From NCBI RefSeq assembly GCF_013112485.1, contig NZ_JABFHG010000007.1:124001-188000 (forward strand): DNA of 64,000 nt, read 5' to 3'. Shown piece after piece: positions 1-64,000 of the stretch. Each line of letters starts with the position of its first letter. The stretch's first letter is position 1. The notes under the pieces were generated by a model that was given only the letters and a program-made list of their open reading frames with translations, was not told where the DNA came from and made no database searches. The DNA comes from Roseicella sp. DB1501. GTDB lineage: Bacteria; Pseudomonadota; Alphaproteobacteria; Acetobacterales; Acetobacteraceae. The position numbers and the translations under genes were made by a program.

Positions 1-137
1 TGATCTTCGTCGCCTGAGCCGGCGCGGCTGGCCCAAGGGCTGGCCGCCGCCTTGCGTCCCGAACACTGTCGTTCGCGGGGTTGAGCCGTGCCTTCAGCGC
101 GCTTCTGGCCTAGTTGCGTCTATCAGAACCGTCGCTG

Positions 138-230
138 CCCGTTGCCCTGCCGCGGCAGGCTGTGGCGTGCTCAGGGCATGAGGCGAATCACGCCCCCCCG
201 CAAAGCCGCGAAGCGGTTTTGCGGGGAATC
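138..230 (+). repeat. Dispersed two-hairpin element, family A copy 1
   Basis: This stretch is homologous to 4208-4310 and, on the other strand, to 38415-38520. It starts with CGTTGCCCTGCCGCGG, has a shortened first palindrome (CCTGCCGCGGCAGG), about 35 variable bases, then a long hairpin at 196-226. The arms of that hairpin are CCCCGCAAA and TTTGCGGGG around an inner CCGC/GCGG stem. The hairpin ends 4 nt from the TAG stop (231-233) of the reverse-strand Bug gene. A role as terminator or REP-like element is inferred; I did not see a T-run. Confidence 0.7.
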
Positions 231-1236
231 CTAATCGACATAGGCCTCGGCGGCCCGGACCACCTCGCCCCAGGCCAACCGCTCGCGCCGGCCGAACGCC
301 GCCAGTTCCTCACGGCGTCGAGGGCTGCGGCACCGCCCCCTGCTGCCGCACCACCTCGATGAAGGCCGGCGCCCGCATCGCCTCCCGCACCGCCTCGTTC
401 AGCCGGTCGAGGACCGGCCGCGGCGTCCGCGCCGGGGCATAGATCGCCTTCCACAGGCCCGAGGTAAGATCGATCCCGAAGCCGGTGACCGGCGGCGCGC
501 CGGGCAGGATGGCAAGCGGCCCTTCGGCGACCACTGCGACCGCGCGCGTCCGGCCGTCCCGCGTCAGGCTCTCCGCCCCGCCGGCCGGCAACGCCATGCA
601 ATCCACCTGCCCGGCCATGATCGCCTGCATCGCCGGCGACTGGCTGGTGAAGGGGACGTGCAGCATCTCCACCCCCTTGGCGCGCAGGATGCGCTCCATC
701 GCCAGGTGCGAGGTGCTGGCAACGCCCCAGGAGGCGAAGGTGAGCTGACCGGGCGCCCTCTCCCCGGCGGCGAGCAGCGCCGGGAAGTCGCGCAGGCCAG
801 GCTGCGAGGGCCCGACCACGACGGCGAAGGGGAAATGCGCGACCAGGCTGATCGGCGCGAAGTCGCGCTCCGGATCATAGTGCAGCGCGCGGTAGGAGCT
901 CGGGTTGATCGCCTGGGTGTCGACGATCCCCATCCAGAGCGTGCTGCCATCCGGCGCCGCCCGCGCCGCCGCGGCAGCGCCGACGCCCCCTCCGGCCCCG
1001 GGGCGGTTCTCCACCACCACCGGCTGGCCGAGCACCGGGCTGAGCGCCTGCGCCATGGCGCGGCTGACGATGTCGTTCAGCCCGCCCGGCGCGAAGCCCG
1101 AGAGGATGCGGACGGGCCGGTCGACCATGGCGGCCCGGGCAGGGCTGCCGATCGCGGCGGCGATGAGGACGGGGGCAACCAGCGGCAGGCCGAGGCCGGC
1201 GCCGAGCAGGGCACGGCGGGGGGTGGGAGGGGACAT
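231..1236 (-). pseudogene. Tripartite tricarboxylate (Bug/TctC) substrate-binding protein, frameshifted near the C-terminus
   Basis: Periplasmic solute-binding protein of the Bug/TctC family. The signal sequence is followed by the family N-terminus (PVRILSGFAPGG) and the PVVVENRPGAGG motif. The uninterrupted frame (310-1236, 308 aa) ends abruptly after QPSTP at a TGA. Removing one base at about position 312 restores a typical Bug tail (TPEELAAFGRRERLAWGEVV, then RAAEAYVD) ending in TAG at 231, about 334 aa in all, the usual family length. The start ATG at 1236 follows a GGAGAC ribosome site. No TctA/TctB genes are nearby, so the membrane partners are unknown. The shift may be a real recent mutation or a base-call error; the protein may still fold without its last 25 residues. 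Confidence 0.85.
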
Positions 1237-1310
1237 GGGGTCTCCAGCATCAGGGCCGAGACCGGCATTTCCATTTCCCCACGCCCGGCAGGGTGCCGCG
1301 CCACCCCTCC

Positions 1311-1330
1311 CCGATCAAGGGCCTGATCGG
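1311..1330 (-). terminator. Hairpin downstream of ndk
   Basis: A perfect 7-bp inverted repeat, CCGATCA and TGATCGG with a 6-nt loop, lies 25 nt after the ndk stop. No T-run follows it, so function as a terminator is only suggested by its position. Confidence 0.35.
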
Positions 1331-1354
1331 AAGGCGATGGCGCGGCGGCGCGGC

Positions 1355-1777
1355 TCAGCCGACGATCTCGATGCCCGAGAAGAAGAAGGCCACCTCGGTC
1401 GCGGCATTCTCGGCGCTGTCGGAGCCGTGCACGCTGTTCGCCTCGATGCTCTCGGCGAATTCCTTGCGGATGGTCCCCGGCGCGGCATTGGCCGGGTTGG
1501 TCGCGCCCATAATCTCGCGGTTCTTCGCGACGGCGTTCTCGCCCTCCAGCACCTGCACCACCACCGGGCCGGAGGTCATGAAGGCGACCAGGTCCTTGTA
1601 GAAGGGCCGCTCCTTGTGGACGGCGTAGAAGGCGCCGGCCTGGGCCTCGGACAGGTGCAGCCGCTTCTGGGCGACGATGCGCAGGCCCGCCTCCTCGAAC
1701 TTGGCGTTGATCTTGCCGGTCAGGTTCCGGCGCGTCGCGTCCGGCTTCAGGATGGAGAGGGTGCGCTCGACGGTCAT
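1355..1777 (-). CDS. ndk: Nucleoside diphosphate kinase
   Basis: Cytoplasmic enzyme (140 aa) that moves the gamma-phosphate of ATP onto other nucleoside diphosphates through a phospho-histidine. It opens with the family N-terminus [11 protein letters not shown] and carries the active-site NSVHGSDS block with the catalytic His at about residue 117. Length is typical of the bacterial enzyme. The frame is open for another 40 codons upstream, but the ATG at 1777 has an AAGGA ribosome site (GAAGGAACATCCC before the ATG) and matches the family start. It is divergent from the small gene at 1878, with about 100 bp between them for promoters. Confidence 0.97.
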
Positions 1778-1877
1778 GGGATGTTCCTTCGGGGTTCCGG
1801 GGAGTCGGGCCGCCGGATAGGCGGGGTTCCCGATGGATGCAAGCCCAACCCGACGCGGCCCGGCGCGTTGAGGCGGC

Positions 1878-2060
1878 ATGAGCGACGACCGGCGCACCCA
1901 GGACCCGAAGCCCCGCCAGGGCTATATTCCCCGCCCGCCAAGCCAGGCCGATCTCGACCTGGTCAGCGGCCAGCAGGGCATGATCGAGGATGAGTGGAGC
2001 GGCGAGCCGCCGAAGCCGGCCGCCCAGCCGGTGACGAAGACCGAGCCGCCGCCCGGCTGA
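1878..2060 (+). CDS. Small hydrophilic hypothetical protein (60 aa)
   Basis: I do not recognise the family. The product is proline-rich and charged, without membrane segment or signal peptide: [20 protein letters not shown], then an acidic stretch with [10 protein letters not shown] and a Pro-rich tail ending TEPPPG. A TTGAGGCGGC ribosome-like sequence precedes the ATG. It is divergent from ndk. Small disordered proteins of this type are common beside housekeeping genes in Alphaproteobacteria. No role can be assigned from sequence, and it may be a chance frame, although start, ribosome site and intergenic position favour a real gene. Confidence 0.55.
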
Positions 2061-2303
2061 CCGGCCCCTCGCGGCCTGGCCATCGGTGGCCATAGCGGCG
2101 TCACGAGCCCTGGTGCGACAACGCAAAACGCGGCGCATGATCCGCCAGTGGCTGGGATCATCATGGGCTGCGTGGTAAGCGGCTGACCCTCCGCTGCGGA
2201 ACCGGGCCAGGGCCATTCGCGTGCCGCCGCCGAGCGAGAGGCCAGCATCGCCGGTTGGAATGCTGCTCACCTTCCGCCGCGATCCGCTGTAGAAGCGCCG
2301 GCC

Positions 2304-4169
2304 ATGACCATCCTCGCCATCCGTGACCTCACGCTCCGCATCGCCGGCCGTGCCCTGCTGGAGGGCGCCGATCTCGGCGTGGATCCCGGCCGCAAGATCG
2401 GGCTCGTCGGACGGAACGGCGCCGGCAAGTCCACCCTGCTGCGCGCCATCATCGGCGAGATCCAGCCCGATGGCGGCGAGATCCGCCTCGCCGCCCGCGC
2501 CCGGCTCGGCCATGTGGCGCAGGAGGCGCCGGGCGGCCCGGCCAACCTGCTGGAGACGGTGCTGGCCGCCGATGCCGAACGGGCGGCGCTGCTGGCCGAG
2601 GCCGAGGGTCAACCAGAGCCGCACCGGCTGGGCGAGATCCACGAGCGGCTGATCGCCATCGGCGCCGAGAGCGCTCCGGCCCGCGCCGCTACCATCCTCG
2701 CCGGGCTCGGCTTCGACGCCGCGGCGCAGGCGCGGCCGATCGCCGAGTTCTCCGGCGGCTGGCGCATGCGCGTGGCGCTCGCCCGCGCCCTCTTCCTCGA
2801 GCCTGACCTGCTGCTGCTGGACGAGCCGACCAACCATCTCGACCTTGAGGCGACGCTCTGGCTGGAGGGCTGGCTGCAGCGCTTCCCCGGCGCGGCGATC
2901 GTCGTCAGCCACGACCGCGGGCTGCTCGACCGCTGCGTCGACGCCATCGCGCATCTCGATCGCGGCCGGATCACCTTCTATCCGGGCGGCTTCGAGAATT
3001 TCGTCCGCGTCCGCGCCGAGCGGCAGGCGCAGCAACTAGCGCAGAACGAGAAGCTCATCGCCGAGCGGGCCCGCATCCAGACCTTCGTCGACCGCTTCCG
3101 CGCCAAGGCCACAAAGGCGCGGCAGGCGCAGTCCCGCCTGAAGGCGCTGGAGCGCATGCCGGCGATCGAGGCGGTGGTCGAGGATACGGTGACGCGCTTC
3201 GCCTTCCCCGAGCCGACCGCCCTGCCGCCGCCAGTGCTCTCCATCAGCCGCGGCAGCGCCGGCTATGATGGGCGCATCGTGCTGCAGGGGCTGAACCTGC
3301 GGCTCGACCAGGAGGACCGCATCGCCCTGCTCGGCGCCAATGGCAACGGCAAGTCCACCCTGGCGAAGCTGCTGGCCGGGCGGCTCGACCTCATGGCCGG
3401 GGAGATGCACCGGGCGCCGAAGCTCCGCGTCGGCTATTTCGCGCAGCACCAGTCGGAGGAGCTGGATCCGCGCGGCACGCCGCTCTCCCACATGCAGGCG
3501 GCGCTGCCGCGGGCGACGGAGACGCAGTGCCGCAGCCAGCTCGCCCGCTTCGGCCTGGATGCCGACCGCGCCGAGACGCTGATCGGCGCCTGCTCGGGCG
3601 GCGAGAAGGCGCGGCTGCTGCTCGCCCTCTGCACGCGCGAGGCGCCGCACCTGCTCATCCTGGACGAGCCGACCAACCATCTCGACATCGACGCGCGCGA
3701 GGCGCTGGTCAAGGCGCTCGCCGAATATGGCGGCGCCGTCGTGCTCATCACCCACGACCCGCATCTGGTCGAGCTGGCAGCGGACCGGCTCTGGCTGGTC
3801 GCCGACGGCACGGTGCGGAGCTTCGAGGGCGATCTCGACGAGTACCGCGCGCTGCTCGCCGAGCGCGCCCGCGGGCCGGCGAAGCTCGAGGCCGCGCCGA
3901 CGCGGCGCGACGAGCGGCGCGAGCGGGCCGAGGCGCGCACCGCCCTCGCCCCGCTGCGCGAGCGGCTGAAGCGCGTCGAGGCGCAGCTCGGCAAGCTGCA
4001 GGCGGAGGCGGCGACCATCGACGGCGCGCTGAACGACCCGCGGCTTTACGCCAACAACAATGCCGAACTCGTCACCCGCGCCACGGCGCGGCGCGCCGTC
4101 ATCGCGCGCGAGGTCGAGGCGCTGGAGACGGAGTGGCTGGAGCTGCAGGAGAAGCTCGAGCTCGCCTGA
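2304..4169 (+). CDS. ABC-F family ATPase (YheS/Uup-like, ribosome-associated type)
   Basis: Soluble protein (621 aa) with two ATP-binding cassettes and no membrane domain, as in ABC-F factors that act on the ribosome. Cassette 1 has Walker [10 protein letters not shown] (36-44), an SGGW signature and [12 protein letters not shown] (about 170-181). The linker is rich in Arg, Lys and Gln, as expected of the P-site tRNA-interaction motif. Cassette 2 has GANGNGKST (about 345), CSGGEK (about 430) and a second [10 protein letters not shown] charged coiled coil (about 530-615) closes the protein. The YheS-type branch is likely. The gene stands alone and ends 38 nt before a family A hairpin element. 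Confidence 0.93.
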
Positions 4170-4207
4170 GCAAAGCAGAACTTGTAGTGCCTTTCGCGAC
4201 CCGCTGC

Positions 4208-4310
4208 CTGTTGCCCTGCCGCGGCTTCGCCACGATAGGCTGTGACGCCCCTTGGGCCCGGGGGACTCCATGGGGCCCCGCAAAGCCGCGAAGCGGTTTG
4301 TGGGGCGTTC
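4208..4310 (+). repeat. Dispersed two-hairpin element, family A copy 2
   Basis: Homologous to 138-230 and to the reverse strand of 38415-38520. It carries TGTTGCCCTGCCGCGG with the CTTCG loop of hairpin 1, then a hairpin at 4276-4305 with arms CCCCGCAAA and TTTGTGGGG. The hairpin lies 5 nt from the TAG stop (4311-4313) of the DUF1203 gene, the same spacing as in the other copies. It sits in the tail-to-tail gap between the ABC-F gene and the DUF1203 gene. Confidence 0.75.
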
Positions 4311-4784
4311 CTACAGGCGCTCCACGGCCGTCAGCAGGCAGCCCGGCCGGGCGGTGTGGATGTTGATCCAGCGCGCCCGCGCATCCGCCAGCGCGCGTTC
4401 GAGCGCCGGCGCGACCGAGGCGCCCTCACTCACCGCCCCCAGCGCGTAGAGGCACAGCCCCGCCGCATCATAGGCGCGGACCGAGACGAGGCCATTGGCC
4501 AGCACGATCGGCGCGATCTCGTCGCGCGCGGTGAAGCGGGTGCAATCGCGCGCATGCAGGAAGATCGGGCTCGGCGTCCAATAGACGCCCTGCGGGTTCG
4601 GCAGGTGGTAGCTGCCGAGCAGCATCGCCTCGCCCGCCTCGCCCAATTGCAGGCAATGCCGGCAGGGGAAGCCGGGCCCGTCGACGAGGCGGCGATGCAG
4701 CGCCAGGCCGCGGTCGTCATGGCCGGTGGCGCGCCAGCGTGTCGCGGTCTCGGTCGGGATGGGGAGGCAACGGAAACCGGGCAT
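4311..4784 (-). CDS. DUF1203 domain-containing protein
   Basis: Small cytoplasmic protein (157 aa) that matches the DUF1203 pattern. It has GFRCLPIPTE at the N-terminus, a CRHCL block at about 41-45, a LLGSYH strand, and a PSPIFLHARDCTRF segment in the middle. The biochemical role of the family is unknown. The frame continues 60 codons upstream, but the ATG at 4784 has a GAAGGAGC ribosome site 8-9 nt before it and gives the family start. It is divergent from the secreted protein at 5082. The paired cysteines in CRHC could bind a metal, but this is a guess. Confidence 0.8.
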   Translation of the reverse strand: MPGFRCLPIPTETATRWRATGHDDRGLALHRRLVDGPGFPCRHCLQLGEAGEAMLLGSYHLPNPQGVYWTPSPIFLHARDCTRFTARDEIAPIVLANGLVSVRAYDAAGLCLYALGAVSEGASVAPALERALADARARWINIHTARPGCLLTAVERL

Positions 4785-5081
4785 GGCGGGGTGCTCCTTC
4801 GGTGCGGCATTCCCGCTCGGCCGGGCCGATGCCGCCATCCGCCGGTTGCGTCGCTGCGTACGGGTGGTCGCAACGTCTCCCTGGTGGCTCCCACAGGCGC
4901 GATCCGGTGTCGGAACCAAACGCCCATTGCTTCCTCTGCATGCAGCGCACGCCTGCCATGTCATCAGCCTGGCAAATCATCGGCATCCACGATCAGCATT
5001 GGGATGATGGGGGAATAAGGCGCATCTCAACTGGCGAAAGGGCGGCACGAACGCCCTGACACACCAAAGGACGTTTTCATT

Positions 5082-5420
5082 ATGTTTCGCACCATGCTTC
5101 TCGCTTCCTCCCTCGCGCTGGGCCTGACGGGCGCCGCGCTGGCCCAGGGCGGACCGCGGATGGTTGGTGGCGGCCCGGATGCCCAGGTGGTCTACGACGC
5201 GCCGGTGGACAACGTGGTCGGCGGCGGCACCGCCACCATCGTCGGCGGCGCCAATGACCAGCGCCTCGTCTATGGCGGTGGCCTGACCACGATCGCGCCG
5301 AACGGCATGGTCGCCGAGATCGTCGGCGAGGCCGGCAACCGGCACGTGATCTACCATCCGGCCGCCCAGGCCAATAACGCCGGCCTCTATGCCAGCAGCG
5401 TGCGCGGTCAGCGCGGCTGA
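5082..5420 (+). CDS. Small secreted protein with three imperfect repeats
   Basis: Exported 112-aa protein of unknown function. Residues 1-21 are a classical signal peptide (MFRTMLLASSLALGLTGAAL) with a likely cut at ALA-Q. The mature part is Gly/Val-rich and shows three copies of a roughly 26-residue unit, each with a VY or IY (PDAQVVY at 32, NDQRLVY at 58, GNRHVIY at 85) followed by a VVGGG/IVGG-like segment. Such short hydrophobic/glycine alternation suggests a beta-rich surface or periplasmic protein. The ribosome site is AAAGGAC, and a strong hairpin follows at 5487. Confidence 0.75.
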   Translation: MFRTMLLASSLALGLTGAALAQGGPRMVGGGPDAQVVYDAPVDNVVGGGTATIVGGANDQRLVYGGGLTTIAPNGMVAEIVGEAGNRHVIYHPAAQANNAGLYASSVRGQRG

Positions 5421-5486
5421 GGGCCCGGTCGCGTCGGAGCCGGCGCGATCCTGACCAGGACCTGCCCCAAGGATCCTCATCGGAGC

Positions 5487-5513
5487 AGCCCCTGCCGCGT
5501 CGCGGCAGGGGCT
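5487..5513 (+). terminator. Strong hairpin after the secreted protein gene
   Basis: A perfect 12-bp inverted repeat (AGCCCCTGCCGC and GCGGCAGGGGCT with a 3-nt loop) lies 66 nt after the stop codon. The T-run is absent, as is usual in such GC-rich genomes, so termination is inferred from stem strength. Confidence 0.6.
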
Positions 5514-5648
5514 GGTGCCGTTCCGGCTCCACAAGCCAGCGGGCAGGTCACATTCCTCCATCCGGTTGGGGGGAATGTGCCCTAAAGCGTGATCGCTTGA
5601 GGTGGACTCACCGAAAAGCGTGCGTCACGCGATCAAACAACGGCCTGG

Positions 5649-5684
5649 ACCACGATCCGCGACCCTGTGTGAGCGGATCATGGT
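5649..5684. repeat. Imperfect inverted repeat
   Basis: ACCACGATCCGC and GCGGATCATGGT pair at 11 of 12 positions around a 12-nt loop. It could be the terminator of the reverse-strand Bug gene ending at 5746 or a dispersed palindrome. Confidence 0.4.
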
Positions 5685-5745
5685 CTAGCGCGATCCGTGT
5701 CGGTGGATTGCCTCCCGATACGGTCACGCACCGGGCCTGGAAGCC

Positions 5746-6714
5746 TCAGTTCAGTTTCAGCCCCAGCTTCTCGATCATCGCCCGGTCCTCGGCGACCTGC
5801 TGGCGGACGAAGGCGGCGTATTCCTCAGGGCCCTTGTACATCACCGGCATGTCGAAGCGCTCCAGCACCGCCAGATGCGCCGGATCCTCCAGCGCCGGGC
5901 GGAAGACATCGTGCACCGCCCGCACCAGACCGGGATCCATGTTTTTCGGCCCGGCGATGCCGTAGGGCGAGGCGCTGACGATGTCGATGCCGACCTCGCG
6001 CAGGGTCGGCGTCTCCGGGAAGCGCTTCGCCCGCTGGTCGCCCCAGGTGACCAGCAGCCGCGCCCGGCCGTCCTCGACCAGTTGCGCCCAGCCGCTGCTG
6101 TCGGCCAGCGCGTCGATCTGGCCGCCGAGCAGGGCATTCATGTTCTCGGCAAAGCCGCGGAAGGGGACATGCGTCCAGTCGATCCCCCGCTCGGCGGCGA
6201 TGCGCTCCATCGTCAGGTGCAGCGAGGTGCCGATGCCGGGCGAGCCGTAATTCAGCTTGCCGGGATTGGCCTTCGCGTAGTCGAGGAATTCCGGGAAGGT
6301 CTTCCAGGGGGCGTCGGTGCGGACGACGACGCCGAAGAGATAGCCGCAGAGATGGATGATGTAGGTGAAGTCGTTCACCGGATCGTACATCGGCCGGGTC
6401 GACATCAGCGGCGTGCGCCAGACCGTGACCGGCATCTGGCCGAGCGTGTAGCCGTCCGGCTTCTCGTTCAGCATCGCCTGCGCGCCGAGGATGCCGCCAG
6501 CGCCCGACTTGTTCTCGACCACCACCGGCTGGCCGATGCGGCGGGAGGCGGCGTCGCAGAGGGCGCGCATCTGTACGTCGGTCGTGCCGCCCGGTGCCCA
6601 GGGCACGAACATCCGCAGCGGGCGGCTCGGGAAGGCAGGTTGGCCGAGGGCGGGCGCGGTAAGGGCGGCGGCGCCGAGCGCCAGCGTGGCGCGACGGCCG
6701 AAGAGGGGAAGCAT
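5746..6714 (-). CDS. Tripartite tricarboxylate (Bug/TctC) substrate-binding protein
   Basis: Periplasmic binding protein (322 aa) of the Bug family, which captures carboxylates or related small acids for TctAB-type carriers. It has a signal peptide ending near ALGQ, the N-terminal PLRMFVPWAPGGTTD motif and QPVVVENKSGAGG, a YGSPGIGTSLHL segment lining the ligand pocket, and an intact C-terminus (EEYAAFVRQQVAED...). The GGGAGACGACAGCC sequence before the ATG is the ribosome site. No membrane components are adjacent, so the ligand and the partner carrier are unknown. It is an intact comparison for the frameshifted copy at 231-1236. Confidence 0.92.
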   Translation of the reverse strand: MLPLFGRRATLALGAAALTAPALGQPAFPSRPLRMFVPWAPGGTTDVQMRALCDAASRRIGQPVVVENKSGAGGILGAQAMLNEKPDGYTLGQMPVTVWRTPLMSTRPMYDPVNDFTYIIHLCGYLFGVVVRTDAPWKTFPEFLDYAKANPGKLNYGSPGIGTSLHLTMERIAAERGIDWTHVPFRGFAENMNALLGGQIDALADSSGWAQLVEDGRARLLVTWGDQRAKRFPETPTLREVGIDIVSASPYGIAGPKNMDPGLVRAVHDVFRPALEDPAHLAVLERFDMPVMYKGPEEYAAFVRQQVAEDRAMIEKLGLKLN

Positions 6715-6846
6715 GGCTGTCGTCTCCCGGTGGGACGGCGTCGGGACGCGTGGCGCCGCGACGGATTGGCGTTCGGGGCAGAACGCCGGGGGGCTGTAGA
6801 ACAGGCCCCCTCCCGGGGCAATGCCCTGGGCGCGGACGGGCCCCGC

Positions 6847-9800
6847 TCAGGCGGCGGAACGCGCCGCCAGGCCGCCCGCCTGCGCCGGCAGGCGCTGCAA
6901 ATGCACCCCGGCCTGCCGCGCCGCCAGGGCGGCGATATGGTCGTGATGGGTGAAGAGGATCACCTGGGTCCTCGCGCCGAGTTGTGCCAGCAAATCGAGC
7001 GCCGCGGCGGCCCGGGCATCATCGAAATGCACCAGGAGATCGTCGGCGACGAAGGGCAGCGGCGCGGCATGCGCGGCATGGTGCTCGATCCAGGCGACGC
7101 GCAGCGCCAAGTAGAGTTGGTCGCGCGTGCCCTCGCTGAGCGCCTCGACGGCGCAGTCGCTGCCATCGCTGCGCACCGCCCGCAGCAGCACCCGCCCCTT
7201 CTCGTCCTCCTCGGCGGCGAGCCGGGCATAGCGGCCGCCGGTCAGCAGGGCGAAATGCCCGCCGGCCGCCCGCAGCAGCGGCGTCTGCTGCTCGTTGCGG
7301 AAGCGGTCGATGCCGGCCTGCAGCAGGCGCCGCGCCAGGTGCAGCCGGCCGTAGCGCTCGGCGGCGCCGCGGGCCTCGGCAAGGGCCTGCTCAGCGGCCT
7401 GGGCATGCGCCGCGGCGTCGCGGCCGCGCTGCATCCCGGCCAGCCGCTCCTCCACCGTCGCCTGCTCGCCGCCGAGCCGGCGCAGCCCCTCGGCGAGCGC
7501 CACCTGCTCACCCTCGATGGCGGCGAGCCGCGCCTGGGCGGCATCGGCATCGAGGCTCGCCGCCTCGGCCCGCAACTCTGCCTCGGCGAGGCCATCCCCC
7601 TGCTCGGCCAGGAGCCGTTCGAGCGCAGCGAGTTCGGCCTCCAGCCCGTCGCGGCGCCGCGCCTCGCCGATCGCGGCCTCCAGCGCGGCCTCGTCGGCGA
7701 GGCCGGCCGCCGCCTGCAAGGCCGCGATCTCGGCGCCGGCTGCCGCGCCGCGCCGCTCGGCCGCTGCCGCCGCCGCGGCATGGGCGGCGGTCTCCGCGTC
7801 GAGCCGCGCCGCCTCCTCCGCCGTCTTCCGCGCGGCCTCCAGGCGCCGGGACAGGCCCTGCGCCAGCACCGCGGGCGTCGCCTCTGCCGCGGCCTCCGGC
7901 AGGCGCGCCAGCACCGCGCGCAGCCCCGTCTCGAAGCCGGCGATGACCTCCTCCAGCGCGGCGATGCGCTGCTCGGCCGCGCGCCAGGCCTGCGCCGCCT
8001 CGGCGATGCGCGCCCAGGCGGCGAGCGCCGCCTCGACCCTGTCGGTCTCCGCCATGGGCGGCAGGCCGAGCGAGGCCAGCGCCTCGGCCCAGCCCGCTTC
8101 CAGCGCCGCCACGGCGCGCGCCGCCTCCGCCGCCGCCTCGCGCCGGCCGGGCAGCCGCGCCTCCTCCGCGGCCAGGGCCTCGGCGCGGGCGCGATGCGCC
8201 AGCAGCGCCGCTTCCGCCTCGCGGCAGGCCTCGTCCGCCGCCGCCAGCAGCGGGGCGAGCGCCGCGCCCTCCGGCGCCGGGGCGAAAAGACTGGCCAGGG
8301 CGCCCCGGGCGGCCTCGCGCCGGGCGGCGAGCTCGGCACAGGCCTGCCGCGCCTCGCGCTCGGTGGCGGCGCGGGCCAGCACCCCCTCGCGCGCCCGCCG
8401 CCATTCCGTCATCGCCTCCGGCGCGGCGGGGCGCAGGCCGGCAGCGGCCCAGAGCGCCTCCCAGCCGGCCCGGGCCTCGGCGAGCCCGGCCTCGGCCGCC
8501 TGCCGCGCCGCCGCCGCCGCATCCCGCCGGCGCTGCGCCTGCACCAGCCGCGCCTGCCGCAGCGCGTAGTCGGCGACCCGCTGCGCCTCCTCCGCCCGCC
8601 GGTCGGCGAGACGGTCGGCGGCATCGCCCAGGGCCTCGAATTCCGCCGTCGCGGCCGGCCCGGCCGCCACACCGTCTTCCAGCCCGCGCCGCAGCCGCCG
8701 CCAGGCGGCATCGCGCGCCGTCCGCGCCGCCGCCACCGCCTCGCGCGTCGGCACCGCGCCATCGGCGGCAAGGCTGGCGGCGAGCGCCGCCTGCTCGGCC
8801 TCGAGCGCCTCGATTTCGGCGGCCAGCCCGGCCTCCTCCTCCCGCGCCCGCTCCCGCCCCTGCTCCGCGGCGGCGAGGCGGCCGGCGGCGGCGGCCTCCT
8901 CGGCCAGCAGTGGCAGCGGGCAGGCGGCGAGCGCCGCGGCATCGCCCTGCCAGAGCGGCAGCGCGGCCAGGGCGGCCCTCGCCTCCTCCGCCGCCCGGTC
9001 CAGGGCGTGCCGGGCGCGCTCCAGCTCGCGGTCCAGCGGGCCCTCGCCGCGCGCCGCCTCGATCGCCCGGCGCAGGGGCCTGGAGGGTGGCGGCGCCGGC
9101 AGGGCGGCGAGCGCGGCGGATGCGGCATCGCGCTGCCGCTCGGCCTCGCGCAGGTCGCGCAGGACATGCGCCTGCCGGGCCTGGCACGTCGCCCGCTCGG
9201 TCAGCAGGGCCTGGGCGCGGCGTCGGTCCGACTCGGGCGGCAGCCGCTCGCGCAGGGATTCGACCGGCTCGGCGGCGCCCAGCTCGCGCGCCGCCGCCTC
9301 GGCCGCGGCGCGGTAGTCGGCGCGTTCCGCCCGCAGCCGGGGCAGCTCGGCCTCGGCCTGCAGCAGCAGCGGGCGCTGCGCCGCCAGGGTGTCGATGCCG
9401 TCCTGCACCGCGAGGACGGCCGGGTCCTCGGCCAGGGCGGCCCGGGCCACGGCGAGGCGCCTCGCCACCTCGGCCTCCCGCGCCGCATCCTGCGCCGCCG
9501 CGCGCCGGGCCTCGGCGGCCTGGCGCAGCCGTTCCTCGGTGCCGGCGGGCAGGCGGGGCGCTGCGGCGACCGCGGCCAGCGCCTCCCGCACCCGGTCGAG
9601 CTCGGCGAGGCGCGGCCGCACCCGGCGGATGCGCTGCAGCCGGCTGGCCTCGGCGACCAGGGCCTGGTTCTCCGCCCTGGCCCGCGCCACTGCCTGCAGG
9701 ATGGCCTCTCGCGCCGCGACCGCCTCCTCCCAGTCGCGCGGGCGGATGGCCGCCTCCTCGGCCTCGCGGCGCGCCTGCTGCCAGGCCTCGAGCGCCGCAG

Positions 9801-10341
9801 CGAAGCGGCGGGCGGTGCGGCGGTCGCCGACCAGCGACTTCGCTTCCTCCTCCAGCCGGCCGAGCGCCTTGTGGAGCTGCGGCATCCCCATGCCGGCGAG
9901 CAGGCTCTCGCCCGCCTCGCCGCCGCTTTCGAGCAGGCTGCGGCCGCCGCGGCGCAGCCGCTCGCCATCCAGGCCGAAGCCGCGCTCGAAGAGCTCGCGG
10001 CTGGCGCCGCCGAGGAAGCGGCGCAGCGCCTCCTCCGGCAGGGGGTTCTCCGCGGCGTCGAGCAGCGTGCCCTGGCGGCCCTTGCGGCGTTGGAATCCGG
10101 CCTGCCGGCCCTCCTCATCGGCCAGGGTGAAGCCGATGCGGAGCGCCTTCGCCTCGTGCAGGAAGTCGCGGCTGGTCTGATGGCGGAAGCCGAACAGCGC
10201 GTCGGCGATCGCCTCCAGCGCGGTGGACTTCCCCGCCTCGTTGGCCCCCTGCACCACGTGCAGCGTCGCGCCGGCCGGAAAATCGAGCGTCAGGTCGGTG
10301 AGATGGCCGTAGCGCAGCAGGTCGAGGCGCAGCAGCCTCAT
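6847..10341 (-). CDS. SMC/Rad50-like AAA ATPase, YhaN type
   Basis: Large ATPase (1164 aa) built like Rad50/SbcC: an N-terminal Walker A half (GANEAGKST, 32-40), about 900 residues of Ala/Glu/Arg-rich coiled coil, and a C-terminal half with a signature-like LSEGTRDQLYLALR (about 1067) and Walker B VADDLL (about 1097), then a TQVILFTHH switch segment. The AAA_23/YhaN family pairs with YhaO-type nucleases and is thought to act in DNA end processing. The ATG overlaps the stop of the upstream nuclease by 4 bp (ATGA), so the two are translationally coupled. A frame exists 101 codons further up but runs inside the nuclease gene. No zinc-hook CxxC was noticed in the coil, unlike classic Rad50. Confidence 0.9.
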   Translation of the reverse strand: MRLLRLDLLRYGHLTDLTLDFPAGATLHVVQGANEAGKSTALEAIADALFGFRHQTSRDFLHEAKALRIGFTLADEEGRQAGFQRRKGRQGTLLDAAENPLPEEALRRFLGGASRELFERGFGLDGERLRRGGRSLLESGGEAGESLLAGMGMPQLHKALGRLEEEAKSLVGDRRTARRFAAALEAWQQARREAEEAAIRPRDWEEAVAAREAILQAVARARAENQALVAEASRLQRIRRVRPRLAELDRVREALAAVAAAPRLPAGTEERLRQAAEARRAAAQDAAREAEVARRLAVARAALAEDPAVLAVQDGIDTLAAQRPLLLQAEAELPRLRAERADYRAAAEAAARELGAAEPVESLRERLPPESDRRRAQALLTERATCQARQAHVLRDLREAERQRDAASAALAALPAPPPSRPLRRAIEAARGEGPLDRELERARHALDRAAEEARAALAALPLWQGDAAALAACPLPLLAEEAAAAGRLAAAEQGRERAREEEAGLAAEIEALEAEQAALAASLAADGAVPTREAVAAARTARDAAWRRLRRGLEDGVAAGPAATAEFEALGDAADRLADRRAEEAQRVADYALRQARLVQAQRRRDAAAAARQAAEAGLAEARAGWEALWAAAGLRPAAPEAMTEWRRAREGVLARAATEREARQACAELAARREAARGALASLFAPAPEGAALAPLLAAADEACREAEAALLAHRARAEALAAEEARLPGRREAAAEAARAVAALEAGWAEALASLGLPPMAETDRVEAALAAWARIAEAAQAWRAAEQRIAALEEVIAGFETGLRAVLARLPEAAAEATPAVLAQGLSRRLEAARKTAEEAARLDAETAAHAAAAAAAERRGAAAGAEIAALQAAAGLADEAALEAAIGEARRRDGLEAELAALERLLAEQGDGLAEAELRAEAASLDADAAQARLAAIEGEQVALAEGLRRLGGEQATVEERLAGMQRGRDAAAHAQAAEQALAEARGAAERYGRLHLARRLLQAGIDRFRNEQQTPLLRAAGGHFALLTGGRYARLAAEEDEKGRVLLRAVRSDGSDCAVEALSEGTRDQLYLALRVAWIEHHAAHAAPLPFVADDLLVHFDDARAAAALDLLAQLGARTQVILFTHHDHIAALAARQAGVHLQRLPAQAGGLAARSAA

Positions 10342-11561
10342 GATGCCTCCGCTGCCTCCAGGGCGCGGGCGACCTCGGCCCAGGCATCCTCGGCCAGCGC
10401 CCGCAGGGCGGCGGCATCGCCGGGCAGGTCGAGCCCCTCGCGCGCCGCGGCGGGCAGCTTCTGCCGCAGCGATTCGAAATGTGCCAGCAGCTCGCCGAGC
10501 AGGGCCTGATCCTCGAGCCCCGCCGCGAAGGCCTCCCGCAGCGGCTGCCACGCCCCCTCGGCCTCGGCGCGAACGGGCCGGGTGCGCAGCTTCACCGATT
10601 CCACCCAGAGCGTGCCGCCGGCCTGGATGGCGGCGTTGCGGCATTCGGCGGCCAACGATTCGGTGTCGCCGAGCAGCGCGGCATGCAGCGGCGTGGCGCC
10701 GCGCAGCGTGATGCGGGCCAGCATCGGCCGGTCCTCGGCGCCGGCGAGCGCCGCCCGCACCGCCTCACCCATCCGCGCCTGCAGGGCAAGGATATCCGCC
10801 CCCTCGGCATCCACCTCCACCGCCGCCCAGCGCAGCGTGTCGACCGCCCGGTGCTCCACCGCGACCACGCGGCCATCCTCGACCGTGACGATGCTGCAGC
10901 CCTTGGCGCCGGTCTCCTTCGGGTGCCGGCCCTGGATGTTGCCGGGGAAGACCACCCAGGGCTGCTCGCAGAGCACGCGGCGGGCATGGATATGGCCGAG
11001 CGCCCAGTAGTCGTAGCCCTTCAGCCGCAGGGCGCCGAGCTGGCAGGGGGCATAGGTCTCGTGCTCGCCCGGCTCCTCGCCCGAGGTGTGCAGCACGCCG
11101 ATATTGACGAGGCCGGGCAGCGGCGCCCGGTAGCCGGCCGAGAGGTCCTCCGGCACCGCCCGGTTCGGGAAGGAATGCCCGTGCAGGACGATGCCGAGCT
11201 CGGGCAGCGGGAAGCTCTCGCAGGTGCGGGAGGAGAATTCCCGGACATTCTCCGGCGCCTTCAGCGCCCGGGTGATGACCGAGCGGGCATCGTGGTTGCC
11301 GCGCAGCAGGAAGCAGGGGCGCCGCAGCCGCGCCATCTGCTCGGCGAAGAAAAGGCCGGTCGAGAAATCCTTCCAGTCGCCGTCATAGAGATCGCCGGCG
11401 ATGACGACGAAGGCGACATCCTCGGCGATCGCCAGGTCGATCAGGGCGGCGAAGGCGCGCCGCGTGACGTCGCGCAGCAGCGCGGCCGGCAGGTCCGCCC
11501 GCGCCTGCAGCCCGGCGAGCGGGCTGTCGAGATGGATATCGGCGGCGTGCAGGAACTTCAT
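10338..11561 (-). CDS. Metallophosphoesterase, SbcD/YhaO-type DNA exonuclease
   Basis: Nuclease subunit (407 aa) of a Mre11/Rad50-like pair. The calcineurin-type metal sites are all visible: D8 and H10 (HAADIH), GDLYD (56-60), GNHD (88-91), an H in GVLHTS (158) and GHIH (189-192). The C-terminal 150 residues form the capping and ATPase-contact region. Its stop overlaps the start of the YhaN-like ATPase, which argues that they form one complex. By family it should degrade or nick DNA ends with Mn2+; the precise substrate is not known for YhaO-type proteins. It starts with MKFLHAADIHLDS, the usual family N-terminus. Confidence 0.92.
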   Translation of the reverse strand: MKFLHAADIHLDSPLAGLQARADLPAALLRDVTRRAFAALIDLAIAEDVAFVVIAGDLYDGDWKDFSTGLFFAEQMARLRRPCFLLRGNHDARSVITRALKAPENVREFSSRTCESFPLPELGIVLHGHSFPNRAVPEDLSAGYRAPLPGLVNIGVLHTSGEEPGEHETYAPCQLGALRLKGYDYWALGHIHARRVLCEQPWVVFPGNIQGRHPKETGAKGCSIVTVEDGRVVAVEHRAVDTLRWAAVEVDAEGADILALQARMGEAVRAALAGAEDRPMLARITLRGATPLHAALLGDTESLAAECRNAAIQAGGTLWVESVKLRTRPVRAEAEGAWQPLREAFAAGLEDQALLGELLAHFESLRQKLPAAAREGLDLPGDAAALRALAEDAWAEVARALEAAEAS

Positions 11562-11591
11562 GACGGGGACGCCGCCCCCCTCCTCGGGGAA

Positions 11592-12584
11592 TCAGTACAT
11601 GGCGAAGATCCGGGCAATCTCTGCCGGATCGCGCGTCACCGTCAAGGCAAGCGCGAGGAGGATGCGGGCTTTTTGCGGGTTAAGGTTGTCGGCGGGAAGG
11701 AAGCCGGCCTCGGCCAGCTTGCTGGTGGGGAAGACCCGGCCGCTGCCGGCCCGGGTGGACTGCACCACGATCACCCCCCTGGCGCGCGCCTCCCGCAGCG
11801 CCTCGGCATCGCCCGGGGTGACGAAGCCGGGCGCGAAGCCGGCGGCGACGATGCCCTCGGCGCCGGCGGCGAGGAAGGCCCGCACGGCGGTGCCGTCGGC
11901 CCCGGCATGGCTGTAGGCGATATCGACCCGCGGCAGCGCCGCCAGCCGGCGGATGTCGAACTCGGTCTCTGGCGCCAGCCGCCGCAGCGGCCGGCGGTAC
12001 CAGGCCAGCCCGTCGCCATCGGCATGGCCGAGCACGCCGACATCCGGGCTGCGGAAGGTCTGCATGCGGCCGGTCGAGGTCTTGGTCACCTCCCGCGCCG
12101 CCTGGATCTCGTCGTTCAGCAGCACCAGCGCGCCGAGGCCGCGCGCCTCCTCGCTCGCCGCGACCCGCACCGCGTTGACGAGGTTCAGCCCGGCATCGGT
12201 GGACAGCGCCGAGGCCGGGCGCTGCGAGCCCACCACCACCACGGGCACCGGCACCTTCAACGCGAGGGAGAGGAAATAGGCCGTCTCCTCCAGCGAGGCG
12301 GTGCCATGGCCGATGACGATGCCGGCGAGGCCGGGCGTCTCGGCCACCACCCGGTCGCAGAGCAGGACCAGCTCCTTCCACTCGGTCCAGCCGATCTGCG
12401 GCGAGGGCACGTTGCGGTAGGGCACCGCGAAGACCTCGGCGACCTGCTGCACCTCGGGGAAGCGGTCGAGGATGCCGTCCGCCTGCAGCATGACGCCGTT
12501 GGCGCCGTAGTTGACGGTGTCCAGCGGCCCCTTGCCGATCGAGGCGATGGTCCCGCCGGTGCCGATGAAGGCGATCTTCCTCAT
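11592..12584 (-). CDS. Asparaginase-family amidohydrolase with altered substrate motif
   Basis: Protein of 330 aa in the L-asparaginase/glutaminase family. The first catalytic motif is intact (FIGTGGTIAS, Thr12) and so is the lysine motif (VTKTST). The second motif, normally HGTDT, reads HGTAS (93-97): the Asp that grips the alpha-amino group of asparagine is replaced by Ala. The fold is therefore clear, but asparagine may not be the substrate. There is no signal peptide, so it is cytoplasmic. The ATG at 12584 overlaps the stop of the isochorismatase-family gene by 4 bp, so the two amide/ester hydrolases are translated together. Confidence 0.88.
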   Translation of the reverse strand: MRKIAFIGTGGTIASIGKGPLDTVNYGANGVMLQADGILDRFPEVQQVAEVFAVPYRNVPSPQIGWTEWKELVLLCDRVVAETPGLAGIVIGHGTASLEETAYFLSLALKVPVPVVVVGSQRPASALSTDAGLNLVNAVRVAASEEARGLGALVLLNDEIQAAREVTKTSTGRMQTFRSPDVGVLGHADGDGLAWYRRPLRRLAPETEFDIRRLAALPRVDIAYSHAGADGTAVRAFLAAGAEGIVAAGFAPGFVTPGDAEALREARARGVIVVQSTRAGSGRVFPTSKLAEAGFLPADNLNPQKARILLALALTVTRDPAEIARIFAMY

Positions 12585-13282
12585 GCCGCGTCCCTGGCAA
12601 GGGTGGTGGTGAACCCGGCGATGCATTCATCCACCGTCAGCACGTCGCCGAATTGCAGGTAGAAGGCGATCAGGCTCGCCGCATGCTCGGCATCCGTCAC
12701 CGCGGCGCAGCCATCGCTGACCATCACGGTGCGGAAGTTCAGCATCATGGCGTCGCGGGCGCTGCTCTCGCAGCAGACATTGGTCACCGTGCCGGTGATC
12801 AGCACCGTGTCGATCCCCCGCGCGCGCAGCCGCGCCGGCAGGTCGGAGCCGCCCTGGATGAAGGCGCTGTAGCGGTATTTCCGCACCACCTCGTCGCCCG
12901 GCCGCACATCGAGCCCCGGCCAGAGCGCGTTGCCCTCCGTCCCCTCGCTCATCGCCGCGGCGCGGCGGGCGCGGGCGGCCGGCGTCGCCATGTCCTGCAT
13001 GACGGACCATTCGGTCTCGCAGCGGGCGTCGAAGGTGTTCTGGATCCAGTAGACGGCGCCGCCGGCCGCCCGCAGCGCCGCCGCGAGCTGGTTCACCTTG
13101 GGCACGACATGCTCGGCCATCGGGCACCAGGCATGCGCCAGGTCCTCGCGCATGAAGCCGTTCTGCAGATCGACCACGACGAGGGCGGTCCGGCCGGCCT
13201 CGAGCCGGGCGAAGGGGTGCGGCGTGCCGCAACGGGCGGCGACCCGGGCCTGGATGCTCTCGGGCAGGGTGAAGGGGTGCAT
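12581..13282 (-). CDS. Isochorismatase-family cysteine hydrolase
   Basis: Cysteine hydrolase (233 aa) of the isochorismatase/N-carbamoylsarcosine amidase fold. The triad is visible: D38 in LVVVDLQNGF, K135 in VVRKYRYSAF and C170 in GTVTNVCCES. Family members cleave amides or carbamoyl groups, for example ureidoacrylate, biuret or N-carbamoylsarcosine; the sequence does not say which. The chosen ATG (13282) is preceded by GGGAGCG. It is coupled by a 4-bp overlap to the asparaginase-like gene and is divergent from allE, so nitrogen release from amide or ureide compounds is a reasonable guess. Confidence 0.88.
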   Translation of the reverse strand: MHPFTLPESIQARVAARCGTPHPFARLEAGRTALVVVDLQNGFMREDLAHAWCPMAEHVVPKVNQLAAALRAAGGAVYWIQNTFDARCETEWSVMQDMATPAARARRAAAMSEGTEGNALWPGLDVRPGDEVVRKYRYSAFIQGGSDLPARLRARGIDTVLITGTVTNVCCESSARDAMMLNFRTVMVSDGCAAVTDAEHAASLIAFYLQFGDVLTVDECIAGFTTTLARDAA

Positions 13283-13411
13283 GCTGACGCTCCCGGCATA
13301 GACAGGGCCGGCGCGGCGATCCTCGGCCGGCTCTGGCGGCCGGTGCCGCAGCCTAGCCCGGCCAGGCCGAGGCGGAAACTCCCCGCCCGTTCCCCGGCAG
13401 GCCCGATTCCT

Positions 13412-13436
13412 GCTAGGCCAAAGTGAGCTAGGCCAA
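13412..13436 (+). promoter_or_regulatory. Direct repeat GCTAGGCCAA x2 upstream of allE
   Basis: Two exact copies of GCTAGGCCAA begin 15 nt apart (13412 and 13427) and end 30 nt before the allE start, in the divergent control region. The arrangement resembles paired half-sites for a regulator, but nothing else supports it. Confidence 0.3.
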
Positions 13437-13466
13437 GCCGAGCCCCCCGCTGCCCGGAGCCCCCGC

Positions 13467-14234
13467 ATGCCCGCCTTCGTCCCGCCCGGCGTCATTGGCC
13501 ACAACCGCAGTCTCTTCGCGCGCAACTACGCCCTCCTGCCGCCGGAGGGCATGTTCCCCAGCCTGCTCCCTGGGCTGCGCGACGCCCAGGTCTACTACCA
13601 GGCGACGCCGCGCATGGGCGCCCGCTTCGCCCAGGGGACGCTGGAGGTCTTCCCGGGCGGCGGCACGCGGGAACCGCGGGAGGACGGGCTGGAGCATTTC
13701 GTCTACGTGCTGTCCGGCACGCTCGCCGTCGCGGCGGGGCGGGAGAGCGCCTCCCTCGCCCCGGGCGGCTTCGCCTATATCCCGGCCGGCACCGGCTTCT
13801 CCTTCCGCAACCGGGGCGAGGCGACGGTGCGCGCAGTCTGGATCAAGCGGCGCTATGTGGCGGCGCCGGGCTACGGCGCGCCGGCGCTCCGCTTCGGTAG
13901 CCGCGAGACGGTGCCGCGCACCACCGTCGATGACAGCGGCCGCTGGCGGCAATACCTGCTCGGCACCGCCGACATGACCATGGATTTCGAGATGAACGTC
14001 ATGGGCTTCGCGCCCGGGACGCATTTCCACTGCGTCGAGACCCATGTCTTCGAGCATGGGCTGGTGATGCTGGAGGGCCAGGGGCTGCAATTGCTCGACC
14101 GCGACTGGCACGAGCTCTGGGCCGGCGATTTCGTCTGGATGGCCAGCTTCGTGCCGCAGCAATTCTATTGCACGGGCTGGGAGGGCGCTGCCTACCTCCT
14201 CTACAAGGACGTCAACCGCGACGTAGAGTTGTGA
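13467..14234 (+). CDS. allE: (S)-ureidoglycine aminohydrolase
   Basis: Bicupin enzyme (255 aa) that converts (S)-ureidoglycine to ureidoglycolate and ammonia in allantoin breakdown. Both cupin halves are present. The C-terminal one has the metal-binding region FAPGTHFHCVETHVFEHG (about 181-198), and the protein ends with the family tail YLLYKDVNRDVEL. Other allantoin genes (allantoinase, allantoate amidohydrolase) are not in the window. A desaturase gene follows 17 bp later on the same strand, which is an odd operon partner. It is divergent from the two amidohydrolase-like genes to the left. Confidence 0.9.
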   Translation: MPAFVPPGVIGHNRSLFARNYALLPPEGMFPSLLPGLRDAQVYYQATPRMGARFAQGTLEVFPGGGTREPREDGLEHFVYVLSGTLAVAAGRESASLAPGGFAYIPAGTGFSFRNRGEATVRAVWIKRRYVAAPGYGAPALRFGSRETVPRTTVDDSGRWRQYLLGTADMTMDFEMNVMGFAPGTHFHCVETHVFEHGLVMLEGQGLQLLDRDWHELWAGDFVWMASFVPQQFYCTGWEGAAYLLYKDVNRDVEL

Positions 14235-14251
14235 GCAGGGGAGCTGTGAGC

Positions 14252-15151
14252 ATGAGCGCTGCGACGATGGAGGCCCCTGGCGCGGGTGCGATGAAGACCC
14301 TCGCCACGCGCTCGGATGCGGCGGGGCTGCGGCACCTGGCGATCCATGTGGCGCTGCTGCTGGCGACAGGCGCGCTGGTGGCGCTGGCGCCGGGCTGGTG
14401 GGCGGTGCCGGCGATGCTGCTGCTTGGCCTGGTGCAGGCGGCGCTCTTCGCGCCCTTCCACGAGACCTCGCACTACACCGCCTTCGCCAGCCGCCGCCTG
14501 AACGCCGTGGTCGGCTGGCTGTCCGGCCTGCCGGCGCTGTACAATTGGCATTTCTACCAGCTCTACCACACCGCGCATCACCGCTTCACCCAGGACCCCG
14601 AGCGCGACCCGGAGCTGTCCACGCCGCCGCCGGAGACGCGCGGCGGCTACCTGCTGCGCGTGCTTTCCCTGCCCTATTGGCGCTTCCGCCTCGCCGTGCT
14701 GCGGGACGGGCTGCGCGGCGACCTTTCGGCCTATCCCTATATCGGCGCGGCGGCGGCGCCGCGGGTGATCCGCAGCATCCGCGCCGAGGTGGCGGTGCTG
14801 GCCGGCGGCGCGCTCCTCGCCGGCCTCGTCTTCGGCTGGCAGGCGCCGCTGCTCTTCTGGGTGGGGCCGCAGCTCCTCGCCCAGCCCTTCCTGCGGCTCT
14901 ACCTGCTGGCCGAGCACACCGGCTGCAGCACCGACCGCAACGGGCTGACCAACACGCGGACCGTGCTCACCACCCCGGTGCTGCGGCTGCTGATGTGGAA
15001 CATGCCCTACCACGCCGAGCACCACCTCTATCCCTTCATCCCCTTCCATCGCCTGGCCGAGGCGCATGCGGTGCTGAAGGCGCAGCTCGCGCATCTGCAG
15101 CCCGGCTATGCCCGCTTCCATGCCGATCTGGTGCGGAGCCTGCGGCCGTGA
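14252..15151 (+). CDS. Membrane fatty acid desaturase
   Basis: Integral membrane di-iron desaturase (299 aa). The three histidine boxes are clear: HETSH (70-74), HTAHH (106-110) and HAEHH (254-258), spaced around hydrophobic stretches at about 28-65 and 180-215. The likely reaction is O2-dependent desaturation or hydroxylation of an acyl chain or carotenoid-like lipid. The ATG at 14252 has an AGGGGAG ribosome site. It lies 17 bp after allE, and its stop overlaps the GTG of the next gene (GTGA), so all three are probably co-transcribed. Substrate specificity cannot be read from sequence. Confidence 0.9.
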   Translation: MSAATMEAPGAGAMKTLATRSDAAGLRHLAIHVALLLATGALVALAPGWWAVPAMLLLGLVQAALFAPFHETSHYTAFASRRLNAVVGWLSGLPALYNWHFYQLYHTAHHRFTQDPERDPELSTPPPETRGGYLLRVLSLPYWRFRLAVLRDGLRGDLSAYPYIGAAAAPRVIRSIRAEVAVLAGGALLAGLVFGWQAPLLFWVGPQLLAQPFLRLYLLAEHTGCSTDRNGLTNTRTVLTTPVLRLLMWNMPYHAEHHLYPFIPFHRLAEAHAVLKAQLAHLQPGYARFHADLVRSLRP

Positions 15152-16161
15152 GCTGGGCGCAGGAGGAGGGCGTCTTCCGCCTTGGCGACCTGCCCCTGCA
15201 CTGCGGCGGCACGCTGCCGGAGGCGCGGATCGTCTGGAAGACGCATGGCAGGCTCTCGCCGGCGCGCGACAACGTCGTGCTCTACCCGACCAGCTACGGT
15301 GCGCAGCACCCGGACCTCGAATGGCTGATCGGGCCGGAGGGCATCCTCGACCCGACGCGCTGGTTCATCGTCATCCCCAACATGTTCACGGGCGGCCTCT
15401 CCTCCTCGCCCTCGAACACGCCCGACTGGCCGGGGCTGGTCACGGCCTGGGACAATGTCGCGGCGCAGCGCCGGCTGCTGCGCGAGACCTGGGGCATCGA
15501 GCGCCTGCACGCCGTCTATGGCTGGTCGATGGGGGCGCAGCAGGCCTATCACTGGGCCGCCGCGCATCCGGCCGAGGTGGCGCGCATCGTGGTCAATTGC
15601 GGCAGCGCCCGCACCGCGGTGCACAACCGCGTCTTCCTCGCCGGGCTGATGGCGACGCTGGAGGCCGCGCCAGAATTTGACGGCGCGGTGCGGTTCCGCG
15701 CACAGCCGCGAAAGGCGCTGCGGGCCTTCGGGCGGATCTATGCAGGCTGGGCGCTGAGCCAGGATTTCTATCGCGCCGGGCTGCATCTCTCGGCCCTCGG
15801 CGCACCGGATTTGGACACCTTCCTGGTGCGGGACTGGGAGCAGCGCTTCGCCCGCCGCGACGCCGCCGACCTGCTGGCGCAGCTCCGCACCTGGGAGGCC
15901 GGCGACATCGCCGACCATCCGCGCTACGGCGGCGAGCTGGCGCGGGCGCTGGCCGCGATCGAGGCCCGGGTGCTGCTGATGCCGGGCGAGACCGACCTCT
16001 ACTTCCGGGTCGCCGACAATGCGGCCGAGCTGCCGCATCTCCGGCATGGCAGGCTGCTGCCGATCCCGAGCATCTGGGGCCATCGCGCCGGCAACCCGCA
16101 GCCGAACCCGCCGGATGCCGATTTCATCCGCAACGCGGTGCGCGCGCTGCTGGAGAGCTGA
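15148..16161 (+). CDS. Alpha/beta hydrolase, homoserine O-acetyltransferase-like
   Basis: Alpha/beta hydrolase (337 aa) related to the MetX acyltransferase group. The nucleophile elbow reads GWSMGAQQ, the acid lies in GETDLYF and the histidine in WGHRAGNP, all in the expected order. The N-terminus (FRLGDLPLHCGGTLPEARIV) resembles the MetX start, in which the beta strands lead into the core. The gene begins with GTG overlapping the desaturase stop by 4 bp. It is unlikely to be the main homoserine acetyltransferase, given its company with a desaturase; an acyl-transfer or ester-cleaving step on a lipid is an alternative. Confidence 0.85.
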   Translation: MSWAQEEGVFRLGDLPLHCGGTLPEARIVWKTHGRLSPARDNVVLYPTSYGAQHPDLEWLIGPEGILDPTRWFIVIPNMFTGGLSSSPSNTPDWPGLVTAWDNVAAQRRLLRETWGIERLHAVYGWSMGAQQAYHWAAAHPAEVARIVVNCGSARTAVHNRVFLAGLMATLEAAPEFDGAVRFRAQPRKALRAFGRIYAGWALSQDFYRAGLHLSALGAPDLDTFLVRDWEQRFARRDAADLLAQLRTWEAGDIADHPRYGGELARALAAIEARVLLMPGETDLYFRVADNAAELPHLRHGRLLPIPSIWGHRAGNPQPNPPDADFIRNAVRALLES

Positions 16162-16199
16162 GCGCTGCGAGCCGGCTGCCCGGCGCGACGCGTTGGGGA

Positions 16200-16391
16200 T
16201 CACTCCAGGTCCCGCGCCGCCGCCGCCAGCGCCGCCATGACCTCAGCCGGGTCCTCGGCGAGGTTGGCGAGCGCCAGGCTCAGCTTGGCGAGGAAAAGCG
16301 GGCGGCGTTCTTCCGGCAGGGCGTCCAGCGTCTCCGCCAGCCGGTCATAGACCTCCTCCAGGCCGGCGGCGCTCAGGCGTTTCGGCAGCAT
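16200..16391 (-). CDS. DUF2783 domain-containing protein
   Basis: Small 63-aa protein with one amphipathic helical domain (LSAAGLEEVYDRLAETLDAL, then a second helix). It matches DUF2783, a short family usually found next to aromatic-ring hydroxylases. It has no catalytic residues and may stabilise or assist the neighbouring FAD hydroxylase, whose stop is 22 bp upstream on the same strand. The ATG at 16391 has a GGAGAG ribosome site; the longer open frame above it overlaps the hydroxylase and is rejected. Confidence 0.8.
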   Translation of the reverse strand: MLPKRLSAAGLEEVYDRLAETLDALPEERRPLFLAKLSLALANLAEDPAEVMAALAAAARDLE

Positions 16392-16413
16392 GGCGGGTCT
16401 CTCCGGCGGGGCG

Positions 16414-18120
16414 TCAGGCGGCATGAAGGTCGAGCCCCGCCGCGCGCCGCAGCGCGGCGGCGAGCGCGGCCGCATCCGGCCGTCGCCAGCGGGCGCAGAC
16501 ATGCATGTCGGGCCGGATGAGATAGGCACTGCCCGGCGCGGCGGCATAGCGCGCGGCGGCGCGGCCCTCGGGATCGGGTAGCGGCGTGCCGGCCCCGCCG
16601 GATGCCTCCCCCGCCCCGATCAGCAGCACCCGCACCGGGACCGGCAGGCCTGGGACGGCGGCGAGCAGGGCGGCGAGGCCGGCATCCGGCCCCTCGGGCC
16701 CGATGAAGGCGAGCAGGGTGAAATCGGTGCCGAGGTGGTCGTAGAGATGGCCCGCGCCCAGCCGTGCATCCACCGCCGCCGCCCCTGGTGCCGGCCCTGT
16801 CGTCGGCCCCTTGGCGAAGTCCCCGACATCCGGCGTGGTCAGCGGCGAGGCGGCGTAGTCGTGCGGCCGCGCGGTGCGCCAGTGCAGCAGCTCCTTGCAG
16901 AACCCCTCGCTGAGCGTGAAGGAGAGCACGGCGTCGCGCAGCAGCCGGAAGCCCTCGCTCGGCGGCGTCATGAAGCGGGTGCTGCGTCCCGCCTCCTCGC
17001 AGATCTCGCGCGCCGCGGCGACGCGTTCGGCGGAATAGCTGCGGAGCAGCGCCGCCGGCGCCTGGCCGAGGGCGACGCGGGCCAGCCGCCAAGCCAGCGC
17101 ATCGGCATCCTGGATGCCGGTATTGGCGCCGCGCACGCCGAAGATCGGCAGCAGATGCGCCGCGTCGCCGGCGAAGCAGACCCGGCCGTGCAGGTAATCG
17201 GCCAGCGTCAGCGTGCTCGCCGAATAGACCGCGGCCCAGTCGATCTTCCAGGGCACCGGGCGGCCGATCATGCCGAGGATCGCCTCGATCCGCCCGGCGA
17301 GCCGCGCCGGGTCCAGCGCCGTCTCCGCCGTCTCGCCCTCGGGCAGGCGGAAGTCGAGACGCCAGATCCCCTCCGGCTCGCGGTGGACCAGCACGTTGTT
17401 GCCGGGATTCCAATCCGGGTCGAAGAAGCAGAGCCGCTCGGTCGGCAGGCCGAGATCGGCGCGGATGTCGGCGATGACGAAGCTGCCGGCATAGGCCCGC
17501 CCCTCCATGCGCAGGCCGAGCATCCGGCGCAGTGCCGAGCGGCCGCCATCGGCCGCCACCACCCAGCCGGCGCGCAGGTCGTACTCGCCCTCCGGCGTGT
17601 CGACCCGCAGCACCGCCCCCGCCGCATCCTGGGCGAGGCCGACGACCCGGCTGCCCCAGCGCAGCTCGACCCGCGGCTCCCGCGCGATGGCCGCGACGAG
17701 ATACTCCTCGATATACTGCTGCTGGATGTTCAGCCCCGGGAGGAAGCGCTCATCGGCATCGTGCGGCATCTCCATCCGGTAGACCTCCCGGCCGCGATAG
17801 AAGGAGCGGCCGCTCGACCAGGGCAGGCCCTTGGCGAGGAAGGGGCCGGCGAGCCCGGCCGCCTGCAGGATCTGCTGGCTGCGGCGGGTCAGCACGATGG
17901 CGCGGCTGCCGAGCGAGACCTGCCGCTCGGATTCCAGCAGCACGCAGCGGCAGCCCTGCCGGGCGAGGAGCAGCGCGGTCAACAACCCGACCGGCCCGCC
18001 GCCGACCACAGCGACCGGCACCGCCTCGCCGCCGCCGTCGAGCTCCGGCGGGCGGCGGAAGGGATGGACCTGGTAGCGGTACCAGATCGAGGGGCGGGGC
18101 TGGCTCTCCGGCTGGTGCAT
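16414..18120 (-). CDS. FAD-dependent aromatic hydroxylase (MhpA/PheA-like)
   Basis: Class A flavoprotein monooxygenase (568 aa). It has the FAD dinucleotide motif GGGPVG (about 39-44), the middle motif ADGGRSALRR, and the second FAD motif CFAGDAAHLLPIFGVRGANT with GIQDADALAWRLA. A C-terminal thioredoxin-like region follows, as in 3-(3-hydroxyphenyl)propionate or phenol hydroxylases. It would use NAD(P)H and O2 to hydroxylate a phenolic acid. The ribosome site is GAGGAGG. It is divergent from a LuxR regulator that probably controls it, and a DUF2783 gene follows. The aromatic substrate is unknown. Confidence 0.9.
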   Translation of the reverse strand: MHQPESQPRPSIWYRYQVHPFRRPPELDGGGEAVPVAVVGGGPVGLLTALLLARQGCRCVLLESERQVSLGSRAIVLTRRSQQILQAAGLAGPFLAKGLPWSSGRSFYRGREVYRMEMPHDADERFLPGLNIQQQYIEEYLVAAIAREPRVELRWGSRVVGLAQDAAGAVLRVDTPEGEYDLRAGWVVAADGGRSALRRMLGLRMEGRAYAGSFVIADIRADLGLPTERLCFFDPDWNPGNNVLVHREPEGIWRLDFRLPEGETAETALDPARLAGRIEAILGMIGRPVPWKIDWAAVYSASTLTLADYLHGRVCFAGDAAHLLPIFGVRGANTGIQDADALAWRLARVALGQAPAALLRSYSAERVAAAREICEEAGRSTRFMTPPSEGFRLLRDAVLSFTLSEGFCKELLHWRTARPHDYAASPLTTPDVGDFAKGPTTGPAPGAAAVDARLGAGHLYDHLGTDFTLLAFIGPEGPDAGLAALLAAVPGLPVPVRVLLIGAGEASGGAGTPLPDPEGRAAARYAAAPGSAYLIRPDMHVCARWRRPDAAALAAALRRAAGLDLHAA

Positions 18121-18229
18121 GGGCGCGTCCTCCTCGCGGCGCGGGATGCATAGGCCGGCGGGAGGGGCGGCGTCTGTCCCTTCGGCGGGGGACAGCGCCA
18201 CCGGGGAGGCGCCGGCCAGGGCGCCCGCG

Positions 18230-18997
18230 ATGCTGCGGCCGGCGCCGCTGGCCGAGGAGCTGGCGCGGGTGGTGGCGGCGCTCGGCCGGCCCGGCTTCCT
18301 CGGCGCCTTCACCGGGGCCTGCGACGCGCTCTTCGCCGCCGACCAGGTCACCGCCTTCGCCGTGGCGCCCGAGGGCGTGCGCTGCCTCGTCGCGCATCGC
18401 CCGCGCGGCCAGCGCCTGGTCGAGGCGCTGTGCCGCGACTACGCCGCCGCCTGGCACCGGCGGGACCCGCTGCTGCGGGCGGCGGGGTCCGCGACGCCGT
18501 CCCCAGGGCTGTCCATGCAGGCCGTGGCGGCGGCGGCGATCCCGGATGCCGACTACCGTGCCCGGCTCTTCGCCACGGTCGGCCTGGGCGGCAAGATCGC
18601 CGTGGTGCTGCAGGGGCCGGCCGGGGCGCCGCGGCGGGTGCTGACCTGGAACCTCTATTTCCGCAGCCGCGCCGGCAATGCCATGGCGCGGGCGGCGGCG
18701 CGGCTCGCCGAGGCGGGGCCGGTGCTGGCCGCGGCGCTCGAGCGGCACGACGCGCTGACCGGGGCCGGCGAGGGGCAACTCGGCGGCAGGCTGCGGGAGC
18801 TCTGCCCCGGCCTCTCGCCGCGCGAGCTCGAGGTGGCGGTGCGCATCGCCGCCGGGCAGGGCGTGGCGGAGATCGCCGCCGCGCTCGGCCTCGGCCCGCA
18901 GACGGTGATCACCTTCCGCCGCCGCGCCTATGCCAAGCTCGGCGTGGCCAGCCGCGCCGGGCTCTTCGCGCGCTGCCTCGGCCTGATGCCGGGCTGA
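18230..18997 (+). CDS. LuxR-family transcriptional regulator
   Basis: Regulator of about 255 aa. The C-terminus is a LuxR-type helix-turn-helix (LSPRELEVAVRIAAGQGVAE, IAAALGLGPQTV, then RRRAYAKLGV). The N-terminal 170 residues look like a ligand-binding domain with no recognised motif. The frame is open from 18119, but that start would overlap the divergent hydroxylase start codon; the ATG at 18230 leaves a promoter region, although its ribosome site is weak. It is likely to control the adjacent aromatic hydroxylase and DUF2783 genes. Confidence 0.8.
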   Translation: MLRPAPLAEELARVVAALGRPGFLGAFTGACDALFAADQVTAFAVAPEGVRCLVAHRPRGQRLVEALCRDYAAAWHRRDPLLRAAGSATPSPGLSMQAVAAAAIPDADYRARLFATVGLGGKIAVVLQGPAGAPRRVLTWNLYFRSRAGNAMARAAARLAEAGPVLAAALERHDALTGAGEGQLGGRLRELCPGLSPRELEVAVRIAAGQGVAEIAAALGLGPQTVITFRRRAYAKLGVASRAGLFARCLGLMPG

Positions 18998-19021
18998 GAC
19001 ACGCCGCCGCTTGGTCCACCT

Positions 19022-19801
19022 TCAGGGCGCCGCGCCATGCCTGTGGCCGGCATGCGGATCGGCGCCGCCATGCTGCATGCCCTCCATGCCATGCACCATG
19101 CCGGGTGGCACCGCGACCGCCGTGGCATCCCCGGGATAGGCGGCGATGATGCGGCGCATCAGCGCGATCTCCTGGGTCTGGTCGGTGACGATGTCGGTGT
19201 TCATCAGGCCGAGGAAGCCGTTGCGCGCCTGCGGATCAGCGAGATAGCCGCGCGCCATCTCGACCGCTGCCTGGTGGTGGACGATCATCGCCTTGGCGAA
19301 CTGCACGTCCCGCGTCGTGACCGGGCCGACCGCCGCGGTCAGCGGTCCCGGCATGGGCGAGCGGAGGAAGCGTTGCATCTGCGCCATCCCCTCGGTCGCG
19401 ACAGGCTGCAGCTGGAGCTGTACCAGGCCGAGATCGAGTTGCAGCGGCGGCCGGTCGAGGTTGCGCGCGACCTCGTCGAGCAGGCCGATCTCGAATTCCT
19501 GGTTGCGGATGATGCCGCACGCCAGGGCCCGCAGCATCGGGCTGCCGGCGCCGGCATCGGCGAGGTAGTCACGGCTCATCGACAGCGCCCCGGCATGGTG
19601 CGGCCGCATGCCGGCGACATAGGCCTGGTCGGCCTGGCGCGCAGCCGGATCGACCGGCGCGTACCAGGTGCTCGGCACCGGCGCGGCGGCGGGGTCGTAG
19701 CCATCCTCGATGGCGGCCCGGGCAGATGGGGCCAGGATAGGCGCGGCGGCGAGCAGCAGCGCGGCTAGGGCAGCGCGGCTGGGATGCGGCAGGCGGGTCA
19801 T
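19022..19801 (-). CDS. DUF305 family exported protein, probable copper-related
   Basis: Periplasmic protein (259 aa) with a signal peptide (cut near ARA) and two DUF305 halves. Each half holds an HH motif: GMRPHHAGALSMSRDYL and AMIVHHQAAVEMARGYL. The C-terminus is rich in Met and His (GMVHGMEGMQHGGADPHAGH), as in metal-handling proteins. DUF305 proteins often accompany copper-resistance genes. The ATG at 19801 has an AGAGGA ribosome site. It lies 100 bp after a Cys/His-rich exported protein that is preceded by a CueR-type promoter, so copper control of both is likely. Confidence 0.85.
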   Translation of the reverse strand: MTRLPHPSRAALAALLLAAAPILAPSARAAIEDGYDPAAAPVPSTWYAPVDPAARQADQAYVAGMRPHHAGALSMSRDYLADAGAGSPMLRALACGIIRNQEFEIGLLDEVARNLDRPPLQLDLGLVQLQLQPVATEGMAQMQRFLRSPMPGPLTAAVGPVTTRDVQFAKAMIVHHQAAVEMARGYLADPQARNGFLGLMNTDIVTDQTQEIALMRRIIAAYPGDATAVAVPPGMVHGMEGMQHGGADPHAGHRHGAAP

Positions 19802-19901
19802 GCGTCTGATCCTCTTGGGACGGGCGGCATGCGGGGCAGGCGCGTGCGGGCCCGTCCTCCGTCGTAGCGGCAGCGGAAGCGGGGCTAGGGCTGGTTTGGG
19901 A

Positions 19902-20345
19902 TCAGCCGAGACGCGGCGGCTTCCGCGCGGGCGGCACGGCGCGGCCGGGTGGGACCAGCGGCGGGGTGGCGGGCCGTGCCGCGGCGGCCAGGAGTGGTCC
20001 GGGCAGGGCGAGCAGCGGCGGCGCGCCTTGCAGCCCGGCGCAGCCCGCGGCGGCGCAGCAGCCGGCCGGCGGTCCGCCATCCTCGTGATGGCAGGGCGGC
20101 GCGGCATGATGCGTCGTCTGGGCCGGGATGGCATGCGCCGCGGCATGGCCCGGACAGGGCGCGGCCATCGGCTCGTCAGGGGATGGGAGCGCCTCGGTCT
20201 GGACAGGGGTCGCGGCGGGGGTCACGGCGGGGGCTGCGGCGGCCATCCCGTGTCGCGCCGCCCCGGCGGGCAGGATCAGCAGGACGAGGGCGAGCAGGGC
20301 CGTGACGACCCGCCGCATCCCGCCTCCCCATCCCCTGCCCCGCAT
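19902..20345 (-). CDS. Exported Cys/His-rich small protein, probable metal response
   Basis: Protein of 147 aa with an N-terminal hydrophobic segment (MRRVVTALLALVLLILPAGA) that looks like a signal peptide or anchor. The middle carries clustered metal ligands (PCPGHAAAH, HHAAPPCHHEDG, GCCAAAGCAG), and the tail is Pro/Arg-rich. No firm family was recognised; it resembles the loosely conserved CopL/DUF2946-like proteins found beside copper genes. The GGAGGAG ribosome site fits the ATG at 20345. It is first in an operon with the DUF305 gene and directly behind a MerR/CueR-type promoter, which gives a better clue to its role than the protein itself. Confidence 0.7.
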   Translation of the reverse strand: MRGRGWGGGMRRVVTALLALVLLILPAGAARHGMAAAAPAVTPAATPVQTEALPSPDEPMAAPCPGHAAAHAIPAQTTHHAAPPCHHEDGGPPAGCCAAAGCAGLQGAPPLLALPGPLLAAAARPATPPLVPPGRAVPPARKPPRLG

Positions 20346-20388
20346 GACCCGCTCCTCCGGCACGCAGCGCTCCCGCGTCTGCAGCGGC

Positions 20389-20419
20389 AGGATGCGGCTT
20401 CCCATCATGGGAAGGTCAA
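20389..20419 (-). promoter_or_regulatory. MerR/CueR-type promoter with 19-bp spacer
   Basis: Read on the reverse strand: a -35 TTGACC, a 19-bp spacer, and a -10 CATCCT. The spacer region carries the perfect 17-bp palindrome CTTCCCATGATGGGAAG (20397-20413). A 19-bp spacer centred on a dyad is the hallmark of MerR-family activators, and the sequence closely resembles CueR copper boxes. It reads into the Cys/His-rich gene at 20345 and the DUF305 gene. No MerR-family regulator gene lies in the window. Confidence 0.8.
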
Positions 20420-20482
20420 GACCGCTCGCTGCCACCGGGCGCCTTGCACGTTACAGTCGGACCCCGTCGCAGGATTCTCGCC

Positions 20483-21688
20483 TTGCTCTACCATCTCTTC
20501 GAGGCTCAGGAGGCCTGGCTGGCCCGGTTGCGGCCCGCCGCCCGCCAGGCCGCGGGACTGCTGCGCGGCTCACCCAGCCGGCCGCCGCTGCGGCATGCCG
20601 CGGCGCTGCTCGAGCTCGCCCAGAACCTCGGCACCACCCATCGCAAGCCCGAATTCGGCCTCGATCGCCTCGCCATCGACGGCGCTGAGCTGGTGGTGCG
20701 GGAGGAGACGGTGCGGACCGCGCCCTTCGGCCGGCTGCTCCGCTTCGTGAAGGAGGGCGTCGCACCGGGTCCGAAGCTGCTGGTCGTCGCGCCGCTGTCC
20801 GGACATTTCGCCACGCGGCTGCGCGATACCGTGGCGGCCTTGGTGCCGGCGCATGACGTGCACGTGACGGACTGGACGGATGCCCGCTGCGTGCCGCTCG
20901 CCGAGGGACCCTTCGGGCTGGACGCGCTGGTGGCGCAGCTCCTCGCCTGGCTCGAGGCGCTGGGGCCGGGGACGCATCTGCTCGCCGTCTCGCAGCCGGC
21001 CGTGGCGGCGCTGGCGGTGACCGCGCTGATGGCCGAGGCCGGGCATCCGTCCCGGCCGCGCAGCCTGACGCTGATCGGCGGCCCCATCGACCCGCGCATC
21101 GACCCGACGCCGGAGGCGGCGCTGGCGCGGGCGCTGCCGATCACCTGGTTCGAGGCGGCCGAGGTCGCCCGCGTGCCGGCGCCCCATCCCGGATGCGGCC
21201 GGCTGGTGCGGCCCGGGGCGCAGCAGATGGCCGCCTCGGTGCTGGCCGACCTGCCGCTGCACCTGCTGGCGCAGCTCGCCCAGTGGCAGAACCTCGCCCT
21301 CGGGCAGACGGCGGCGGCGGCGGCGCACCGGCAGCGCTACGACGAGCTGCGGGCGGTGATGGACGTGCCGGCCGAGCTCTATCTCGACACCATCCGCCGC
21401 ATCTTCCAGACGGCGGAGCTGGCCGAGGGGCGGATGCGCTGGGGCGGCGGGCCGGTGCGGCCGGCGGCGATCCGCGACACCGCCCTGCTGGTGATCGAGG
21501 GCGAGCGGGATGCGAGCTGCCCGCCCGGCCAGGGCAGCGCCGCCCTCGCCCTCTGCAGCGGCCTGCCGGCGGGGCTGCGGCAGCACCACCTGCAGCCCGG
21601 CGCCGGGCATGACACGCTGTTCGAGGGCCCGGCCTGGCGGGCCGAGATCTGCCCCCTGGTCGCCGCACTGATCCGCTGCCGCGGCTGA
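20483..21688 (+). CDS. phaZ: Intracellular polyhydroxyalkanoate depolymerase
   Basis: Enzyme (about 401 aa) that mobilises stored PHA granules in the cytoplasm. It begins [13 protein letters not shown], the family start, from a TTG codon with an AGGAT site; an ATG 13 codons upstream is less likely. The nucleophile region reads LLAVSQPAV, with Ser at about residue 170 where many intracellular depolymerases have Cys. The acid lies in GERDASCPP and the histidine in [10 protein letters not shown]. Length is normal. It is divergent from the copper-box operon and monocistronic; folE lies 308 bp on. Confidence 0.9.
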
Positions 21689-21996
21689 GCGCGCCCGCTT
21701 CCGGCGGCTGCGGCCGGGGGTGTCACCGGCCTGTGACGGCCGCCAGGGGCAAGGCAGGGCTGCAACCGGTGCAAGGGCCATCGGGCTGCCACGACCGACG
21801 GACGCGCTATCCTCTGCGCCGGCGCCATCCAACCTCCCGCCATCCCTCTCCCAGGTGCTCGCCCGCTGGCATGGCGGCATCCCGCACCGGCGGTTGCATC
21901 CGCCAGCGGATCGACCCATCTCCGCAGCGAGGGGCGCCAGGGGCCGGCGGATCGGCTGGCCCGAAAGACGCCCGAGACGAGCCGAGGATCAGCATC
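21689..21996. other. 308-bp intergenic region before folE
   Basis: No gene or known riboswitch was recognised. A weak hairpin GTCAC/GTGAC (21722-21737) lies shortly after the phaZ stop. The last 20 nt hold the folE ribosome site. The rest is GC-rich without clear promoter elements. Confidence 0.5.
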
Positions 21997-22641
21997 GTGA
22001 ACATCCACCGTCCCCAGCGCGCCGACATCGCCCCGGTCGAGACCTCGCCGGAGCGGCGCCCGAGCCGGGCGGAGGCGGAGGCGGCGGTGCGCACCCTGCT
22101 GCGCTGGGCCGGCGACAACCCGGGGCGCGAGGGGCTGCGCGACACGCCGGCGCGGGTGGCCCGGGCCTATGGGGAGTTCTTCGCCGGCTACGGGCTCGAT
22201 CCGGTGGAGGTGCTCGCCCGCTCCTTCGAGGAGACCGAGGGCTATGACGAGATGGTCGTGCTGCGCGACATCCGCGTCGAGAGCCATTGCGAGCACCACC
22301 TCGTGCCGATCATCGGCCGGGCGCACATCGCCTATCTTCCGGCCGGCCGCGTGGTCGGCATCAGCAAGCTCGCCCGCGTGCTGGAGATCTATGCCAAGCG
22401 GCTGCAGATCCAGGAGAAGCTCACCGCCCAGGTGGCGAATTGCATCGACGAGGTCCTGCGGCCGCGCGGCGTCGCCGTGGTGATCGAGGCCTCGCACCAG
22501 TGCATGGCGACGCGCGGCGTCCACCAGCCGGGCGTCTCCATGGTGACCAGCCGCATGCTCGGCGCCTTCCGCGACGATGCCGCAACGCGGCGCGAATTCC
22601 TGGCGATCATCACCGCGCGCCGTGCCGAGGCGGTGGGGTGA
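21997..22641 (+). CDS. folE: GTP cyclohydrolase I
   Basis: Zinc enzyme (214 aa) that turns GTP into 7,8-dihydroneopterin triphosphate, the first step to folate and pterins. Zinc ligands are visible in SHCEHH (C98, H101) and SHQCMATRG (C169), and the family core [20 protein letters not shown] is complete. It starts at GTG with a GAGGAT ribosome site; no in-frame ATG fits better. It is monocistronic, with RidA facing it from the other side. Confidence 0.96.
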
Positions 22642-22695
22642 CGCCCTGGCCGGCGCGGCCCGCCCTGCATCCTCCCCCTTCGTCCGGGGCCGTGA

Positions 22696-23079
22696 TCAAT
22701 CGGACGCCTCGGCCTCCACCTCGACCAGGAAGCGTGGATCCGCCAGCCCAGCGACGATGAGCAGCGTGCTGGCCGAGCGGTGCTCGCCCATCCAGGCGCC
22801 GCGCTTCGTCCGCCAAGGGACGATCAGCGCCGGATCGGTGAGGAACACCGTCATCTTCACGAGATTGGCCGGCGTCATGCCATGCGCGTCCAGGATGGCG
22901 CCGAGATTGGCCAGCGCCTGGTCGATCTGTGCCTCGCCGCCCTCGGCGATGCGGCCATCCGGCGCGGTGCCAACCTGGCCGGAGATGACGAGGCGGCGGG
23001 TCGCGTCGCGCACCAGCACGGCATGGGAATAGCTGCCCGGCTTGTGCACCGTCGGCGGGTTGGACATCTCGAGCGGCAC
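22696..23079 (-). CDS. RidA family protein
   Basis: Small protein (127 aa) of the RidA/YjgF/UK114 family, which hydrolyses reactive enamine/imine intermediates. It has the core strands AVLVRDATRRLVISGQVGTA and the helix QALANLGAILDAHG, then LVKMTVFLTDP. The C-terminal Arg/Glu motif reads STLLIVAGLADPRFLVEVEA, with R and E placed as in active members. It starts at GTG (23079) with GGAGGAA; ATG at 23067 is an alternative. It stands alone between folE and the DUF892 gene, so its substrate is not indicated. Confidence 0.88.
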   Translation of the reverse strand: MPLEMSNPPTVHKPGSYSHAVLVRDATRRLVISGQVGTAPDGRIAEGGEAQIDQALANLGAILDAHGMTPANLVKMTVFLTDPALIVPWRTKRGAWMGEHRSASTLLIVAGLADPRFLVEVEAEASD

Positions 23080-23217
23080 CGACTTTTCCTCCCTGTGGCC
23101 TGTTGCTTCCGGATGCCGAGGATAGGCGGGATCGCGGCGGGATGCGATGCATCCCGCCGAACGGCATCTCGCCGGGATGCGGCAGGGTGGGCGCCGGCAC
23201 GGCCCACCCCCACGGCC

Positions 23218-23760
23218 TCAGCCCGACTTGCCACCCGCGCGGCGCTTGTCCTCCGCCCCTGCGGCGCCCTGCAAGGCCTTGATCGCGGCGGGATTGATCT
23301 CGCTCTCGCCCAGCTCGGTGAGGAGCGTATCGGTCTTCTTCTCCTCCTGCAGCGTCTCCGCCAGGAGATCGGCCAGCTCCGTCTGCCCGGCGGCCTTCGC
23401 CAGCGCGGTCAGGGTGCCGTAGGAGGCGATCTCGTAATGCTCGACCTTCTGGATCGCGGCGGTCAGGAGCATGTCGTAGAGGGGGCCCTTCTCCTCATCC
23501 TCCAGCTCGTGCTGCGCCTCCTCGACAATGCCGCGCATCGCCTCGCAGAGCTTCCGACCAGGCCTGCCGCCGAGCATCTCGAGCGCCTTCTCGAGGCGCT
23601 CGACCTGGCCTTCGGTCTCCTCGGCATGCGCCTGCAACGCGTCCTTCAGCGAGGGGCTGCTCACCTTCTTCGCCAGGCGGGACATCGCGCGCAGCCCCTG
23701 GCGCTCCGCGCTGTAGGCGTCACGTAGTTGCTCGACCATCAGCTTGTTCAAATTGTCCAT
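23218..23760 (-). CDS. Ferritin-like DUF892 protein (YciF type)
   Basis: Four-helix protein (180 aa) of the DUF892/YciE-YciF group, made in general stress. It opens with MDNLNKLMVEQLRDAYSAER, then carries the pairs E-T-E-G-Q and KVEHYEIASYGTLTALA expected of the di-iron-like bundle. The C-terminus is Lys/Arg/Gly-rich. The true start at 23760 is preceded by AAGAAGGGC; the open frame above it is not family-like. The long AT-containing region upstream probably carries its promoter. Confidence 0.9.
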   Translation of the reverse strand: MDNLNKLMVEQLRDAYSAERQGLRAMSRLAKKVSSPSLKDALQAHAEETEGQVERLEKALEMLGGRPGRKLCEAMRGIVEEAQHELEDEEKGPLYDMLLTAAIQKVEHYEIASYGTLTALAKAAGQTELADLLAETLQEEKKTDTLLTELGESEINPAAIKALQGAAGAEDKRRAGGKSG

Positions 23761-24331
23761 GGACGGGGATGCCCTTCTTGCGGCGTGGGATGGATGACGA
23801 GCGGGCCGGACGGGATCGCGCCGCCGGGGGAGCGAGCACTGAAGCGGCCGGTGCGATCGACGGGATCGACCATGACTGCGTCTCCGAATGCGTCCGTGGG
23901 CGGGCCGTGCAGCCGCATCCCAGCAACGCGACTGACCACGGCAGCGACGAAGACGGCGAGACGTCACAAGTCAGATAGCAGCGATGCGGAATAAAAATCG
24001 AACCATATGTAGAATTTCTACATGCAACCATTGTCCCGGCAAGAACTCGCGCCGGATTGCACCCCCCACTTTGTTGAAACAATTCCTGGCACATCGACAC
24101 GCAGGGCGGTGCTGACGCGCCTGTTCCCTGGCTGACCTTGCTCGCCGCGCCATCCTGCGTGGAACCGGCAAGCCGGTGCGCTGTTCCTTGCGCCGCACCA
24201 TGCTGCCCCATCATGCTGCCCGAAGGGGGAGGGGCAGCGCTCAACCAGCCCCGGCGAGGCTGGCCCTTCGCTTCAGCCCGGAGCGGCCGGGCTCGGCACG
24301 GCCGGGGCCACCGCACCGCCCGGCCCCGCGC
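23761..24331. other. 571-bp divergent control region with an AT-rich island
   Basis: I see no convincing gene. GC content drops around 23965-24085, unlike the surroundings. This island contains GAATAAAAATCGAACC, the 17-bp palindrome at 24007-24023 and a second inverted repeat, TTGTTGAAACAA (24071-24082). It separates the DUF892 gene (-) from the hydrolase gene (+) and probably holds promoters for both. Confidence 0.5.
24007..24023. promoter_or_regulatory. 17-bp perfect palindrome, candidate operator
   Basis: ATGTAGAATTTCTACAT reads the same on both strands around a central T. It lies in the AT-rich island between divergent genes, a typical place for a dimeric repressor site. No regulator gene is adjacent. 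Confidence 0.5.
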
Positions 24332-25381
24332 ATGACGGATGCGCAAGACAGGATACCGGTATTGAACTCCTTTCTCTCCCTCAGGCCAGGCGCGACCGGC
24401 CGCACCGCCCTCATCGGCGCCGCCCTTCTCAGCGCGCTGGCCGTCGTGAACCATGCCGCCGCGCGCCGGGCGGAACGCCGGCACCCGCCCCGGGGCCGCT
24501 TCATCGAGGTGGACGGGGTGCGGCTGCACTACACCGATCGCGGCGCCGGCAGGCCCGTCGTCCTGCTGCACGGCAATGCCGTGACGGGCGATGACTACGA
24601 CACCAGCGGCTTGGCCGGGCGACTGCTCGAGAGCCATCGGGTCATCATCTTCGACCGTCCCGGCTTCGGCCACAGCCAGCGTCCGCACGGTCGCCTGTGG
24701 ACGGCGATGGAGCAGGCCGAGTTGCTGCATCGCGCCTTGCGGCAGCTTGGGGTGGAGCGGCCGGTCGTGGTCGGCCATTCCTGGGGTGCCATCGTCGCGC
24801 TCTCGCTGGCGGCGCGGCATCCGGCCGATATGGCGGGCCTCGTCCTGCTGTCGGGCTATTATTTCTGGACCCTGCGGCCGGACGTGCTGCTGGTCCTGCC
24901 GGGGGCGATTCCCATCCTCGGGGACGTCCTGCGCCACACCGTCTCGCCCTGGCTGGGTCGCCTCCTGATGCCGCTGCTGAAGCGCGCCATGTTCTCGCCG
25001 CGGCCGATCCCGGCGCGGTTCCGGGCGGAATACTCGGATGCGATGGCGCTGCGCCCCTCGCAGATCCGGGCGACCTCGGTCGATGGCGCGTTGATGATCC
25101 CGGGCGCGCTGATGAACCGCGAGTCCTACGATGAGCTCTCCATGCCCGTGGTCATCATGGCCGGGGATGGCGACAAGGTGGTCTTCCCGCGCAGCGCCAG
25201 GCGGCTGCAGGCCCGCATCCCGGGCAGCCACCTGCAGATCGTCGAAGGGGTGGGGCACATGATCCACCATGCCGTGCCCGGACGGGTGGCGGAGATGGTC
25301 GAACGCGTCCTCGGCGCCTCCGGCGGCTCCGCTGGCGAGCGGCCCCGGCCGGTCCTGGAGACGATGGGCCGGGCCGCCTGA
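24332..25381 (+). CDS. Alpha/beta hydrolase, membrane-anchored type
   Basis: Alpha/beta hydrolase (349 aa). An N-terminal hydrophobic segment (TALIGAALLSALAVVNHAAA) suggests a membrane anchor. The core has the oxyanion region VVLLHGNAVTGDDY, the nucleophile elbow VVGHSWGAIVALS, the acid in MAGDGDKVVF and the histidine in VEGVGHMIHH. Substrate is unknown; epoxide hydrolases, haloalkane dehalogenases and lactonases share this pattern. The ATG at 24332 has no clear ribosome site, so the start is uncertain. It converges on the SDR gene with only 18 bp between. Confidence 0.8.
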   Translation: MTDAQDRIPVLNSFLSLRPGATGRTALIGAALLSALAVVNHAAARRAERRHPPRGRFIEVDGVRLHYTDRGAGRPVVLLHGNAVTGDDYDTSGLAGRLLESHRVIIFDRPGFGHSQRPHGRLWTAMEQAELLHRALRQLGVERPVVVGHSWGAIVALSLAARHPADMAGLVLLSGYYFWTLRPDVLLVLPGAIPILGDVLRHTVSPWLGRLLMPLLKRAMFSPRPIPARFRAEYSDAMALRPSQIRATSVDGALMIPGALMNRESYDELSMPVVIMAGDGDKVVFPRSARRLQARIPGSHLQIVEGVGHMIHHAVPGRVAEMVERVLGASGGSAGERPRPVLETMGRAA

Positions 25382-25399
25382 TGCCGTGGCGGCCCTGCC

Positions 25400-26194
25400 T
25401 CAGCGCGTCGCCGCGGTCAGCCCGCCATCCACCACCAGCTCGGTGCCGGTGATGTACTTGGCCTCGTCCGAGGCGAGGAAGAGCGCGGCATGCGCCACGT
25501 CCCAGCCCTCGCCCATATGGCCGATCGGCACCTGCCCGTTGCGCCGGGCGATGAAGCCCTCAAGGTCGCCGCCGGCGAACTCCTCCGCCAGCTTCGTCAC
25601 CAGCGGCGTGTGCATCAGCCCGGGCAGCACGCAGTTCAGCCGGATGCCGCGCGGCGCATAGGTGATGGCGGTGGTCTTGCTGAAATGGATCAGCCCGGCC
25701 TTGGCGGCGCAATAGGCCGCCTGCGGCTTGCCGGTGTAGCGGATGCCGGCTGTGGAGGCGATGCTGACCACCGCGCCCTTCCCCTGCCGCTCCATCACCG
25801 GCAGCACCGCGCGGCAGCAGAGAAAGGCGCTGCGCAGGTTCACCGCCATCTGCCGGTCCCAGAGCCCGACCTCCATCTCGCCGGCGGTGGCGGGCTCGGA
25901 CTTGCCGACATTGTTGACCAGGATGTCGATGCGGCCGAAGCGCTCGAGGCAGGCGGCGACCAGCGCCTCCACCTCGCGCTCCTCGGTGACGTCGCCGCGG
26001 GCGATGACGCAGGCGCCGCCCTCGCCCTCGATGATTGCCTGGGTCTCGCGCGCCGCCGCCTCGTTGCGGTCGACGCCGAAGATCCGCGCGCCCTGTCGGG
26101 CGAAGAGCACGGCGATGGACTTGCCGTTGCCCCATCCCGGCCCGACCGAGCCGCAGCCGGTCAGGAACACCACCTTGTCGGTCAGGCTGAGCAT
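25400..26194 (-). CDS. SDR family oxidoreductase
   Basis: Classical short-chain dehydrogenase (264 aa). The cofactor motif is the variant TGCGSVGPGWGNG, longer than the usual TGxxxGxG. The NNVG motif, the catalytic Ser in ASTAG and YCAAK follow in order, and the C-terminus is complete (ITGTELVVDGG). The ATG at 26194 has GGGAGGATGC in front. It is divergent from the catalase-like gene. The oxidised or reduced substrate is unknown. Confidence 0.88.
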   Translation of the reverse strand: MLSLTDKVVFLTGCGSVGPGWGNGKSIAVLFARQGARIFGVDRNEAAARETQAIIEGEGGACVIARGDVTEEREVEALVAACLERFGRIDILVNNVGKSEPATAGEMEVGLWDRQMAVNLRSAFLCCRAVLPVMERQGKGAVVSIASTAGIRYTGKPQAAYCAAKAGLIHFSKTTAITYAPRGIRLNCVLPGLMHTPLVTKLAEEFAGGDLEGFIARRNGQVPIGHMGEGWDVAHAALFLASDEAKYITGTELVVDGGLTAATR

Positions 26195-26340
26195 GCATCC
26201 TCCCTCGTGCCGGATTGCCGGTGGCCAGACTGCGCCAGCGGGAGCGATGGCGCGAGACCGTGTCCGCCGGGCCCGGCAACAGCGCCGGCCCTGCCACGTT
26301 GTCCCCGGCACCTCTCGCACCGTCCACTGAAAGGCCCTCG

Positions 26341-27447
26341 ATGCCGCAGGCTGCCTGCCCTGTGCCGCTCCGCTACGACCCTGGCTTCGAACGCCCCGAG
26401 CCCGGGGAGGCGGACACCACCGAGGGGCTGGTCGAGACGATGCGCGGCATCGCCGAGACGACCTTCGCCGATGGCGGCGCGCCGTTGCGCAGCGTGCATG
26501 CGAAGAGCCACGGGCTGCTGCAGGGCGAGATGACCGTGGCGGAAGGGCTGCCCGCCATCCTGGCGCAGGGGCTCTTCGCGAAGCCCGGCACCTATCGCGT
26601 GGTGCTGCGCTTCTCGACCAATCCCGGCGACATCCTGGACGACAGCGTCTCCGTCCCGCGCGGCCTCGCCGTGAAGGTGGTGGGGGTGGCGGGGGAGCGG
26701 CTGCCCGGCTCGGAAGGCGAGGCGACGCAGGATTTCGTCCTGGTCAACAGCCCCGCCTTCGCCGCGGCCAGTGCGAAGCAGTTCCTCGGCAATGCCAGGC
26801 TGCTGGCCAGGACCACCGACCGGGCGCCGGGCGCGAAGAAGGTGCTCTCCGCGGTGCTGCGCGGCACCGAGGCGGCGCTGGAGGCGGTGGGCGGGAAGAG
26901 CGCCATGCTCACCCAGCTCGGCGGCCATCCCAACACGCATATCCTCGGCGAGACCTTCCACAGCCAGACGCCCTATCTCCACGGTCCCTATATGGCGAAG
27001 TTCTCAATCGCCCCCGTCTCGCCGGCCCTGCGGGCGCTGACCGGCAAGCCGATCGAGGTCGCCGGCCGGCCCAATGCGCTGCGCGAGGAGGTGGCCGCCT
27101 ATTTCGCCGTGAAGGAAGCCTGCTGGGAGCTGCGCGTGCAGCTCTGCACCGACTGCGAGACCATGCCGATCGAGGACCCGTCGGTGCCCTGGCCGGAGAA
27201 GGCCAACCCGCATTTGCCGGTCGCGCGCATCACCGTGCCGCCGCAACCCTCCTGGGACGAGGCGCGATCCCGCGCCGTCGATCTCGGCATGGCCTTCAGC
27301 CCCTGGCACGGGCTGGCGGCGCACCGGCCGCTCGGCGCCGTCAACCGCGCCCGCAAGCCGGCCTACGAGATGTCCGCCGGCTTCCGCGCCGCCCATGGCG
27401 GCTGCCCGATGCAGGAGCCGCGGAACGCCGCCGAGGTGCCGATCTGA
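26341..27447 (+). CDS. Catalase-family heme protein (SrpA-like, short)
   Basis: Heme protein (368 aa) of the small catalase-related group, shorter than true monofunctional catalase. It has the distal His region SVHAKSHGLLQGEMTV, the RFSTNPGD segment, and near the C-terminus HRPLGAVNRARKPAYEMS, with the Tyr expected as heme ligand. It may act as a peroxidase or catalase in the cytoplasm. The ATG at 26341 follows GAAAGG. The YdeP-type molybdoenzyme starts 49 bp later on the same strand, so the pair likely forms an operon. Confidence 0.85.
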   Translation: MPQAACPVPLRYDPGFERPEPGEADTTEGLVETMRGIAETTFADGGAPLRSVHAKSHGLLQGEMTVAEGLPAILAQGLFAKPGTYRVVLRFSTNPGDILDDSVSVPRGLAVKVVGVAGERLPGSEGEATQDFVLVNSPAFAAASAKQFLGNARLLARTTDRAPGAKKVLSAVLRGTEAALEAVGGKSAMLTQLGGHPNTHILGETFHSQTPYLHGPYMAKFSIAPVSPALRALTGKPIEVAGRPNALREEVAAYFAVKEACWELRVQLCTDCETMPIEDPSVPWPEKANPHLPVARITVPPQPSWDEARSRAVDLGMAFSPWHGLAAHRPLGAVNRARKPAYEMSAGFRAAHGGCPMQEPRNAAEVPI

Positions 27448-27496
27448 CCCCCTTTTCCTCTCCGGCCGCCACCTGCCGGGACAACAGGGTTCCGAG

Positions 27497-29788
27497 ATGA
27501 CAGACAAGGCAAGGATCGCCGCTTATTCGGGGCCGGCAGGCGGCTGGGGTTCGCTGCGCTCGGTCGAGGAGCGGCTTCTCGAGGAGCACCGCCTGGCCAG
27601 CGGCAATGCGGTGCTGCTGCGGCAGAACAAGCCGGAGGGCTATTCCTGCGTCTCCTGTTCCTGGGCGAAGCCGGCCAAGCCGCGCGCCTTCGAATACTGC
27701 GAGAACGGCGCCAAGGCCACGGCCTGGGAGATCACCCGCAAGCGGGTGCCGCGCGACTTCTTCGCGCAGCACAGCATCGCCGAGCTGCGCCGCTGGTCGG
27801 ACCATGACCTGGAAGCGGCGGGCCGGCTGCTGCATCCGATGCGGCTCGACCATGCTGCCGGCCATTGGGTGCCGGTGGCCTGGGAGGATGCCTTCCGCGA
27901 GATCGGCCGCGAGCTGCGCGCCCTCGACCCGCGCAGCACCGTCTTCTACGCCTCCGGCCGGGCCTCGCTGGAGACCTCCTACATGTGGGGCCTCTTCGCC
28001 CGGCTCTACGGGCACAACAACCTGCCCGACAGCTCCAACATGTGCCACGAGAGCACCTCGGTCGGGCTGCCGGAATCGATTGGCGCGCCGGTCGGCACCG
28101 TCACCCTCGAGGATTTCGCCGCGACGGACTGCATCCTCGCCTTCGGCCAGAATGTCGGCAGCAACAGCCCGCGCATGCTGCACCCGCTGCAGGAAGCGGT
28201 GCGGCGCGGCGTGCCGATCCTCACCTTCAACCCGCTGCGGGAGCGGGGCTGGGAACGCTTTACCAACCCGCAATCGCCCCGCGAGATGCTGACCGGGGCG
28301 GAGACGCGCATCTCCGCGCGCTACCACCAGCTGCGGGCGGGCGGCGATTCTGCGGCCATCCTCGGCCTCTGCAAGGCGCTGCTGGAGGGCGATGCAAAGG
28401 CCCGCGCGGCCGGCAAGCCGGCCTGGATCGACCATGCTTTCATCGCCGAGCATACCGAGGGCTTCGACGCCTTCGCCGCCGCGGCGATGGGTACGCCCTG
28501 GGAGGTGTTGGAGGCGCATTCCGGCCTCGCCCGCACGGCGCTGGCCGGGACGGCAGCCATCTATGCCCGCTCCCGCGCCGCGATCGGCCTCTACGGCATG
28601 GGGCTGACGCAGCACCGCAAGGGCGTCGAGAACGTGCGGATGCTGGTGAACCTGCTGCTGATGCGTGGCAATATCGGCAAGCCGGGCGCCGGCGTGCTGC
28701 CGGTGCGAGGCCATTCCAACGTGCAGGGCCAGCGCACGGTCGGCATCACCGAGAAGCCGAAGCTGGTGCCGCTCGACACCCTGGCGAAGCAATACGGCTT
28801 CACGCCGCCGCAGGAGACCGGCATGAACACCGTCGAGGCCTGCGAGGGCATCATCGACGGCCGCGTCCGCGCCTTCCTCGGCCTCGGCGGCAATTTCCTG
28901 CGCGCGGTGCCGGAGACCGCGGCGATGGAGGCGGCCTGGCCGCGGCTGCGGCTGACGGTGCAGGTGGCGACCAAGCTCAATCGCGGGCACCTCTTCAACG
29001 GCGAGGTCGCCTTCCTGCTGCCCTGCCTCGGCCGGATCGAGCGCGACGAGCAGGCGAGCGGACCGCAATTCGTCACCTGCGAGGACACGATGACGAAGAT
29101 CCATCCGAGCCATGGCCAGGTGCCGCCGGCCGGATCGCGCCTGCGCTCGGAGCCGGCGATCGTCGCCGGCATCGCCCAGGCGACGCTGCCGCCCAACCCG
29201 CGCCTGCCCTGGGCGGAATGGGTCGGCGATTACAGCCGCGTGCGGGACGCCATCGCTGCGACCTATCCCGAGGCCTTCCACGACTTCAACGCCCGCATCA
29301 CCCGCGAGCGCGGCTTCCACCGCCCCCTGCCGGCGCGGCAGCGGGTCTGGAAGACGAAGAGCGGCAAGGCGAGCTTCCTCACCCCGTCGACGCTGGAGGA
29401 GGACCCCGACACGGCGACGACGGCGCCGGAGGTGCTGCAGCTCGTCACGCTGCGCTCCAACGACCAGTTCAACACCACGATCTACGGCCATGGCGACCGC
29501 TTCCGCGGCGTGCATGGCACGCGCATGGTGCTGTTCGTCAACCGCGCGGATGCGGCGCGCCTCGGCCTCGCCGAGGGCGCGACGGTGGCGTTGGAGACGG
29601 CGGTGGAGGATGGCATCTGTCGCCGGGTCGAGGGCTTCCGCGTCACCGCCTATGACATCCCGCCGGGCTGCTGCGCCGCCTACTACCCCGAATGCAACCC
29701 ACTGATCCCGCTCTGGCACCATGCCGAGGGGAGCAAGGTGCCGGCCGCGAAATCGGTGCCGGTGCGCATCCGGCCCATGTCGACCTGA
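27497..29788 (+). CDS. FdhF/YdeP family molybdopterin oxidoreductase
   Basis: Large molybdopterin enzyme (763 aa) of the FdhF/YdeP group. The N-terminus carries an iron-sulfur-like motif (GYSCVSCSWA, then FEYCENGAKA). The middle has YGMGLTQHRKGVENVRMLVN, LLLMRGNIGKPGAGVLPVRG and a pterin-binding tail with LRSNDQFNTTIYG. E. coli YdeP is tied to acid resistance, but its reaction is unproven, so substrate is unknown here. No FdhD or other maturation gene is adjacent. It follows the catalase-like gene in a probable operon and ends tail-to-tail with the GMC gene across repeat B copy 1. Confidence 0.88.
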   Translation: MTDKARIAAYSGPAGGWGSLRSVEERLLEEHRLASGNAVLLRQNKPEGYSCVSCSWAKPAKPRAFEYCENGAKATAWEITRKRVPRDFFAQHSIAELRRWSDHDLEAAGRLLHPMRLDHAAGHWVPVAWEDAFREIGRELRALDPRSTVFYASGRASLETSYMWGLFARLYGHNNLPDSSNMCHESTSVGLPESIGAPVGTVTLEDFAATDCILAFGQNVGSNSPRMLHPLQEAVRRGVPILTFNPLRERGWERFTNPQSPREMLTGAETRISARYHQLRAGGDSAAILGLCKALLEGDAKARAAGKPAWIDHAFIAEHTEGFDAFAAAAMGTPWEVLEAHSGLARTALAGTAAIYARSRAAIGLYGMGLTQHRKGVENVRMLVNLLLMRGNIGKPGAGVLPVRGHSNVQGQRTVGITEKPKLVPLDTLAKQYGFTPPQETGMNTVEACEGIIDGRVRAFLGLGGNFLRAVPETAAMEAAWPRLRLTVQVATKLNRGHLFNGEVAFLLPCLGRIERDEQASGPQFVTCEDTMTKIHPSHGQVPPAGSRLRSEPAIVAGIAQATLPPNPRLPWAEWVGDYSRVRDAIAATYPEAFHDFNARITRERGFHRPLPARQRVWKTKSGKASFLTPSTLEEDPDTATTAPEVLQLVTLRSNDQFNTTIYGHGDRFRGVHGTRMVLFVNRADAARLGLAEGATVALETAVEDGICRRVEGFRVTAYDIPPGCCAAYYPECNPLIPLWHHAEGSKVPAAKSVPVRIRPMST

Positions 29789-29825
29789 TGTTGGGCGCAC
29801 GAACGTCCGGCTTGCGGCCCGCAGG

Positions 29826-29920
29826 GCCGAGTGCCCGAATGGGCGCCGCCGCAAGTGCGGCGAAGCCAAGCCGCTGGAAGCGGCGCCCGGCGTTTGAGGG
29901 ACACGAAGGTGAAACCTTCG
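29826..29920 (-). repeat. Dispersed multi-hairpin element, family B copy 1
   Basis: On the reverse strand this element matches 49473-49574. The order is: hairpin CGAAGGT/ACCTTCG (29904-29920), the shared block CCTCAAACGCCGGGCG, a CCGC/GCGG stem, then a 45-nt core (29826-29870) that is identical to copy 2 at 39 of 45 positions and holds stems GCCGCA/TGCGGC and GCCC/GGGC. A further GGCCC/GGGCC stem follows at lower coordinates. It fills the tail-to-tail gap between the YdeP-type and GMC genes. Confidence 0.7.
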
Positions 29921-29941
29921 GGGGCGCGGCATAAGCCAACC

Positions 29942-31561
29942 TCAGGCGGCGGCGTCCTCCAGGATCATCGCCGCCGCCTTCTCGCCGATCATGATCGAGG
30001 GCGCGTTGGTGTTGCCGGCGACCACCGCCGGCATGATGGAGGCATCGGCCACCCGCAGCCCGCCCACGCCGTGCACGCGCAGCCGCGGATCGACGACGCT
30101 GTTGCTGCCGGTGCCCATGGCGCAGCTGCCGGCCGGGTGGTGGTTGGTCACGCCGGACTCCCGGACATAGCGTTCGAGATCGGCCTCGGTGACATAGCCG
30201 GGGCCGGGGAAGATCTCCTCCGCCACATAGGGCGCGAGGGCGGGCTGCTGCACCAGGCGGCGGGCGAGCTGAGCGCCGGCCACCATCGCCCGCATGTCGT
30301 AGTCGGAGCCGAGGAAGCCGAAGGTGATCGCCGGCGCGGCCAGTGGATCGGGGCTGGCCAGCCGCACCGTGCCGCGGCCATCGGGCGAGAGATGCACCGG
30401 GCCGAGGGTGAAGCCCGGAAAGGGATGCGCCACCACGCGGGTGCCGGAGCGCTCCAGCGTGCTCCATTCCAGCAGGTTGATCTGCAGGTCCGGCCGCTCC
30501 AGCCGCGGATCGGTGCGGGTGAAGAGGCCGGCGCGGATGCCGTTCACCGCCATCGGCCCGCCGCGGCCGAGGCCGTAGCGCATCGCCGCGGCGATCTTGC
30601 GCGGCCAGCTCCGCTCCAGGTCGTTGAAGGTGATGGGCCGGGTGCAGCGCCACTGCATGTAGAGCGCGAAATGGTCGTGCAGGTTGGCGCCGACCGCCGG
30701 CATGTCGCGCGCCACCGCGACGCCCAAGGCCTGCAGGTGGTCCGCCGGGCCGAGGCCCGAGAGCTGCAGGAGCTGCGGCGAGCCATAGGCGCCGCCGGAG
30801 ACGATCACCTCCCGCCGCGCCCGCGCCGTGCGGCGCCCGGCCGGCGACTGGTACTCGATGCCGCAGGCCCGGCCCTGCTCCAGCAGCACCCGCGTCGCCT
30901 GGCACATTGTGCGGATGATGAGGTTCGGGCGGCCGCGGGCGGGGCGCAGATAGGCGCGGGCGGTGCTGAAGCGGCGCCGGCCCCCGGTGGTGCACTGGTA
31001 GTAGCCGGCGCCTTCCTGCCGGGCGCCGTTGAAATCCGGGTTGCGCGGGATGCCGGCCTGCTCGGCGGCGGCGATCATCGCCTCGGCGAGCTCGGACCGC
31101 TCGGCCTGGTTGGAGACGGTGAGCGGGCCGCCGGTGCCGTGGAACTCGCAGGTGCCGCGCTCCTGGTTTTCCGCCTTGCGGAAATAGGGCAGCACCGAAT
31201 CCCAGTCCCAGCCGGTGCAGCCGCGCTGCCGCCAGCCGTCGTAGTCGCGCGGATGGCCGCGCATGTAGACCATGCCGTTGATCGAGCTGGTGCCGCCTAG
31301 CGTCTTGCCGCGCGGGACGTACATGCGCCGGCCGCCGAGCCGCTCATGCGGCGCGCTCTCGAATTTCCAGTTCACCTTCGGGTTCACATAGGTACGGGCG
31401 AAGCCGAGGGGGATGTGGATCCAGGGGTTGCGGTCCGGCGGCCCGGCCTCGAGCAGCAGCACGCGGTGCCGGCCATCCTCGGAGAGCCGGGCGGCGACCA
31501 CGGCGCCCGCCGAGCCCGCCCCGGTGACGATGAAGTCGAATTCCTCCGCCGCGTCGGCCAT
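29942..31561 (-). CDS. GMC family FAD oxidoreductase (choline-dehydrogenase-like)
   Basis: Glucose-methanol-choline oxidoreductase (539 aa). It has the FAD motif [14 protein letters not shown], the GMC signature [18 protein letters not shown], the second signature [16 protein letters not shown], and the C-terminal active-site region [11 protein letters not shown] with the catalytic His, then [14 protein letters not shown]. It would oxidise an alcohol. The ATG at 31561 has GGGAAG before it. It lies downstream of the VOC-like gene with an 88-bp gap, on the same strand. The alcohol substrate is not indicated; choline itself is unlikely without bet partners. Confidence 0.92.
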
Positions 31562-31649
31562 GCGCTTCCCACCCTTGTTCGTTGTCTTGGCGGGAAGCCT
31601 ATCAGCGGTGGCCGCGGCAGCGGAAGCCGGCCGGCCTTGATCCTGCATC

Positions 31650-32042
31650 TCAATCCTTCACCGGGTAGTCCGCCAGCTCCGGCCGCATCGCCTCGATGAC
31701 GAAATCGACGAAAGCCTCGGGCAGGTCGAGCCAGAATTCGCGGTCGGAATAGGCGCCGATCTCGGCCGCCAGCCCCCGCCCCCGGGCCCATTCGGCGAGG
31801 CGTTCCAGCGCCGCCCGTGGCGCCTCGTCGAGGAAGGAGACCTGCGAGCGCAGCTTGTCGGCATCCCGGCCCGGCGTCTCGCTACGGCTGAACTGCAGGT
31901 CGACATTGGCGCCGGGCTGGCGCAGCCAGACGGCGCGGGCGGTGCGGCGCAGCTCGACGAAGCCGAGCTCGCCGCGCAGCATCTCCACCACCGTGTCGAA
32001 ATGCCGGGCATCGAGCCGGTTGGCGGCGTGGTTCAGGCGCAT
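31650..32042 (-). CDS. VOC/glyoxalase-like small protein
   Basis: Protein of 130 aa starting MRLNHAANRLDARHFDTVVE, which looks like one half of a vicinal-oxygen-chelate domain: an N-terminal His, a helix, then VDLQFSRSE and a closing FWLDLPEAFVDFVIEAM. A metal site is plausible but not certain. The start codon overlaps the stop of the dehydrogenase gene by 1 bp (TGATG), so the two are translated together. It could act on the hydroxyacid product or be a small-molecule resistance protein; I cannot decide. Confidence 0.7.
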   Translation of the reverse strand: MRLNHAANRLDARHFDTVVEMLRGELGFVELRRTARAVWLRQPGANVDLQFSRSETPGRDADKLRSQVSFLDEAPRAALERLAEWARGRGLAAEIGAYSDREFWLDLPEAFVDFVIEAMRPELADYPVKD

Positions 32043-33013
32043 CAGTAGCCGACCGAGCGGTTCACCAGCTGCAGCAGCGGCCGGTCGTCCAGGAAGCGCC
32101 CGAGATTGTCGACGAAGAGCCGGGCCACCGCCCGGTCGCGCTCCGGATGCAGCCCGCCCATATGCGGCACCACCAGGATGCCCGGCGTGGTCCAGAAGGG
32201 GTGGCTCTCCGGCAGCGGCTCCTCGCGGAAGACGTCGAGCACCGCGCCGGCGATGCGCTTCTCCGTCACCGCCGCGATCAGGTCGGCGTCGCGGATGGCG
32301 CTGCCGCGGCCGAAATTCAGCAGCCAGGCGCCGGGCTTCATGCGGGCGAGGCGCTCGGCCTGGATGAAATCCTCGGTCTCCGGCGTCGCCGGCAGGAGCA
32401 GCAGCAGGAAATCCGCCCGCTCCACCACCTGGTCGGCCTGCGCCGGCGGCAGCACCTCGATGCCGGGCAGCGGCGCCGGGTTGCGGCGGGTGCCGATGAC
32501 CTGCATGCGGAAGGCGGCGGCGAGGCGCGCCACCTCCTGCCCGATGGCGCCGAGGCCGAGGATGCCGAGTACCTTGCCGCTCAGCGGCATCGCCACCTGC
32601 CGGGTCCAGCGGCGCTGCTTCTGCGCCTCGGCGATGGCGGCATAAGGCTTGGCGATGTGCAGGATGGCGCCGAGGATGTTCTCCGGCATGGACTCGCCAT
32701 GGGTGCCGCGGGCGCAGGTGAGCGCCAGGCCGGGCGGCAGGTCGGGCAGCGCCAGCCAGCCCTCGACGCCGGCGGTGAGCGATTGCGCCCAGCGCAGCTT
32801 CGGCATCCGCGGCAGCAGGCCGGGCGGCATGCCCCAGGCGAGCAGCGCCTCCGTCGCCGCGAGCTGCGCCTCGCTCGGCCGTTCCTTGCGCGGCAGGCTC
32901 TCGACGTCGAGGCGCGGGCCGAGGCCGGCAGCGGCGATGGCCTCGAGATAGGGGCCGGGATTGTCGTGCCAGATCAGCAGGCGGGTGGGGTTCGGCATCG
33001 GACGCTCCGTCAT
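32042..33013 (-). CDS. D-2-hydroxyacid dehydrogenase
   Basis: NAD-dependent 2-hydroxyacid dehydrogenase (323 aa). It has the Rossmann motif GILGLGAIGQ, the substrate Arg in LNFGRGSAIRDADL, the Glu in VFREEPLP and the catalytic His in VVPHMGG. These are all four hallmarks of the GhrA/hydroxypyruvate-reductase group. It would interconvert 2-ketoacids and D-2-hydroxyacids. ATG at 33013 is used; ATG at 32998 with CGGAG before it is an alternative. It precedes the VOC-like gene with a 1-bp overlap. Confidence 0.9.
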   Translation of the reverse strand: MTERPMPNPTRLLIWHDNPGPYLEAIAAAGLGPRLDVESLPRKERPSEAQLAATEALLAWGMPPGLLPRMPKLRWAQSLTAGVEGWLALPDLPPGLALTCARGTHGESMPENILGAILHIAKPYAAIAEAQKQRRWTRQVAMPLSGKVLGILGLGAIGQEVARLAAAFRMQVIGTRRNPAPLPGIEVLPPAQADQVVERADFLLLLLPATPETEDFIQAERLARMKPGAWLLNFGRGSAIRDADLIAAVTEKRIAGAVLDVFREEPLPESHPFWTTPGILVVPHMGGLHPERDRAVARLFVDNLGRFLDDRPLLQLVNRSVGY

Positions 33014-33072
33014 TCTCGCCCCGAAGCCTATCCCCGCCCCGCGGGGTCAACCAGCCCGCGCCCTTGGCGGAC

Positions 33073-34314
33073 TCACACAGCCCGCGCCCTTGGCGGGCGA
33101 CGCAGCATGTAGAAAGCCAGCGAGCCAAGCGCATAGGCGAGGATGGAGCCGATGAAGGCGACGCGGTAGCTGCCCGAGACGTCGAAGATGAAGCCCGCCG
33201 CCCAGGAGCCGATGGCGGCGCCGAGGCCGGAGCCGATGGTGATGACGCCGAGGATGGTGCCGAGCCGCGGCCCGGGGAAGAGATCGGCGGTCTTGGCGGT
33301 GATGGCCGGGCCGCGCGCGCCCCAGGTCAGGCCGAAGAAGCAGGCATGCAGCCAGAGCAGCAGGTGGTCGCCCGGCCCGGTGATGGCGAGGGCGCAGAAC
33401 ACCCCGACGATGGAGATGCCATAGGCCAGCAGCGCCGAGTATTCCCGGCCGATATAGTCGGAGAGGGTGCCGGTCGCCACCACGCCGGGCATGGCGAGGA
33501 AGCTACCCATGCCGAGCACGCCCGCGGCGTAGAGCGGGTCGAAGCCGACATCGACCGCGAAGGCGATCTGGTGCAGCGAGACCAGGAAGCTGCCGATGCT
33601 GGTCAGCATGTAGACCAGGAAGAGCAGCCAGAATTGCGGCGTGCGGATCGCCTCGGCGAGGGTCCAGGGCCGCTCGACCGCGCCGAGGCCCGGCCCGCCC
33701 GCGGTTGGCGCCGCGCCGGCGCGGCGGTTGCCGAAGACGAAGGCGAGCGGCAACAGCACCGCTCCGGCGACCGCCGCCGCGGCCAAATAGGCGCCGCGCC
33801 AGCCGAGGCTCTCGATCGTCGCCTGGCTCGCCGGCGCCGAGGCGGCGCGGCCGGAGGCATTGGCCGATTGCAGAACCGAGATCGCCATGCCGCGCCGCCG
33901 GGGAAAGAGCCGCGAGACCAGCGGCACGAAGACCAGCAGCCCGATGCAATTCGCCCCGAAGGTGATCACCACGCCGTAGAGGAACACCATCTGCCACAGC
34001 GCATGGGCATGGGCGCTGCCGATGAGGCCGAGCACCAGCAGCCCCCCGCCGAGCAGCACCATCCGGCGGGCGCCGAGCCGGTCCACCATGCCGCCGACCA
34101 GCGGCGAGCTGAGGCCGCCGACCAGCTGCCCGACCGAATAGGCGACCGAGCTCTCCGCCCGCGACCAGCCGAAATCGGCGACGAAGGCGAGCAGGAAGAC
34201 GGTGTAGGAGTGCATCACGCTGGCGCCGACCATGAAGGCCAGGAAGGCGGCGCCGAGGATCAGCCAGGCCCGGTCCCTGACGGGCGGCGGCGGGGACTCG
34301 GGCGGTGCGGGCAT
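33073..34314 (-). CDS. MFS transporter
   Basis: Membrane carrier (413 aa) with about 12 transmembrane segments. The MFS loop motif reads GGMVDRLGARRM between segments 2 and 3, and a charged cytoplasmic loop splits the two halves near 205-220. The C-terminal half is similar to the oxalate/formate and monocarboxylate branch. Substrate unknown. Upstream is the divergent Baeyer-Villiger monooxygenase, and the 2-hydroxyacid dehydrogenase gene begins 59 bp downstream on the same strand. A hydroxyacid exporter or importer is a fair guess. Confidence 0.88.
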   Translation of the reverse strand: MPAPPESPPPPVRDRAWLILGAAFLAFMVGASVMHSYTVFLLAFVADFGWSRAESSVAYSVGQLVGGLSSPLVGGMVDRLGARRMVLLGGGLLVLGLIGSAHAHALWQMVFLYGVVITFGANCIGLLVFVPLVSRLFPRRRGMAISVLQSANASGRAASAPASQATIESLGWRGAYLAAAAVAGAVLLPLAFVFGNRRAGAAPTAGGPGLGAVERPWTLAEAIRTPQFWLLFLVYMLTSIGSFLVSLHQIAFAVDVGFDPLYAAGVLGMGSFLAMPGVVATGTLSDYIGREYSALLAYGISIVGVFCALAITGPGDHLLLWLHACFFGLTWGARGPAITAKTADLFPGPRLGTILGVITIGSGLGAAIGSWAAGFIFDVSGSYRVAFIGSILAYALGSLAFYMLRRPPRARAV

Positions 34315-34550
34315 GCCGGCATGGTAGGTGCGGGCTGCGCGGCAAGTCCAACCCGCCTCCCGCCGCCATGTCGCCCCCGGTGGTTTGCAGGGCCGGGCGG
34401 CCAGGGTCTACTCTTGCTACCGGACCGGCCGGGAGGGCCGGCGCCGGGGAGAGAACGCCAGCAGAGGCGCCGTGCCGCACCGCACCGGCGGCCCCATGCG
34501 GCTCCCCATGCGTCCCCCGGCCCCATTGCTGCATGGAGGAACGTCGCACC

Positions 34551-36203
34551 ATGTCCGCCACCCTCGAAGCAACCGCCCCGGCGGCCGCCCAGGCGCTCGA
34601 CTTCGATGCCATCATCATCGGGGCGGGCATGTCGGGCCTGTATCAGCTTCTCCGCCTGCGCCAGCTCGGCCTGCGCGTCCGGGTCTTCGAGGCCGGCACC
34701 GGCGTCGGCGGCACCTGGTACTGGAACCGCTATCCCGGCGCCCGCTTCGATTCCGAGAGCTATTCCTACGGCTATTCCTTTTCGAAGGAGCTGCTCGAGG
34801 AATGGAGCTGGTCGGAGCATTTCGCGCCGCAGCCGGAGACGCAGCGCTACCTCAATTTCGTCGCCGACAAGTTCGACCTCCACCGCGACATCCAGTTCAA
34901 GGCCCGCGTCGCCTCGGCGCACTGGCAGGGGGCGGAAGGGCAGGAGCAGGGCCGCCACTGGGCGGTGACGCTCGAGGATGGCAGCCGCCACACCGCGCGC
35001 CACCTCATCACCGCGATCGGCGTGCTCTCGGCCCCGACCCTGCCGCGCTTCGAGGGCATCGACACCTTCCAGGGCCAGTCCTTCCACACCGCCCGCTGGC
35101 CGCATGAGCCGGTGGATTTCCGCGGCAAGCGCGTCGCGGTGATCGGCACCGGGGCGACGGGTGTGCAGACCATCCAGGAGGTGGCGAAGACCGCCGGGCA
35201 CCTCACGGTGTTCCAACGCACGCCCAATTGGTGCGCGCCGCTGCACAACCGGCCGATCACCGAGGAGGAGCAGCGGGAGATCAAGGCCGGCTATCCGGAG
35301 ATCTTCCGGCGCTGCCAGGAGACCTTCTCCTGCTTCATGCACACGCCCGACCCGCGCGGCACCTTCGAGGTCTCGAAGGAGGAGCGCGAGGCTTTCTACG
35401 AGACGCTCTACGCCTCCCCCGGCTTCGGCATCTGGGTCGGCAATTTCCGCGACATGCTGACCGACCGGGCGGCGAACAAGGAGATCTCCGACTTCGTCGC
35501 CAACAAGATCCGCCAGCGGGTGAAGGACCCGAAGGTGGCGGAGATGCTGATCCCGAAGAATCACGGCTTCGGCACCCGCCGCGTGCCGCTCGAGACCCGC
35601 TACTACGAGGTCTACAACCAGCCCAACGTCCTGCTGGTGGACAGCAAGGCGACGCCGATCGAGCGCATCACCCCGACCGGCATCAAGACCAGCGAGGCCG
35701 AGTATCCCTTCGACATCATCATCTACGCCACCGGCTTCGACGCCATCACCGGCGCCTTCGACCGCATCGACATCCGGGGCTGCGACGGGAAGCGGCTGAA
35801 GGATCGCTGGGCGCATGGGCCGGAGACCTTCATGGGCATGATGGTCGAGGGCTTCCCCAACATGCTCATGCTGATGGGCCCGCATACCGCGCTCGGCAAC
35901 ATCCCGCGCAGCATCGAGTACAACGTGGACTGGGTGACGCGGCTGCTGCGCTTCATGCAGGAGAAGGGCCTCACCTTCGCCGAGGCACGGCCGGAGGCGG
36001 TGCAGGCCTGGACGGACCATGTGAAGCTGGTCGGCGCCGGGCTGCTCTCGACCGAGGTGGATAGCTGGATGACCGGCATCAACAGCAATGTCGAGGGCAA
36101 GCAGACCCGCATCATCGCCCGCTACAGCGGCAGCGCCCCGGAATACCGCGCCTGGTGCGACGCGGTGGCCGACAAGGGCTATCCTGACCTCGTCCTCGCC
36201 TGA
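34551..36203 (+). CDS. Baeyer-Villiger monooxygenase (flavin-containing)
   Basis: Flavoprotein monooxygenase (550 aa) that inserts oxygen next to a ketone, making an ester or lactone with NADPH and O2. It has the FAD site IGAGMSGLY (about 23-31), the family fingerprint FxGxxxHxxxWP as FQGQSFHTARWP (173-184), and the NADPH site IGTGATGVQ. Length matches cyclohexanone/phenylacetone monooxygenases. The ATG at 34551 has GGAGGA before it. A serine hydrolase gene follows after 10 bp, which fits hydrolysis of the ester product. The ketone substrate is unknown. Confidence 0.93.
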   Translation: MSATLEATAPAAAQALDFDAIIIGAGMSGLYQLLRLRQLGLRVRVFEAGTGVGGTWYWNRYPGARFDSESYSYGYSFSKELLEEWSWSEHFAPQPETQRYLNFVADKFDLHRDIQFKARVASAHWQGAEGQEQGRHWAVTLEDGSRHTARHLITAIGVLSAPTLPRFEGIDTFQGQSFHTARWPHEPVDFRGKRVAVIGTGATGVQTIQEVAKTAGHLTVFQRTPNWCAPLHNRPITEEEQREIKAGYPEIFRRCQETFSCFMHTPDPRGTFEVSKEEREAFYETLYASPGFGIWVGNFRDMLTDRAANKEISDFVANKIRQRVKDPKVAEMLIPKNHGFGTRRVPLETRYYEVYNQPNVLLVDSKATPIERITPTGIKTSEAEYPFDIIIYATGFDAITGAFDRIDIRGCDGKRLKDRWAHGPETFMGMMVEGFPNMLMLMGPHTALGNIPRSIEYNVDWVTRLLRFMQEKGLTFAEARPEAVQAWTDHVKLVGAGLLSTEVDSWMTGINSNVEGKQTRIIARYSGSAPEYRAWCDAVADKGYPDLVLA

Positions 36204-36213
36204 GGCGGCGCCG

Positions 36214-37386
36214 ATGACCACGACCGCCGCGATCGATCAGGTGCTGCGCCAGGCGGTGGAGAGCGGCGCGGTGCCGGGTGTCGTCGCCCTCGCCGCCGAC
36301 CGTGACGGCCCGATCTACGAGGGCGCCTTCGGCCGCCGCAGTCTCGCCGGCCCGACGCCGATGACGCCGGACACGGTGTTCTGGGTCGCCTCCATGACCA
36401 AGGCGGTGACCTCGGTCGCCGCCATGCAGCTCGTCGAGGAGGGGCGGCTCTCGCTCGATGCCCCGCTCGGCCCGCTGCTGCCCGGCCTCGCCGCGCCGCA
36501 GGTGCTGGAGGGCTTCGCCCCTGACGGCACGCCGTGCCTGCGGCCGGCGCGCCGGCCGATCACGCTGCGCCATCTCCTCACCCACACCGCCGGCTTCGCC
36601 TACAACACCTGGAACGCCGATATCGGCCGCTACATGGAGGCGACCGGCCTGCCGGCGCCGCGCAGCGGCAGGTTGGTCTCGCTGGAGGCGCCTCTGGTGC
36701 GCGAGCCGGGGGAGCGCTGGGAATACAGCATCGCCACCGACTGGGTCGGCCGCGCGGTGGAGGCGGCGAGCGGTGAGCGGCTGGAACGCTACGTCTTCGC
36801 CCGCATCCTGGAGCCTCTCGGCATGCAGGACAGCGGCTTCGTCCCCGGACCAGCCCAGCGCGCCCGCCGCGCCGGGACGCATCAGCGCGGCGAGGATGGC
36901 CGGCTCACGCCGATCGACTTCGCCCTGCCGGAGGCGCCGGAGTTCTTCGGCGGCGGCGGCGGGCTGCTCTCCACCGGACCGGACTATCTCCGCTTCCTGC
37001 GCATGCTGCTCGGCGGCGGCCGGCTGGACGGCGCGCAGGTGCTGCGGCCGGAGACGGTGGCCGAGATGGGCCGCAACCAGATCGGCACCCTCGCCTTCCA
37101 GCCGCTGCGCAGCGTGCTGCCGGCGATCTCCCGCGACTGCGATCCCTTCCCCGGCACGGTCTGCCGCTGGGGGCTCGGCTTCCTCATCAACGAGACCGAC
37201 ATCCCCGGCCGCCGCGCCGCCGGCGGCCTGGCCTGGGCCGGGCTCGGCAATACCTGGTTCTGGCTCGATCCGCGGCGCGGCCTCGCCGGGCTGCTGCTGA
37301 CGCAGATCCTGCCCTTCGCCGACCCTGCGGTGCTCGACCTCTTCGCCGGCTTCGAGACCGCCCTTTACGCCTCGCGGGCCGGCTGA
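36214..37386 (+). CDS. Serine hydrolase of the beta-lactamase/class C esterase family
   Basis: Serine hydrolase (390 aa) with the class C fold. The catalytic SxxK is SMTK (60-63), the Tyr is in YSIATDW (about 171), and a C-terminal GG-rich strand closes the site. Such proteins act as esterases or lactonases as often as beta-lactamases. It lacks a signal peptide, so it works in the cytoplasm and is unlikely to be an antibiotic-resistance enzyme. It lies 10 bp after the Baeyer-Villiger gene, which points to cleavage of the ester or lactone that gene makes. Confidence 0.88.
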   Translation: MTTTAAIDQVLRQAVESGAVPGVVALAADRDGPIYEGAFGRRSLAGPTPMTPDTVFWVASMTKAVTSVAAMQLVEEGRLSLDAPLGPLLPGLAAPQVLEGFAPDGTPCLRPARRPITLRHLLTHTAGFAYNTWNADIGRYMEATGLPAPRSGRLVSLEAPLVREPGERWEYSIATDWVGRAVEAASGERLERYVFARILEPLGMQDSGFVPGPAQRARRAGTHQRGEDGRLTPIDFALPEAPEFFGGGGGLLSTGPDYLRFLRMLLGGGRLDGAQVLRPETVAEMGRNQIGTLAFQPLRSVLPAISRDCDPFPGTVCRWGLGFLINETDIPGRRAAGGLAWAGLGNTWFWLDPRRGLAGLLLTQILPFADPAVLDLFAGFETALYASRAG

Positions 37387-37439
37387 TGGCCGGGCCGCTG
37401 GCGCCGCGCTGAAGGATCCACGCTCGGGAGGAGACCGCC

Positions 37440-38414
37440 ATGCCCGGGACCACGCGTCGTCGCCTGCTCGCCGTCCCTGCCCTGCTGGCCGGCGCCGCCC
37501 GGGCCGATCCCGGCTTCCCGGCCCGCCCGCTCACCTGGATCGTCCCTTTCGCCGCCGGCGGAATCACCGATACCAGCGCCCGGATGCTGGCGCAGCGCAT
37601 GGGCGACCATCTCGGCCAACCGGTGGTGGTGGAGAACCGGCCCGGCGCCGGCGGTACCATCGGCGCCGAGGCCGTGGCGCGCAGCGCGCCGGATGGCCAC
37701 ACCCTGCTCTATGGCAGCCAGGGGCCGATCGCCGCGGCGCCGGCCATGCTGCGCAACCTTCGTTACGACCCGCTGCGTGACCTGGCTCCGGTGCACGGCA
37801 TCGCCGCCTCGCCGCATCTCATCGTCACCGGGCCGCAGCAGCCCTGGCGCAACCTGGCCGAGCTGGTGGCGGCGGCGCGGGCGCGGCCGGAGGGGCTGAC
37901 CTATGCCTCGCCCGGCGTTGGCACCTCGCCGCATCTCGCGGCGGAGGGGCTGATGCAGGCGACCGGCACCCGGCTGGTGCACGCCCCCTATGCCAATGGC
38001 ACCCAGGCGCTGAACGACGTCATCAGCGGCCGGGTGGAGGTCATGTGGGACTATCCGCTGACCAGCATGGCGCATGTGCGGGAGGGACGGCTGCGGGCCC
38101 TGGCGGTGACCGACGCGCAGAGGGTGCGGCTGGCGCCCGAGGTGCCGACCGTCGCCGAGGCCGGGCTGCCTGGGGCCGAGGCGCTGCCCTGGGCGGCGCT
38201 CTTCGTCGCTGGCCGCAGCCCGGAGCCTGCCATTGCCCGCCTCGCCGCGGCACTGCGGGCGGCGATGGCCGAGCCGCGGGTGCAGGAATTCTTCGACGGC
38301 ACCGCCACCGTGCTCTGGCCGCAGATGGATGCGCCGGCGCTGCGCGGCTTCCTGGCCGAAGAGCTGCCGCGCGTCGCCGGGCTGATCGCCCGATCCGGGG
38401 CGAAGCCAGGCTAA
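37440..38414 (+). CDS. Tripartite tricarboxylate (Bug/TctC) substrate-binding protein
   Basis: Periplasmic Bug-family binding protein (324 aa). It has a short signal peptide, the LTWIVPFAAGGITDT start, QPVVVENRPGAGG, and YASPGVGTSPHLAAEG in the ligand pocket. It is intact, unlike the copy at 231. A strong GGGAGGAG ribosome site precedes the ATG. It lies 53 bp after the serine hydrolase on the same strand and may bring in or sense the ketone/acid handled by that operon. No membrane partners are present. Confidence 0.9.
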   Translation: MPGTTRRRLLAVPALLAGAARADPGFPARPLTWIVPFAAGGITDTSARMLAQRMGDHLGQPVVVENRPGAGGTIGAEAVARSAPDGHTLLYGSQGPIAAAPAMLRNLRYDPLRDLAPVHGIAASPHLIVTGPQQPWRNLAELVAAARARPEGLTYASPGVGTSPHLAAEGLMQATGTRLVHAPYANGTQALNDVISGRVEVMWDYPLTSMAHVREGRLRALAVTDAQRVRLAPEVPTVAEAGLPGAEALPWAALFVAGRSPEPAIARLAAALRAAMAEPRVQEFFDGTATVLWPQMDAPALRGFLAEELPRVAGLIARSGAKPG

Positions 38415-38520
38415 GAAATCCCCACGACACCGCTGCGCGGCGTCGCGGGGGCCCCGGGATGCGCTCCTGGTCGAAGATTCGCCACAGCCTGCCGCGGCGA
38501 AGCCGCGGCAGGGCAACGGG
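38415..38520 (-). repeat. Dispersed two-hairpin element, family A copy 3
   Basis: The reverse strand matches the elements at 138 and 4208. Here the first hairpin is fullest, CCTGCCGCGG/CCGCGGCAGG with loop CTTCG (38488-38512). The second (38420-38450) pairs CGAC with GTCG in place of CAAA/TTTG, a compensated change. It lies 5 nt after the Bug gene stop and fills the gap to the convergent LLM gene. Confidence 0.75.
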
Positions 38521-38548
38521 AGGCGACTGGATCGGCGCGGCGGTGCCG

Positions 38549-39448
38549 CTACAGGACATCCGCCACGGCGTCGCGGAATTGGCGCATCGCCGCCAGGTGC
38601 TCGGCGGCGCTGCGGCCGGGGATACGGCGGTGGTGGCGGCGGTTGAAGGTGGTGGTCAGCGTCAGATGCGTCGCGCCGAGGCGCTTCCAGTAGCGCGCCT
38701 CCTCGCGCCAGGCGGCCGCGTCGCCGCTGCCGGGCGAGATCCAGACCTCGAGCCCGACCGCGGCCGGGTCGCGCCCTGCCGCCTCCGTCAGGCCGCGCAG
38801 CCGGGCGAGTTCTCCCTCGATCGCGGCGCCGGGCGGGTAGACATTCATGATCCATCCGTCGCCGAGCCGGGCGATGCGCTCCAGCGTCTGCTCGACATGG
38901 CCGCCGAACCAGACCGGGATGCGGCGATGCACCGGCAGCGGGTTGATGCCCGCATCCTCGATGCGGTGCCAGCGCCCGGCGAAGCTGACATGCGGCTCCG
39001 CCCAGAGGCGCTGCATCACCTCCACCTGCTCGGCCGAGCGGCGGCCGCGATTGGCGAAATTCTCGTTCAGCCCGGTGAACTCGACAGGATTCCACCCGAC
39101 GCCGACACCGAGGCGGAACCGCCCGCCGCAGAGCACGTCGAGGCTCGCCGCCTGCTTGGCGACCAGCACCGCCTGGCGCTGCGCCAGGATCAGCACCTGG
39201 GTCGAGAATTCGGTCTCCGGCCGGCAGAACCCGGCGAGGAAGCCGAAGCAGACGAAGGGGTCGTGGAACAGGTCGGCCGAGGTGTTGCGGTCGCCCCAAT
39301 CGGGCCGCGAGGCGGCATTCACCCCGAGCACATGGTCCGGCAGGCCGAGATTGCTGTAGCCGAATTCCTCCGTCGCCCCGGCGAGGTCGCGGACCGCATT
39401 GGGCTCGCCGCCGATATCGACCAGCGGCAGCATGACACCGAGACGCAT
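38549..39448 (-). CDS. LLM class (luciferase-like) flavin-dependent oxidoreductase
   Basis: TIM-barrel oxidoreductase (299 aa) of the bacterial luciferase/F420-FMN family. It has the strands MRLGVMLPL, GLPDHVLGVN, TQVLILAQRQAVLVAKQAAS and RFRLGVGVGWNPVEF, and the C-terminal IPVWFGGH block. The cofactor is either FMN or F420; the sequence alone does not tell. A very strong GGGGGGAGGG ribosome site precedes the ATG. It lies upstream of the family A element and just after the PLP-enzyme gene (62 bp), on the same strand. Confidence 0.9.
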   Translation of the reverse strand: MRLGVMLPLVDIGGEPNAVRDLAGATEEFGYSNLGLPDHVLGVNAASRPDWGDRNTSADLFHDPFVCFGFLAGFCRPETEFSTQVLILAQRQAVLVAKQAASLDVLCGGRFRLGVGVGWNPVEFTGLNENFANRGRRSAEQVEVMQRLWAEPHVSFAGRWHRIEDAGINPLPVHRRIPVWFGGHVEQTLERIARLGDGWIMNVYPPGAAIEGELARLRGLTEAAGRDPAAVGLEVWISPGSGDAAAWREEARYWKRLGATHLTLTTTFNRRHHRRIPGRSAAEHLAAMRQFRDAVADVL

Positions 39449-39510
39449 GCGACCCTCCCCCCTTCGATGCAGGATGCAGGCTGGGCCGTCCCGGCGCCGC
39501 GGTCCAGCGT

Positions 39511-40656
39511 CTATAGGGAGCGCAGCCGGGTCAGCAGGCGGTCCACTTCCGCCTCGGTGTGATAGAGGCCGAAGCCGAAGCGCAGGCGGCGGCCGCGCCG
39601 GTCGGTGACGATCCCGGCGGCGGCGAGCCGTGCCTGCCAGGCCTCGGCTTCCTCCAGGTCGAAGGCGAGGAAATTGCCGCGTCGGCGCTCGGCGAGCGGC
39701 ACCACCAGCCGCGCCGGATCGAGCCCGGTGCCGGGCAGACCGGCGACGAAGCGCGCCTGCAAGGCATGGCTATGGGCATGGATGGCGCCGGCATCGAGGC
39801 CGAGCCCGGCCAGCCAGTCCATGGCCGCATTCAGCCGGTACAGGCCGGAAGGGTCGAAGGTGGCGCCCATGAAGCGCCAGCCATCCGCCGCATAGCCAAC
39901 GCCATCGCCGCCCCCGGCCAGGGCGCCGAAGCCGGCGAACCAGCCGGTGACGCGCGGCCGCGGCAGCCAGCCGGGCGGGGCGTGCAGGAAGCAGGCGCCC
40001 TCGCCCGCCATGGCGTATTTGTAGCCGCCGGCGAGGTAGAAGGCGCGGTCGGCGAGGCTGGCGAGATCGACCGGCTTCGCCAGGAAGGCGTGGTAGCCAT
40101 CGATCACCAGCACCGCCTCGCCCGCCGCCGCGGCCAGCGCCGCGAACCCCTCCTGGGCATAGCCGCTGTGGAAGAAGACCTCGCTGCTCCAGATCAGGTC
40201 GAAGCCCTGCGGCGCCGTCTCGACCAGGCGCGGCAGGCAGTCCGGGCCGGGCTCGCTCGGGATGCGGGTGACGGTGACCAGCCCCTCCTCCTCCAGCCGC
40301 GCGAGCTGGCGGGCGAGGCTGTGGAACTCGCCATCCGTGGTCAGCAGGCGCGGCGGGCGACGCGCCGGCAGGGAGGAGAGCAGGCGCAGCACGAATTCAT
40401 GCGTATTGGGCGCAAAGGCGATGGTCGTCGGATCGGACAGCGCCAGGTGCCGCGCGATATGCCGCTGCGCCGCCTGCCAGATCGGGCCGAGCACATGCTC
40501 CCACTTATCGTCCTGCAAGCGGGCCGCATCGTCCCAGGCGGCGAGCTGCGCTTCACGCGTTACGTCGGGCCAGGGATGGTGGCTGTGCGCGGCGACATGC
40601 AGCCGCTCCGGTTCGGCGCCGAGGAAGCGGGAAAAATGCGCGCGCAGGTCCAGCAT
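39511..40656 (-). CDS. Class V aminotransferase-fold PLP enzyme, kynureninase candidate
   Basis: PLP enzyme (381 aa) with the fold-type I class V pattern. It starts MLDLRAHFSRFLGAEPERLH, has AAHSHHPWPDV early, and the cofactor Lys at about 213 in GGYKYAMAGEGACF. It resembles proteins labelled kynureninase/PvdN-like, but it lacks the classic kynureninase start region. Context is the best guide: it is divergent from tryptophan dioxygenase with only 58 bp between, and a kynureninase is the missing step of the cluster. The GAGGGGAAAACC site fits ATG 40656. A shared palindrome-like operator lies between the two starts. Confidence 0.8.
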   Translation of the reverse strand: MLDLRAHFSRFLGAEPERLHVAAHSHHPWPDVTREAQLAAWDDAARLQDDKWEHVLGPIWQAAQRHIARHLALSDPTTIAFAPNTHEFVLRLLSSLPARRPPRLLTTDGEFHSLARQLARLEEEGLVTVTRIPSEPGPDCLPRLVETAPQGFDLIWSSEVFFHSGYAQEGFAALAAAAGEAVLVIDGYHAFLAKPVDLASLADRAFYLAGGYKYAMAGEGACFLHAPPGWLPRPRVTGWFAGFGALAGGGDGVGYAADGWRFMGATFDPSGLYRLNAAMDWLAGLGLDAGAIHAHSHALQARFVAGLPGTGLDPARLVVPLAERRRGNFLAFDLEEAEAWQARLAAAGIVTDRRGRRLRFGFGLYHTEAEVDRLLTRLRSL

Positions 40657-40677
40657 GGTTTTCCCCTCGCCTGTTCG

Positions 40678-40689
40678 TTTAAGCTTGAA
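40678..40689. promoter_or_regulatory. Candidate MarR operator, site 1 (variant)
   Basis: TTTAAGCTTGAA, part of the 14-bp near-palindrome GTTTAAGCTTGAAC. On the reverse strand (TTCAAGCTTAAA) it differs at 2 of 12 positions from the exact motif TTGAAGCCTAAA found at 45759, 45821 and 54678. It lies 21 nt before the PLP-enzyme start and 25 nt before the kynA start, so it can serve both. Confidence 0.55.
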
Positions 40690-40714
40690 CCATAGACCCG
40701 CAAGGAGGGTTGCC

Positions 40715-41542
40715 GTGGTCGAAGGCGTCGAGACCGATTTCAGCCGCCGCATGAGCTATGGTGACTACCTGCAGCTCGACCGGCTGCTCTCCGCCCAGGC
40801 GCCGCTCTCCGGCCGGCATGACGAGACGCTGTTCATCATCATCCACCAGGTGCAGGAGCTATGGATGAAGCTCTTCGGCCATGAGCTGGCGCTGGTGATG
40901 GACTGCCTGCGGCAGGACGCGCTGCGCCCGGCCTTCAAGGCCTTCGCCCGCATCGCCCGGGTGCAGGCGCAGCTCATCGGCGCCTGGGACGTGCTGACCA
41001 CCATGACGCCGCATGACTACTTGGCCTTCCGCGACAGCCTCGGCAGCTCCTCCGGCTTCCAGTCCTGGCAGTACCGGCTGCTGGAGCTGCAACTCGGCGC
41101 GCGCGATCCCTTCATGCTGCAGCCGCATCGCCACCGGCCGGAGCTGCTGGCGCCGCTCGAGGCCGCGCTGCGGGCCCCTTCCCTCTATGACGAGGCGCTG
41201 CGGCTGCTGGCCCGCCGCGGCCTGCCGGTGCCGCAGGCGGTGCTGGCGCGCGACGTGGCGCAGCCGCATGCGCCCGATGCCGGCGTCGCCGCCGCCTGGG
41301 CCGAGGTCTACGAACAGGCGGCTGCGCATTTCGACCTCTACGAGCTGGCCGAGGAGCTGGTCGATCTCGACGACGCCTTCCAGACCTGGCGCTTCCGCCA
41401 CCGGCAGGTGGTGGAGCGCATCATCGGCCGCCGTCCCGGCACCGGCGGGTCGAGCGGCGTCGCCTATCTGCAGGCGGCGCTGGAGCGTCGCTTCTTCCCC
41501 GAGCTCTGGTCCGTGCGCACGCAGATCAAAGCTCCGCGCTGA
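40715..41542 (+). CDS. kynA: Tryptophan 2,3-dioxygenase
   Basis: Heme enzyme (275 aa) that opens the indole ring of L-tryptophan to N-formylkynurenine. It has MSYGDYLQLDRLL near the start, the distal pocket HDETLFIIIHQVQELWMK (H44), the substrate region SSSGFQSWQYR, and the heme-ligand segment RFRHRQVVERIIGRRPGTGG (H229). Length matches the usual 275-280. It starts at GTG with a strong AAGGAGGG site. It is divergent from the PLP enzyme and converges on the RidA gene with only 6 bp between, so it is monocistronic. Confidence 0.97.
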   Translation: MVEGVETDFSRRMSYGDYLQLDRLLSAQAPLSGRHDETLFIIIHQVQELWMKLFGHELALVMDCLRQDALRPAFKAFARIARVQAQLIGAWDVLTTMTPHDYLAFRDSLGSSSGFQSWQYRLLELQLGARDPFMLQPHRHRPELLAPLEAALRAPSLYDEALRLLARRGLPVPQAVLARDVAQPHAPDAGVAAAWAEVYEQAAAHFDLYELAEELVDLDDAFQTWRFRHRQVVERIIGRRPGTGGSSGVAYLQAALERRFFPELWSVRTQIKAPR

Positions 41543-41548
41543 AGCGGT

Positions 41549-41940
41549 TCAATCCGGCAGGATCGCCGTCGCCTCGATCTCGACCCGCGCCTCCGGCTCG
41601 ACCAGCGCCGCCACCTGCACCAGCGTCATGGCGGGGAAATGCCGGCCCATCACGCCGCGATAGGCGGGGCCGAGAGCGGCGAGGCTGTCGCGGTACTCGG
41701 CGATGTCCGTCACGTACCAGGTGAGGCGGCCGATATGCTCCGCCCGCCCGCCCGCCTCGGCCAGCACGGCGAGGATGTTGCGCAGCGCCTGCTCCACCTG
41801 GGCGACGAGGCCGGTTGGGAAGCGTCCCTCCGCATCCCATCCCACCTGGCCGCCGACCAGCACCACGCGGCCCTGCCCCTCCATGCCGTTGGCATAGCCC
41901 TTCGGCACGGGCCAGTCCGGCGGTTGCAACCGACGGAGGG

Positions 41941-41944
<4 letters not shown>
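41549..41944 (-). CDS. RidA family protein, probable pathway deaminase
   Basis: RidA/YjgF-type protein (131 aa). It has VVLVGGQVGWDAEGRFPTG, the helix QALRNILAVLAEAGG, LTWYVTDIAEYR and the C-terminal strand EARVEIEATAILPD. It starts at GTG, overlapping the CoA-ligase stop by 4 bp (GTGA), so it is the last gene of the SDR-MarR-hydratase-ligase operon. RidA proteins hydrolyse enamines. The dearomatised product of 2-aminobenzoyl-CoA is an enamine, so this could remove its amino group; that is an inference from context. Confidence 0.85.
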
Positions 41945-43584
<1,640 letters not shown>

Positions 43585-43641
43585 CGCCGCCTCCAGCCGG
43601 TTGCGCCGCGTGACCTGCCTCCCCTCCCCCGAAGGGTGTTC

Positions 43642-44451
43642 CTAATCGCCCTTGAACTCTGGCCGTCGCTTGGCCACGAACCCTTCGTAGGCGCGGCGGA
43701 AATCGCCTGTCGTCATGCAGAGCGCCTGGGCCACCGCCTCGGCCTCGATCGCCTGCTCGACCGACATGGCCCATTCCATCTGCAGCATCCGCTTGGTCAT
43801 GGCATGGGCGAAGCCGGGGCCCTCGGCGAGCTCCCGCGCCAGTGCCGCCGCGGCGTCGGCCAGCGCGTCCGGCGGGTGCAGCGCGTTGAAGAAGCCCCAG
43901 GCCAGCCCCTCCTCGGCGCTCATCGCCCGGCCGAGATAGAGCAGCTCGCTGGCCCGCCCCTGGCCGATGATCCGCGGCAGAATGGCGCAGGCCCCCATGT
44001 CGCAGCCGGCGAGGCCGACGCGGTTGAAGAGGAAGGCGGTCCTCGCCCGCGGCGTCGCCAGCCGCAGATCCGCCGCCATGGCGATGATGGCGCCCGCTCC
44101 CGCCGCGACGCCATCGACCGCGGCGATGATCGGCTGCGGGCAGGCGCGCATCGCCTTGACCAGCTCCCCGGTCATGGCGGTGAACTGCATCAGCCCCCTG
44201 GTGTCCCGCTCGAGCAGCGGGCCGATGATCTCGTGCACATCGCCGCCCGAGCAGAAATTCCCGCCCGCCCCGGCGATGGTGAAGACCCGCACCGCCTCAT
44301 CCTGCGCCGCCTTGCGGAACAGCCCGGCGAGCTCGGCATAGCTCTCGAAGGTCAGCGGGTTCTTGCGCTCCGGCCGGTCCAGGGTGATGACCGCGACCGC
44401 ATCCTCGACGCTGAGCCGAAAATGCTCGGCATGATGACCGGCGATGCTCAT
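43642..44451 (-). CDS. Enoyl-CoA hydratase/isomerase family protein
   Basis: Crotonase-fold enzyme (269 aa). The oxyanion segments are [15 protein letters not shown] and [19 protein letters not shown]. The active-site helix reads [20 protein letters not shown]: the usual Glu is missing and an Asp (CDMG) sits near the second position, a pattern seen in branches acting on ring-derived CoA esters. It may hydrate or open the alicyclic CoA intermediate made by the monooxygenase/reductase. Its ATG overlaps the MarR stop by 4 bp. Confidence 0.88.
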
Positions 44452-44960
44452 GCCTCCTCCCCCTCCAGCCCGGCCCGCACGCTCGCCTTGGCGCGACCGA
44501 GCAGGGCATGCAGCGCGGCGCGCTCCGCCGGGGCGAGGCCGGTCAGCAATTCGGCGATCCAGTCCTCATGCACCCGCGACTGCCGGGCGAATTCGCGGCG
44601 GCCGCGCGCGGTCAGGCGCAGGGTCTGGGCGCGCCGGTCGGTCGGACTCACCCGCCGCTCGATCAGCCCCTCCTCCTCCAGCCGGGCGGCGAGGCCGGTG
44701 ACATTGCCGTTGCTGACCATCATCCGGCGCGAGACCTCGCCGAGCGTCAGCCCGCCCGGCGCCCGCTCGAGCTGCGCCAGCAGGTCGAAGCGCGGCAGGG
44801 TGGTGTCGAACTCCCGCCGCAGCCGGCGGCGGATCTCCGCCTCGATCAGAGTGGTGCAGGTCAGCAGCCGCAGCCAGAGCCGCAGCTCGTCCTTGTGGCC
44901 GGGCGGCGCGCCGGCCAGCGCCGTCTCGGCATCGACATGCCGGGTGAGGTCGTCGGGCAT
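44448..44960 (-). CDS. MarR-family transcriptional regulator
   Basis: Winged-helix regulator (170 aa). The DNA-binding part is [20 protein letters not shown], then [20 protein letters not shown], the wing typical of MarR proteins. Regulators of this group in aromatic-CoA pathways are commonly relieved by the CoA thioester intermediate. It lies inside the operon it probably controls: the SDR stop overlaps its start by 1 bp and its stop overlaps the hydratase start by 4 bp. The repeated TTGAAGCCTAAA motif in the cluster is its best candidate binding site, though this is unproven. Confidence 0.9.
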
Positions 44961-45742
44961 CAGACCTCGCCTCCGGCGATCGGGATGGCGGCGCCGTTGA
45001 CCGCCGCGGCGCCGGGCAGGCAGAGGAACAGTGCGGCGGCTGCCACCTCCTCCGGCCGCACCAGCCGCCCCTGCGGGTTGTGGCGGGCGAGGCTGGCGCG
45101 CGCCGCCGCCGCATCACGCCCGGTCCGGCGGGTGATGGTGCCGATGCTGGCATCGAGCAGCGGTGTCTCGGTGAAGCCGGGGCAGAGGGCGTTCACCGTC
45201 ACGTCGCGCCCCGCTACTTCCAGCGCCAGTGCCCGCACTAGGCCGAGCAGCCCGTGCTTCGCCGCCGCATAGGCCGCGACATAGCGATAGCCCTTCAGCG
45301 CCGCGGTGGAGGCGACGGCGATGATGCGCCCCTCCCCCGCCGCCAGCATGCCGGGCAGCACCGCGCGCATCACCGCGGCGGCGCCGAGCAGGTTGACCGC
45401 GAGCATGCGCTGCCAGAGTGCGTCGTCGCTCTCAAGGAAGGGCGCGCTCTCGGCGGCGCCGGCGGCGTGCACCAGGATGTCGCAGGGCGGCAGGTCCGGC
45501 AACGGGCCGGTGATGTCGGCGGCGATGGCCTGCTGCGCCGCACCCGCCGCCACCGCCTCCCGCAGCATCGCCTCGCGCCGGCCGAGCAGCGTCACCGTGG
45601 CGCCGGCCTCGGTCAGCGCCCGGGCGCAGGCGAGGCCGATGCCGCTGCCGCCGCCGGTGACCAGCGCGCGCCGCGCCGCGAGCGGCGACGCGGCCTCCGG
45701 TGCCCGGCCAGGATGCGGTCCAGGATGCGGCAAGGCGTCCAT
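44960..45742 (-). CDS. SDR family oxidoreductase of the aromatic-CoA operon
   Basis: Classical short-chain dehydrogenase (260 aa). It has the cofactor motif TGGGSGIGLA, the Ser in VASTAALKGY, and the catalytic Tyr/Lys as YAAAKH; the C-terminus is complete. It likely oxidises a hydroxyacyl-CoA or ring alcohol formed downstream of the monooxygenase/reductase. It is first in the reverse-strand operon, and an exact TTGAAGCCTAAA site begins 17 nt before the start. The ATG at 45742 has GAGGAGAGGG in front. It is divergent from the bifunctional enzyme. Confidence 0.9.
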   Translation of the reverse strand: MDALPHPGPHPGRAPEAASPLAARRALVTGGGSGIGLACARALTEAGATVTLLGRREAMLREAVAAGAAQQAIAADITGPLPDLPPCDILVHAAGAAESAPFLESDDALWQRMLAVNLLGAAAVMRAVLPGMLAAGEGRIIAVASTAALKGYRYVAAYAAAKHGLLGLVRALALEVAGRDVTVNALCPGFTETPLLDASIGTITRRTGRDAAAARASLARHNPQGRLVRPEEVAAAALFLCLPGAAAVNGAAIPIAGGEV

Positions 45743-45758
45743 GCCCTCTCCTCGATGC

Positions 45759-45770
45759 TTGAAGCCTAAA
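45759..45770. promoter_or_regulatory. Candidate MarR operator, site 2
   Basis: TTGAAGCCTAAA, inside ATGCTTGAAGCCTAAAA, lies 16 nt before the SDR start codon. An identical 12-mer begins at 45821 in the same 115-bp divergent region, serving the opposite gene. Confidence 0.7.
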
Positions 45771-45820
45771 ACATCCCGTCGCCGGCCCGCAATGCCGGAT
45801 TGCGGTTGCCGCACGAATGC

Positions 45821-45832
45821 TTGAAGCCTAAA
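45821..45832. promoter_or_regulatory. Candidate MarR operator, site 3
   Basis: TTGAAGCCTAAA, followed by ATATCC, ends 25 nt before the bifunctional enzyme start. The TAAAAT inside it could be the -10 box, so a bound repressor would block RNA polymerase. The flanks (ATGC before, ATCC after) match site 2. Confidence 0.7.
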
Positions 45833-45857
45833 ATATCCGACAGCAGGAGGCGACCCG

Positions 45858-48176
45858 ATGCGCATTGCGATCATCGGCGGGGGACCCGCCGGGCTCTATT
45901 TCGCCATCCTCATGCAGCGCGACCATCTCGGGGCTCGCATCACGGTGGTGGAGCGGAACCGGCCCGAGGACAGCTTCGGCTTCGGCGTGGTGTTCAGCGA
46001 TGCGACGTTGGACGCCTTCGCCGCCGCCGATCCGCCGAGCTATCGCGCCATCACCGACAGCTTCGCCTATTGGGACGATGTCGAGATCCATGCCCGCGGC
46101 GCGGTGCACCGGATCGGCGGCAACGGCTTCTGCGGCAGCGCCCGCACCACGCTGCTGCGCCTGCTGCAGGATCGCGCCCGCGGTCTCGGCGTCGAGCTGC
46201 GCTTCGGGGTGGAGGCGCGGCCGGAGGATTTCCCCGAGGCCGACCTCGTCGTCGCGGCGGACGGCATCAACAGCCCGATCCGCCACCGCTTCGCCGCGGA
46301 CTTCCGGCCGGAGACCGGCCTCCGCCCCAACCGCTTCGCCTGGATGGGCTCGACCCGTCCCTTCGACGCCTTCACCTTCTTCTTCAAGGAGCGGCCGGAG
46401 GGCATCTTCATCGCCCATTGCTACCAGTACGCCCCGGGCGCCAGCACCTGGGTTCTGGAGACGGACCCCGAAACCTTCGCCCGTGCCGGGCTCGATTCCA
46501 TGGACGAGGCGGCAAGCGCCCGCTTCCTGGAAGGGGTCTTCGCCGAGGAATTGCAGGGCCACCGCCTGCTGACGAACCGCTCCCACTGGCGGCAATTCCC
46601 GCAGATCCGCTGCGGCCGCTGGGTGCGCGGCAACCTCGTGCTGCTCGGCGACGCCAAGGCCAGCGCGCATTTCTCCATCGGCAGCGGCACCAAACTCGCC
46701 ATGGAGGATGCGATCGCGCTGCACCGCGCCTTCCGCGACGGGGGCGGCGTGGCGGAGAGCCTCGCCCGCTTCGAGGCAGAACGGCGCGAGGAGGTGGAGA
46801 AGACCCAGCACGCCGCCGATGTCTCGCTGGTCTGGTTCGAGCATGTGCGGCGCTTCTGGCGCATGCAGCCGGTGCGCTTCGCCTTCGGGCTGATGACCCG
46901 CAGCAAGGCGATCACCTGGGACAACCTGGCGCTGCGCGCGCCGGATTTCGTCGCCGAGACCCAGGCGGCCTTCGCGGCGGAAGCGGGTGGCGACCCGGCG
47001 AAGCCGCCGATGTTCCAGCCCTTACGGCTGCGCGGCATGGAGCTCGCCAATCGCGTCGTCGTCTCGCCCATGTGCATGTACTCGGCCGAGGAAGGCTTGC
47101 CGGGTGACTTCCACCTGATGCATTACGGCGCCCGCGCCGCCGGCGGCGCCGGGCTGATCTTCACCGAGATGACCTGCGTCTCGCCCACCGCCCGCATCAC
47201 CCCGGGCTGCGCCGGGCTGTGGAACGACGCGCAGGAGGTGGCCTGGGCGCGCATCCTGCGGCTGGTGCATGCGCAGGGCCCGGTGCGGATGGCGCTGCAG
47301 CTCGGCCATGCCGGCCGCAAGGGCGCGACGCGGCTGATGTGGGAGGGCATGGACCGGCCGCTGGCCGAGGGCGCCTGGCCGATCCTCTCTGCCAGCCCCC
47401 TGCCCTACTACCCAGACAGCCAGGTGCCGCGCGAGATGAGCCGCGCCGACATGGATGCGGTCATCGCGGATTTCGTCGCCGCCGCCAGGCGCGGCGCGCG
47501 GGCGGGCTTCGACATGCTGGAGCTGCACTGCGCCCATGGCTATCTGCTGGCGAGCTTCCTCTCGCCGCTGACCAATCGCCGCCGGGATGAGTATGGCGGC
47601 CCGGTGGAGAACCGGCTGCGCTTCCCGCTCGAGCTGTTCCGGGCGCTGCGCGAGGCCTGGCCGGCGGACCGGCCCCTCTCGGTGCGCCTCTCCGCCACCG
47701 ACTGGGCGGATGGCGGCATCACGGATGCTGATACGCTCGCCATCGCCCGCGCCTTCGCCGCGGCGGGCTGCGACCTGATCGACGTCTCGACCGGCCAGAC
47801 CGTGCAGGATGCCGCGCCGGTCTATGGTCGCATGTTCCAGGTGCCCTGGTCCGACATGATCCGGCAGGAGGCGGGCATCGCCACCATGTGCGTCGGCAAC
47901 ATCACCAGCGCCGACCAGGTGAACACCATCCTCGCCGCTGGCCGCGCCGATCTGGTGGCGCTGGCCCGGCCGCACCTGACCGACCCGGCCTTCACCCTCC
48001 GCGCTGCGGCGCAGTGCGGCGTCGCCGACATTGCCTGCCCGGTGCAATATGGCTGGGGCAAGGACGCGCTGCTGCGCAACGCCGCGAAGGAACAGGAGGA
48101 GCTGCGCGAGCTGCGGCTGAAGGCGCGGCCGCGCCGTCACGCCCCGCTCTCCCCTCTCCCGCGCGCCGCCGAATAG
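45858..48176 (+). CDS. Bifunctional FAD monooxygenase/old yellow enzyme (2-aminobenzoyl-CoA monooxygenase/reductase type)
   Basis: Fusion protein (772 aa). Residues 1-370 are a class A FAD monooxygenase (GGGPAG at 7-12, [32 protein letters not shown]). From about 378 an old-yellow-enzyme barrel follows ([55 protein letters not shown]). This layout is known for 2-aminobenzoyl-CoA monooxygenase/reductase of Azoarcus evansii, which hydroxylates and then reduces the ring, and for salicylyl-CoA 5-hydroxylases. Anthranilyl-CoA is favoured by the tryptophan genes around it. An AGGAGG site precedes the ATG. It heads the forward transcript, with an operator-like site 25 nt upstream. Confidence 0.93.
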
Positions 48177-48240
48177 GGGCAGGATCGAGCCTGCCGGGCG
48201 CTCGCGCGTCCCGGCGGCAACCGGGATGCGGAGGATGCGC

Positions 48241-49461
48241 ATGCATGTCCTGATCGCCGGCGGCGGGATCGGCGGCCTCACCCTTGCCCTGATGCTGCAG
48301 CAGCGCGGCATCGCCTGCACGGTGCTGGAGGCGGCGCCGGAGGTGCGGGAGCTCGGCGTCGGCATCAACAACCTGCCGCATTGCGTCGCGGAGTGGGAGG
48401 CGCTCGGCCTGCTGCCGGAGCTCGACCGCATCGCCATCCGCACGCGCGAGCTGCGCTACCTCAACCATCTTGGCCAGACCCTGTGGCAGGAGGCGCGCGG
48501 CACCTATGCCGGGCATGCGCTGCCGCAATTCTCCACCCATCGCGGAAGGCTGCACGGGATGCTCTGGCGCGCCGTCGAGGCCAGGCTGCCGGCGGGCGCG
48601 CTGCGCACCGGGCATCGCCTCGCTGCCGTCGAGCAGGATGCCGCGGGCGTCACCGCGCGCTTCGCCACGGGGACGGGCCACGAGACGCTCCGCGGCGAGG
48701 TGCTGGTCGGCGCCGACGGCATCCATTCGGCGCTGCGGGCGATGCTGCACCCGGCCGATGCCGGCATCCGCTGGCAGGGCGTGATGATGTGGCGCGGCGC
48801 ACTGGACTGGCCGGCCTATGAAACCGGCGACGTGATGTTCATCGCCGGCGACCTGAAGACCAAATTCGTCTTCTATCCCGTCGGCCCCGGCAGCAGGCCG
48901 GATCGCCGGCTGACCAACTGGGTGGTCTATTCCCGCCTGGCGACAGGCGAGAGGCCGCCGCCGCAGCGCGAGGATTGGTCGCGGCCCGGCCGGCTTGAGG
49001 ACGTGCTGCCGCTGGCGCAGCGGCTGAAGTTGCCCTTCCTTGATGTCGAGGCGCTGGTCCGCGCCTCGCCGCAGCGGCTGGAATACCCGATGTGCGACCG
49101 CGACCCGCTGCCCTGGTGGAGCGAGGGGCGGGTGACGCTGCTCGGCGACGCGGCGCATGCGATGTATCCGGTCGGCTCCAACGGCGCCTCGCAGGCAGTG
49201 CTGGATGCGCGGGCGCTGGCCGATGCGCTGGCGGCGCAGCCGGCCGAGCAGGCGCTGAAGGCCTATGAGGCGGAGCGGCTGCCGAAGACCGCGGCGATCT
49301 GCGCCAGCAACCGCAAGGGCGGGCCGGAACGGGTGATCGACGTCTTCGGCGAGCTGGCACCGGATGGCTTCGGGCGGATCGAGGAGGTGATCCCGCCCGA
49401 GGATGTCGCGGCGATCGTCCGCGGCTATGCCCAGCTCGCCGGCTTCGCCCTGCCGCTGTGA
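48241..49461 (+). CDS. FAD-dependent monooxygenase
   Basis: Class A flavoprotein monooxygenase (406 aa). It has GGGIGG (7-12), the GADGIHSALR middle motif and LLGDAAHAMYPVGSNGASQA. It has no CoA-ligand hint, so an ordinary aromatic acid or amine is a likely substrate; kynurenine 3-monooxygenase cannot be claimed. ATG 48241 follows GGAGGATGCGC; ATG 48235 is possible. It lies 64 bp after the bifunctional enzyme on the same strand, so it probably belongs to the same transcript. It converges on the cupin gene over repeat B copy 2. Confidence 0.88.
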   Translation: MHVLIAGGGIGGLTLALMLQQRGIACTVLEAAPEVRELGVGINNLPHCVAEWEALGLLPELDRIAIRTRELRYLNHLGQTLWQEARGTYAGHALPQFSTHRGRLHGMLWRAVEARLPAGALRTGHRLAAVEQDAAGVTARFATGTGHETLRGEVLVGADGIHSALRAMLHPADAGIRWQGVMMWRGALDWPAYETGDVMFIAGDLKTKFVFYPVGPGSRPDRRLTNWVVYSRLATGERPPPQREDWSRPGRLEDVLPLAQRLKLPFLDVEALVRASPQRLEYPMCDRDPLPWWSEGRVTLLGDAAHAMYPVGSNGASQAVLDARALADALAAQPAEQALKAYEAERLPKTAAICASNRKGGPERVIDVFGELAPDGFGRIEEVIPPEDVAAIVRGYAQLAGFALPL

Positions 49462-49472
49462 TATCAGTCGCG

Positions 49473-49574
49473 CCGTTGATGGTGATCCATCAACGGCCCC
49501 TCAATCGCCGGGCGGGTTGCTCTGCAACCCTTGGCTACGCGGCACAAGCCGCGGCGCCCATTCGGGCGCTCGGC
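49473..49574 (+). repeat. Dispersed multi-hairpin element, family B copy 2
   Basis: The order matches the reverse strand of 29826-29920: hairpin CCGTTGATGG/CCATCAACGG (49473-49496), the block CCTCAATCGCCGGGCG, stem GGTTGC/GCAACC, then the 45-nt core (49530-49574) with stems GCGGC/GCCGC and GCGCCC/GGGCGC. Past the core come ATGAATG/CATTCAT and CCTGCC/GGCAGG stems, to about 49608. Stems occupy the same places as in copy 1 but with different, compensated sequences. It lies tail-to-tail between the FAD enzyme and cupin genes. Confidence 0.7.
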
Positions 49575-49643
49575 ATGAATGAAGCATTCATTCCTGCCGC
49601 TGGCAGGAGATCCTCTCGCAACCTGGTAGGGCGCCCTGCCCGC

Positions 49644-50096
49644 TCATCCCGGCGGGGGGAGGAAGTCCACCTCATGCGCCGCGGAGAGCCGCACCACCTC
49701 CTCCACATCGGTGAGGTCATGCAGCGACCGGAACAGGTCGTGCAGCTTGCGGGCCGGAGTCACCCAGAAGAAGGCGCGGGCCGGCGCCCCGCTCTCGTTG
49801 AAATAGCCATGCATGATGCCGCGCGGCATGCGCACCAGGTCGCCGGCCGAGGCGTGGTGCGTCTGCCCATCGAGGATCAGCTTCCAGGTCCCCTCCAGCA
49901 TCAGGATGTACTCGTCCTGCGTGGGATGGATGTGCGGCGGCACGAAGGTGCCGGGCGGGCTCACCGCCTCGAAGGCGAAGCTGTCGCCGGTCGATTGCTT
50001 CGGATAGTAGGTCTGGCCGAGGATATTCCAGACCGTGCCCTCCGCGCCGTCGAAGCCGGTGCCGGCGCGGGTGATGCCTGCGGTCTCCGCTGTCAT
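49644..50096 (-). CDS. Cupin domain-containing protein
   Basis: Single-domain cupin (150 aa) with motif 1 PPHIHPTQDEYILMLEG (two His and a Glu) and motif 2 near PRGIMHGYFN, so a metal site is likely. It is last in the ABC-importer operon, starting 15 bp after the LivF stop. Cupins of this size act as isomerases, decarboxylases or dioxygenase-like enzymes; the sequence does not tell which. The site GAAGGGAC precedes ATG 50096. Its place with the importer suggests a role in handling the imported compound. Confidence 0.85.
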   Translation of the reverse strand: MTAETAGITRAGTGFDGAEGTVWNILGQTYYPKQSTGDSFAFEAVSPPGTFVPPHIHPTQDEYILMLEGTWKLILDGQTHHASAGDLVRMPRGIMHGYFNESGAPARAFFWVTPARKLHDLFRSLHDLTDVEEVVRLSAAHEVDFLPPPG

Positions 50097-50111
50097 GCTG
50101 CTGTCCCTTCC

Positions 50112-50827
<716 letters not shown>

Positions 50828-50828
<1 letters not shown>

Positions 50829-51583
50829 CAGGCCGCCTCGTCCTCGCCCAGATAGGCGTCGCGGACCGCCGGATCGGCTCGAATCGCCGCCGGCGCGCCG
50901 CTCGCCAGCAGCCGCCCCTGCACCAGCACGGAGATGCGGTCGGCGAGGGTGAAGACCGCCGGCATGTCGTGCTCCACCAGCAGGATGGCGTAGCGCCCGC
51001 GCAGCCCCTGCAGCAGGGCGATGAGGCGCTCGGCCTCCTCCGGCCCAGTGCCGGCCAGCGGCTCGTCGAGCAGCAGCAGCCGCGGCTCCATCGCCAGCGC
51101 GATGGCGAGCTCGAGCTGCCGCCGCTCGCCATGCGAGAGCGCCGCCGCCGGCACCGCCGCGCGCCCGGCGAGGCCGGTCCGCGCCAGCGCCGCCATCGCC
51201 ACCTCGTTCAGCGCCGCCTCGCCCGCCGCCGGCCGCAGGAAGCGGAAGGAGGAGCCGCTGCGCGCCTGCACGGCGAGCGCGACATTCTCGAGCGCCGAGA
51301 AGCCGGGCAGCACGGAGGTGATCTGGAAGCTGCGCGCCAGGCCGAGCCGCGCCCGGCGGGCCAGCGGCAGCGCTGTGACATCCTGGCCGGCGAAGAGCAC
51401 CCGGCCGGCATCCGGCCGCAGGGTGCCGCTGATCTGGTGGATCAGCGTCGTCTTGCCGGCACCGTTCGGGCCGATGACGGCATGGATCTCGCCCGGCATC
51501 ACATCGAGCGAAACATCAACCGTCACCGTCAGCCCGCCGAAGCGCTTGCGCAGCCCGTCGAGGCGCAGCACCGGCTCAGCCAC
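50828..51583 (-). CDS. livG: ABC transporter ATP-binding protein, LivG type
   Basis: ATPase subunit (251 aa) with Walker A GPNGAGKT (38-45), signature LSHGERRQLELAIAL and Walker B LLLLDEPLAG. It begins at GTG and overlaps the LivM stop by 8 bp, which indicates tight translational coupling. It matches the LivG branch (AVIGPNGAGKTTLIHQISG). It works with LivF on the LivHM permease. Confidence 0.92.
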
Positions 51584-52526
51584 GGCGGCGCATCCCGGCG
51601 AGTTGCGCCGGCAACCCGACCAGCCCGCCGCGCAGGAACAGCACGGCGAGCACCAGCAGCGGGCCGAGCAGCAGCCGCCAATGCGTCGTCAGATGCCCGA
51701 GCCATTCCTCCAGCAGCAGCAGGGCGAGCGTGCCGAGCACCGCGCCGAAGGGGCTGCCGAGACCGCCGAGGATCACCATGAACAGCAGCTCGCCCGAGCG
51801 CTGCCAGGCGAGGAAGGAAGGGGCGACGAACTCCGTCGCATTCGCCAGCAGGAAGCCGGCGAGCCCGGCCATGCCGCCGGCGATGCCATAAGCGAGAAGG
51901 CGATAGGGGTAGGGCGAGAGCCCGACCGCCTGCACGCGCAGCGGGTTCTCCCGCGCCGCCCGCAGCACCCGCCCAAAGCGCGAGGCCAGCAGCATGCGGC
52001 AGGCCAAGTAGGCGCCGGCCAGCAGGGCGAGGCAGAGATAGTGGAAGCCCAGCCGGCTCTCCAGCCAGCGCGTGCCGGCGAGGGTGCTGCGGCCATAGAG
52101 CGTGTAGCCGTCATCGCCGCCATAGCCGGCGAGGGAGGCGGCGGTGAAGAAGGCCATCTGCCCGAAGGCCAGGGTGATCATGATGAAAGGCACGCCGGCC
52201 GTGCGCAGCGCGACCGCGCCGGTGAGCAGCGCGAAGAGCGCCGCGCCGCCGATGGCGACCGGCGCGACGACCAGCGCCTCCGTCACCCGCGCATCGTCGA
52301 GCGCCACCACTGCATAGGCGCCGATGCCGAGCATGGCGGCATGGCCGAGGCTGACCAGCCCGGCGCCGCCGACGACGAGCCAGAGCGAGAGGGCAGCGAG
52401 GCCGAGGATCATGCCGCGCGCCAGCAGCGTCATCACCCAGCCCTCGCCTAGGCCGAGGAGCGGCGCCGCCGCCAGCAGGGCGAAGACGAGGAGCGGCAGC
52501 GCCGCGGCGCGCAACGCCGAGACCAC
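51576..52526 (-). CDS. livM: Branched-chain-type ABC permease, LivM type
   Basis: Inner-membrane permease (316 aa) with about 8-10 hydrophobic segments. It has the LivM features SLGHAAMLGIGAYAV, the GRVLRAARENPLRVQAVGLSPY cytoplasmic loop that contacts the ATPase, and VILGGLGSPFGAVLG. It starts at GTG (52526), 5 bp after the LivH stop. It pairs with LivH to form the channel. Confidence 0.9.
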   Translation of the reverse strand: MVSALRAAALPLLVFALLAAAPLLGLGEGWVMTLLARGMILGLAALSLWLVVGGAGLVSLGHAAMLGIGAYAVVALDDARVTEALVVAPVAIGGAALFALLTGAVALRTAGVPFIMITLAFGQMAFFTAASLAGYGGDDGYTLYGRSTLAGTRWLESRLGFHYLCLALLAGAYLACRMLLASRFGRVLRAARENPLRVQAVGLSPYPYRLLAYGIAGGMAGLAGFLLANATEFVAPSFLAWQRSGELLFMVILGGLGSPFGAVLGTLALLLLEEWLGHLTTHWRLLLGPLLVLAVLFLRGGLVGLPAQLAGMRRRG

Positions 52527-52531
52527 CCCGC

Positions 52532-53455
52532 CTAGCCCGCCCGCGCCGGGAAAAGGCCGCGCGGCCGCACCGCGAGGATCAGCGCCATGGCGATGTAGAC
52601 CAGCATGGAGCCGATCGAGGCCCCGGCCTGCCGCGCCGGGGAGGGCGCCAGGACGAGGCGCAGCAGCTCCGGCAACAGCGAGCGGCCGAGCGTCTCCACC
52701 AGTCCGACCAGCAGCGCCGCGAGGAAGGCGCCGCGCACGCTGCCGATGCCGCCGATGACGATGACGACGAAGGCTAGGATGAGCACCGTGTCGCCCATCC
52801 CCGGCTCGACCGAGAGGATGGGCGCCGCCATCATCCCGGCGAAGCCCGCCAGCATGGCGCCGATGCCGAAGACCAGCAGGAAGAGCCGACTGGTATCGAT
52901 GCCGAGCGCCGCCAGCATCGGCCGGTTGCTCGCCCCGGCCCGCACCAGCGCCCCGGCCCGCGTATGCTCGACCAGCAGCCAGAGCAGCCCGGCCGTGGCG
53001 AGGCCGGCGGCGAGGATCGCCAAGCGATAGAGCGGGTATTGCAGCCCGGGCATCAGCGTGATGCCGCCCTCCAGCAGCGCTGGGGTTGCGACCTGCAATG
53101 GTGCGCTGCCCCAGAGCAGCGTCACCGCCTCGTTCAGGGTGAGGATGACGCCGAAGGTCGCCAGCACCTGCGCCAGGTGGTCGCGGTCGTAGAGATGTCG
53201 GAAGATGAGGAATTCCAGCGCCAAGCCACAGGCGAGCGTCGCCGGCAGGGCGAGCAGCAGGCCGAGCCAGAAGCTGCCCGTCGCCGCGGCGAGGCTGGCG
53301 CCGAGATAGGCGCCCAGCATGTACTGCACGCCATGCGCGAGGTTGATGACATCCATCACCCCGAAGACCAGGGTGAGGCCGGCCGCGACGAGGAAGAGAA
53401 GGATGCCGAATTGCAGGCCGTTCAGCGCCTGCACCAGCATGAGCTGCGTCGTCAC
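52532..53455 (-). CDS. livH: Branched-chain-type ABC permease, LivH type
   Basis: Inner-membrane permease (about 307 aa). It has the LivH start QALNGLQFGILLFLVAAGLT, LVFGVMDVINLAHG, and later GIGSVRGAFLAALLVGLVETLG. The start is GTG 53455, 10 bp after the binding-protein stop; ATG 53440 (MLVQALNG) is an alternative, and neither has a strong ribosome site. It is second in the operon behind the binding protein. Confidence 0.9.
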   Translation of the reverse strand: MTTQLMLVQALNGLQFGILLFLVAAGLTLVFGVMDVINLAHGVQYMLGAYLGASLAAATGSFWLGLLLALPATLACGLALEFLIFRHLYDRDHLAQVLATFGVILTLNEAVTLLWGSAPLQVATPALLEGGITLMPGLQYPLYRLAILAAGLATAGLLWLLVEHTRAGALVRAGASNRPMLAALGIDTSRLFLLVFGIGAMLAGFAGMMAAPILSVEPGMGDTVLILAFVVIVIGGIGSVRGAFLAALLVGLVETLGRSLLPELLRLVLAPSPARQAGASIGSMLVYIAMALILAVRPRGLFPARAG

Positions 53456-53465
53456 GCCGTGGCCG

Positions 53466-54647
53466 TCAGCGCATGCGGCACTCGACCGCCCAGGGATCGG
53501 TGTCGTTCTCCAGCACCTTGCGCACCGTCTCGGTCTGGAACTTGCCGTCCGGCCGCTTCGCCACCTGGCAGAGCCAGAAATCCTGCACCGGATAGTGGTT
53601 GGCGCCGAAGCGGAAATTGCCGCGCACCGACTGGAACTCGGCGGCGCGGATCGCCGCGCGCAGCGCGTCCTTGTCGGCGAGCTTGCCGCCGGTCTTGCGG
53701 ATGGCGCTGTCGAGCAGCATGGCGGCGTCGTAGCTCTGCGCCGCGTAGCTGCCGGGCACATAGCCATGGGCGGCCTCGAAATCCGCGACGAAGCGCCGGT
53801 TGGCGGCATTCTCCATGTTCGGCGCCCAGGGCGCCGCGGAATAGAAGCCGACCGCCGCATCGCCCTGCGCCGGCAGCGTCGCCTCGTCCACCGTGAAGGT
53901 CGAGAGGAAGGGAATGCTGGCGAGGCCGGCCTGGCGGTATTGCCGCACCAGGTTCACGCCGAGCCCGCCCGGCATGAAGGTGAAGATGGCATCCGGCTTG
54001 CTTGCCGCGATCTTCGCCAGCTCGGCGGAGAAATCGAGCTGGTTGAGCGGGACATAGACCTCGTCCGCCACTTCGCCCTTGAAGCGGCTCTTGAAGCCGG
54101 CCGCGGCGTCGCGCCCGGCCTGGTAATTCGGCGTCATGACGAAGACGCGGCCGTATTTGCTGTCGGTCGCCGCCTGGCCCATGACGGAATGGACCTGGTC
54201 GTTGTTGTAGGAGGTGGTGAAGAAATACGGGTTGCAGCCGCGCCCGGCGAAGGTGGAGGGCCCGGCGTTGGTCGAGATGAGGAAGGTGTTTGTCTCGGTC
54301 ACCGGCCGCATGATGGCGGCCAGGATGTTCGAGAAGACGACGCCGGCGACGATATCGACCTTGTCGCGCTCCAGCGCCGCCCGCACCTTGGTGACGGCGA
54401 CTTCCGGCCGCAGCTCGTCGTCGATCATCACCACCTCGGCCGGCAGGCCGCCGAGCTTGCCGCCTGTATGCTTCAGCCCCTGCAGGAAGCCGTCCCGAAG
54501 CTGCGTGCCGAGCGCCGCCTGCGGCCCGGTCTGCACCGCGACGAGGCCGATCTTCACGCTCGCACCCTGGGCCCGGGCGCGGATCGCCGGCAGCGCCAGG
54601 GGTCCCGCCGCCGCAACGCCCAGCACTGCGCGCCTGCCGATCGCCAT
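53466..54647 (-). CDS. ABC transporter substrate-binding protein (LivK/branched-chain type)
   Basis: Periplasmic binding protein (393 aa) of the LivJ/LivK clan. The N-terminus has a GRRAVLG twin-arginine-like signal, cut near ARA. The mature part shows KIGLVAVQTGPQAALG and a closing VRGNFRFGANHYPVQDFW segment. Members near aromatic-catabolism genes often bind aromatic acids. The GGAGG site is 8 nt before ATG 54647. An exact TTGAAGCCTAAA site sits 30 nt before the start, which places the importer in the same proposed MarR regulon. Confidence 0.9.
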   Translation of the reverse strand: MAIGRRAVLGVAAAGPLALPAIRARAQGASVKIGLVAVQTGPQAALGTQLRDGFLQGLKHTGGKLGGLPAEVVMIDDELRPEVAVTKVRAALERDKVDIVAGVVFSNILAAIMRPVTETNTFLISTNAGPSTFAGRGCNPYFFTTSYNNDQVHSVMGQAATDSKYGRVFVMTPNYQAGRDAAAGFKSRFKGEVADEVYVPLNQLDFSAELAKIAASKPDAIFTFMPGGLGVNLVRQYRQAGLASIPFLSTFTVDEATLPAQGDAAVGFYSAAPWAPNMENAANRRFVADFEAAHGYVPGSYAAQSYDAAMLLDSAIRKTGGKLADKDALRAAIRAAEFQSVRGNFRFGANHYPVQDFWLCQVAKRPDGKFQTETVRKVLENDTDPWAVECRMR

Positions 54648-54677
54648 GCCCATCCCCTCCGTCCACGTGGCGATTAG

Positions 54678-54689
54678 TTTAGGCTTCAA
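54678..54689. promoter_or_regulatory. Candidate MarR operator, site 4
   Basis: On the reverse strand the sequence is TTGAAGCCTAAA, identical to sites 2 and 3. It lies between the formamidase stop (54693) and the binding-protein start (54647), so it can control the importer operon separately from the genes before it. TAAACT inside it is a possible -10 box. Confidence 0.7.
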
Positions 54690-54692
54690 TCG

Positions 54693-55502
54693 TCACCGGA
54701 CCGCAAGGGCCATGGCGGCGGCGCGACGCGCGAGCGAGCTGTCCGACTCGGCGAGCGGGGCGATGACAGTGAAATGATCGCGCGCCGGCAATTCCTCCGA
54801 GGTCCCGCCCCAGGCGGCGGCGAAGTCGCGCGCCTGACGGCGGAACTCGTCGCTCTCGGCGCTGCCGACCACGGCATGCAAGGTACCGCCGGGCGGGGGC
54901 AGGTAGCGCGGCGAGAAGGCGCGCGCCATCTCCGGCGTCAGGTGCAGGGCGGCGGCGATCGTCGTCGGCAATAGCGGCTCGAGCTCGAAGACGCCCGAGA
55001 TCGGCAGGCCCGCCGGCACAAGATCGGCCGGCAGCCGCGCATCCTGGGCGCGCCAGTCGGTGGCCATCAGCATCGCGGTCAGATGGCCACCGGCGGAATG
55101 GCCGCTCGCCAGCAGCCGGCGCCCGGTGCGGCGGTGCAGCAGCAGCGCCGCCGCGCGCATCTGCCCGATGATCGCCTCCAGCGTCACCTGCGGGCAGAGA
55201 TCATAGGAGGGAATGGCGACGGCCACGCCCCGCGCCAGCAACCCGCGCGCCAGATGCGAGAAGAAGCTGCGGTCCAGTGCCTGCCAGTAGCCGCCATGGA
55301 TGAAGAGGGCGGTGGGCCAGTCCTCGCCGGGTCCGGGGCGGAACAGGTCGAGCCGCTCCCGCTCCCCGGGACCATAGGGCAGGCCGAGTTCGGCCTCCCG
55401 CCATGCCGCGCGGAAGGCGGCCGCGTCGCGCTGCCAGCCCGCGATGATCGCCGGGTGTTCCGGCACCCGCGCCCGGTTGTCGTATTCGGCCTGTGCGTCC
55501 AT
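54693..55502 (-). CDS. Alpha/beta hydrolase, arylformamidase-like
   Basis: Alpha/beta hydrolase (269 aa) with the kynurenine-formamidase hallmark HGGYW (69-73) and the nucleophile elbow SGHSAGGH (S136), plus a histidine in RDHFTV (H243). Esterase-type arylformamidases turn N-formylkynurenine into kynurenine and formate. With kynA nearby, this is the likely second step. It lacks the cyclase-type KynB fold, so the symbol is left open. The ATG at 55502 lies 40 bp after the CoA-transferase stop, and its own stop is followed by the importer operator. Confidence 0.85.
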   Translation of the reverse strand: MDAQAEYDNRARVPEHPAIIAGWQRDAAAFRAAWREAELGLPYGPGERERLDLFRPGPGEDWPTALFIHGGYWQALDRSFFSHLARGLLARGVAVAIPSYDLCPQVTLEAIIGQMRAAALLLHRRTGRRLLASGHSAGGHLTAMLMATDWRAQDARLPADLVPAGLPISGVFELEPLLPTTIAAALHLTPEMARAFSPRYLPPPGGTLHAVVGSAESDEFRRQARDFAAAWGGTSEELPARDHFTVIAPLAESDSSLARRAAAMALAVR

Positions 55503-55542
55503 GCCGCCATTGCAGCGCCGGGGCGCCGCGCCGGCAAGCGGT

Positions 55543-56763
55543 TCAGATCGCGCCGTCCCGGCGCAGGGCAGCGATCGCCTCGGCGGCGAGGCCGAGCCGC
55601 TCCCGCAGCACCGCCTCGGTATCGGCGCCGCGGGCGCGGCCGGCATGGCGCAGCGCGGCCGGCGTCTCGGTCAGGCGCGGCACCGGCGCGGGCAGCACCA
55701 GCTCGCCCACCCGCGGATCGACCAGGCGCAGCAGGTTGCCGCGGGCGGCGACATGCGGATCGGCGAAGATGTCGGCGATGCTGTTGATCGGCCCCCAGGG
55801 CACGCCGGCCGCATCGCAGATGGCACCGAGCGCCTCCATGCCCAGCCCCGCCGCCCAGTCGGCGACCAGGCCGTTGACCTCGCCGCGGGCGGCGATGCGC
55901 TGCGCCGTGGTGGCGAAGCGGTCCGGCCCGGCGAGCTCCGGCTTGCCCATGGCCTCGGCCAGCCGCGCGAAGATCTTATCGCTGGTGCAGGCGATGGCGA
56001 CCCAGCGGCCATCCGCGGTCTGCCAATGGCCGTGCGGCACCACGGTCGGCACATCCGCCCCCATGCGCTCCCGCACCACGCCGTGCCGGGCATAGGCGGG
56101 CGCGGTCTCGTCGAGCAGGCGGAAGACGGATTCGTAAAGGCCGATATCGACATCCTGGCCCCGGCCGCTGCGCTCGGCGACGCGCAGCGCCAGCATGACG
56201 CCGAGCGCCCCCCAGAGGCCGGAGAGGTAGTCGGCGAGCGAGGTCGAGCCGGGCACCACCGGCTTGCCGTCCGGCTCGCCGGCCAGGTAGCTCAGCCCGC
56301 CGAAGCCATGCGCCACGCGGGCGAAGCCGGGCAGGCCGCGCTTTGGCCCGGTCTGGCCATAGGCGCTGACCCGCAGCACGACGAGGCGTGGGTTGATCGC
56401 GCGCAGGCTGTCCGGCGAGAGGTCCCACTTTTCCAGCGTGCCGGGGCGGAAATTCTCCAGCACCACATCGACCTGCGCGACCAGCCGGCGGAACAGCGCC
56501 GCGCCTTCCGGATGCCGCAGGTCGAGCGTCATGCACTGCTTGTTGCGGGCCTCGCTCAGCCAGACGAGGGTGTCGCCGCATTCGGTCGGGGTGCCGAAGG
56601 CGCGCATCGGGTCGCCGAGTCGCGGGTGCTCGATCTTGATGACCGTGGCGCCGAAATCGGCCAGCACCGTGCCGGCGAAGGGCGCGGCGAGGAAGGTGGC
56701 GATGTCGAGCACCGTGACGCCGGCGAGCGGTTGCGGCAGCGCCGCCGTCTCCCCGGCGCTCAT
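55543..56763 (-). CDS. CaiB/BaiF (class III) CoA transferase
   Basis: CoA transferase (406 aa). It has the N-terminal LAGVTVLDIATFLAAPFAGT, the IKIEHPRLGDPMR strand, the DVVLENFRPGTLEKW block and the C-terminal domain GRGQDVDIGLYES. It would move CoA between two acids. The ATG overlaps the stop of the CitE-like gene by 4 bp (ATGA), and the formamidase gene follows 40 bp later. The acid pair is unknown; a ring-cleavage dicarboxylate is a guess from context. Confidence 0.92.
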   Translation of the reverse strand: MSAGETAALPQPLAGVTVLDIATFLAAPFAGTVLADFGATVIKIEHPRLGDPMRAFGTPTECGDTLVWLSEARNKQCMTLDLRHPEGAALFRRLVAQVDVVLENFRPGTLEKWDLSPDSLRAINPRLVVLRVSAYGQTGPKRGLPGFARVAHGFGGLSYLAGEPDGKPVVPGSTSLADYLSGLWGALGVMLALRVAERSGRGQDVDIGLYESVFRLLDETAPAYARHGVVRERMGADVPTVVPHGHWQTADGRWVAIACTSDKIFARLAEAMGKPELAGPDRFATTAQRIAARGEVNGLVADWAAGLGMEALGAICDAAGVPWGPINSIADIFADPHVAARGNLLRLVDPRVGELVLPAPVPRLTETPAALRHAGRARGADTEAVLRERLGLAAEAIAALRRDGAI

Positions 56764-57692
56764 GCCGCCTCTCCCGCTTGCTGCAGGATCTCGCGCGCCA
56801 TGCGCGCATGCACCGCATCGAGCATCACGCCCCCCTCCCCCGTCGCCCCGGCGCCCGCCGCCTCCGCCCGCGCCAGCAGCGCCAGAACCTGCCGCGCCCA
56901 GGCGACGCGCGCGGCATCGGGCGCGAAGACCTCGTTGATCACCGCGAGCTGGTCCGGATGGATCGCCCATTTCCCGGCATAGCCGAGCGCCCGGCCCCTG
57001 AGCGCGGCGGCGCGCAGCCCCGCGGCGTCGCGGTAATCGGCATAGACCGCATCGATGGGCAGCAACCCCTCGGCGCGGCAGGCATTGGCGATCCGGGCCA
57101 GGGCATAATGCCATTGGTCGAGCACCACCGGCGGCGCCTCCGGCGTCGCGCCGGGCATCGCATAGTCCGGGTTCGGCCGCCCGACCGTCGCATCCGGCGT
57201 CCGCATCGCCGCCATGTAGTCGCCGAGGCCGAAGATCATCGTCTCGAGCCGCGGATGCGCCGCGGCGATGGCCTCGGCCTGGCCGATGCCGCGCGGCGTC
57301 TCCACCAGCGCGGCGATGCCGATGCGCCGGCCCGGGCCGCGGGCCTGTTCGATGCCGTCCAGCAGCGCGGCGAGGAAGCGGATGTCGAAGGCATCCTCGG
57401 CCTTCGGCAGCACGATGCGGTCAAGCCGCGGGCAGGCGGTCGCCACCTCCACGATATCGCGGTGGCACCAGGGCGTACCAATGCCGTTTACCCGCACCGA
57501 GAGGATGCGGTCGCCCCAGTTCAATCGGTTGATGGCGGCGATGGCCTGACTGCGCGCGACATCCTTCTGGTCCGCCGCGACGCCATCTTCGAGGTCGAGC
57601 ACCACGGCATCAGCCCCACTCGCCGCGGCCCGGGCGAAGAAACGCTCGGTGCTGGCCGGGACCGAGAGTTCGCTGCGCTGGTGCCGGCCCAT
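56760..57692 (-). CDS. HpcH/HpaI or CitE-type CoA ester lyase
   Basis: TIM-barrel lyase (310 aa) of the HpcH/CitE family. It has RSELSVPASTERF at the start, the Glu/Asp metal-binding loops VLDLEDGVAADQKD and LVETPRGIG, then GLGDYMAAM and GKWAIHPDQ. Such enzymes split malyl-CoA-like or citramalyl-CoA-like esters. It is coupled to the CoA transferase, which could supply its CoA ester. The ATG at 57692 is used; a GTG at 57701 is also in frame. Confidence 0.9.
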   Translation of the reverse strand: MGRHQRSELSVPASTERFFARAAASGADAVVLDLEDGVAADQKDVARSQAIAAINRLNWGDRILSVRVNGIGTPWCHRDIVEVATACPRLDRIVLPKAEDAFDIRFLAALLDGIEQARGPGRRIGIAALVETPRGIGQAEAIAAAHPRLETMIFGLGDYMAAMRTPDATVGRPNPDYAMPGATPEAPPVVLDQWHYALARIANACRAEGLLPIDAVYADYRDAAGLRAAALRGRALGYAGKWAIHPDQLAVINEVFAPDAARVAWARQVLALLARAEAAGAGATGEGGVMLDAVHARMAREILQQAGEAA

Positions 57693-57814
57693 GGCGGTCA
57701 CGCTCGCCGCCCCGGCCGGTTCTGCCGGACCCGATCCATCATGCCGATGCCTCCCTCCCGTCCGCCTGGGACGTGCCGGAAAAGGGAAGCCCGGTTAACG
57801 AAACTGGGCAAGCG

Positions 57815-57835
57815 CGCGCCCCGTCAGGGCGCGCC
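57815..57835 (-). terminator. Hairpin downstream of the SWIB gene
   Basis: Inverted repeat GCGCGCCC/GGGCGCGC with a 5-nt loop, just after the SWIB stop (57842) on the reverse strand. The following sequence has GCTTGCCCAGTTTCG, a weak T-containing tail. Position and stem suggest a terminator. Confidence 0.55.
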
Positions 57836-57841
57836 GGAGAG

Positions 57842-58174
57842 CTATTTCAGGTGCTGGGCAATGTGCTTGTTCATTTCGAACATCGTCACCTTGTCCTTGC
57901 CGAACACCTTGCGCAGCACGTCATCAGCCATGATCTCGCGCCGGTCGTCCGGGTTCTGCAAGTTGTGGGTCTTGATATAGGTCCAGACCTTGCTGACGAC
58001 CTCGGCGCGCGGCAGCGGCCCCTCCCCAACCACCGCCGCCAGTTCTGGCGAGGGGGTGAGCGGCTGTTGCAACGCGCTCGGCGTCTTGCGCGCCGTCTTC
58101 TTCTCCGTATCGGGTTTGGCGGCGGTCTTCGCGCTCGCCTTCTTCTTCGGGGCTGTTGGCTGGCTGCCCGCCAT
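57842..58174 (-). CDS. SWIB/MDM2 domain-containing protein
   Basis: Small protein (110 aa): an N-terminal Lys/Ala/Pro-rich tail (KKKASAKTAAKPDTEKKTAR) and a C-terminal SWIB domain (about 45-110: LPRAEVVSKVWTYIKTHNLQ, NPDDRREIMADDVLRKVFG). SWIB domains are typical of eukaryotic chromatin factors and are also common in Alphaproteobacteria and Chlamydiae. The basic tail suggests nucleic-acid binding. The ATG at 58174 follows GGAGGAC. It is divergent from the efflux pair. Confidence 0.92.
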   Translation of the reverse strand: MAGSQPTAPKKKASAKTAAKPDTEKKTARKTPSALQQPLTPSPELAAVVGEGPLPRAEVVSKVWTYIKTHNLQNPDDRREIMADDVLRKVFGKDKVTMFEMNKHIAQHLK

Positions 58175-58363
58175 CCTGTCCTCCAGCGTGCTCGATTGAT
58201 GCGGGAGCGGTCTACCCGCCCATGTTGTCACGAACGCTGCCGGTACGGCTTCGGTTCACTTTCGGGGCCGATGCGACAGTCGCGTGATAAATGCGAAAGG
58301 ATGGGCCAGGGGCGCCAACCCGCCAGCGGCATCGGCGTTCCCCACACGGGACCTTCCTCGACA

Positions 58364-59611
58364 ATGCAGAGCGGACGCGCCCGCGCTGGCGCCCTTCTTA
58401 TCCTTAGCCTGATCGCCGTCGGCTTCGGCGCCTGGCGCCTGCTCGGCGGACGAGGGGCAGATGCCCAGGCCCCGGTGGCCAAGGCGCCGGTGACCGTCAC
58501 CCTCACCGCGGCCGAGCGGCGCGACGTACCGATTTGGCGGAATGGCCTCGGCAATGTCCAGGCCTTCCAGACCGTCACCGTTCGCAGCCGGGTGGACGGC
58601 CAGTTGCAGCGCATCGCTTTCACCGAAGGCCAGGACGTGCGGCAGGGGGACTTCCTGGCGCAGATCGATCCGCGCTCCTTCCAGGCGGCGCTGGATCAGG
58701 CCGTGGCGCAGAAGGCACGGGACGAGGCGCAGCTCGCCAATGCCCGGCTCGACCTGCAGCGCTACCAGACCCTGTCGCGCAGCGAAGGCGCCTCGAAACA
58801 GCAGCTCGACACCCAGCGCGCGCAGGTCGCGCAGTTCGAGGCCACGGTGCAGGCCGATGCGGCGAATATCGACAGCGCCCGCACCCAGCTCGACCACACC
58901 CGCATCACCGCGCCGATCTCCGGCCGGCTCGGCGTGCGGCTGGTCGATGCGGGCAACATCGTGCATGCCAGCGACACCACCGGCCTCGTCGTCATCGCCC
59001 AGATTCACCCGATCGCCCTCTTCCTCACCCTGCCGCAGGACGACCTGACCACGGTGCTGCGGCGCCAGCGCGAGGCAATGGGCCGTCGACCGGGGGCGGG
59101 CAGCCCGGCCGCCCCGCCCTCCGCCCCCTCCCCCGCGCCCGGTCTGCCGCCTGACGAGCCGAGCGAGCCGCCCGATGGCGGGCTGCCGGTGCAGGCCCTC
59201 GCCCAGGACGGTCAGTTGCTTGCGGAGGGGAGGCTGTTGCTGGCCGACAACCGCATTGACCCGGCCAGCGGCACGATCCAGTTGAAGGCCGCCTTTCCCA
59301 ATCCCGACGACGCGCTCTGGCCCGGCCAGCTCGTCGGAGCGCGGCTGCTGCTCGAGACGCGGCGCGACGCGGTGACGGTGCCGGCGGCGGCGGTGCAGCG
59401 CGGCCGCGACGGCCCCTTCACCTATGTGCTGCAGCCCGACCAAACCGTGGCGCTGCGCCAGCTCCGCCTCGGCCCCGTCACCGATGGCATGGCGGTCATC
59501 GAAGCGGGCGTCGCGGCCGGCGAGCAGGTGGTGACCGACGGCTTCTACCGCCTGCGCCCCGGCGCCCGGGTGGCGTCGGCGGCGCCGCAGCCGGCGGGGC
59601 CGGGGACGTGA
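58364..59611 (+). CDS. RND efflux periplasmic adaptor (MdtA/HlyD type)
   Basis: Membrane-fusion protein (415 aa) joining an RND pump to an outer-membrane channel. It has an N-terminal anchor (GALLILSLIAVGFGAWRLL), the lipoyl half motifs (VTVRSRVDGQLQRIAFTEGQ and TAPISGRLGVRLVDAGNIV), and a helical hairpin between them. A Pro/Ser-rich insert (about 241-275, with PPSAPSPAPGLPPDEPSEPP) interrupts the beta-barrel domain, which MdtA lacks. ATG 58364 has only a weak ribosome site. Its stop overlaps the permease GTG by 4 bp. Confidence 0.9.
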   Translation: MQSGRARAGALLILSLIAVGFGAWRLLGGRGADAQAPVAKAPVTVTLTAAERRDVPIWRNGLGNVQAFQTVTVRSRVDGQLQRIAFTEGQDVRQGDFLAQIDPRSFQAALDQAVAQKARDEAQLANARLDLQRYQTLSRSEGASKQQLDTQRAQVAQFEATVQADAANIDSARTQLDHTRITAPISGRLGVRLVDAGNIVHASDTTGLVVIAQIHPIALFLTLPQDDLTTVLRRQREAMGRRPGAGSPAAPPSAPSPAPGLPPDEPSEPPDGGLPVQALAQDGQLLAEGRLLLADNRIDPASGTIQLKAAFPNPDDALWPGQLVGARLLLETRRDAVTVPAAAVQRGRDGPFTYVLQPDQTVALRQLRLGPVTDGMAVIEAGVAAGEQVVTDGFYRLRPGARVASAAPQPAGPGT

Positions 59612-62600
59612 CGCAGGCGCCGGCAGCCGGACCGGGCCCGGCTGGCATCTCCGGCCTCTTCATCCGGCGGCCGGTCGCCACCGCGCTGCTGATGCTCGCA
59701 GCCGTGCTGCTTGGCGCGGTCTGCTACCCGCTGCTGCCGGTCGCGCCGCTGCCGCAGGTGGAGTTCCCGACCATCCAGGTCACGGTGACCTATCCCGGCG
59801 CCAGCCCGGAGACCATGGCGAGCGCCGTCGCCACGCCGCTCGAGCGGCAGTTCGCCCAGATTCCGGGCGTCAGCCAGATCGTCTCGACCAGCGCGCTCGG
59901 CAATACCAGCATCGCCGTGCAATTCGTCCTCTCGCGCAACATCGATGCCGCGGCGCAGGACATCCAGACCGCCATCAACCAGGCCGGCGGCCAGTTGCCG
60001 ACCGACCTGCCGCAGCCGCCGCTCTATCGCAAGCTGAACCCCGCCGACCCGCCCATCGTCATCATTTCGGTGCAGTCGGAGGTCTACCCGATCGACAAGG
60101 TGGACGACTACGCCGATACCCGCATCGCCCAGCAGCTCTCGCAGATCCAGGGCGTCGGCCAGGTGAACATCACCGGCGAGCAGAAGCCCTCCATGCGCAT
60201 CCGGCTGGACCCCGATCGCGTGGCGGCGCTCGGCCTCGACCTCGAGGATGTGCGGGCCGTGGTGAACAACGCGACGGTCGATCGTCCCAAGGGCAGCTTC
60301 GACGGGCCGCGCCAGGCCTTCGCGGTGCTCGCCAACGACCAGGTCCTCGGCGCGAAGCGATGGCAGGACGTGGTCATTGCCTACCGCACTGGCGCGCCGG
60401 TGCGGCTCGGTGATATCGGTGAGGCGGTGGACGCGCCGGAGAACCGGCTGATCGGCGCCTGGCAGAATGGCCGCCGCGGCGTCGCGCTGGTGGTGTTCAA
60501 GCAGCCCGGCGCCAATGTGGTGGAGGTGGTCGGGCGCATCCGCGATGCGCTGCCGGCGCTGCGCGCCGCGGTGCCGCCGGCGGTCGACGTGCAGGTGGTG
60601 AGCGACCGGACGACGACGATCCGCGCCTCGGTCGCGGATGTCGAGGCCACACTCGCCCTCACCTTCGTCCTGGTCATCCTCGTCGTCTTCGTCTTCCTGC
60701 GCGACTGGCGCGCCACGGTGCCCCCGGCGCTGGTGGTGCTGGTCGCCGTCATCGGCGCCGTCGCGGGGATGTACGCCGCCGGCTTCAGCCTCGACAACCT
60801 CTCCCTGATGGCGCTGGTGATCGCCGTCGGCTTCGTGGTCGATGACGGCATCGTGGTGCTGGAGAACATCTATCGCCGCATCGAGGAGGGCGAGGCGCCG
60901 ACCGAGGCGGCGCTGCGTGGCTCGGGCGAGATCGGCTTCACCGTCCTCGCCATCAGCATCTCGCTCATCGCGGTCTTCATACCGCTGCTCTTCATGGGCT
61001 CGGTGATCGGCCGGCTGTTCCGCGAGTTCGCGCTCGTTGTCACCGGCACGATCCTGCTCTCGGTGGTGGTGTCGCTCACGCTGGTGCCGGCCCTCGCGGC
61101 GCGGCTGCTGCGTCCGCGGGAGACAAAGGGGGAGGCGGAACCGGAGCGGTCCGGCCTCGGCCTGCTGCGGCGGATCGACCATGGGCTCGAACGCGGCTTC
61201 GCGGCGGTCGAGAGGGTCTATGCTGCGACGCTCGACCGCGTCCTCGGGCACCAGCGGCTGACGCTGCTGGTCTTCGGTGCCACCCTCGCCGCGACGGTCG
61301 CGCTCTATGTCTTCATCCCGAAAGGGTTCTTCCCGCAGCAGGATACCGGCTTCGTCATCGGGACGGCGGAAGCCTCGCCCGACACCTCCTTCGCCGCCAT
61401 GTCAGAGAAGCAGCAGGCGCTGATGCGGTTGATCCGCGAGGATCCCGCCGTGGCGAATGTCCTTGCCACCGCGGGCGCGACCGGCGGCACCCAGACCTCG
61501 AATACCGGCCGCTTCTTCATCGACCTGAAGCCGCATGCCGAGCGCGATGCGAGCGCAAGCGAGGTGATCGGCCGGCTACGGCGGAAGCTGCAGGCGGTGC
61601 CGGGCGTCACGCTCTACCTGCAGGCGGCGCAGGACATCAACCTTTCGGCCCGCGGCTCCCGCACGCAGTACCAGTACGTGCTGCGCGACGCTGATCTCGA
61701 CGAGCTGAACCTTTGGGCCGGGCGGATGCTGGATCGATTGCGCGGCCTGCCGCAGCTGACCGACGTGGCGACCGACCAGCAGCCCGGCGGCCTTACCGCG
61801 CGGCTCGTCATCAACCGCGAGCAGGCGGCACGCTTCGGCATCCAACCGCGGCTGATCGACGATACCCTGGCCGATGCCTTCGGCCAGCGGGTGATCGCCC
61901 AGTGGTTCACCCAGCTCACCTACTACCATGTGGTGATGGAGGTCGATCCGGCCCTGCAGGCGGATCCGCAGGCGGCGCTACAGCGGATCTGGCTGCAATC
62001 GCCGACCACCGGCAGCCGGGTGCCGCTCTCGACCTTCGTCACCGTCGACACGTCCGGCACGGCCTATCTCTCGATCAGCCACCTGAACCAGTTCCCGGCG
62101 GTCACGCTCTCCTTCAACCTGGCGCCCGGCACCTCCCTCGGCGAGGCGACGGTGGCGATCGACCAGCTACGGACGGAGCTCGGCGCGCCCGCCTCGGTGC
62201 AGGGCGTCTTCCAGGGCAATGCCCAGGCCTTCGGCGCGGCGCTGGCGAACCAGCCCTATCTGATCGCGGCGGCGGTGGTCGCGGTCTACATCATCCTCGG
62301 CATGCTCTACGAGAGCACCATCCACCCGCTCACCATCCTCTCGACCCTGCCCTCGGCCGGGCTGGGCGCCCTCGTCACGCTCTGGCTCTTCGGCTTCGGT
62401 CTCGACGTGATGGGGCTGATCGGGATCATCCTGCTCATCGGCATCGTGAAGAAGAACGGCATCATCCTCGTCGACTTTGCCCTCCAGGCGGAGCGGCGGG
62501 ATGGGGCGGAAGCGGTGCAGGCGATCCGCGAGGCCTGCCTGAAGCGCTTCCGCCCGATCATGATGACGACCATGGCGGCGGTGCTCGGGGCGGTTCCCCT

Positions 62601-62787
62601 CGCGCTCGGCCTCGGCACCGGGGCGGAGCTGCGACAGCCGCTCGGTTGCGCCATGATCGGCGGGTTGCTGGTCAGCCAGGCGCTGACGCTCTTCACCACG
62701 CCGGTCGTCTACATCGCGCTGCACCGGCTGACCGAGCGGCGCGCCCGGCCGCACGGCACCGCGGCCGCGCTCGGCCAGGCGGATTGA
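59608..62787 (+). CDS. RND multidrug efflux permease (MdtB/AcrB type)
   Basis: Inner-membrane RND pump (1059 aa), proton-driven. It begins with FIRRPVATALLMLAAVLLGA, has the periplasmic VTVTYPGASPETMASAVATP loop, and in TM4 the proton-relay residues FVVDDGIVVLENIYRR. TM segments cluster near 340-530 and 860-1040. It belongs to the MdtB/MdtC branch, but there is only one permease here and no outer-membrane channel gene. It starts at GTG overlapping the adaptor stop. Substrates are not predictable from sequence. Confidence 0.93.
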   Translation: MTQAPAAGPGPAGISGLFIRRPVATALLMLAAVLLGAVCYPLLPVAPLPQVEFPTIQVTVTYPGASPETMASAVATPLERQFAQIPGVSQIVSTSALGNTSIAVQFVLSRNIDAAAQDIQTAINQAGGQLPTDLPQPPLYRKLNPADPPIVIISVQSEVYPIDKVDDYADTRIAQQLSQIQGVGQVNITGEQKPSMRIRLDPDRVAALGLDLEDVRAVVNNATVDRPKGSFDGPRQAFAVLANDQVLGAKRWQDVVIAYRTGAPVRLGDIGEAVDAPENRLIGAWQNGRRGVALVVFKQPGANVVEVVGRIRDALPALRAAVPPAVDVQVVSDRTTTIRASVADVEATLALTFVLVILVVFVFLRDWRATVPPALVVLVAVIGAVAGMYAAGFSLDNLSLMALVIAVGFVVDDGIVVLENIYRRIEEGEAPTEAALRGSGEIGFTVLAISISLIAVFIPLLFMGSVIGRLFREFALVVTGTILLSVVVSLTLVPALAARLLRPRETKGEAEPERSGLGLLRRIDHGLERGFAAVERVYAATLDRVLGHQRLTLLVFGATLAATVALYVFIPKGFFPQQDTGFVIGTAEASPDTSFAAMSEKQQALMRLIREDPAVANVLATAGATGGTQTSNTGRFFIDLKPHAERDASASEVIGRLRRKLQAVPGVTLYLQAAQDINLSARGSRTQYQYVLRDADLDELNLWAGRMLDRLRGLPQLTDVATDQQPGGLTARLVINREQAARFGIQPRLIDDTLADAFGQRVIAQWFTQLTYYHVVMEVDPALQADPQAALQRIWLQSPTTGSRVPLSTFVTVDTSGTAYLSISHLNQFPAVTLSFNLAPGTSLGEATVAIDQLRTELGAPASVQGVFQGNAQAFGAALANQPYLIAAAVVAVYIILGMLYESTIHPLTILSTLPSAGLGALVTLWLFGFGLDVMGLIGIILLIGIVKKNGIILVDFALQAERRDGAEAVQAIREACLKRFRPIMMTTMAAVLGAVPLALGLGTGAELRQPLGCAMIGGLLVSQALTLFTTPVVYIALHRLTERRARPHGTAAALGQAD

Positions 62788-62809
62788 GTCGGCGCACAGG
62801 ATCTGCTCT

Positions 62810-63070
62810 ATGAGCCGCCGATCCGCATGGGGGAGAGCGAGAGCGATGGCCGCGGAGGGTCCTGTCTATCTGCGCTGGCGCGCCGGACGCCCGGCACCGG
62901 AGGAGGAGCGCTTCGACACGCTGGATGCTGCGCTGGATGCGGTCGAGGCCCGCTGGGAGAGCCTGCAACACCAGGCCCCGCAGATCCTCGACACCCGCCG
63001 GCTGCTGCTGCTTAGCACGAGCGAGCTGCTGGAGATGGCCGCGGAGGAGGGCGACCCTCCCTCGGGCTGA
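62810..63070 (+). CDS. Small hypothetical protein (86 aa)
   Basis: Unrecognised small acidic protein. It has a core VYLRWRAGRPAPEEERFDTL, then DALDAVEARWESLQH and a helical C-terminus (LLLLSTSELLEMAAEEG). It is soluble with no signal peptide. ATG 62810 follows AGGAT; ATG 62846 is an alternative start. It lies 22 bp after the RND permease on the same strand, so it may be co-transcribed, and it converges on the histidine kinase with an 18-bp gap. Confidence 0.65.
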   Translation: MSRRSAWGRARAMAAEGPVYLRWRAGRPAPEEERFDTLDAALDAVEARWESLQHQAPQILDTRRLLLLSTSELLEMAAEEGDPPSG

Positions 63071-63088
63071 TACCCGCGGCCCGGCCGC

Positions 63089-64000
<912 letters not shown>

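What the first reader, a model, noticed from the sequence alone, without database searches (positions are those of the whole stretch)
39511..57692. Tryptophan-to-2-aminobenzoyl-CoA catabolic island with its own importer
kynA, an arylformamidase-like hydrolase and a class V PLP enzyme could convert tryptophan to anthranilate. A benzoate-type CoA ligase, a FAD monooxygenase/OYE fusion, RidA, enoyl-CoA hydratase and SDR would then process it as the CoA ester, as in the aerobic route described in Azoarcus evansii. The same block holds a liv-type ABC importer, cupin, CoA transferase and CitE-like lyase. Having uptake, the kynurenine branch and the CoA route in one regulated block is unusual.
Basis: partly seen in the sequence, partly recalled or inferred. 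Interest (0 to 1): 0.72.

Follow-up and report, generated by a model that had tools for sequence, protein, structure and literature searches.

The report
Tryptophan-to-aminobenzoyl-CoA regulon with divergent kynureninase
A bacterium related to Roseicella carries, side by side and behind copies of the same short DNA site, genes that appear to turn tryptophan into anthranilate, import aromatic acids and break the ring as a CoA ester; most parts are known, but the kynureninase belongs to a divergent branch that NCBI's naming model misses.

Summary
The core (RidA, ligase, crotonase, MarR, SDR, fused FAD-monooxygenase/OYE) is the known 2-aminobenzoyl-CoA (abm) pathway. The class-V enzyme belongs to a divergent kynureninase branch: it misses NCBI's kynureninase cut-off, but active-site residues, an AlphaFold model (best PDB match kynureninase 1qz9), TDO linkage (75 of the 80 closest loci; adjacent in 6 of 11 in a wider sample) and complementarity with canonical kynureninase support it. 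A 12-bp motif, TTSAAGCYTAAA, has its only four exact matches in the 6-Mb draft genome before kynU/TDO, the abm operons (two) and the importer, which points to one regulon. Microvirga pudoricolor has the same combination in another order. Corrections: the importer's binding protein resembles aromatic-acid binders, not tryptophan binders; related importers occur in genomes without TDO or abm; hydrolase, CoA transferase and CitE lie upstream of the operator-bearing importer promoter and their roles are unproven. Tryptophan and abm genes in one organism are already published. No activity was tested. New variant of a known kind.

The parts
39511..40656 (-). divergent kynureninase (KynU-like, class V PLP enzyme)
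   Evidence: KYNU_C above cut-off; 1qz9 active-site residues align to invariant positions; best PDB match of the AF2 model by E-value is kynureninase 1qz9; TDO-linked in 75 of the 80 closest loci
40678..40689 (-). operator-like motif TTCAAGCTTAAA between kynU and TDO
   Evidence: exact match to TTSAAGCYTAAA
40715..41542 (+). tryptophan 2,3-dioxygenase (GTG start inferred by eye); only TDO match in the genome
41549..41944 (-). RidA-family protein
   Evidence: 37% identical to the RidA near the pAL1 anthranilate genes
41941..43584 (-). anthranilate-CoA ligase (predicted)
   Evidence: best PDB hit anthranilate-CoA ligase 4wv3; 54% identical to the pAL1 ligase, a gene assayed in PMC3534580 (passages)
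43642..44451 (-). enoyl-CoA hydratase/crotonase family (NF006107)
44448..44960 (-). MarR regulator, candidate reader of the motif (inferred)
   Evidence: homologue near ABMR in 27 of 35 loci
44960..45742 (-). short-chain dehydrogenase
   Evidence: start shortened from the longest frame
45759..45770 (+). operator-like motif TTGAAGCCTAAA between SDR and ABMR
45821..45832 (+). operator-like motif TTGAAGCCTAAA, second copy
45858..48176 (+). 2-aminobenzoyl-CoA monooxygenase/reductase, ABMR (FAD monooxygenase fused to OYE)
   Evidence: NF006101 above cut-off; 51.8% identical to the pAL1 homologue
48226..49461 (+). FAD monooxygenase, PhzS-like (role unknown)
   Evidence: closest PDB chains 2rgj/3c96 (the name PhzS is recalled)
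49644..50096 (-). small cupin (role unknown)
50112..50828 (-). LivF-type ATPase
50828..51583 (-). LivG-type ATPase
51576..52526 (-). LivM-type permease
52532..53440 (-). LivH-type permease (start inferred)
53466..54653 (-). periplasmic binding protein of the importer
   Evidence: closest solved relatives 4evq/4evr, recalled as the aromatic-acid binder RPA0668; start corrected
54678..54689 (-). operator-like motif TTGAAGCCTAAA between the hydrolase stop codon and the binding-protein start
54693..55502 (-). alpha/beta hydrolase, candidate kynurenine formamidase (start approximate)
   Evidence: kynurenine formamidase 4e11 at E 8.6e-16, two other hydrolases closer; order LivF-hydrolase-TDO-kynU in M. 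pudoricolor
55543..56760 (-). type III CoA transferase (start approximate; membership in the system unproven)
56760..57701 (-). CitE/HpcH-like lyase (membership in the system unproven)

Best explanation
The block is a regulon for degrading anthranilate, both made from tryptophan and taken up from outside, by the aerobic CoA route. TDO opens the indole ring; a formamidase (perhaps the linked alpha/beta hydrolase) removes formate; a divergent kynureninase yields anthranilate and alanine; the ligase makes 2-aminobenzoyl-CoA; the fused monooxygenase/OYE hydroxylates and dearomatises it; crotonase, SDR and the RidA-type protein act on the products. A liv-type importer brings in an aromatic acid, most likely anthranilate. 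The linked MarR represses the three motif-bearing regions and is released by a pathway metabolite. Shown by computation: gene families, kynureninase-type fold and active-site residues, TDO/kynU linkage, the shared motif. Inferred: formamidase, imported compound, MarR as the reader of the motif, its effector, and every reaction.
For: Ligase and ABMR family assignments. Kynureninase branch: residues matching D201, H204, Y226, K227, Y228, W256 and R375 of 1qz9 are invariant; AF2 pLDDT 91, best PDB match by E-value 1qz9, 2.2e-19; 75 of the 80 closest loci carry TDO, 68 within 300 bp; of 385 class genomes 11 have the branch and all 11 have TDO (67 of 385 have TDO), and of 10 TDO genomes without canonical kynureninase 8 have it; alanine dehydrogenase in the same gene run in two loci. 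Motif: four exact sites in the draft genome, all in the island; 0.03-0.08 expected. In two Belnapia genomes (G121, G036) with kynU/TDO away from abm, similar sites stand before kynU/TDO, abm and the importer. M. pudoricolor has RidA-ACAD-ECH-MarR-SDR-ABMR-ligase facing binding protein-LivHMGF-hydrolase-TDO-kynU.
Against: No activity, binding or expression data. At up to one mismatch the pattern is no commoner in the genome than its reversed control (9 against 9), so the case rests on the exact matches and their places. kynU/TDO beside abm is rare: 1 of 35 abm loci and 3 of 80 kynU loci, one of them this genus. In the class sample kynU and TDO are adjacent in only 6 of 11 genomes, on different contigs in 5, and 3 of the 11 also have a canonical kynureninase. 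Only 15 of 80 kynU loci have a motif near kynU/TDO. Importer with hydrolase exists without TDO or abm; the hydrolase does not co-occur with TDO beyond chance (8 genomes, 5.9 expected, P 0.19). Cysteine desulfurases are close behind kynureninase in sequence and fold, and PvdN (5i90) has a slightly higher TM-score, 0.82 against 0.81.
Confidence: 0.75

Rival explanations
1. An anthranilate/aromatic-acid regulon (abm plus importer), with the TDO/kynU pair nearby for ordinary tryptophan turnover and no physiological coupling.
For: kynU/TDO is elsewhere in other genera of the family; the binding protein resembles aromatic-acid binders; the hydrolase co-occurs with ABMR (26 genomes, 13.5 expected) but not with TDO.
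Against: The kynU/TDO intergenic region carries one of the four exact motif copies; similar sites stand before unlinked kynU/TDO in Belnapia; all 13 family genomes with this kynU have ABMR, 3.4 expected (uncorrected for ancestry).
Confidence: 0.15
2. A salicylate route: the fused enzyme acts on salicylyl-CoA, as its NCBIfam name says, and the tryptophan genes are incidental.
For: NF006101 is named bifunctional salicylyl-CoA 5-hydroxylase/oxidoreductase; RPA0668, related to the binding protein, also bound salicylate (PMC3223731, passages).
Against: Ligase closest to anthranilate-CoA ligases; a RidA-type protein fits an amino intermediate; no gentisate dioxygenase among the listed matches of the 20 scanned proteins.
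Confidence: 0.06
3. The class-V enzyme is not a kynureninase but another lyase or desulfurase linked to TDO.
For: About 20% identity in the structural match; TIGR01814 matched only 7 of 37 members at E<=1e-3, and five cysteine-desulfurase-type models each matched more (12-20 members); PvdN has an equal TM-score.
Against: Kynureninase-type Tyr-Lys-Tyr and Gly-Trp positions invariant; KYNU_C matched in 36 of 37; complementarity with canonical kynureninase; alanine dehydrogenase in the same gene run in two loci.
Confidence: 0.1

Closest known systems
Aerobic 2-aminobenzoyl-CoA (abm) pathway of Azoarcus evansii (Schuehle 2001, not read; described in the review PMC4539516, passages seen)
   Same: CoA ligase, monooxygenase/reductase flavoenzyme, then beta-oxidation-type enzymes
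   Different: here linked by a shared motif to TDO/kynureninase and a liv-type importer; no acyl-CoA dehydrogenase among the scanned island proteins, unlike M. pudoricolor
Anthranilate CoA genes of Arthrobacter plasmid pAL1 (PMC3534580, passages seen; region listed)
   Same: ligase 54% and ABMR 51.8% identical, RidA-family gene nearby
   Different: anthranilate comes from quinaldine; PaaX-family regulators; no TDO or kynureninase annotated in the 20 kb listed; its cupin has no significant match to this one
kyn plus abm genes of Cupriavidus metallidurans CH34 (PMC8879955, passages seen)
   Same: tryptophan (kyn), kynU and abm genes annotated in one organism
   Different: no shared block or operator mentioned in the passages seen; that strain did not grow on anthranilate
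Canonical bacterial kynureninase (TIGR01814; 1qz9)
   Same: fold, active-site residues, association with TDO
   Different: divergent branch far below the curated cut-off
iad auxin-degradation locus of Variovorax (PMC9613470, PMC12633357; passages seen)
   Same: MarR-controlled route to anthranilate with an enzyme annotated as kynurenine formamidase and an ABC solute-binding protein
   Different: starts from indole-3-acetate with a Rieske-type oxygenase, of which none is among the 20 scanned island proteins

Membership tests
2-aminobenzoyl-CoA (abm) pathway | fused FAD-monooxygenase/OYE enzyme | tested here: met
   NF006101 1097.4 bits, cut-off 1078
2-aminobenzoyl-CoA (abm) pathway | 2-aminobenzoate-CoA ligase gene in the cluster | tested here: met
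   by homology only: 4wv3 best PDB hit, 54% to the pAL1 ligase
2-aminobenzoyl-CoA (abm) pathway | activity on anthranilate and 2-aminobenzoyl-CoA | not testable with these tools
   needs enzyme assay
kynureninase | NCBIfam TIGR01814 cut-off (246.4 bits) | tested here: not met
   no match for the window protein at E<=1e-3; best of 37 members E 9.2e-8, whereas hits near the cut-off have E about 1e-72
kynureninase | active-site residues of 1qz9 (their roles are recalled) | tested here: met
   D201, H204, Y226, K227, Y228, W256, R375 align to invariant residues
kynureninase | fold | tested here: met
   Foldseek best E-value 1qz9, TM 0.81; desulfurases close behind, PvdN TM 0.82
kynureninase | cleavage of kynurenine | not testable with these tools
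   needs enzyme assay
kynurenine formamidase (alpha/beta type) | homology to a solved kynurenine formamidase | tested here: inconclusive
   4e11 at E 8.6e-16, but 2pbl and 9n8r are closer
tryptophan 2,3-dioxygenase | Pfam and NCBIfam models | tested here: met
   PF03301 217.7 bits, cut-off 34.9; TIGR03036 379.4, slightly under 390.7, on an over-long frame
aromatic-acid ABC importer | binding protein binds an aromatic acid | not testable with these tools
   homology only

The most novel reading that the evidence does not exclude
A divergent kynureninase clade replaces the canonical enzyme in many Alphaproteobacteria, and in the Roseicella/Belnapia group a MarR regulator sensing a metabolite of the 2-aminobenzoyl-CoA pathway controls tryptophan ring opening, anthranilate activation and aromatic-acid import together through one operator, even where the genes are not neighbours.
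Probability: 0.5. Interest if true: 0.62.

Novelty: new variant of a known kind. Interest (0 to 1): 0.5.

Tried and rejected
Considered and rejected: one operon (five runs of genes by direction); a dedicated tryptophan importer; CoA transferase/CitE as proven pathway genes (close relatives linked only in the genus; CoA-transferase homologues of 37-38% identity lie in 3 other abm loci, so a role is not excluded); the pAL1 cupin as a relative of this cupin (E 0.16); a cyclase-type KynB (five PF04199 hits in the genome; best TIGR03035 score of the core segments that I gave was 36.1, cut-off 223). The kynU branch has no plasmid match at E<=1e-40. Literature: searches listed no paper whose title or opening abstract describes this kynureninase branch or regulon; only listings were seen, apart from the passages named, and the library is partial.

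Limits of the counts. The 39 ABMR genomes of 150 are my selection of rows (51% identity or more, including three contig-edge fragments G075, G114, G129; G127, 53% over the OYE part only, left out); 35 loci were fetched around 34 non-window genomes and G004, the window and three fragments G075, G114, G129 not among those 35. In one search, 18 importer loci were given and the window added; 17 were scored: 7 of 11 ABMR+ and 0 of 6 ABMR- reach score 17 (Fisher P 0.017), a threshold chosen after seeing the scores; one ABMR- genome (G106) scored 10.3. L155 and L156 gave no binding-protein hit and were not scored; L162, L164, L168 and L169 have no importer beside the hydrolase and were not given. The motif came from abm promoters including this genome's, and I had seen the kynU/TDO site by eye before searching; the importer site was found only by the scan, and the weight matrix excluded this genus. 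In one search one palindrome is counted on both strands. The best-80 list holds the closest relatives, so its TDO linkage (75 of 80) overstates that of the whole branch. None of the tallies is corrected for shared ancestry.
Full report
What is there. The window is contig C45:124001-188000 of a 5.99-Mb draft genome in 47 contigs. By direction there are five runs: kynU with a luciferase-like monooxygenase gene behind it (-), TDO (+), SDR-MarR-ECH-ligase-RidA (-), ABMR-FMO2 (+), and CitE-CoA transferase-hydrolase-binding protein-LivHMGF-cupin (-). The last run has a motif between hydrolase and binding protein.

The CoA route. The fused enzyme passes the NCBIfam model for ABMR-type proteins (1097 against 1078 bits). 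The ligase's best solved relative is an anthranilate-CoA ligase, and it is 54% identical to the ligase of plasmid pAL1. Expression of the two Rue61a ligase genes gave anthranilate-CoA ligase activity (PMC3534580, passages); I matched the pAL1 gene to that assay by its place before the ABMR-type gene. In 35 abm loci of the family, homologues of SDR are nearby in 34, RidA in 33, MarR in 27, ligase in 24 and crotonase in 16; kynU/TDO is nearby in one, that of the same genus; an importer of at least 60% identity is nearby in six. So the core is ordinary and the tryptophan neighbours are unusual.

The kynureninase. The genome has no canonical kynureninase (best TIGR01814 hit 20.8 bits, at another place, cut-off 246.4) and one TDO. 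The window enzyme has KYNU_C above cut-off; in its branch KYNU_C matches 36 of 37 members, while TIGR01814 matches 7 of 37, best E 9.2e-8, far from its cut-off. A profile search of PDB sequences finds P. fluorescens kynureninase 1qz9 first (E 8.5e-13), and its D201, H204, Y226, K227, Y228, W256 and R375 fall on residues invariant in the branch (catalytic roles recalled). The AlphaFold model (pLDDT 91) has 1qz9 as best match by E-value (2.2e-19, TM 0.81); cysteine desulfurases follow closely and PvdN has TM 0.82. A profile comparison with five canonical kynureninases gives probability 97 and E 1.2e-10.

Context of that branch. In a sample of 385 genomes of the class, 11 have the branch (E<=1e-80), 67 have TDO, and 77 have a TIGR01814 match at E<=1e-40 (75 above cut-off). 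All 11 have TDO (hypergeometric P 2e-9); of 10 TDO genomes without canonical kynureninase 8 have the branch; 3 of the 11 have both enzymes. kynU and TDO are within 400 bp in 6 of the 11 and on different contigs in 5. Alanine dehydrogenase is in the same gene run in two loci (before TDO-kynU in L118, directly beside kynU in L119), as expected if alanine is released. In 150 family genomes 13 have the branch; all 13 have ABMR (3.4 expected) and 10 have TDO. None of these counts is corrected for ancestry.

The motif. Reading promoter regions I saw the same 12-mer upstream of ABMR in many genomes (31 listed sites, one palindrome counted twice, in 22 of 29 loci). The pattern TTSAAGCYTAAA has four matches in the window at up to one mismatch, all exact (0.02 expected): between kynU and TDO, two between SDR and ABMR, and one between hydrolase and binding protein. 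In the whole draft genome these are the only exact matches; 0.03 to 0.08 are expected. At up to one mismatch the total equals that of the reversed control (9 and 9), so only the exact set is informative. The importer site also shows that the binding protein starts at 54653.

The motif elsewhere. In two Belnapia genomes (G121, G036), where kynU/TDO lies away from abm, similar sites stand before kynU/TDO (TTTAAGCTTAAA, TTTAAGCCTAAA), before ABMR (two exact each) and before the importer (TTGAGGCTTAAA, one mismatch). Upstream of the binding protein, 7 of 11 scored ABMR-bearing genomes and 0 of 6 scored ABMR-lacking genomes reach 17 (Fisher P 0.017; threshold set afterwards). Of 80 kynU loci 15 have a site near kynU/TDO, including Bosea, Chelatococcus and Ferrovibrio records whose ABMR status I did not test.

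Recurrence of the whole set. Microvirga pudoricolor carries RidA, an acyl-CoA dehydrogenase, ECH, MarR, SDR, ABMR and ligase facing binding protein, LivHMGF, hydrolase, TDO and kynU, with motif-like sites (one mismatch) before ABMR and between ligase and binding protein. A Phreatobacter MAG has a TDO fragment, kynU, RidA and ligase on one short contig and ABMR on another. Different orders of the same genes support a functional unit.

Importer and hydrolase. The binding protein's closest solved relative is 4evq/4evr, which I recall as R. palustris RPA0668; that protein bound benzoate, 4-hydroxybenzoate, salicylate and benzaldehyde in a thermal-shift screen (PMC3223731, passages). The same paper found that 11 of 75 screened proteins behaved as predicted from homology or context, so the ligand remains open; I favour anthranilate or a similar acid. 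The hydrolase matches kynurenine formamidase 4e11 (E 8.6e-16) but two other hydrolases better. It sits between LivF and TDO in M. pudoricolor, and no cyclase in the genome came near the KynB model. Against this, it does not track TDO across the family (8 genomes, 5.9 expected), tracks this kynU weakly (9, 4.5 expected, P 0.009) and ABMR strongly (26, 13.5 expected), and lies beside the importer in genomes with neither TDO nor abm.

Literature. Tryptophan, kynU and abm genes in one organism are described for C. metallidurans CH34 (PMC8879955, passages). The searches listed under Tried and rejected showed no title or opening abstract describing this kynureninase branch or this motif; the library is partial.

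Verdict. Known pathways in a rare arrangement, with two additions that can be tested directly: a divergent kynureninase branch and a shared operator-like motif.

Noticed in passing
window 48226-49461: PhzS-like FAD monooxygenase (closest 2rgj/3c96) sits beside abm in 7 of 35 abm loci and beside the importer-hydrolase genes in L163; its substrate is unknown.
   Followed up: partly
window 38549-39448: TIGR03619-family luciferase-like oxidoreductase directly behind kynU; near abm only in the same-genus locus L032 of 35.
   Followed up: no
window 55543-57701: Type III CoA transferase plus CitE-like lyase; close relatives beside this system only in the genus, CoA-transferase homologues of 37-38% identity in abm loci L046, L048, L050.
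   Followed up: partly
L085 1504-3705 (same branch in L184, a MAG labelled Roseomonas mucosa): The divergent kynureninase frame continues into PdxA (734 aa); PdxA and PdxJ follow kynU in 13 of 80 loci, which suggests a tie to PLP supply.
   Followed up: partly
L118 7477-8601, L119 10526-11713: Alanine dehydrogenase in the same gene run as the divergent kynureninase.
   Followed up: yes
L155 387-956 and similar frames in L154, L156, L161: Where abm is absent, the hydrolase-importer genes lie beside a gene like nucleoside 2-deoxyribosyltransferase (Pfam-tested in L155 only).
   Followed up: no
L244, L245, L250 (Bosea), L232, L233, L202: Perfect palindrome TTTAAGCTTAAA between TDO and kynU in other families; which regulator reads it there is unknown.
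   Followed up: no
window 57773-62787: RND efflux adaptor and AcrB-type pump genes next to the block.
   Followed up: no
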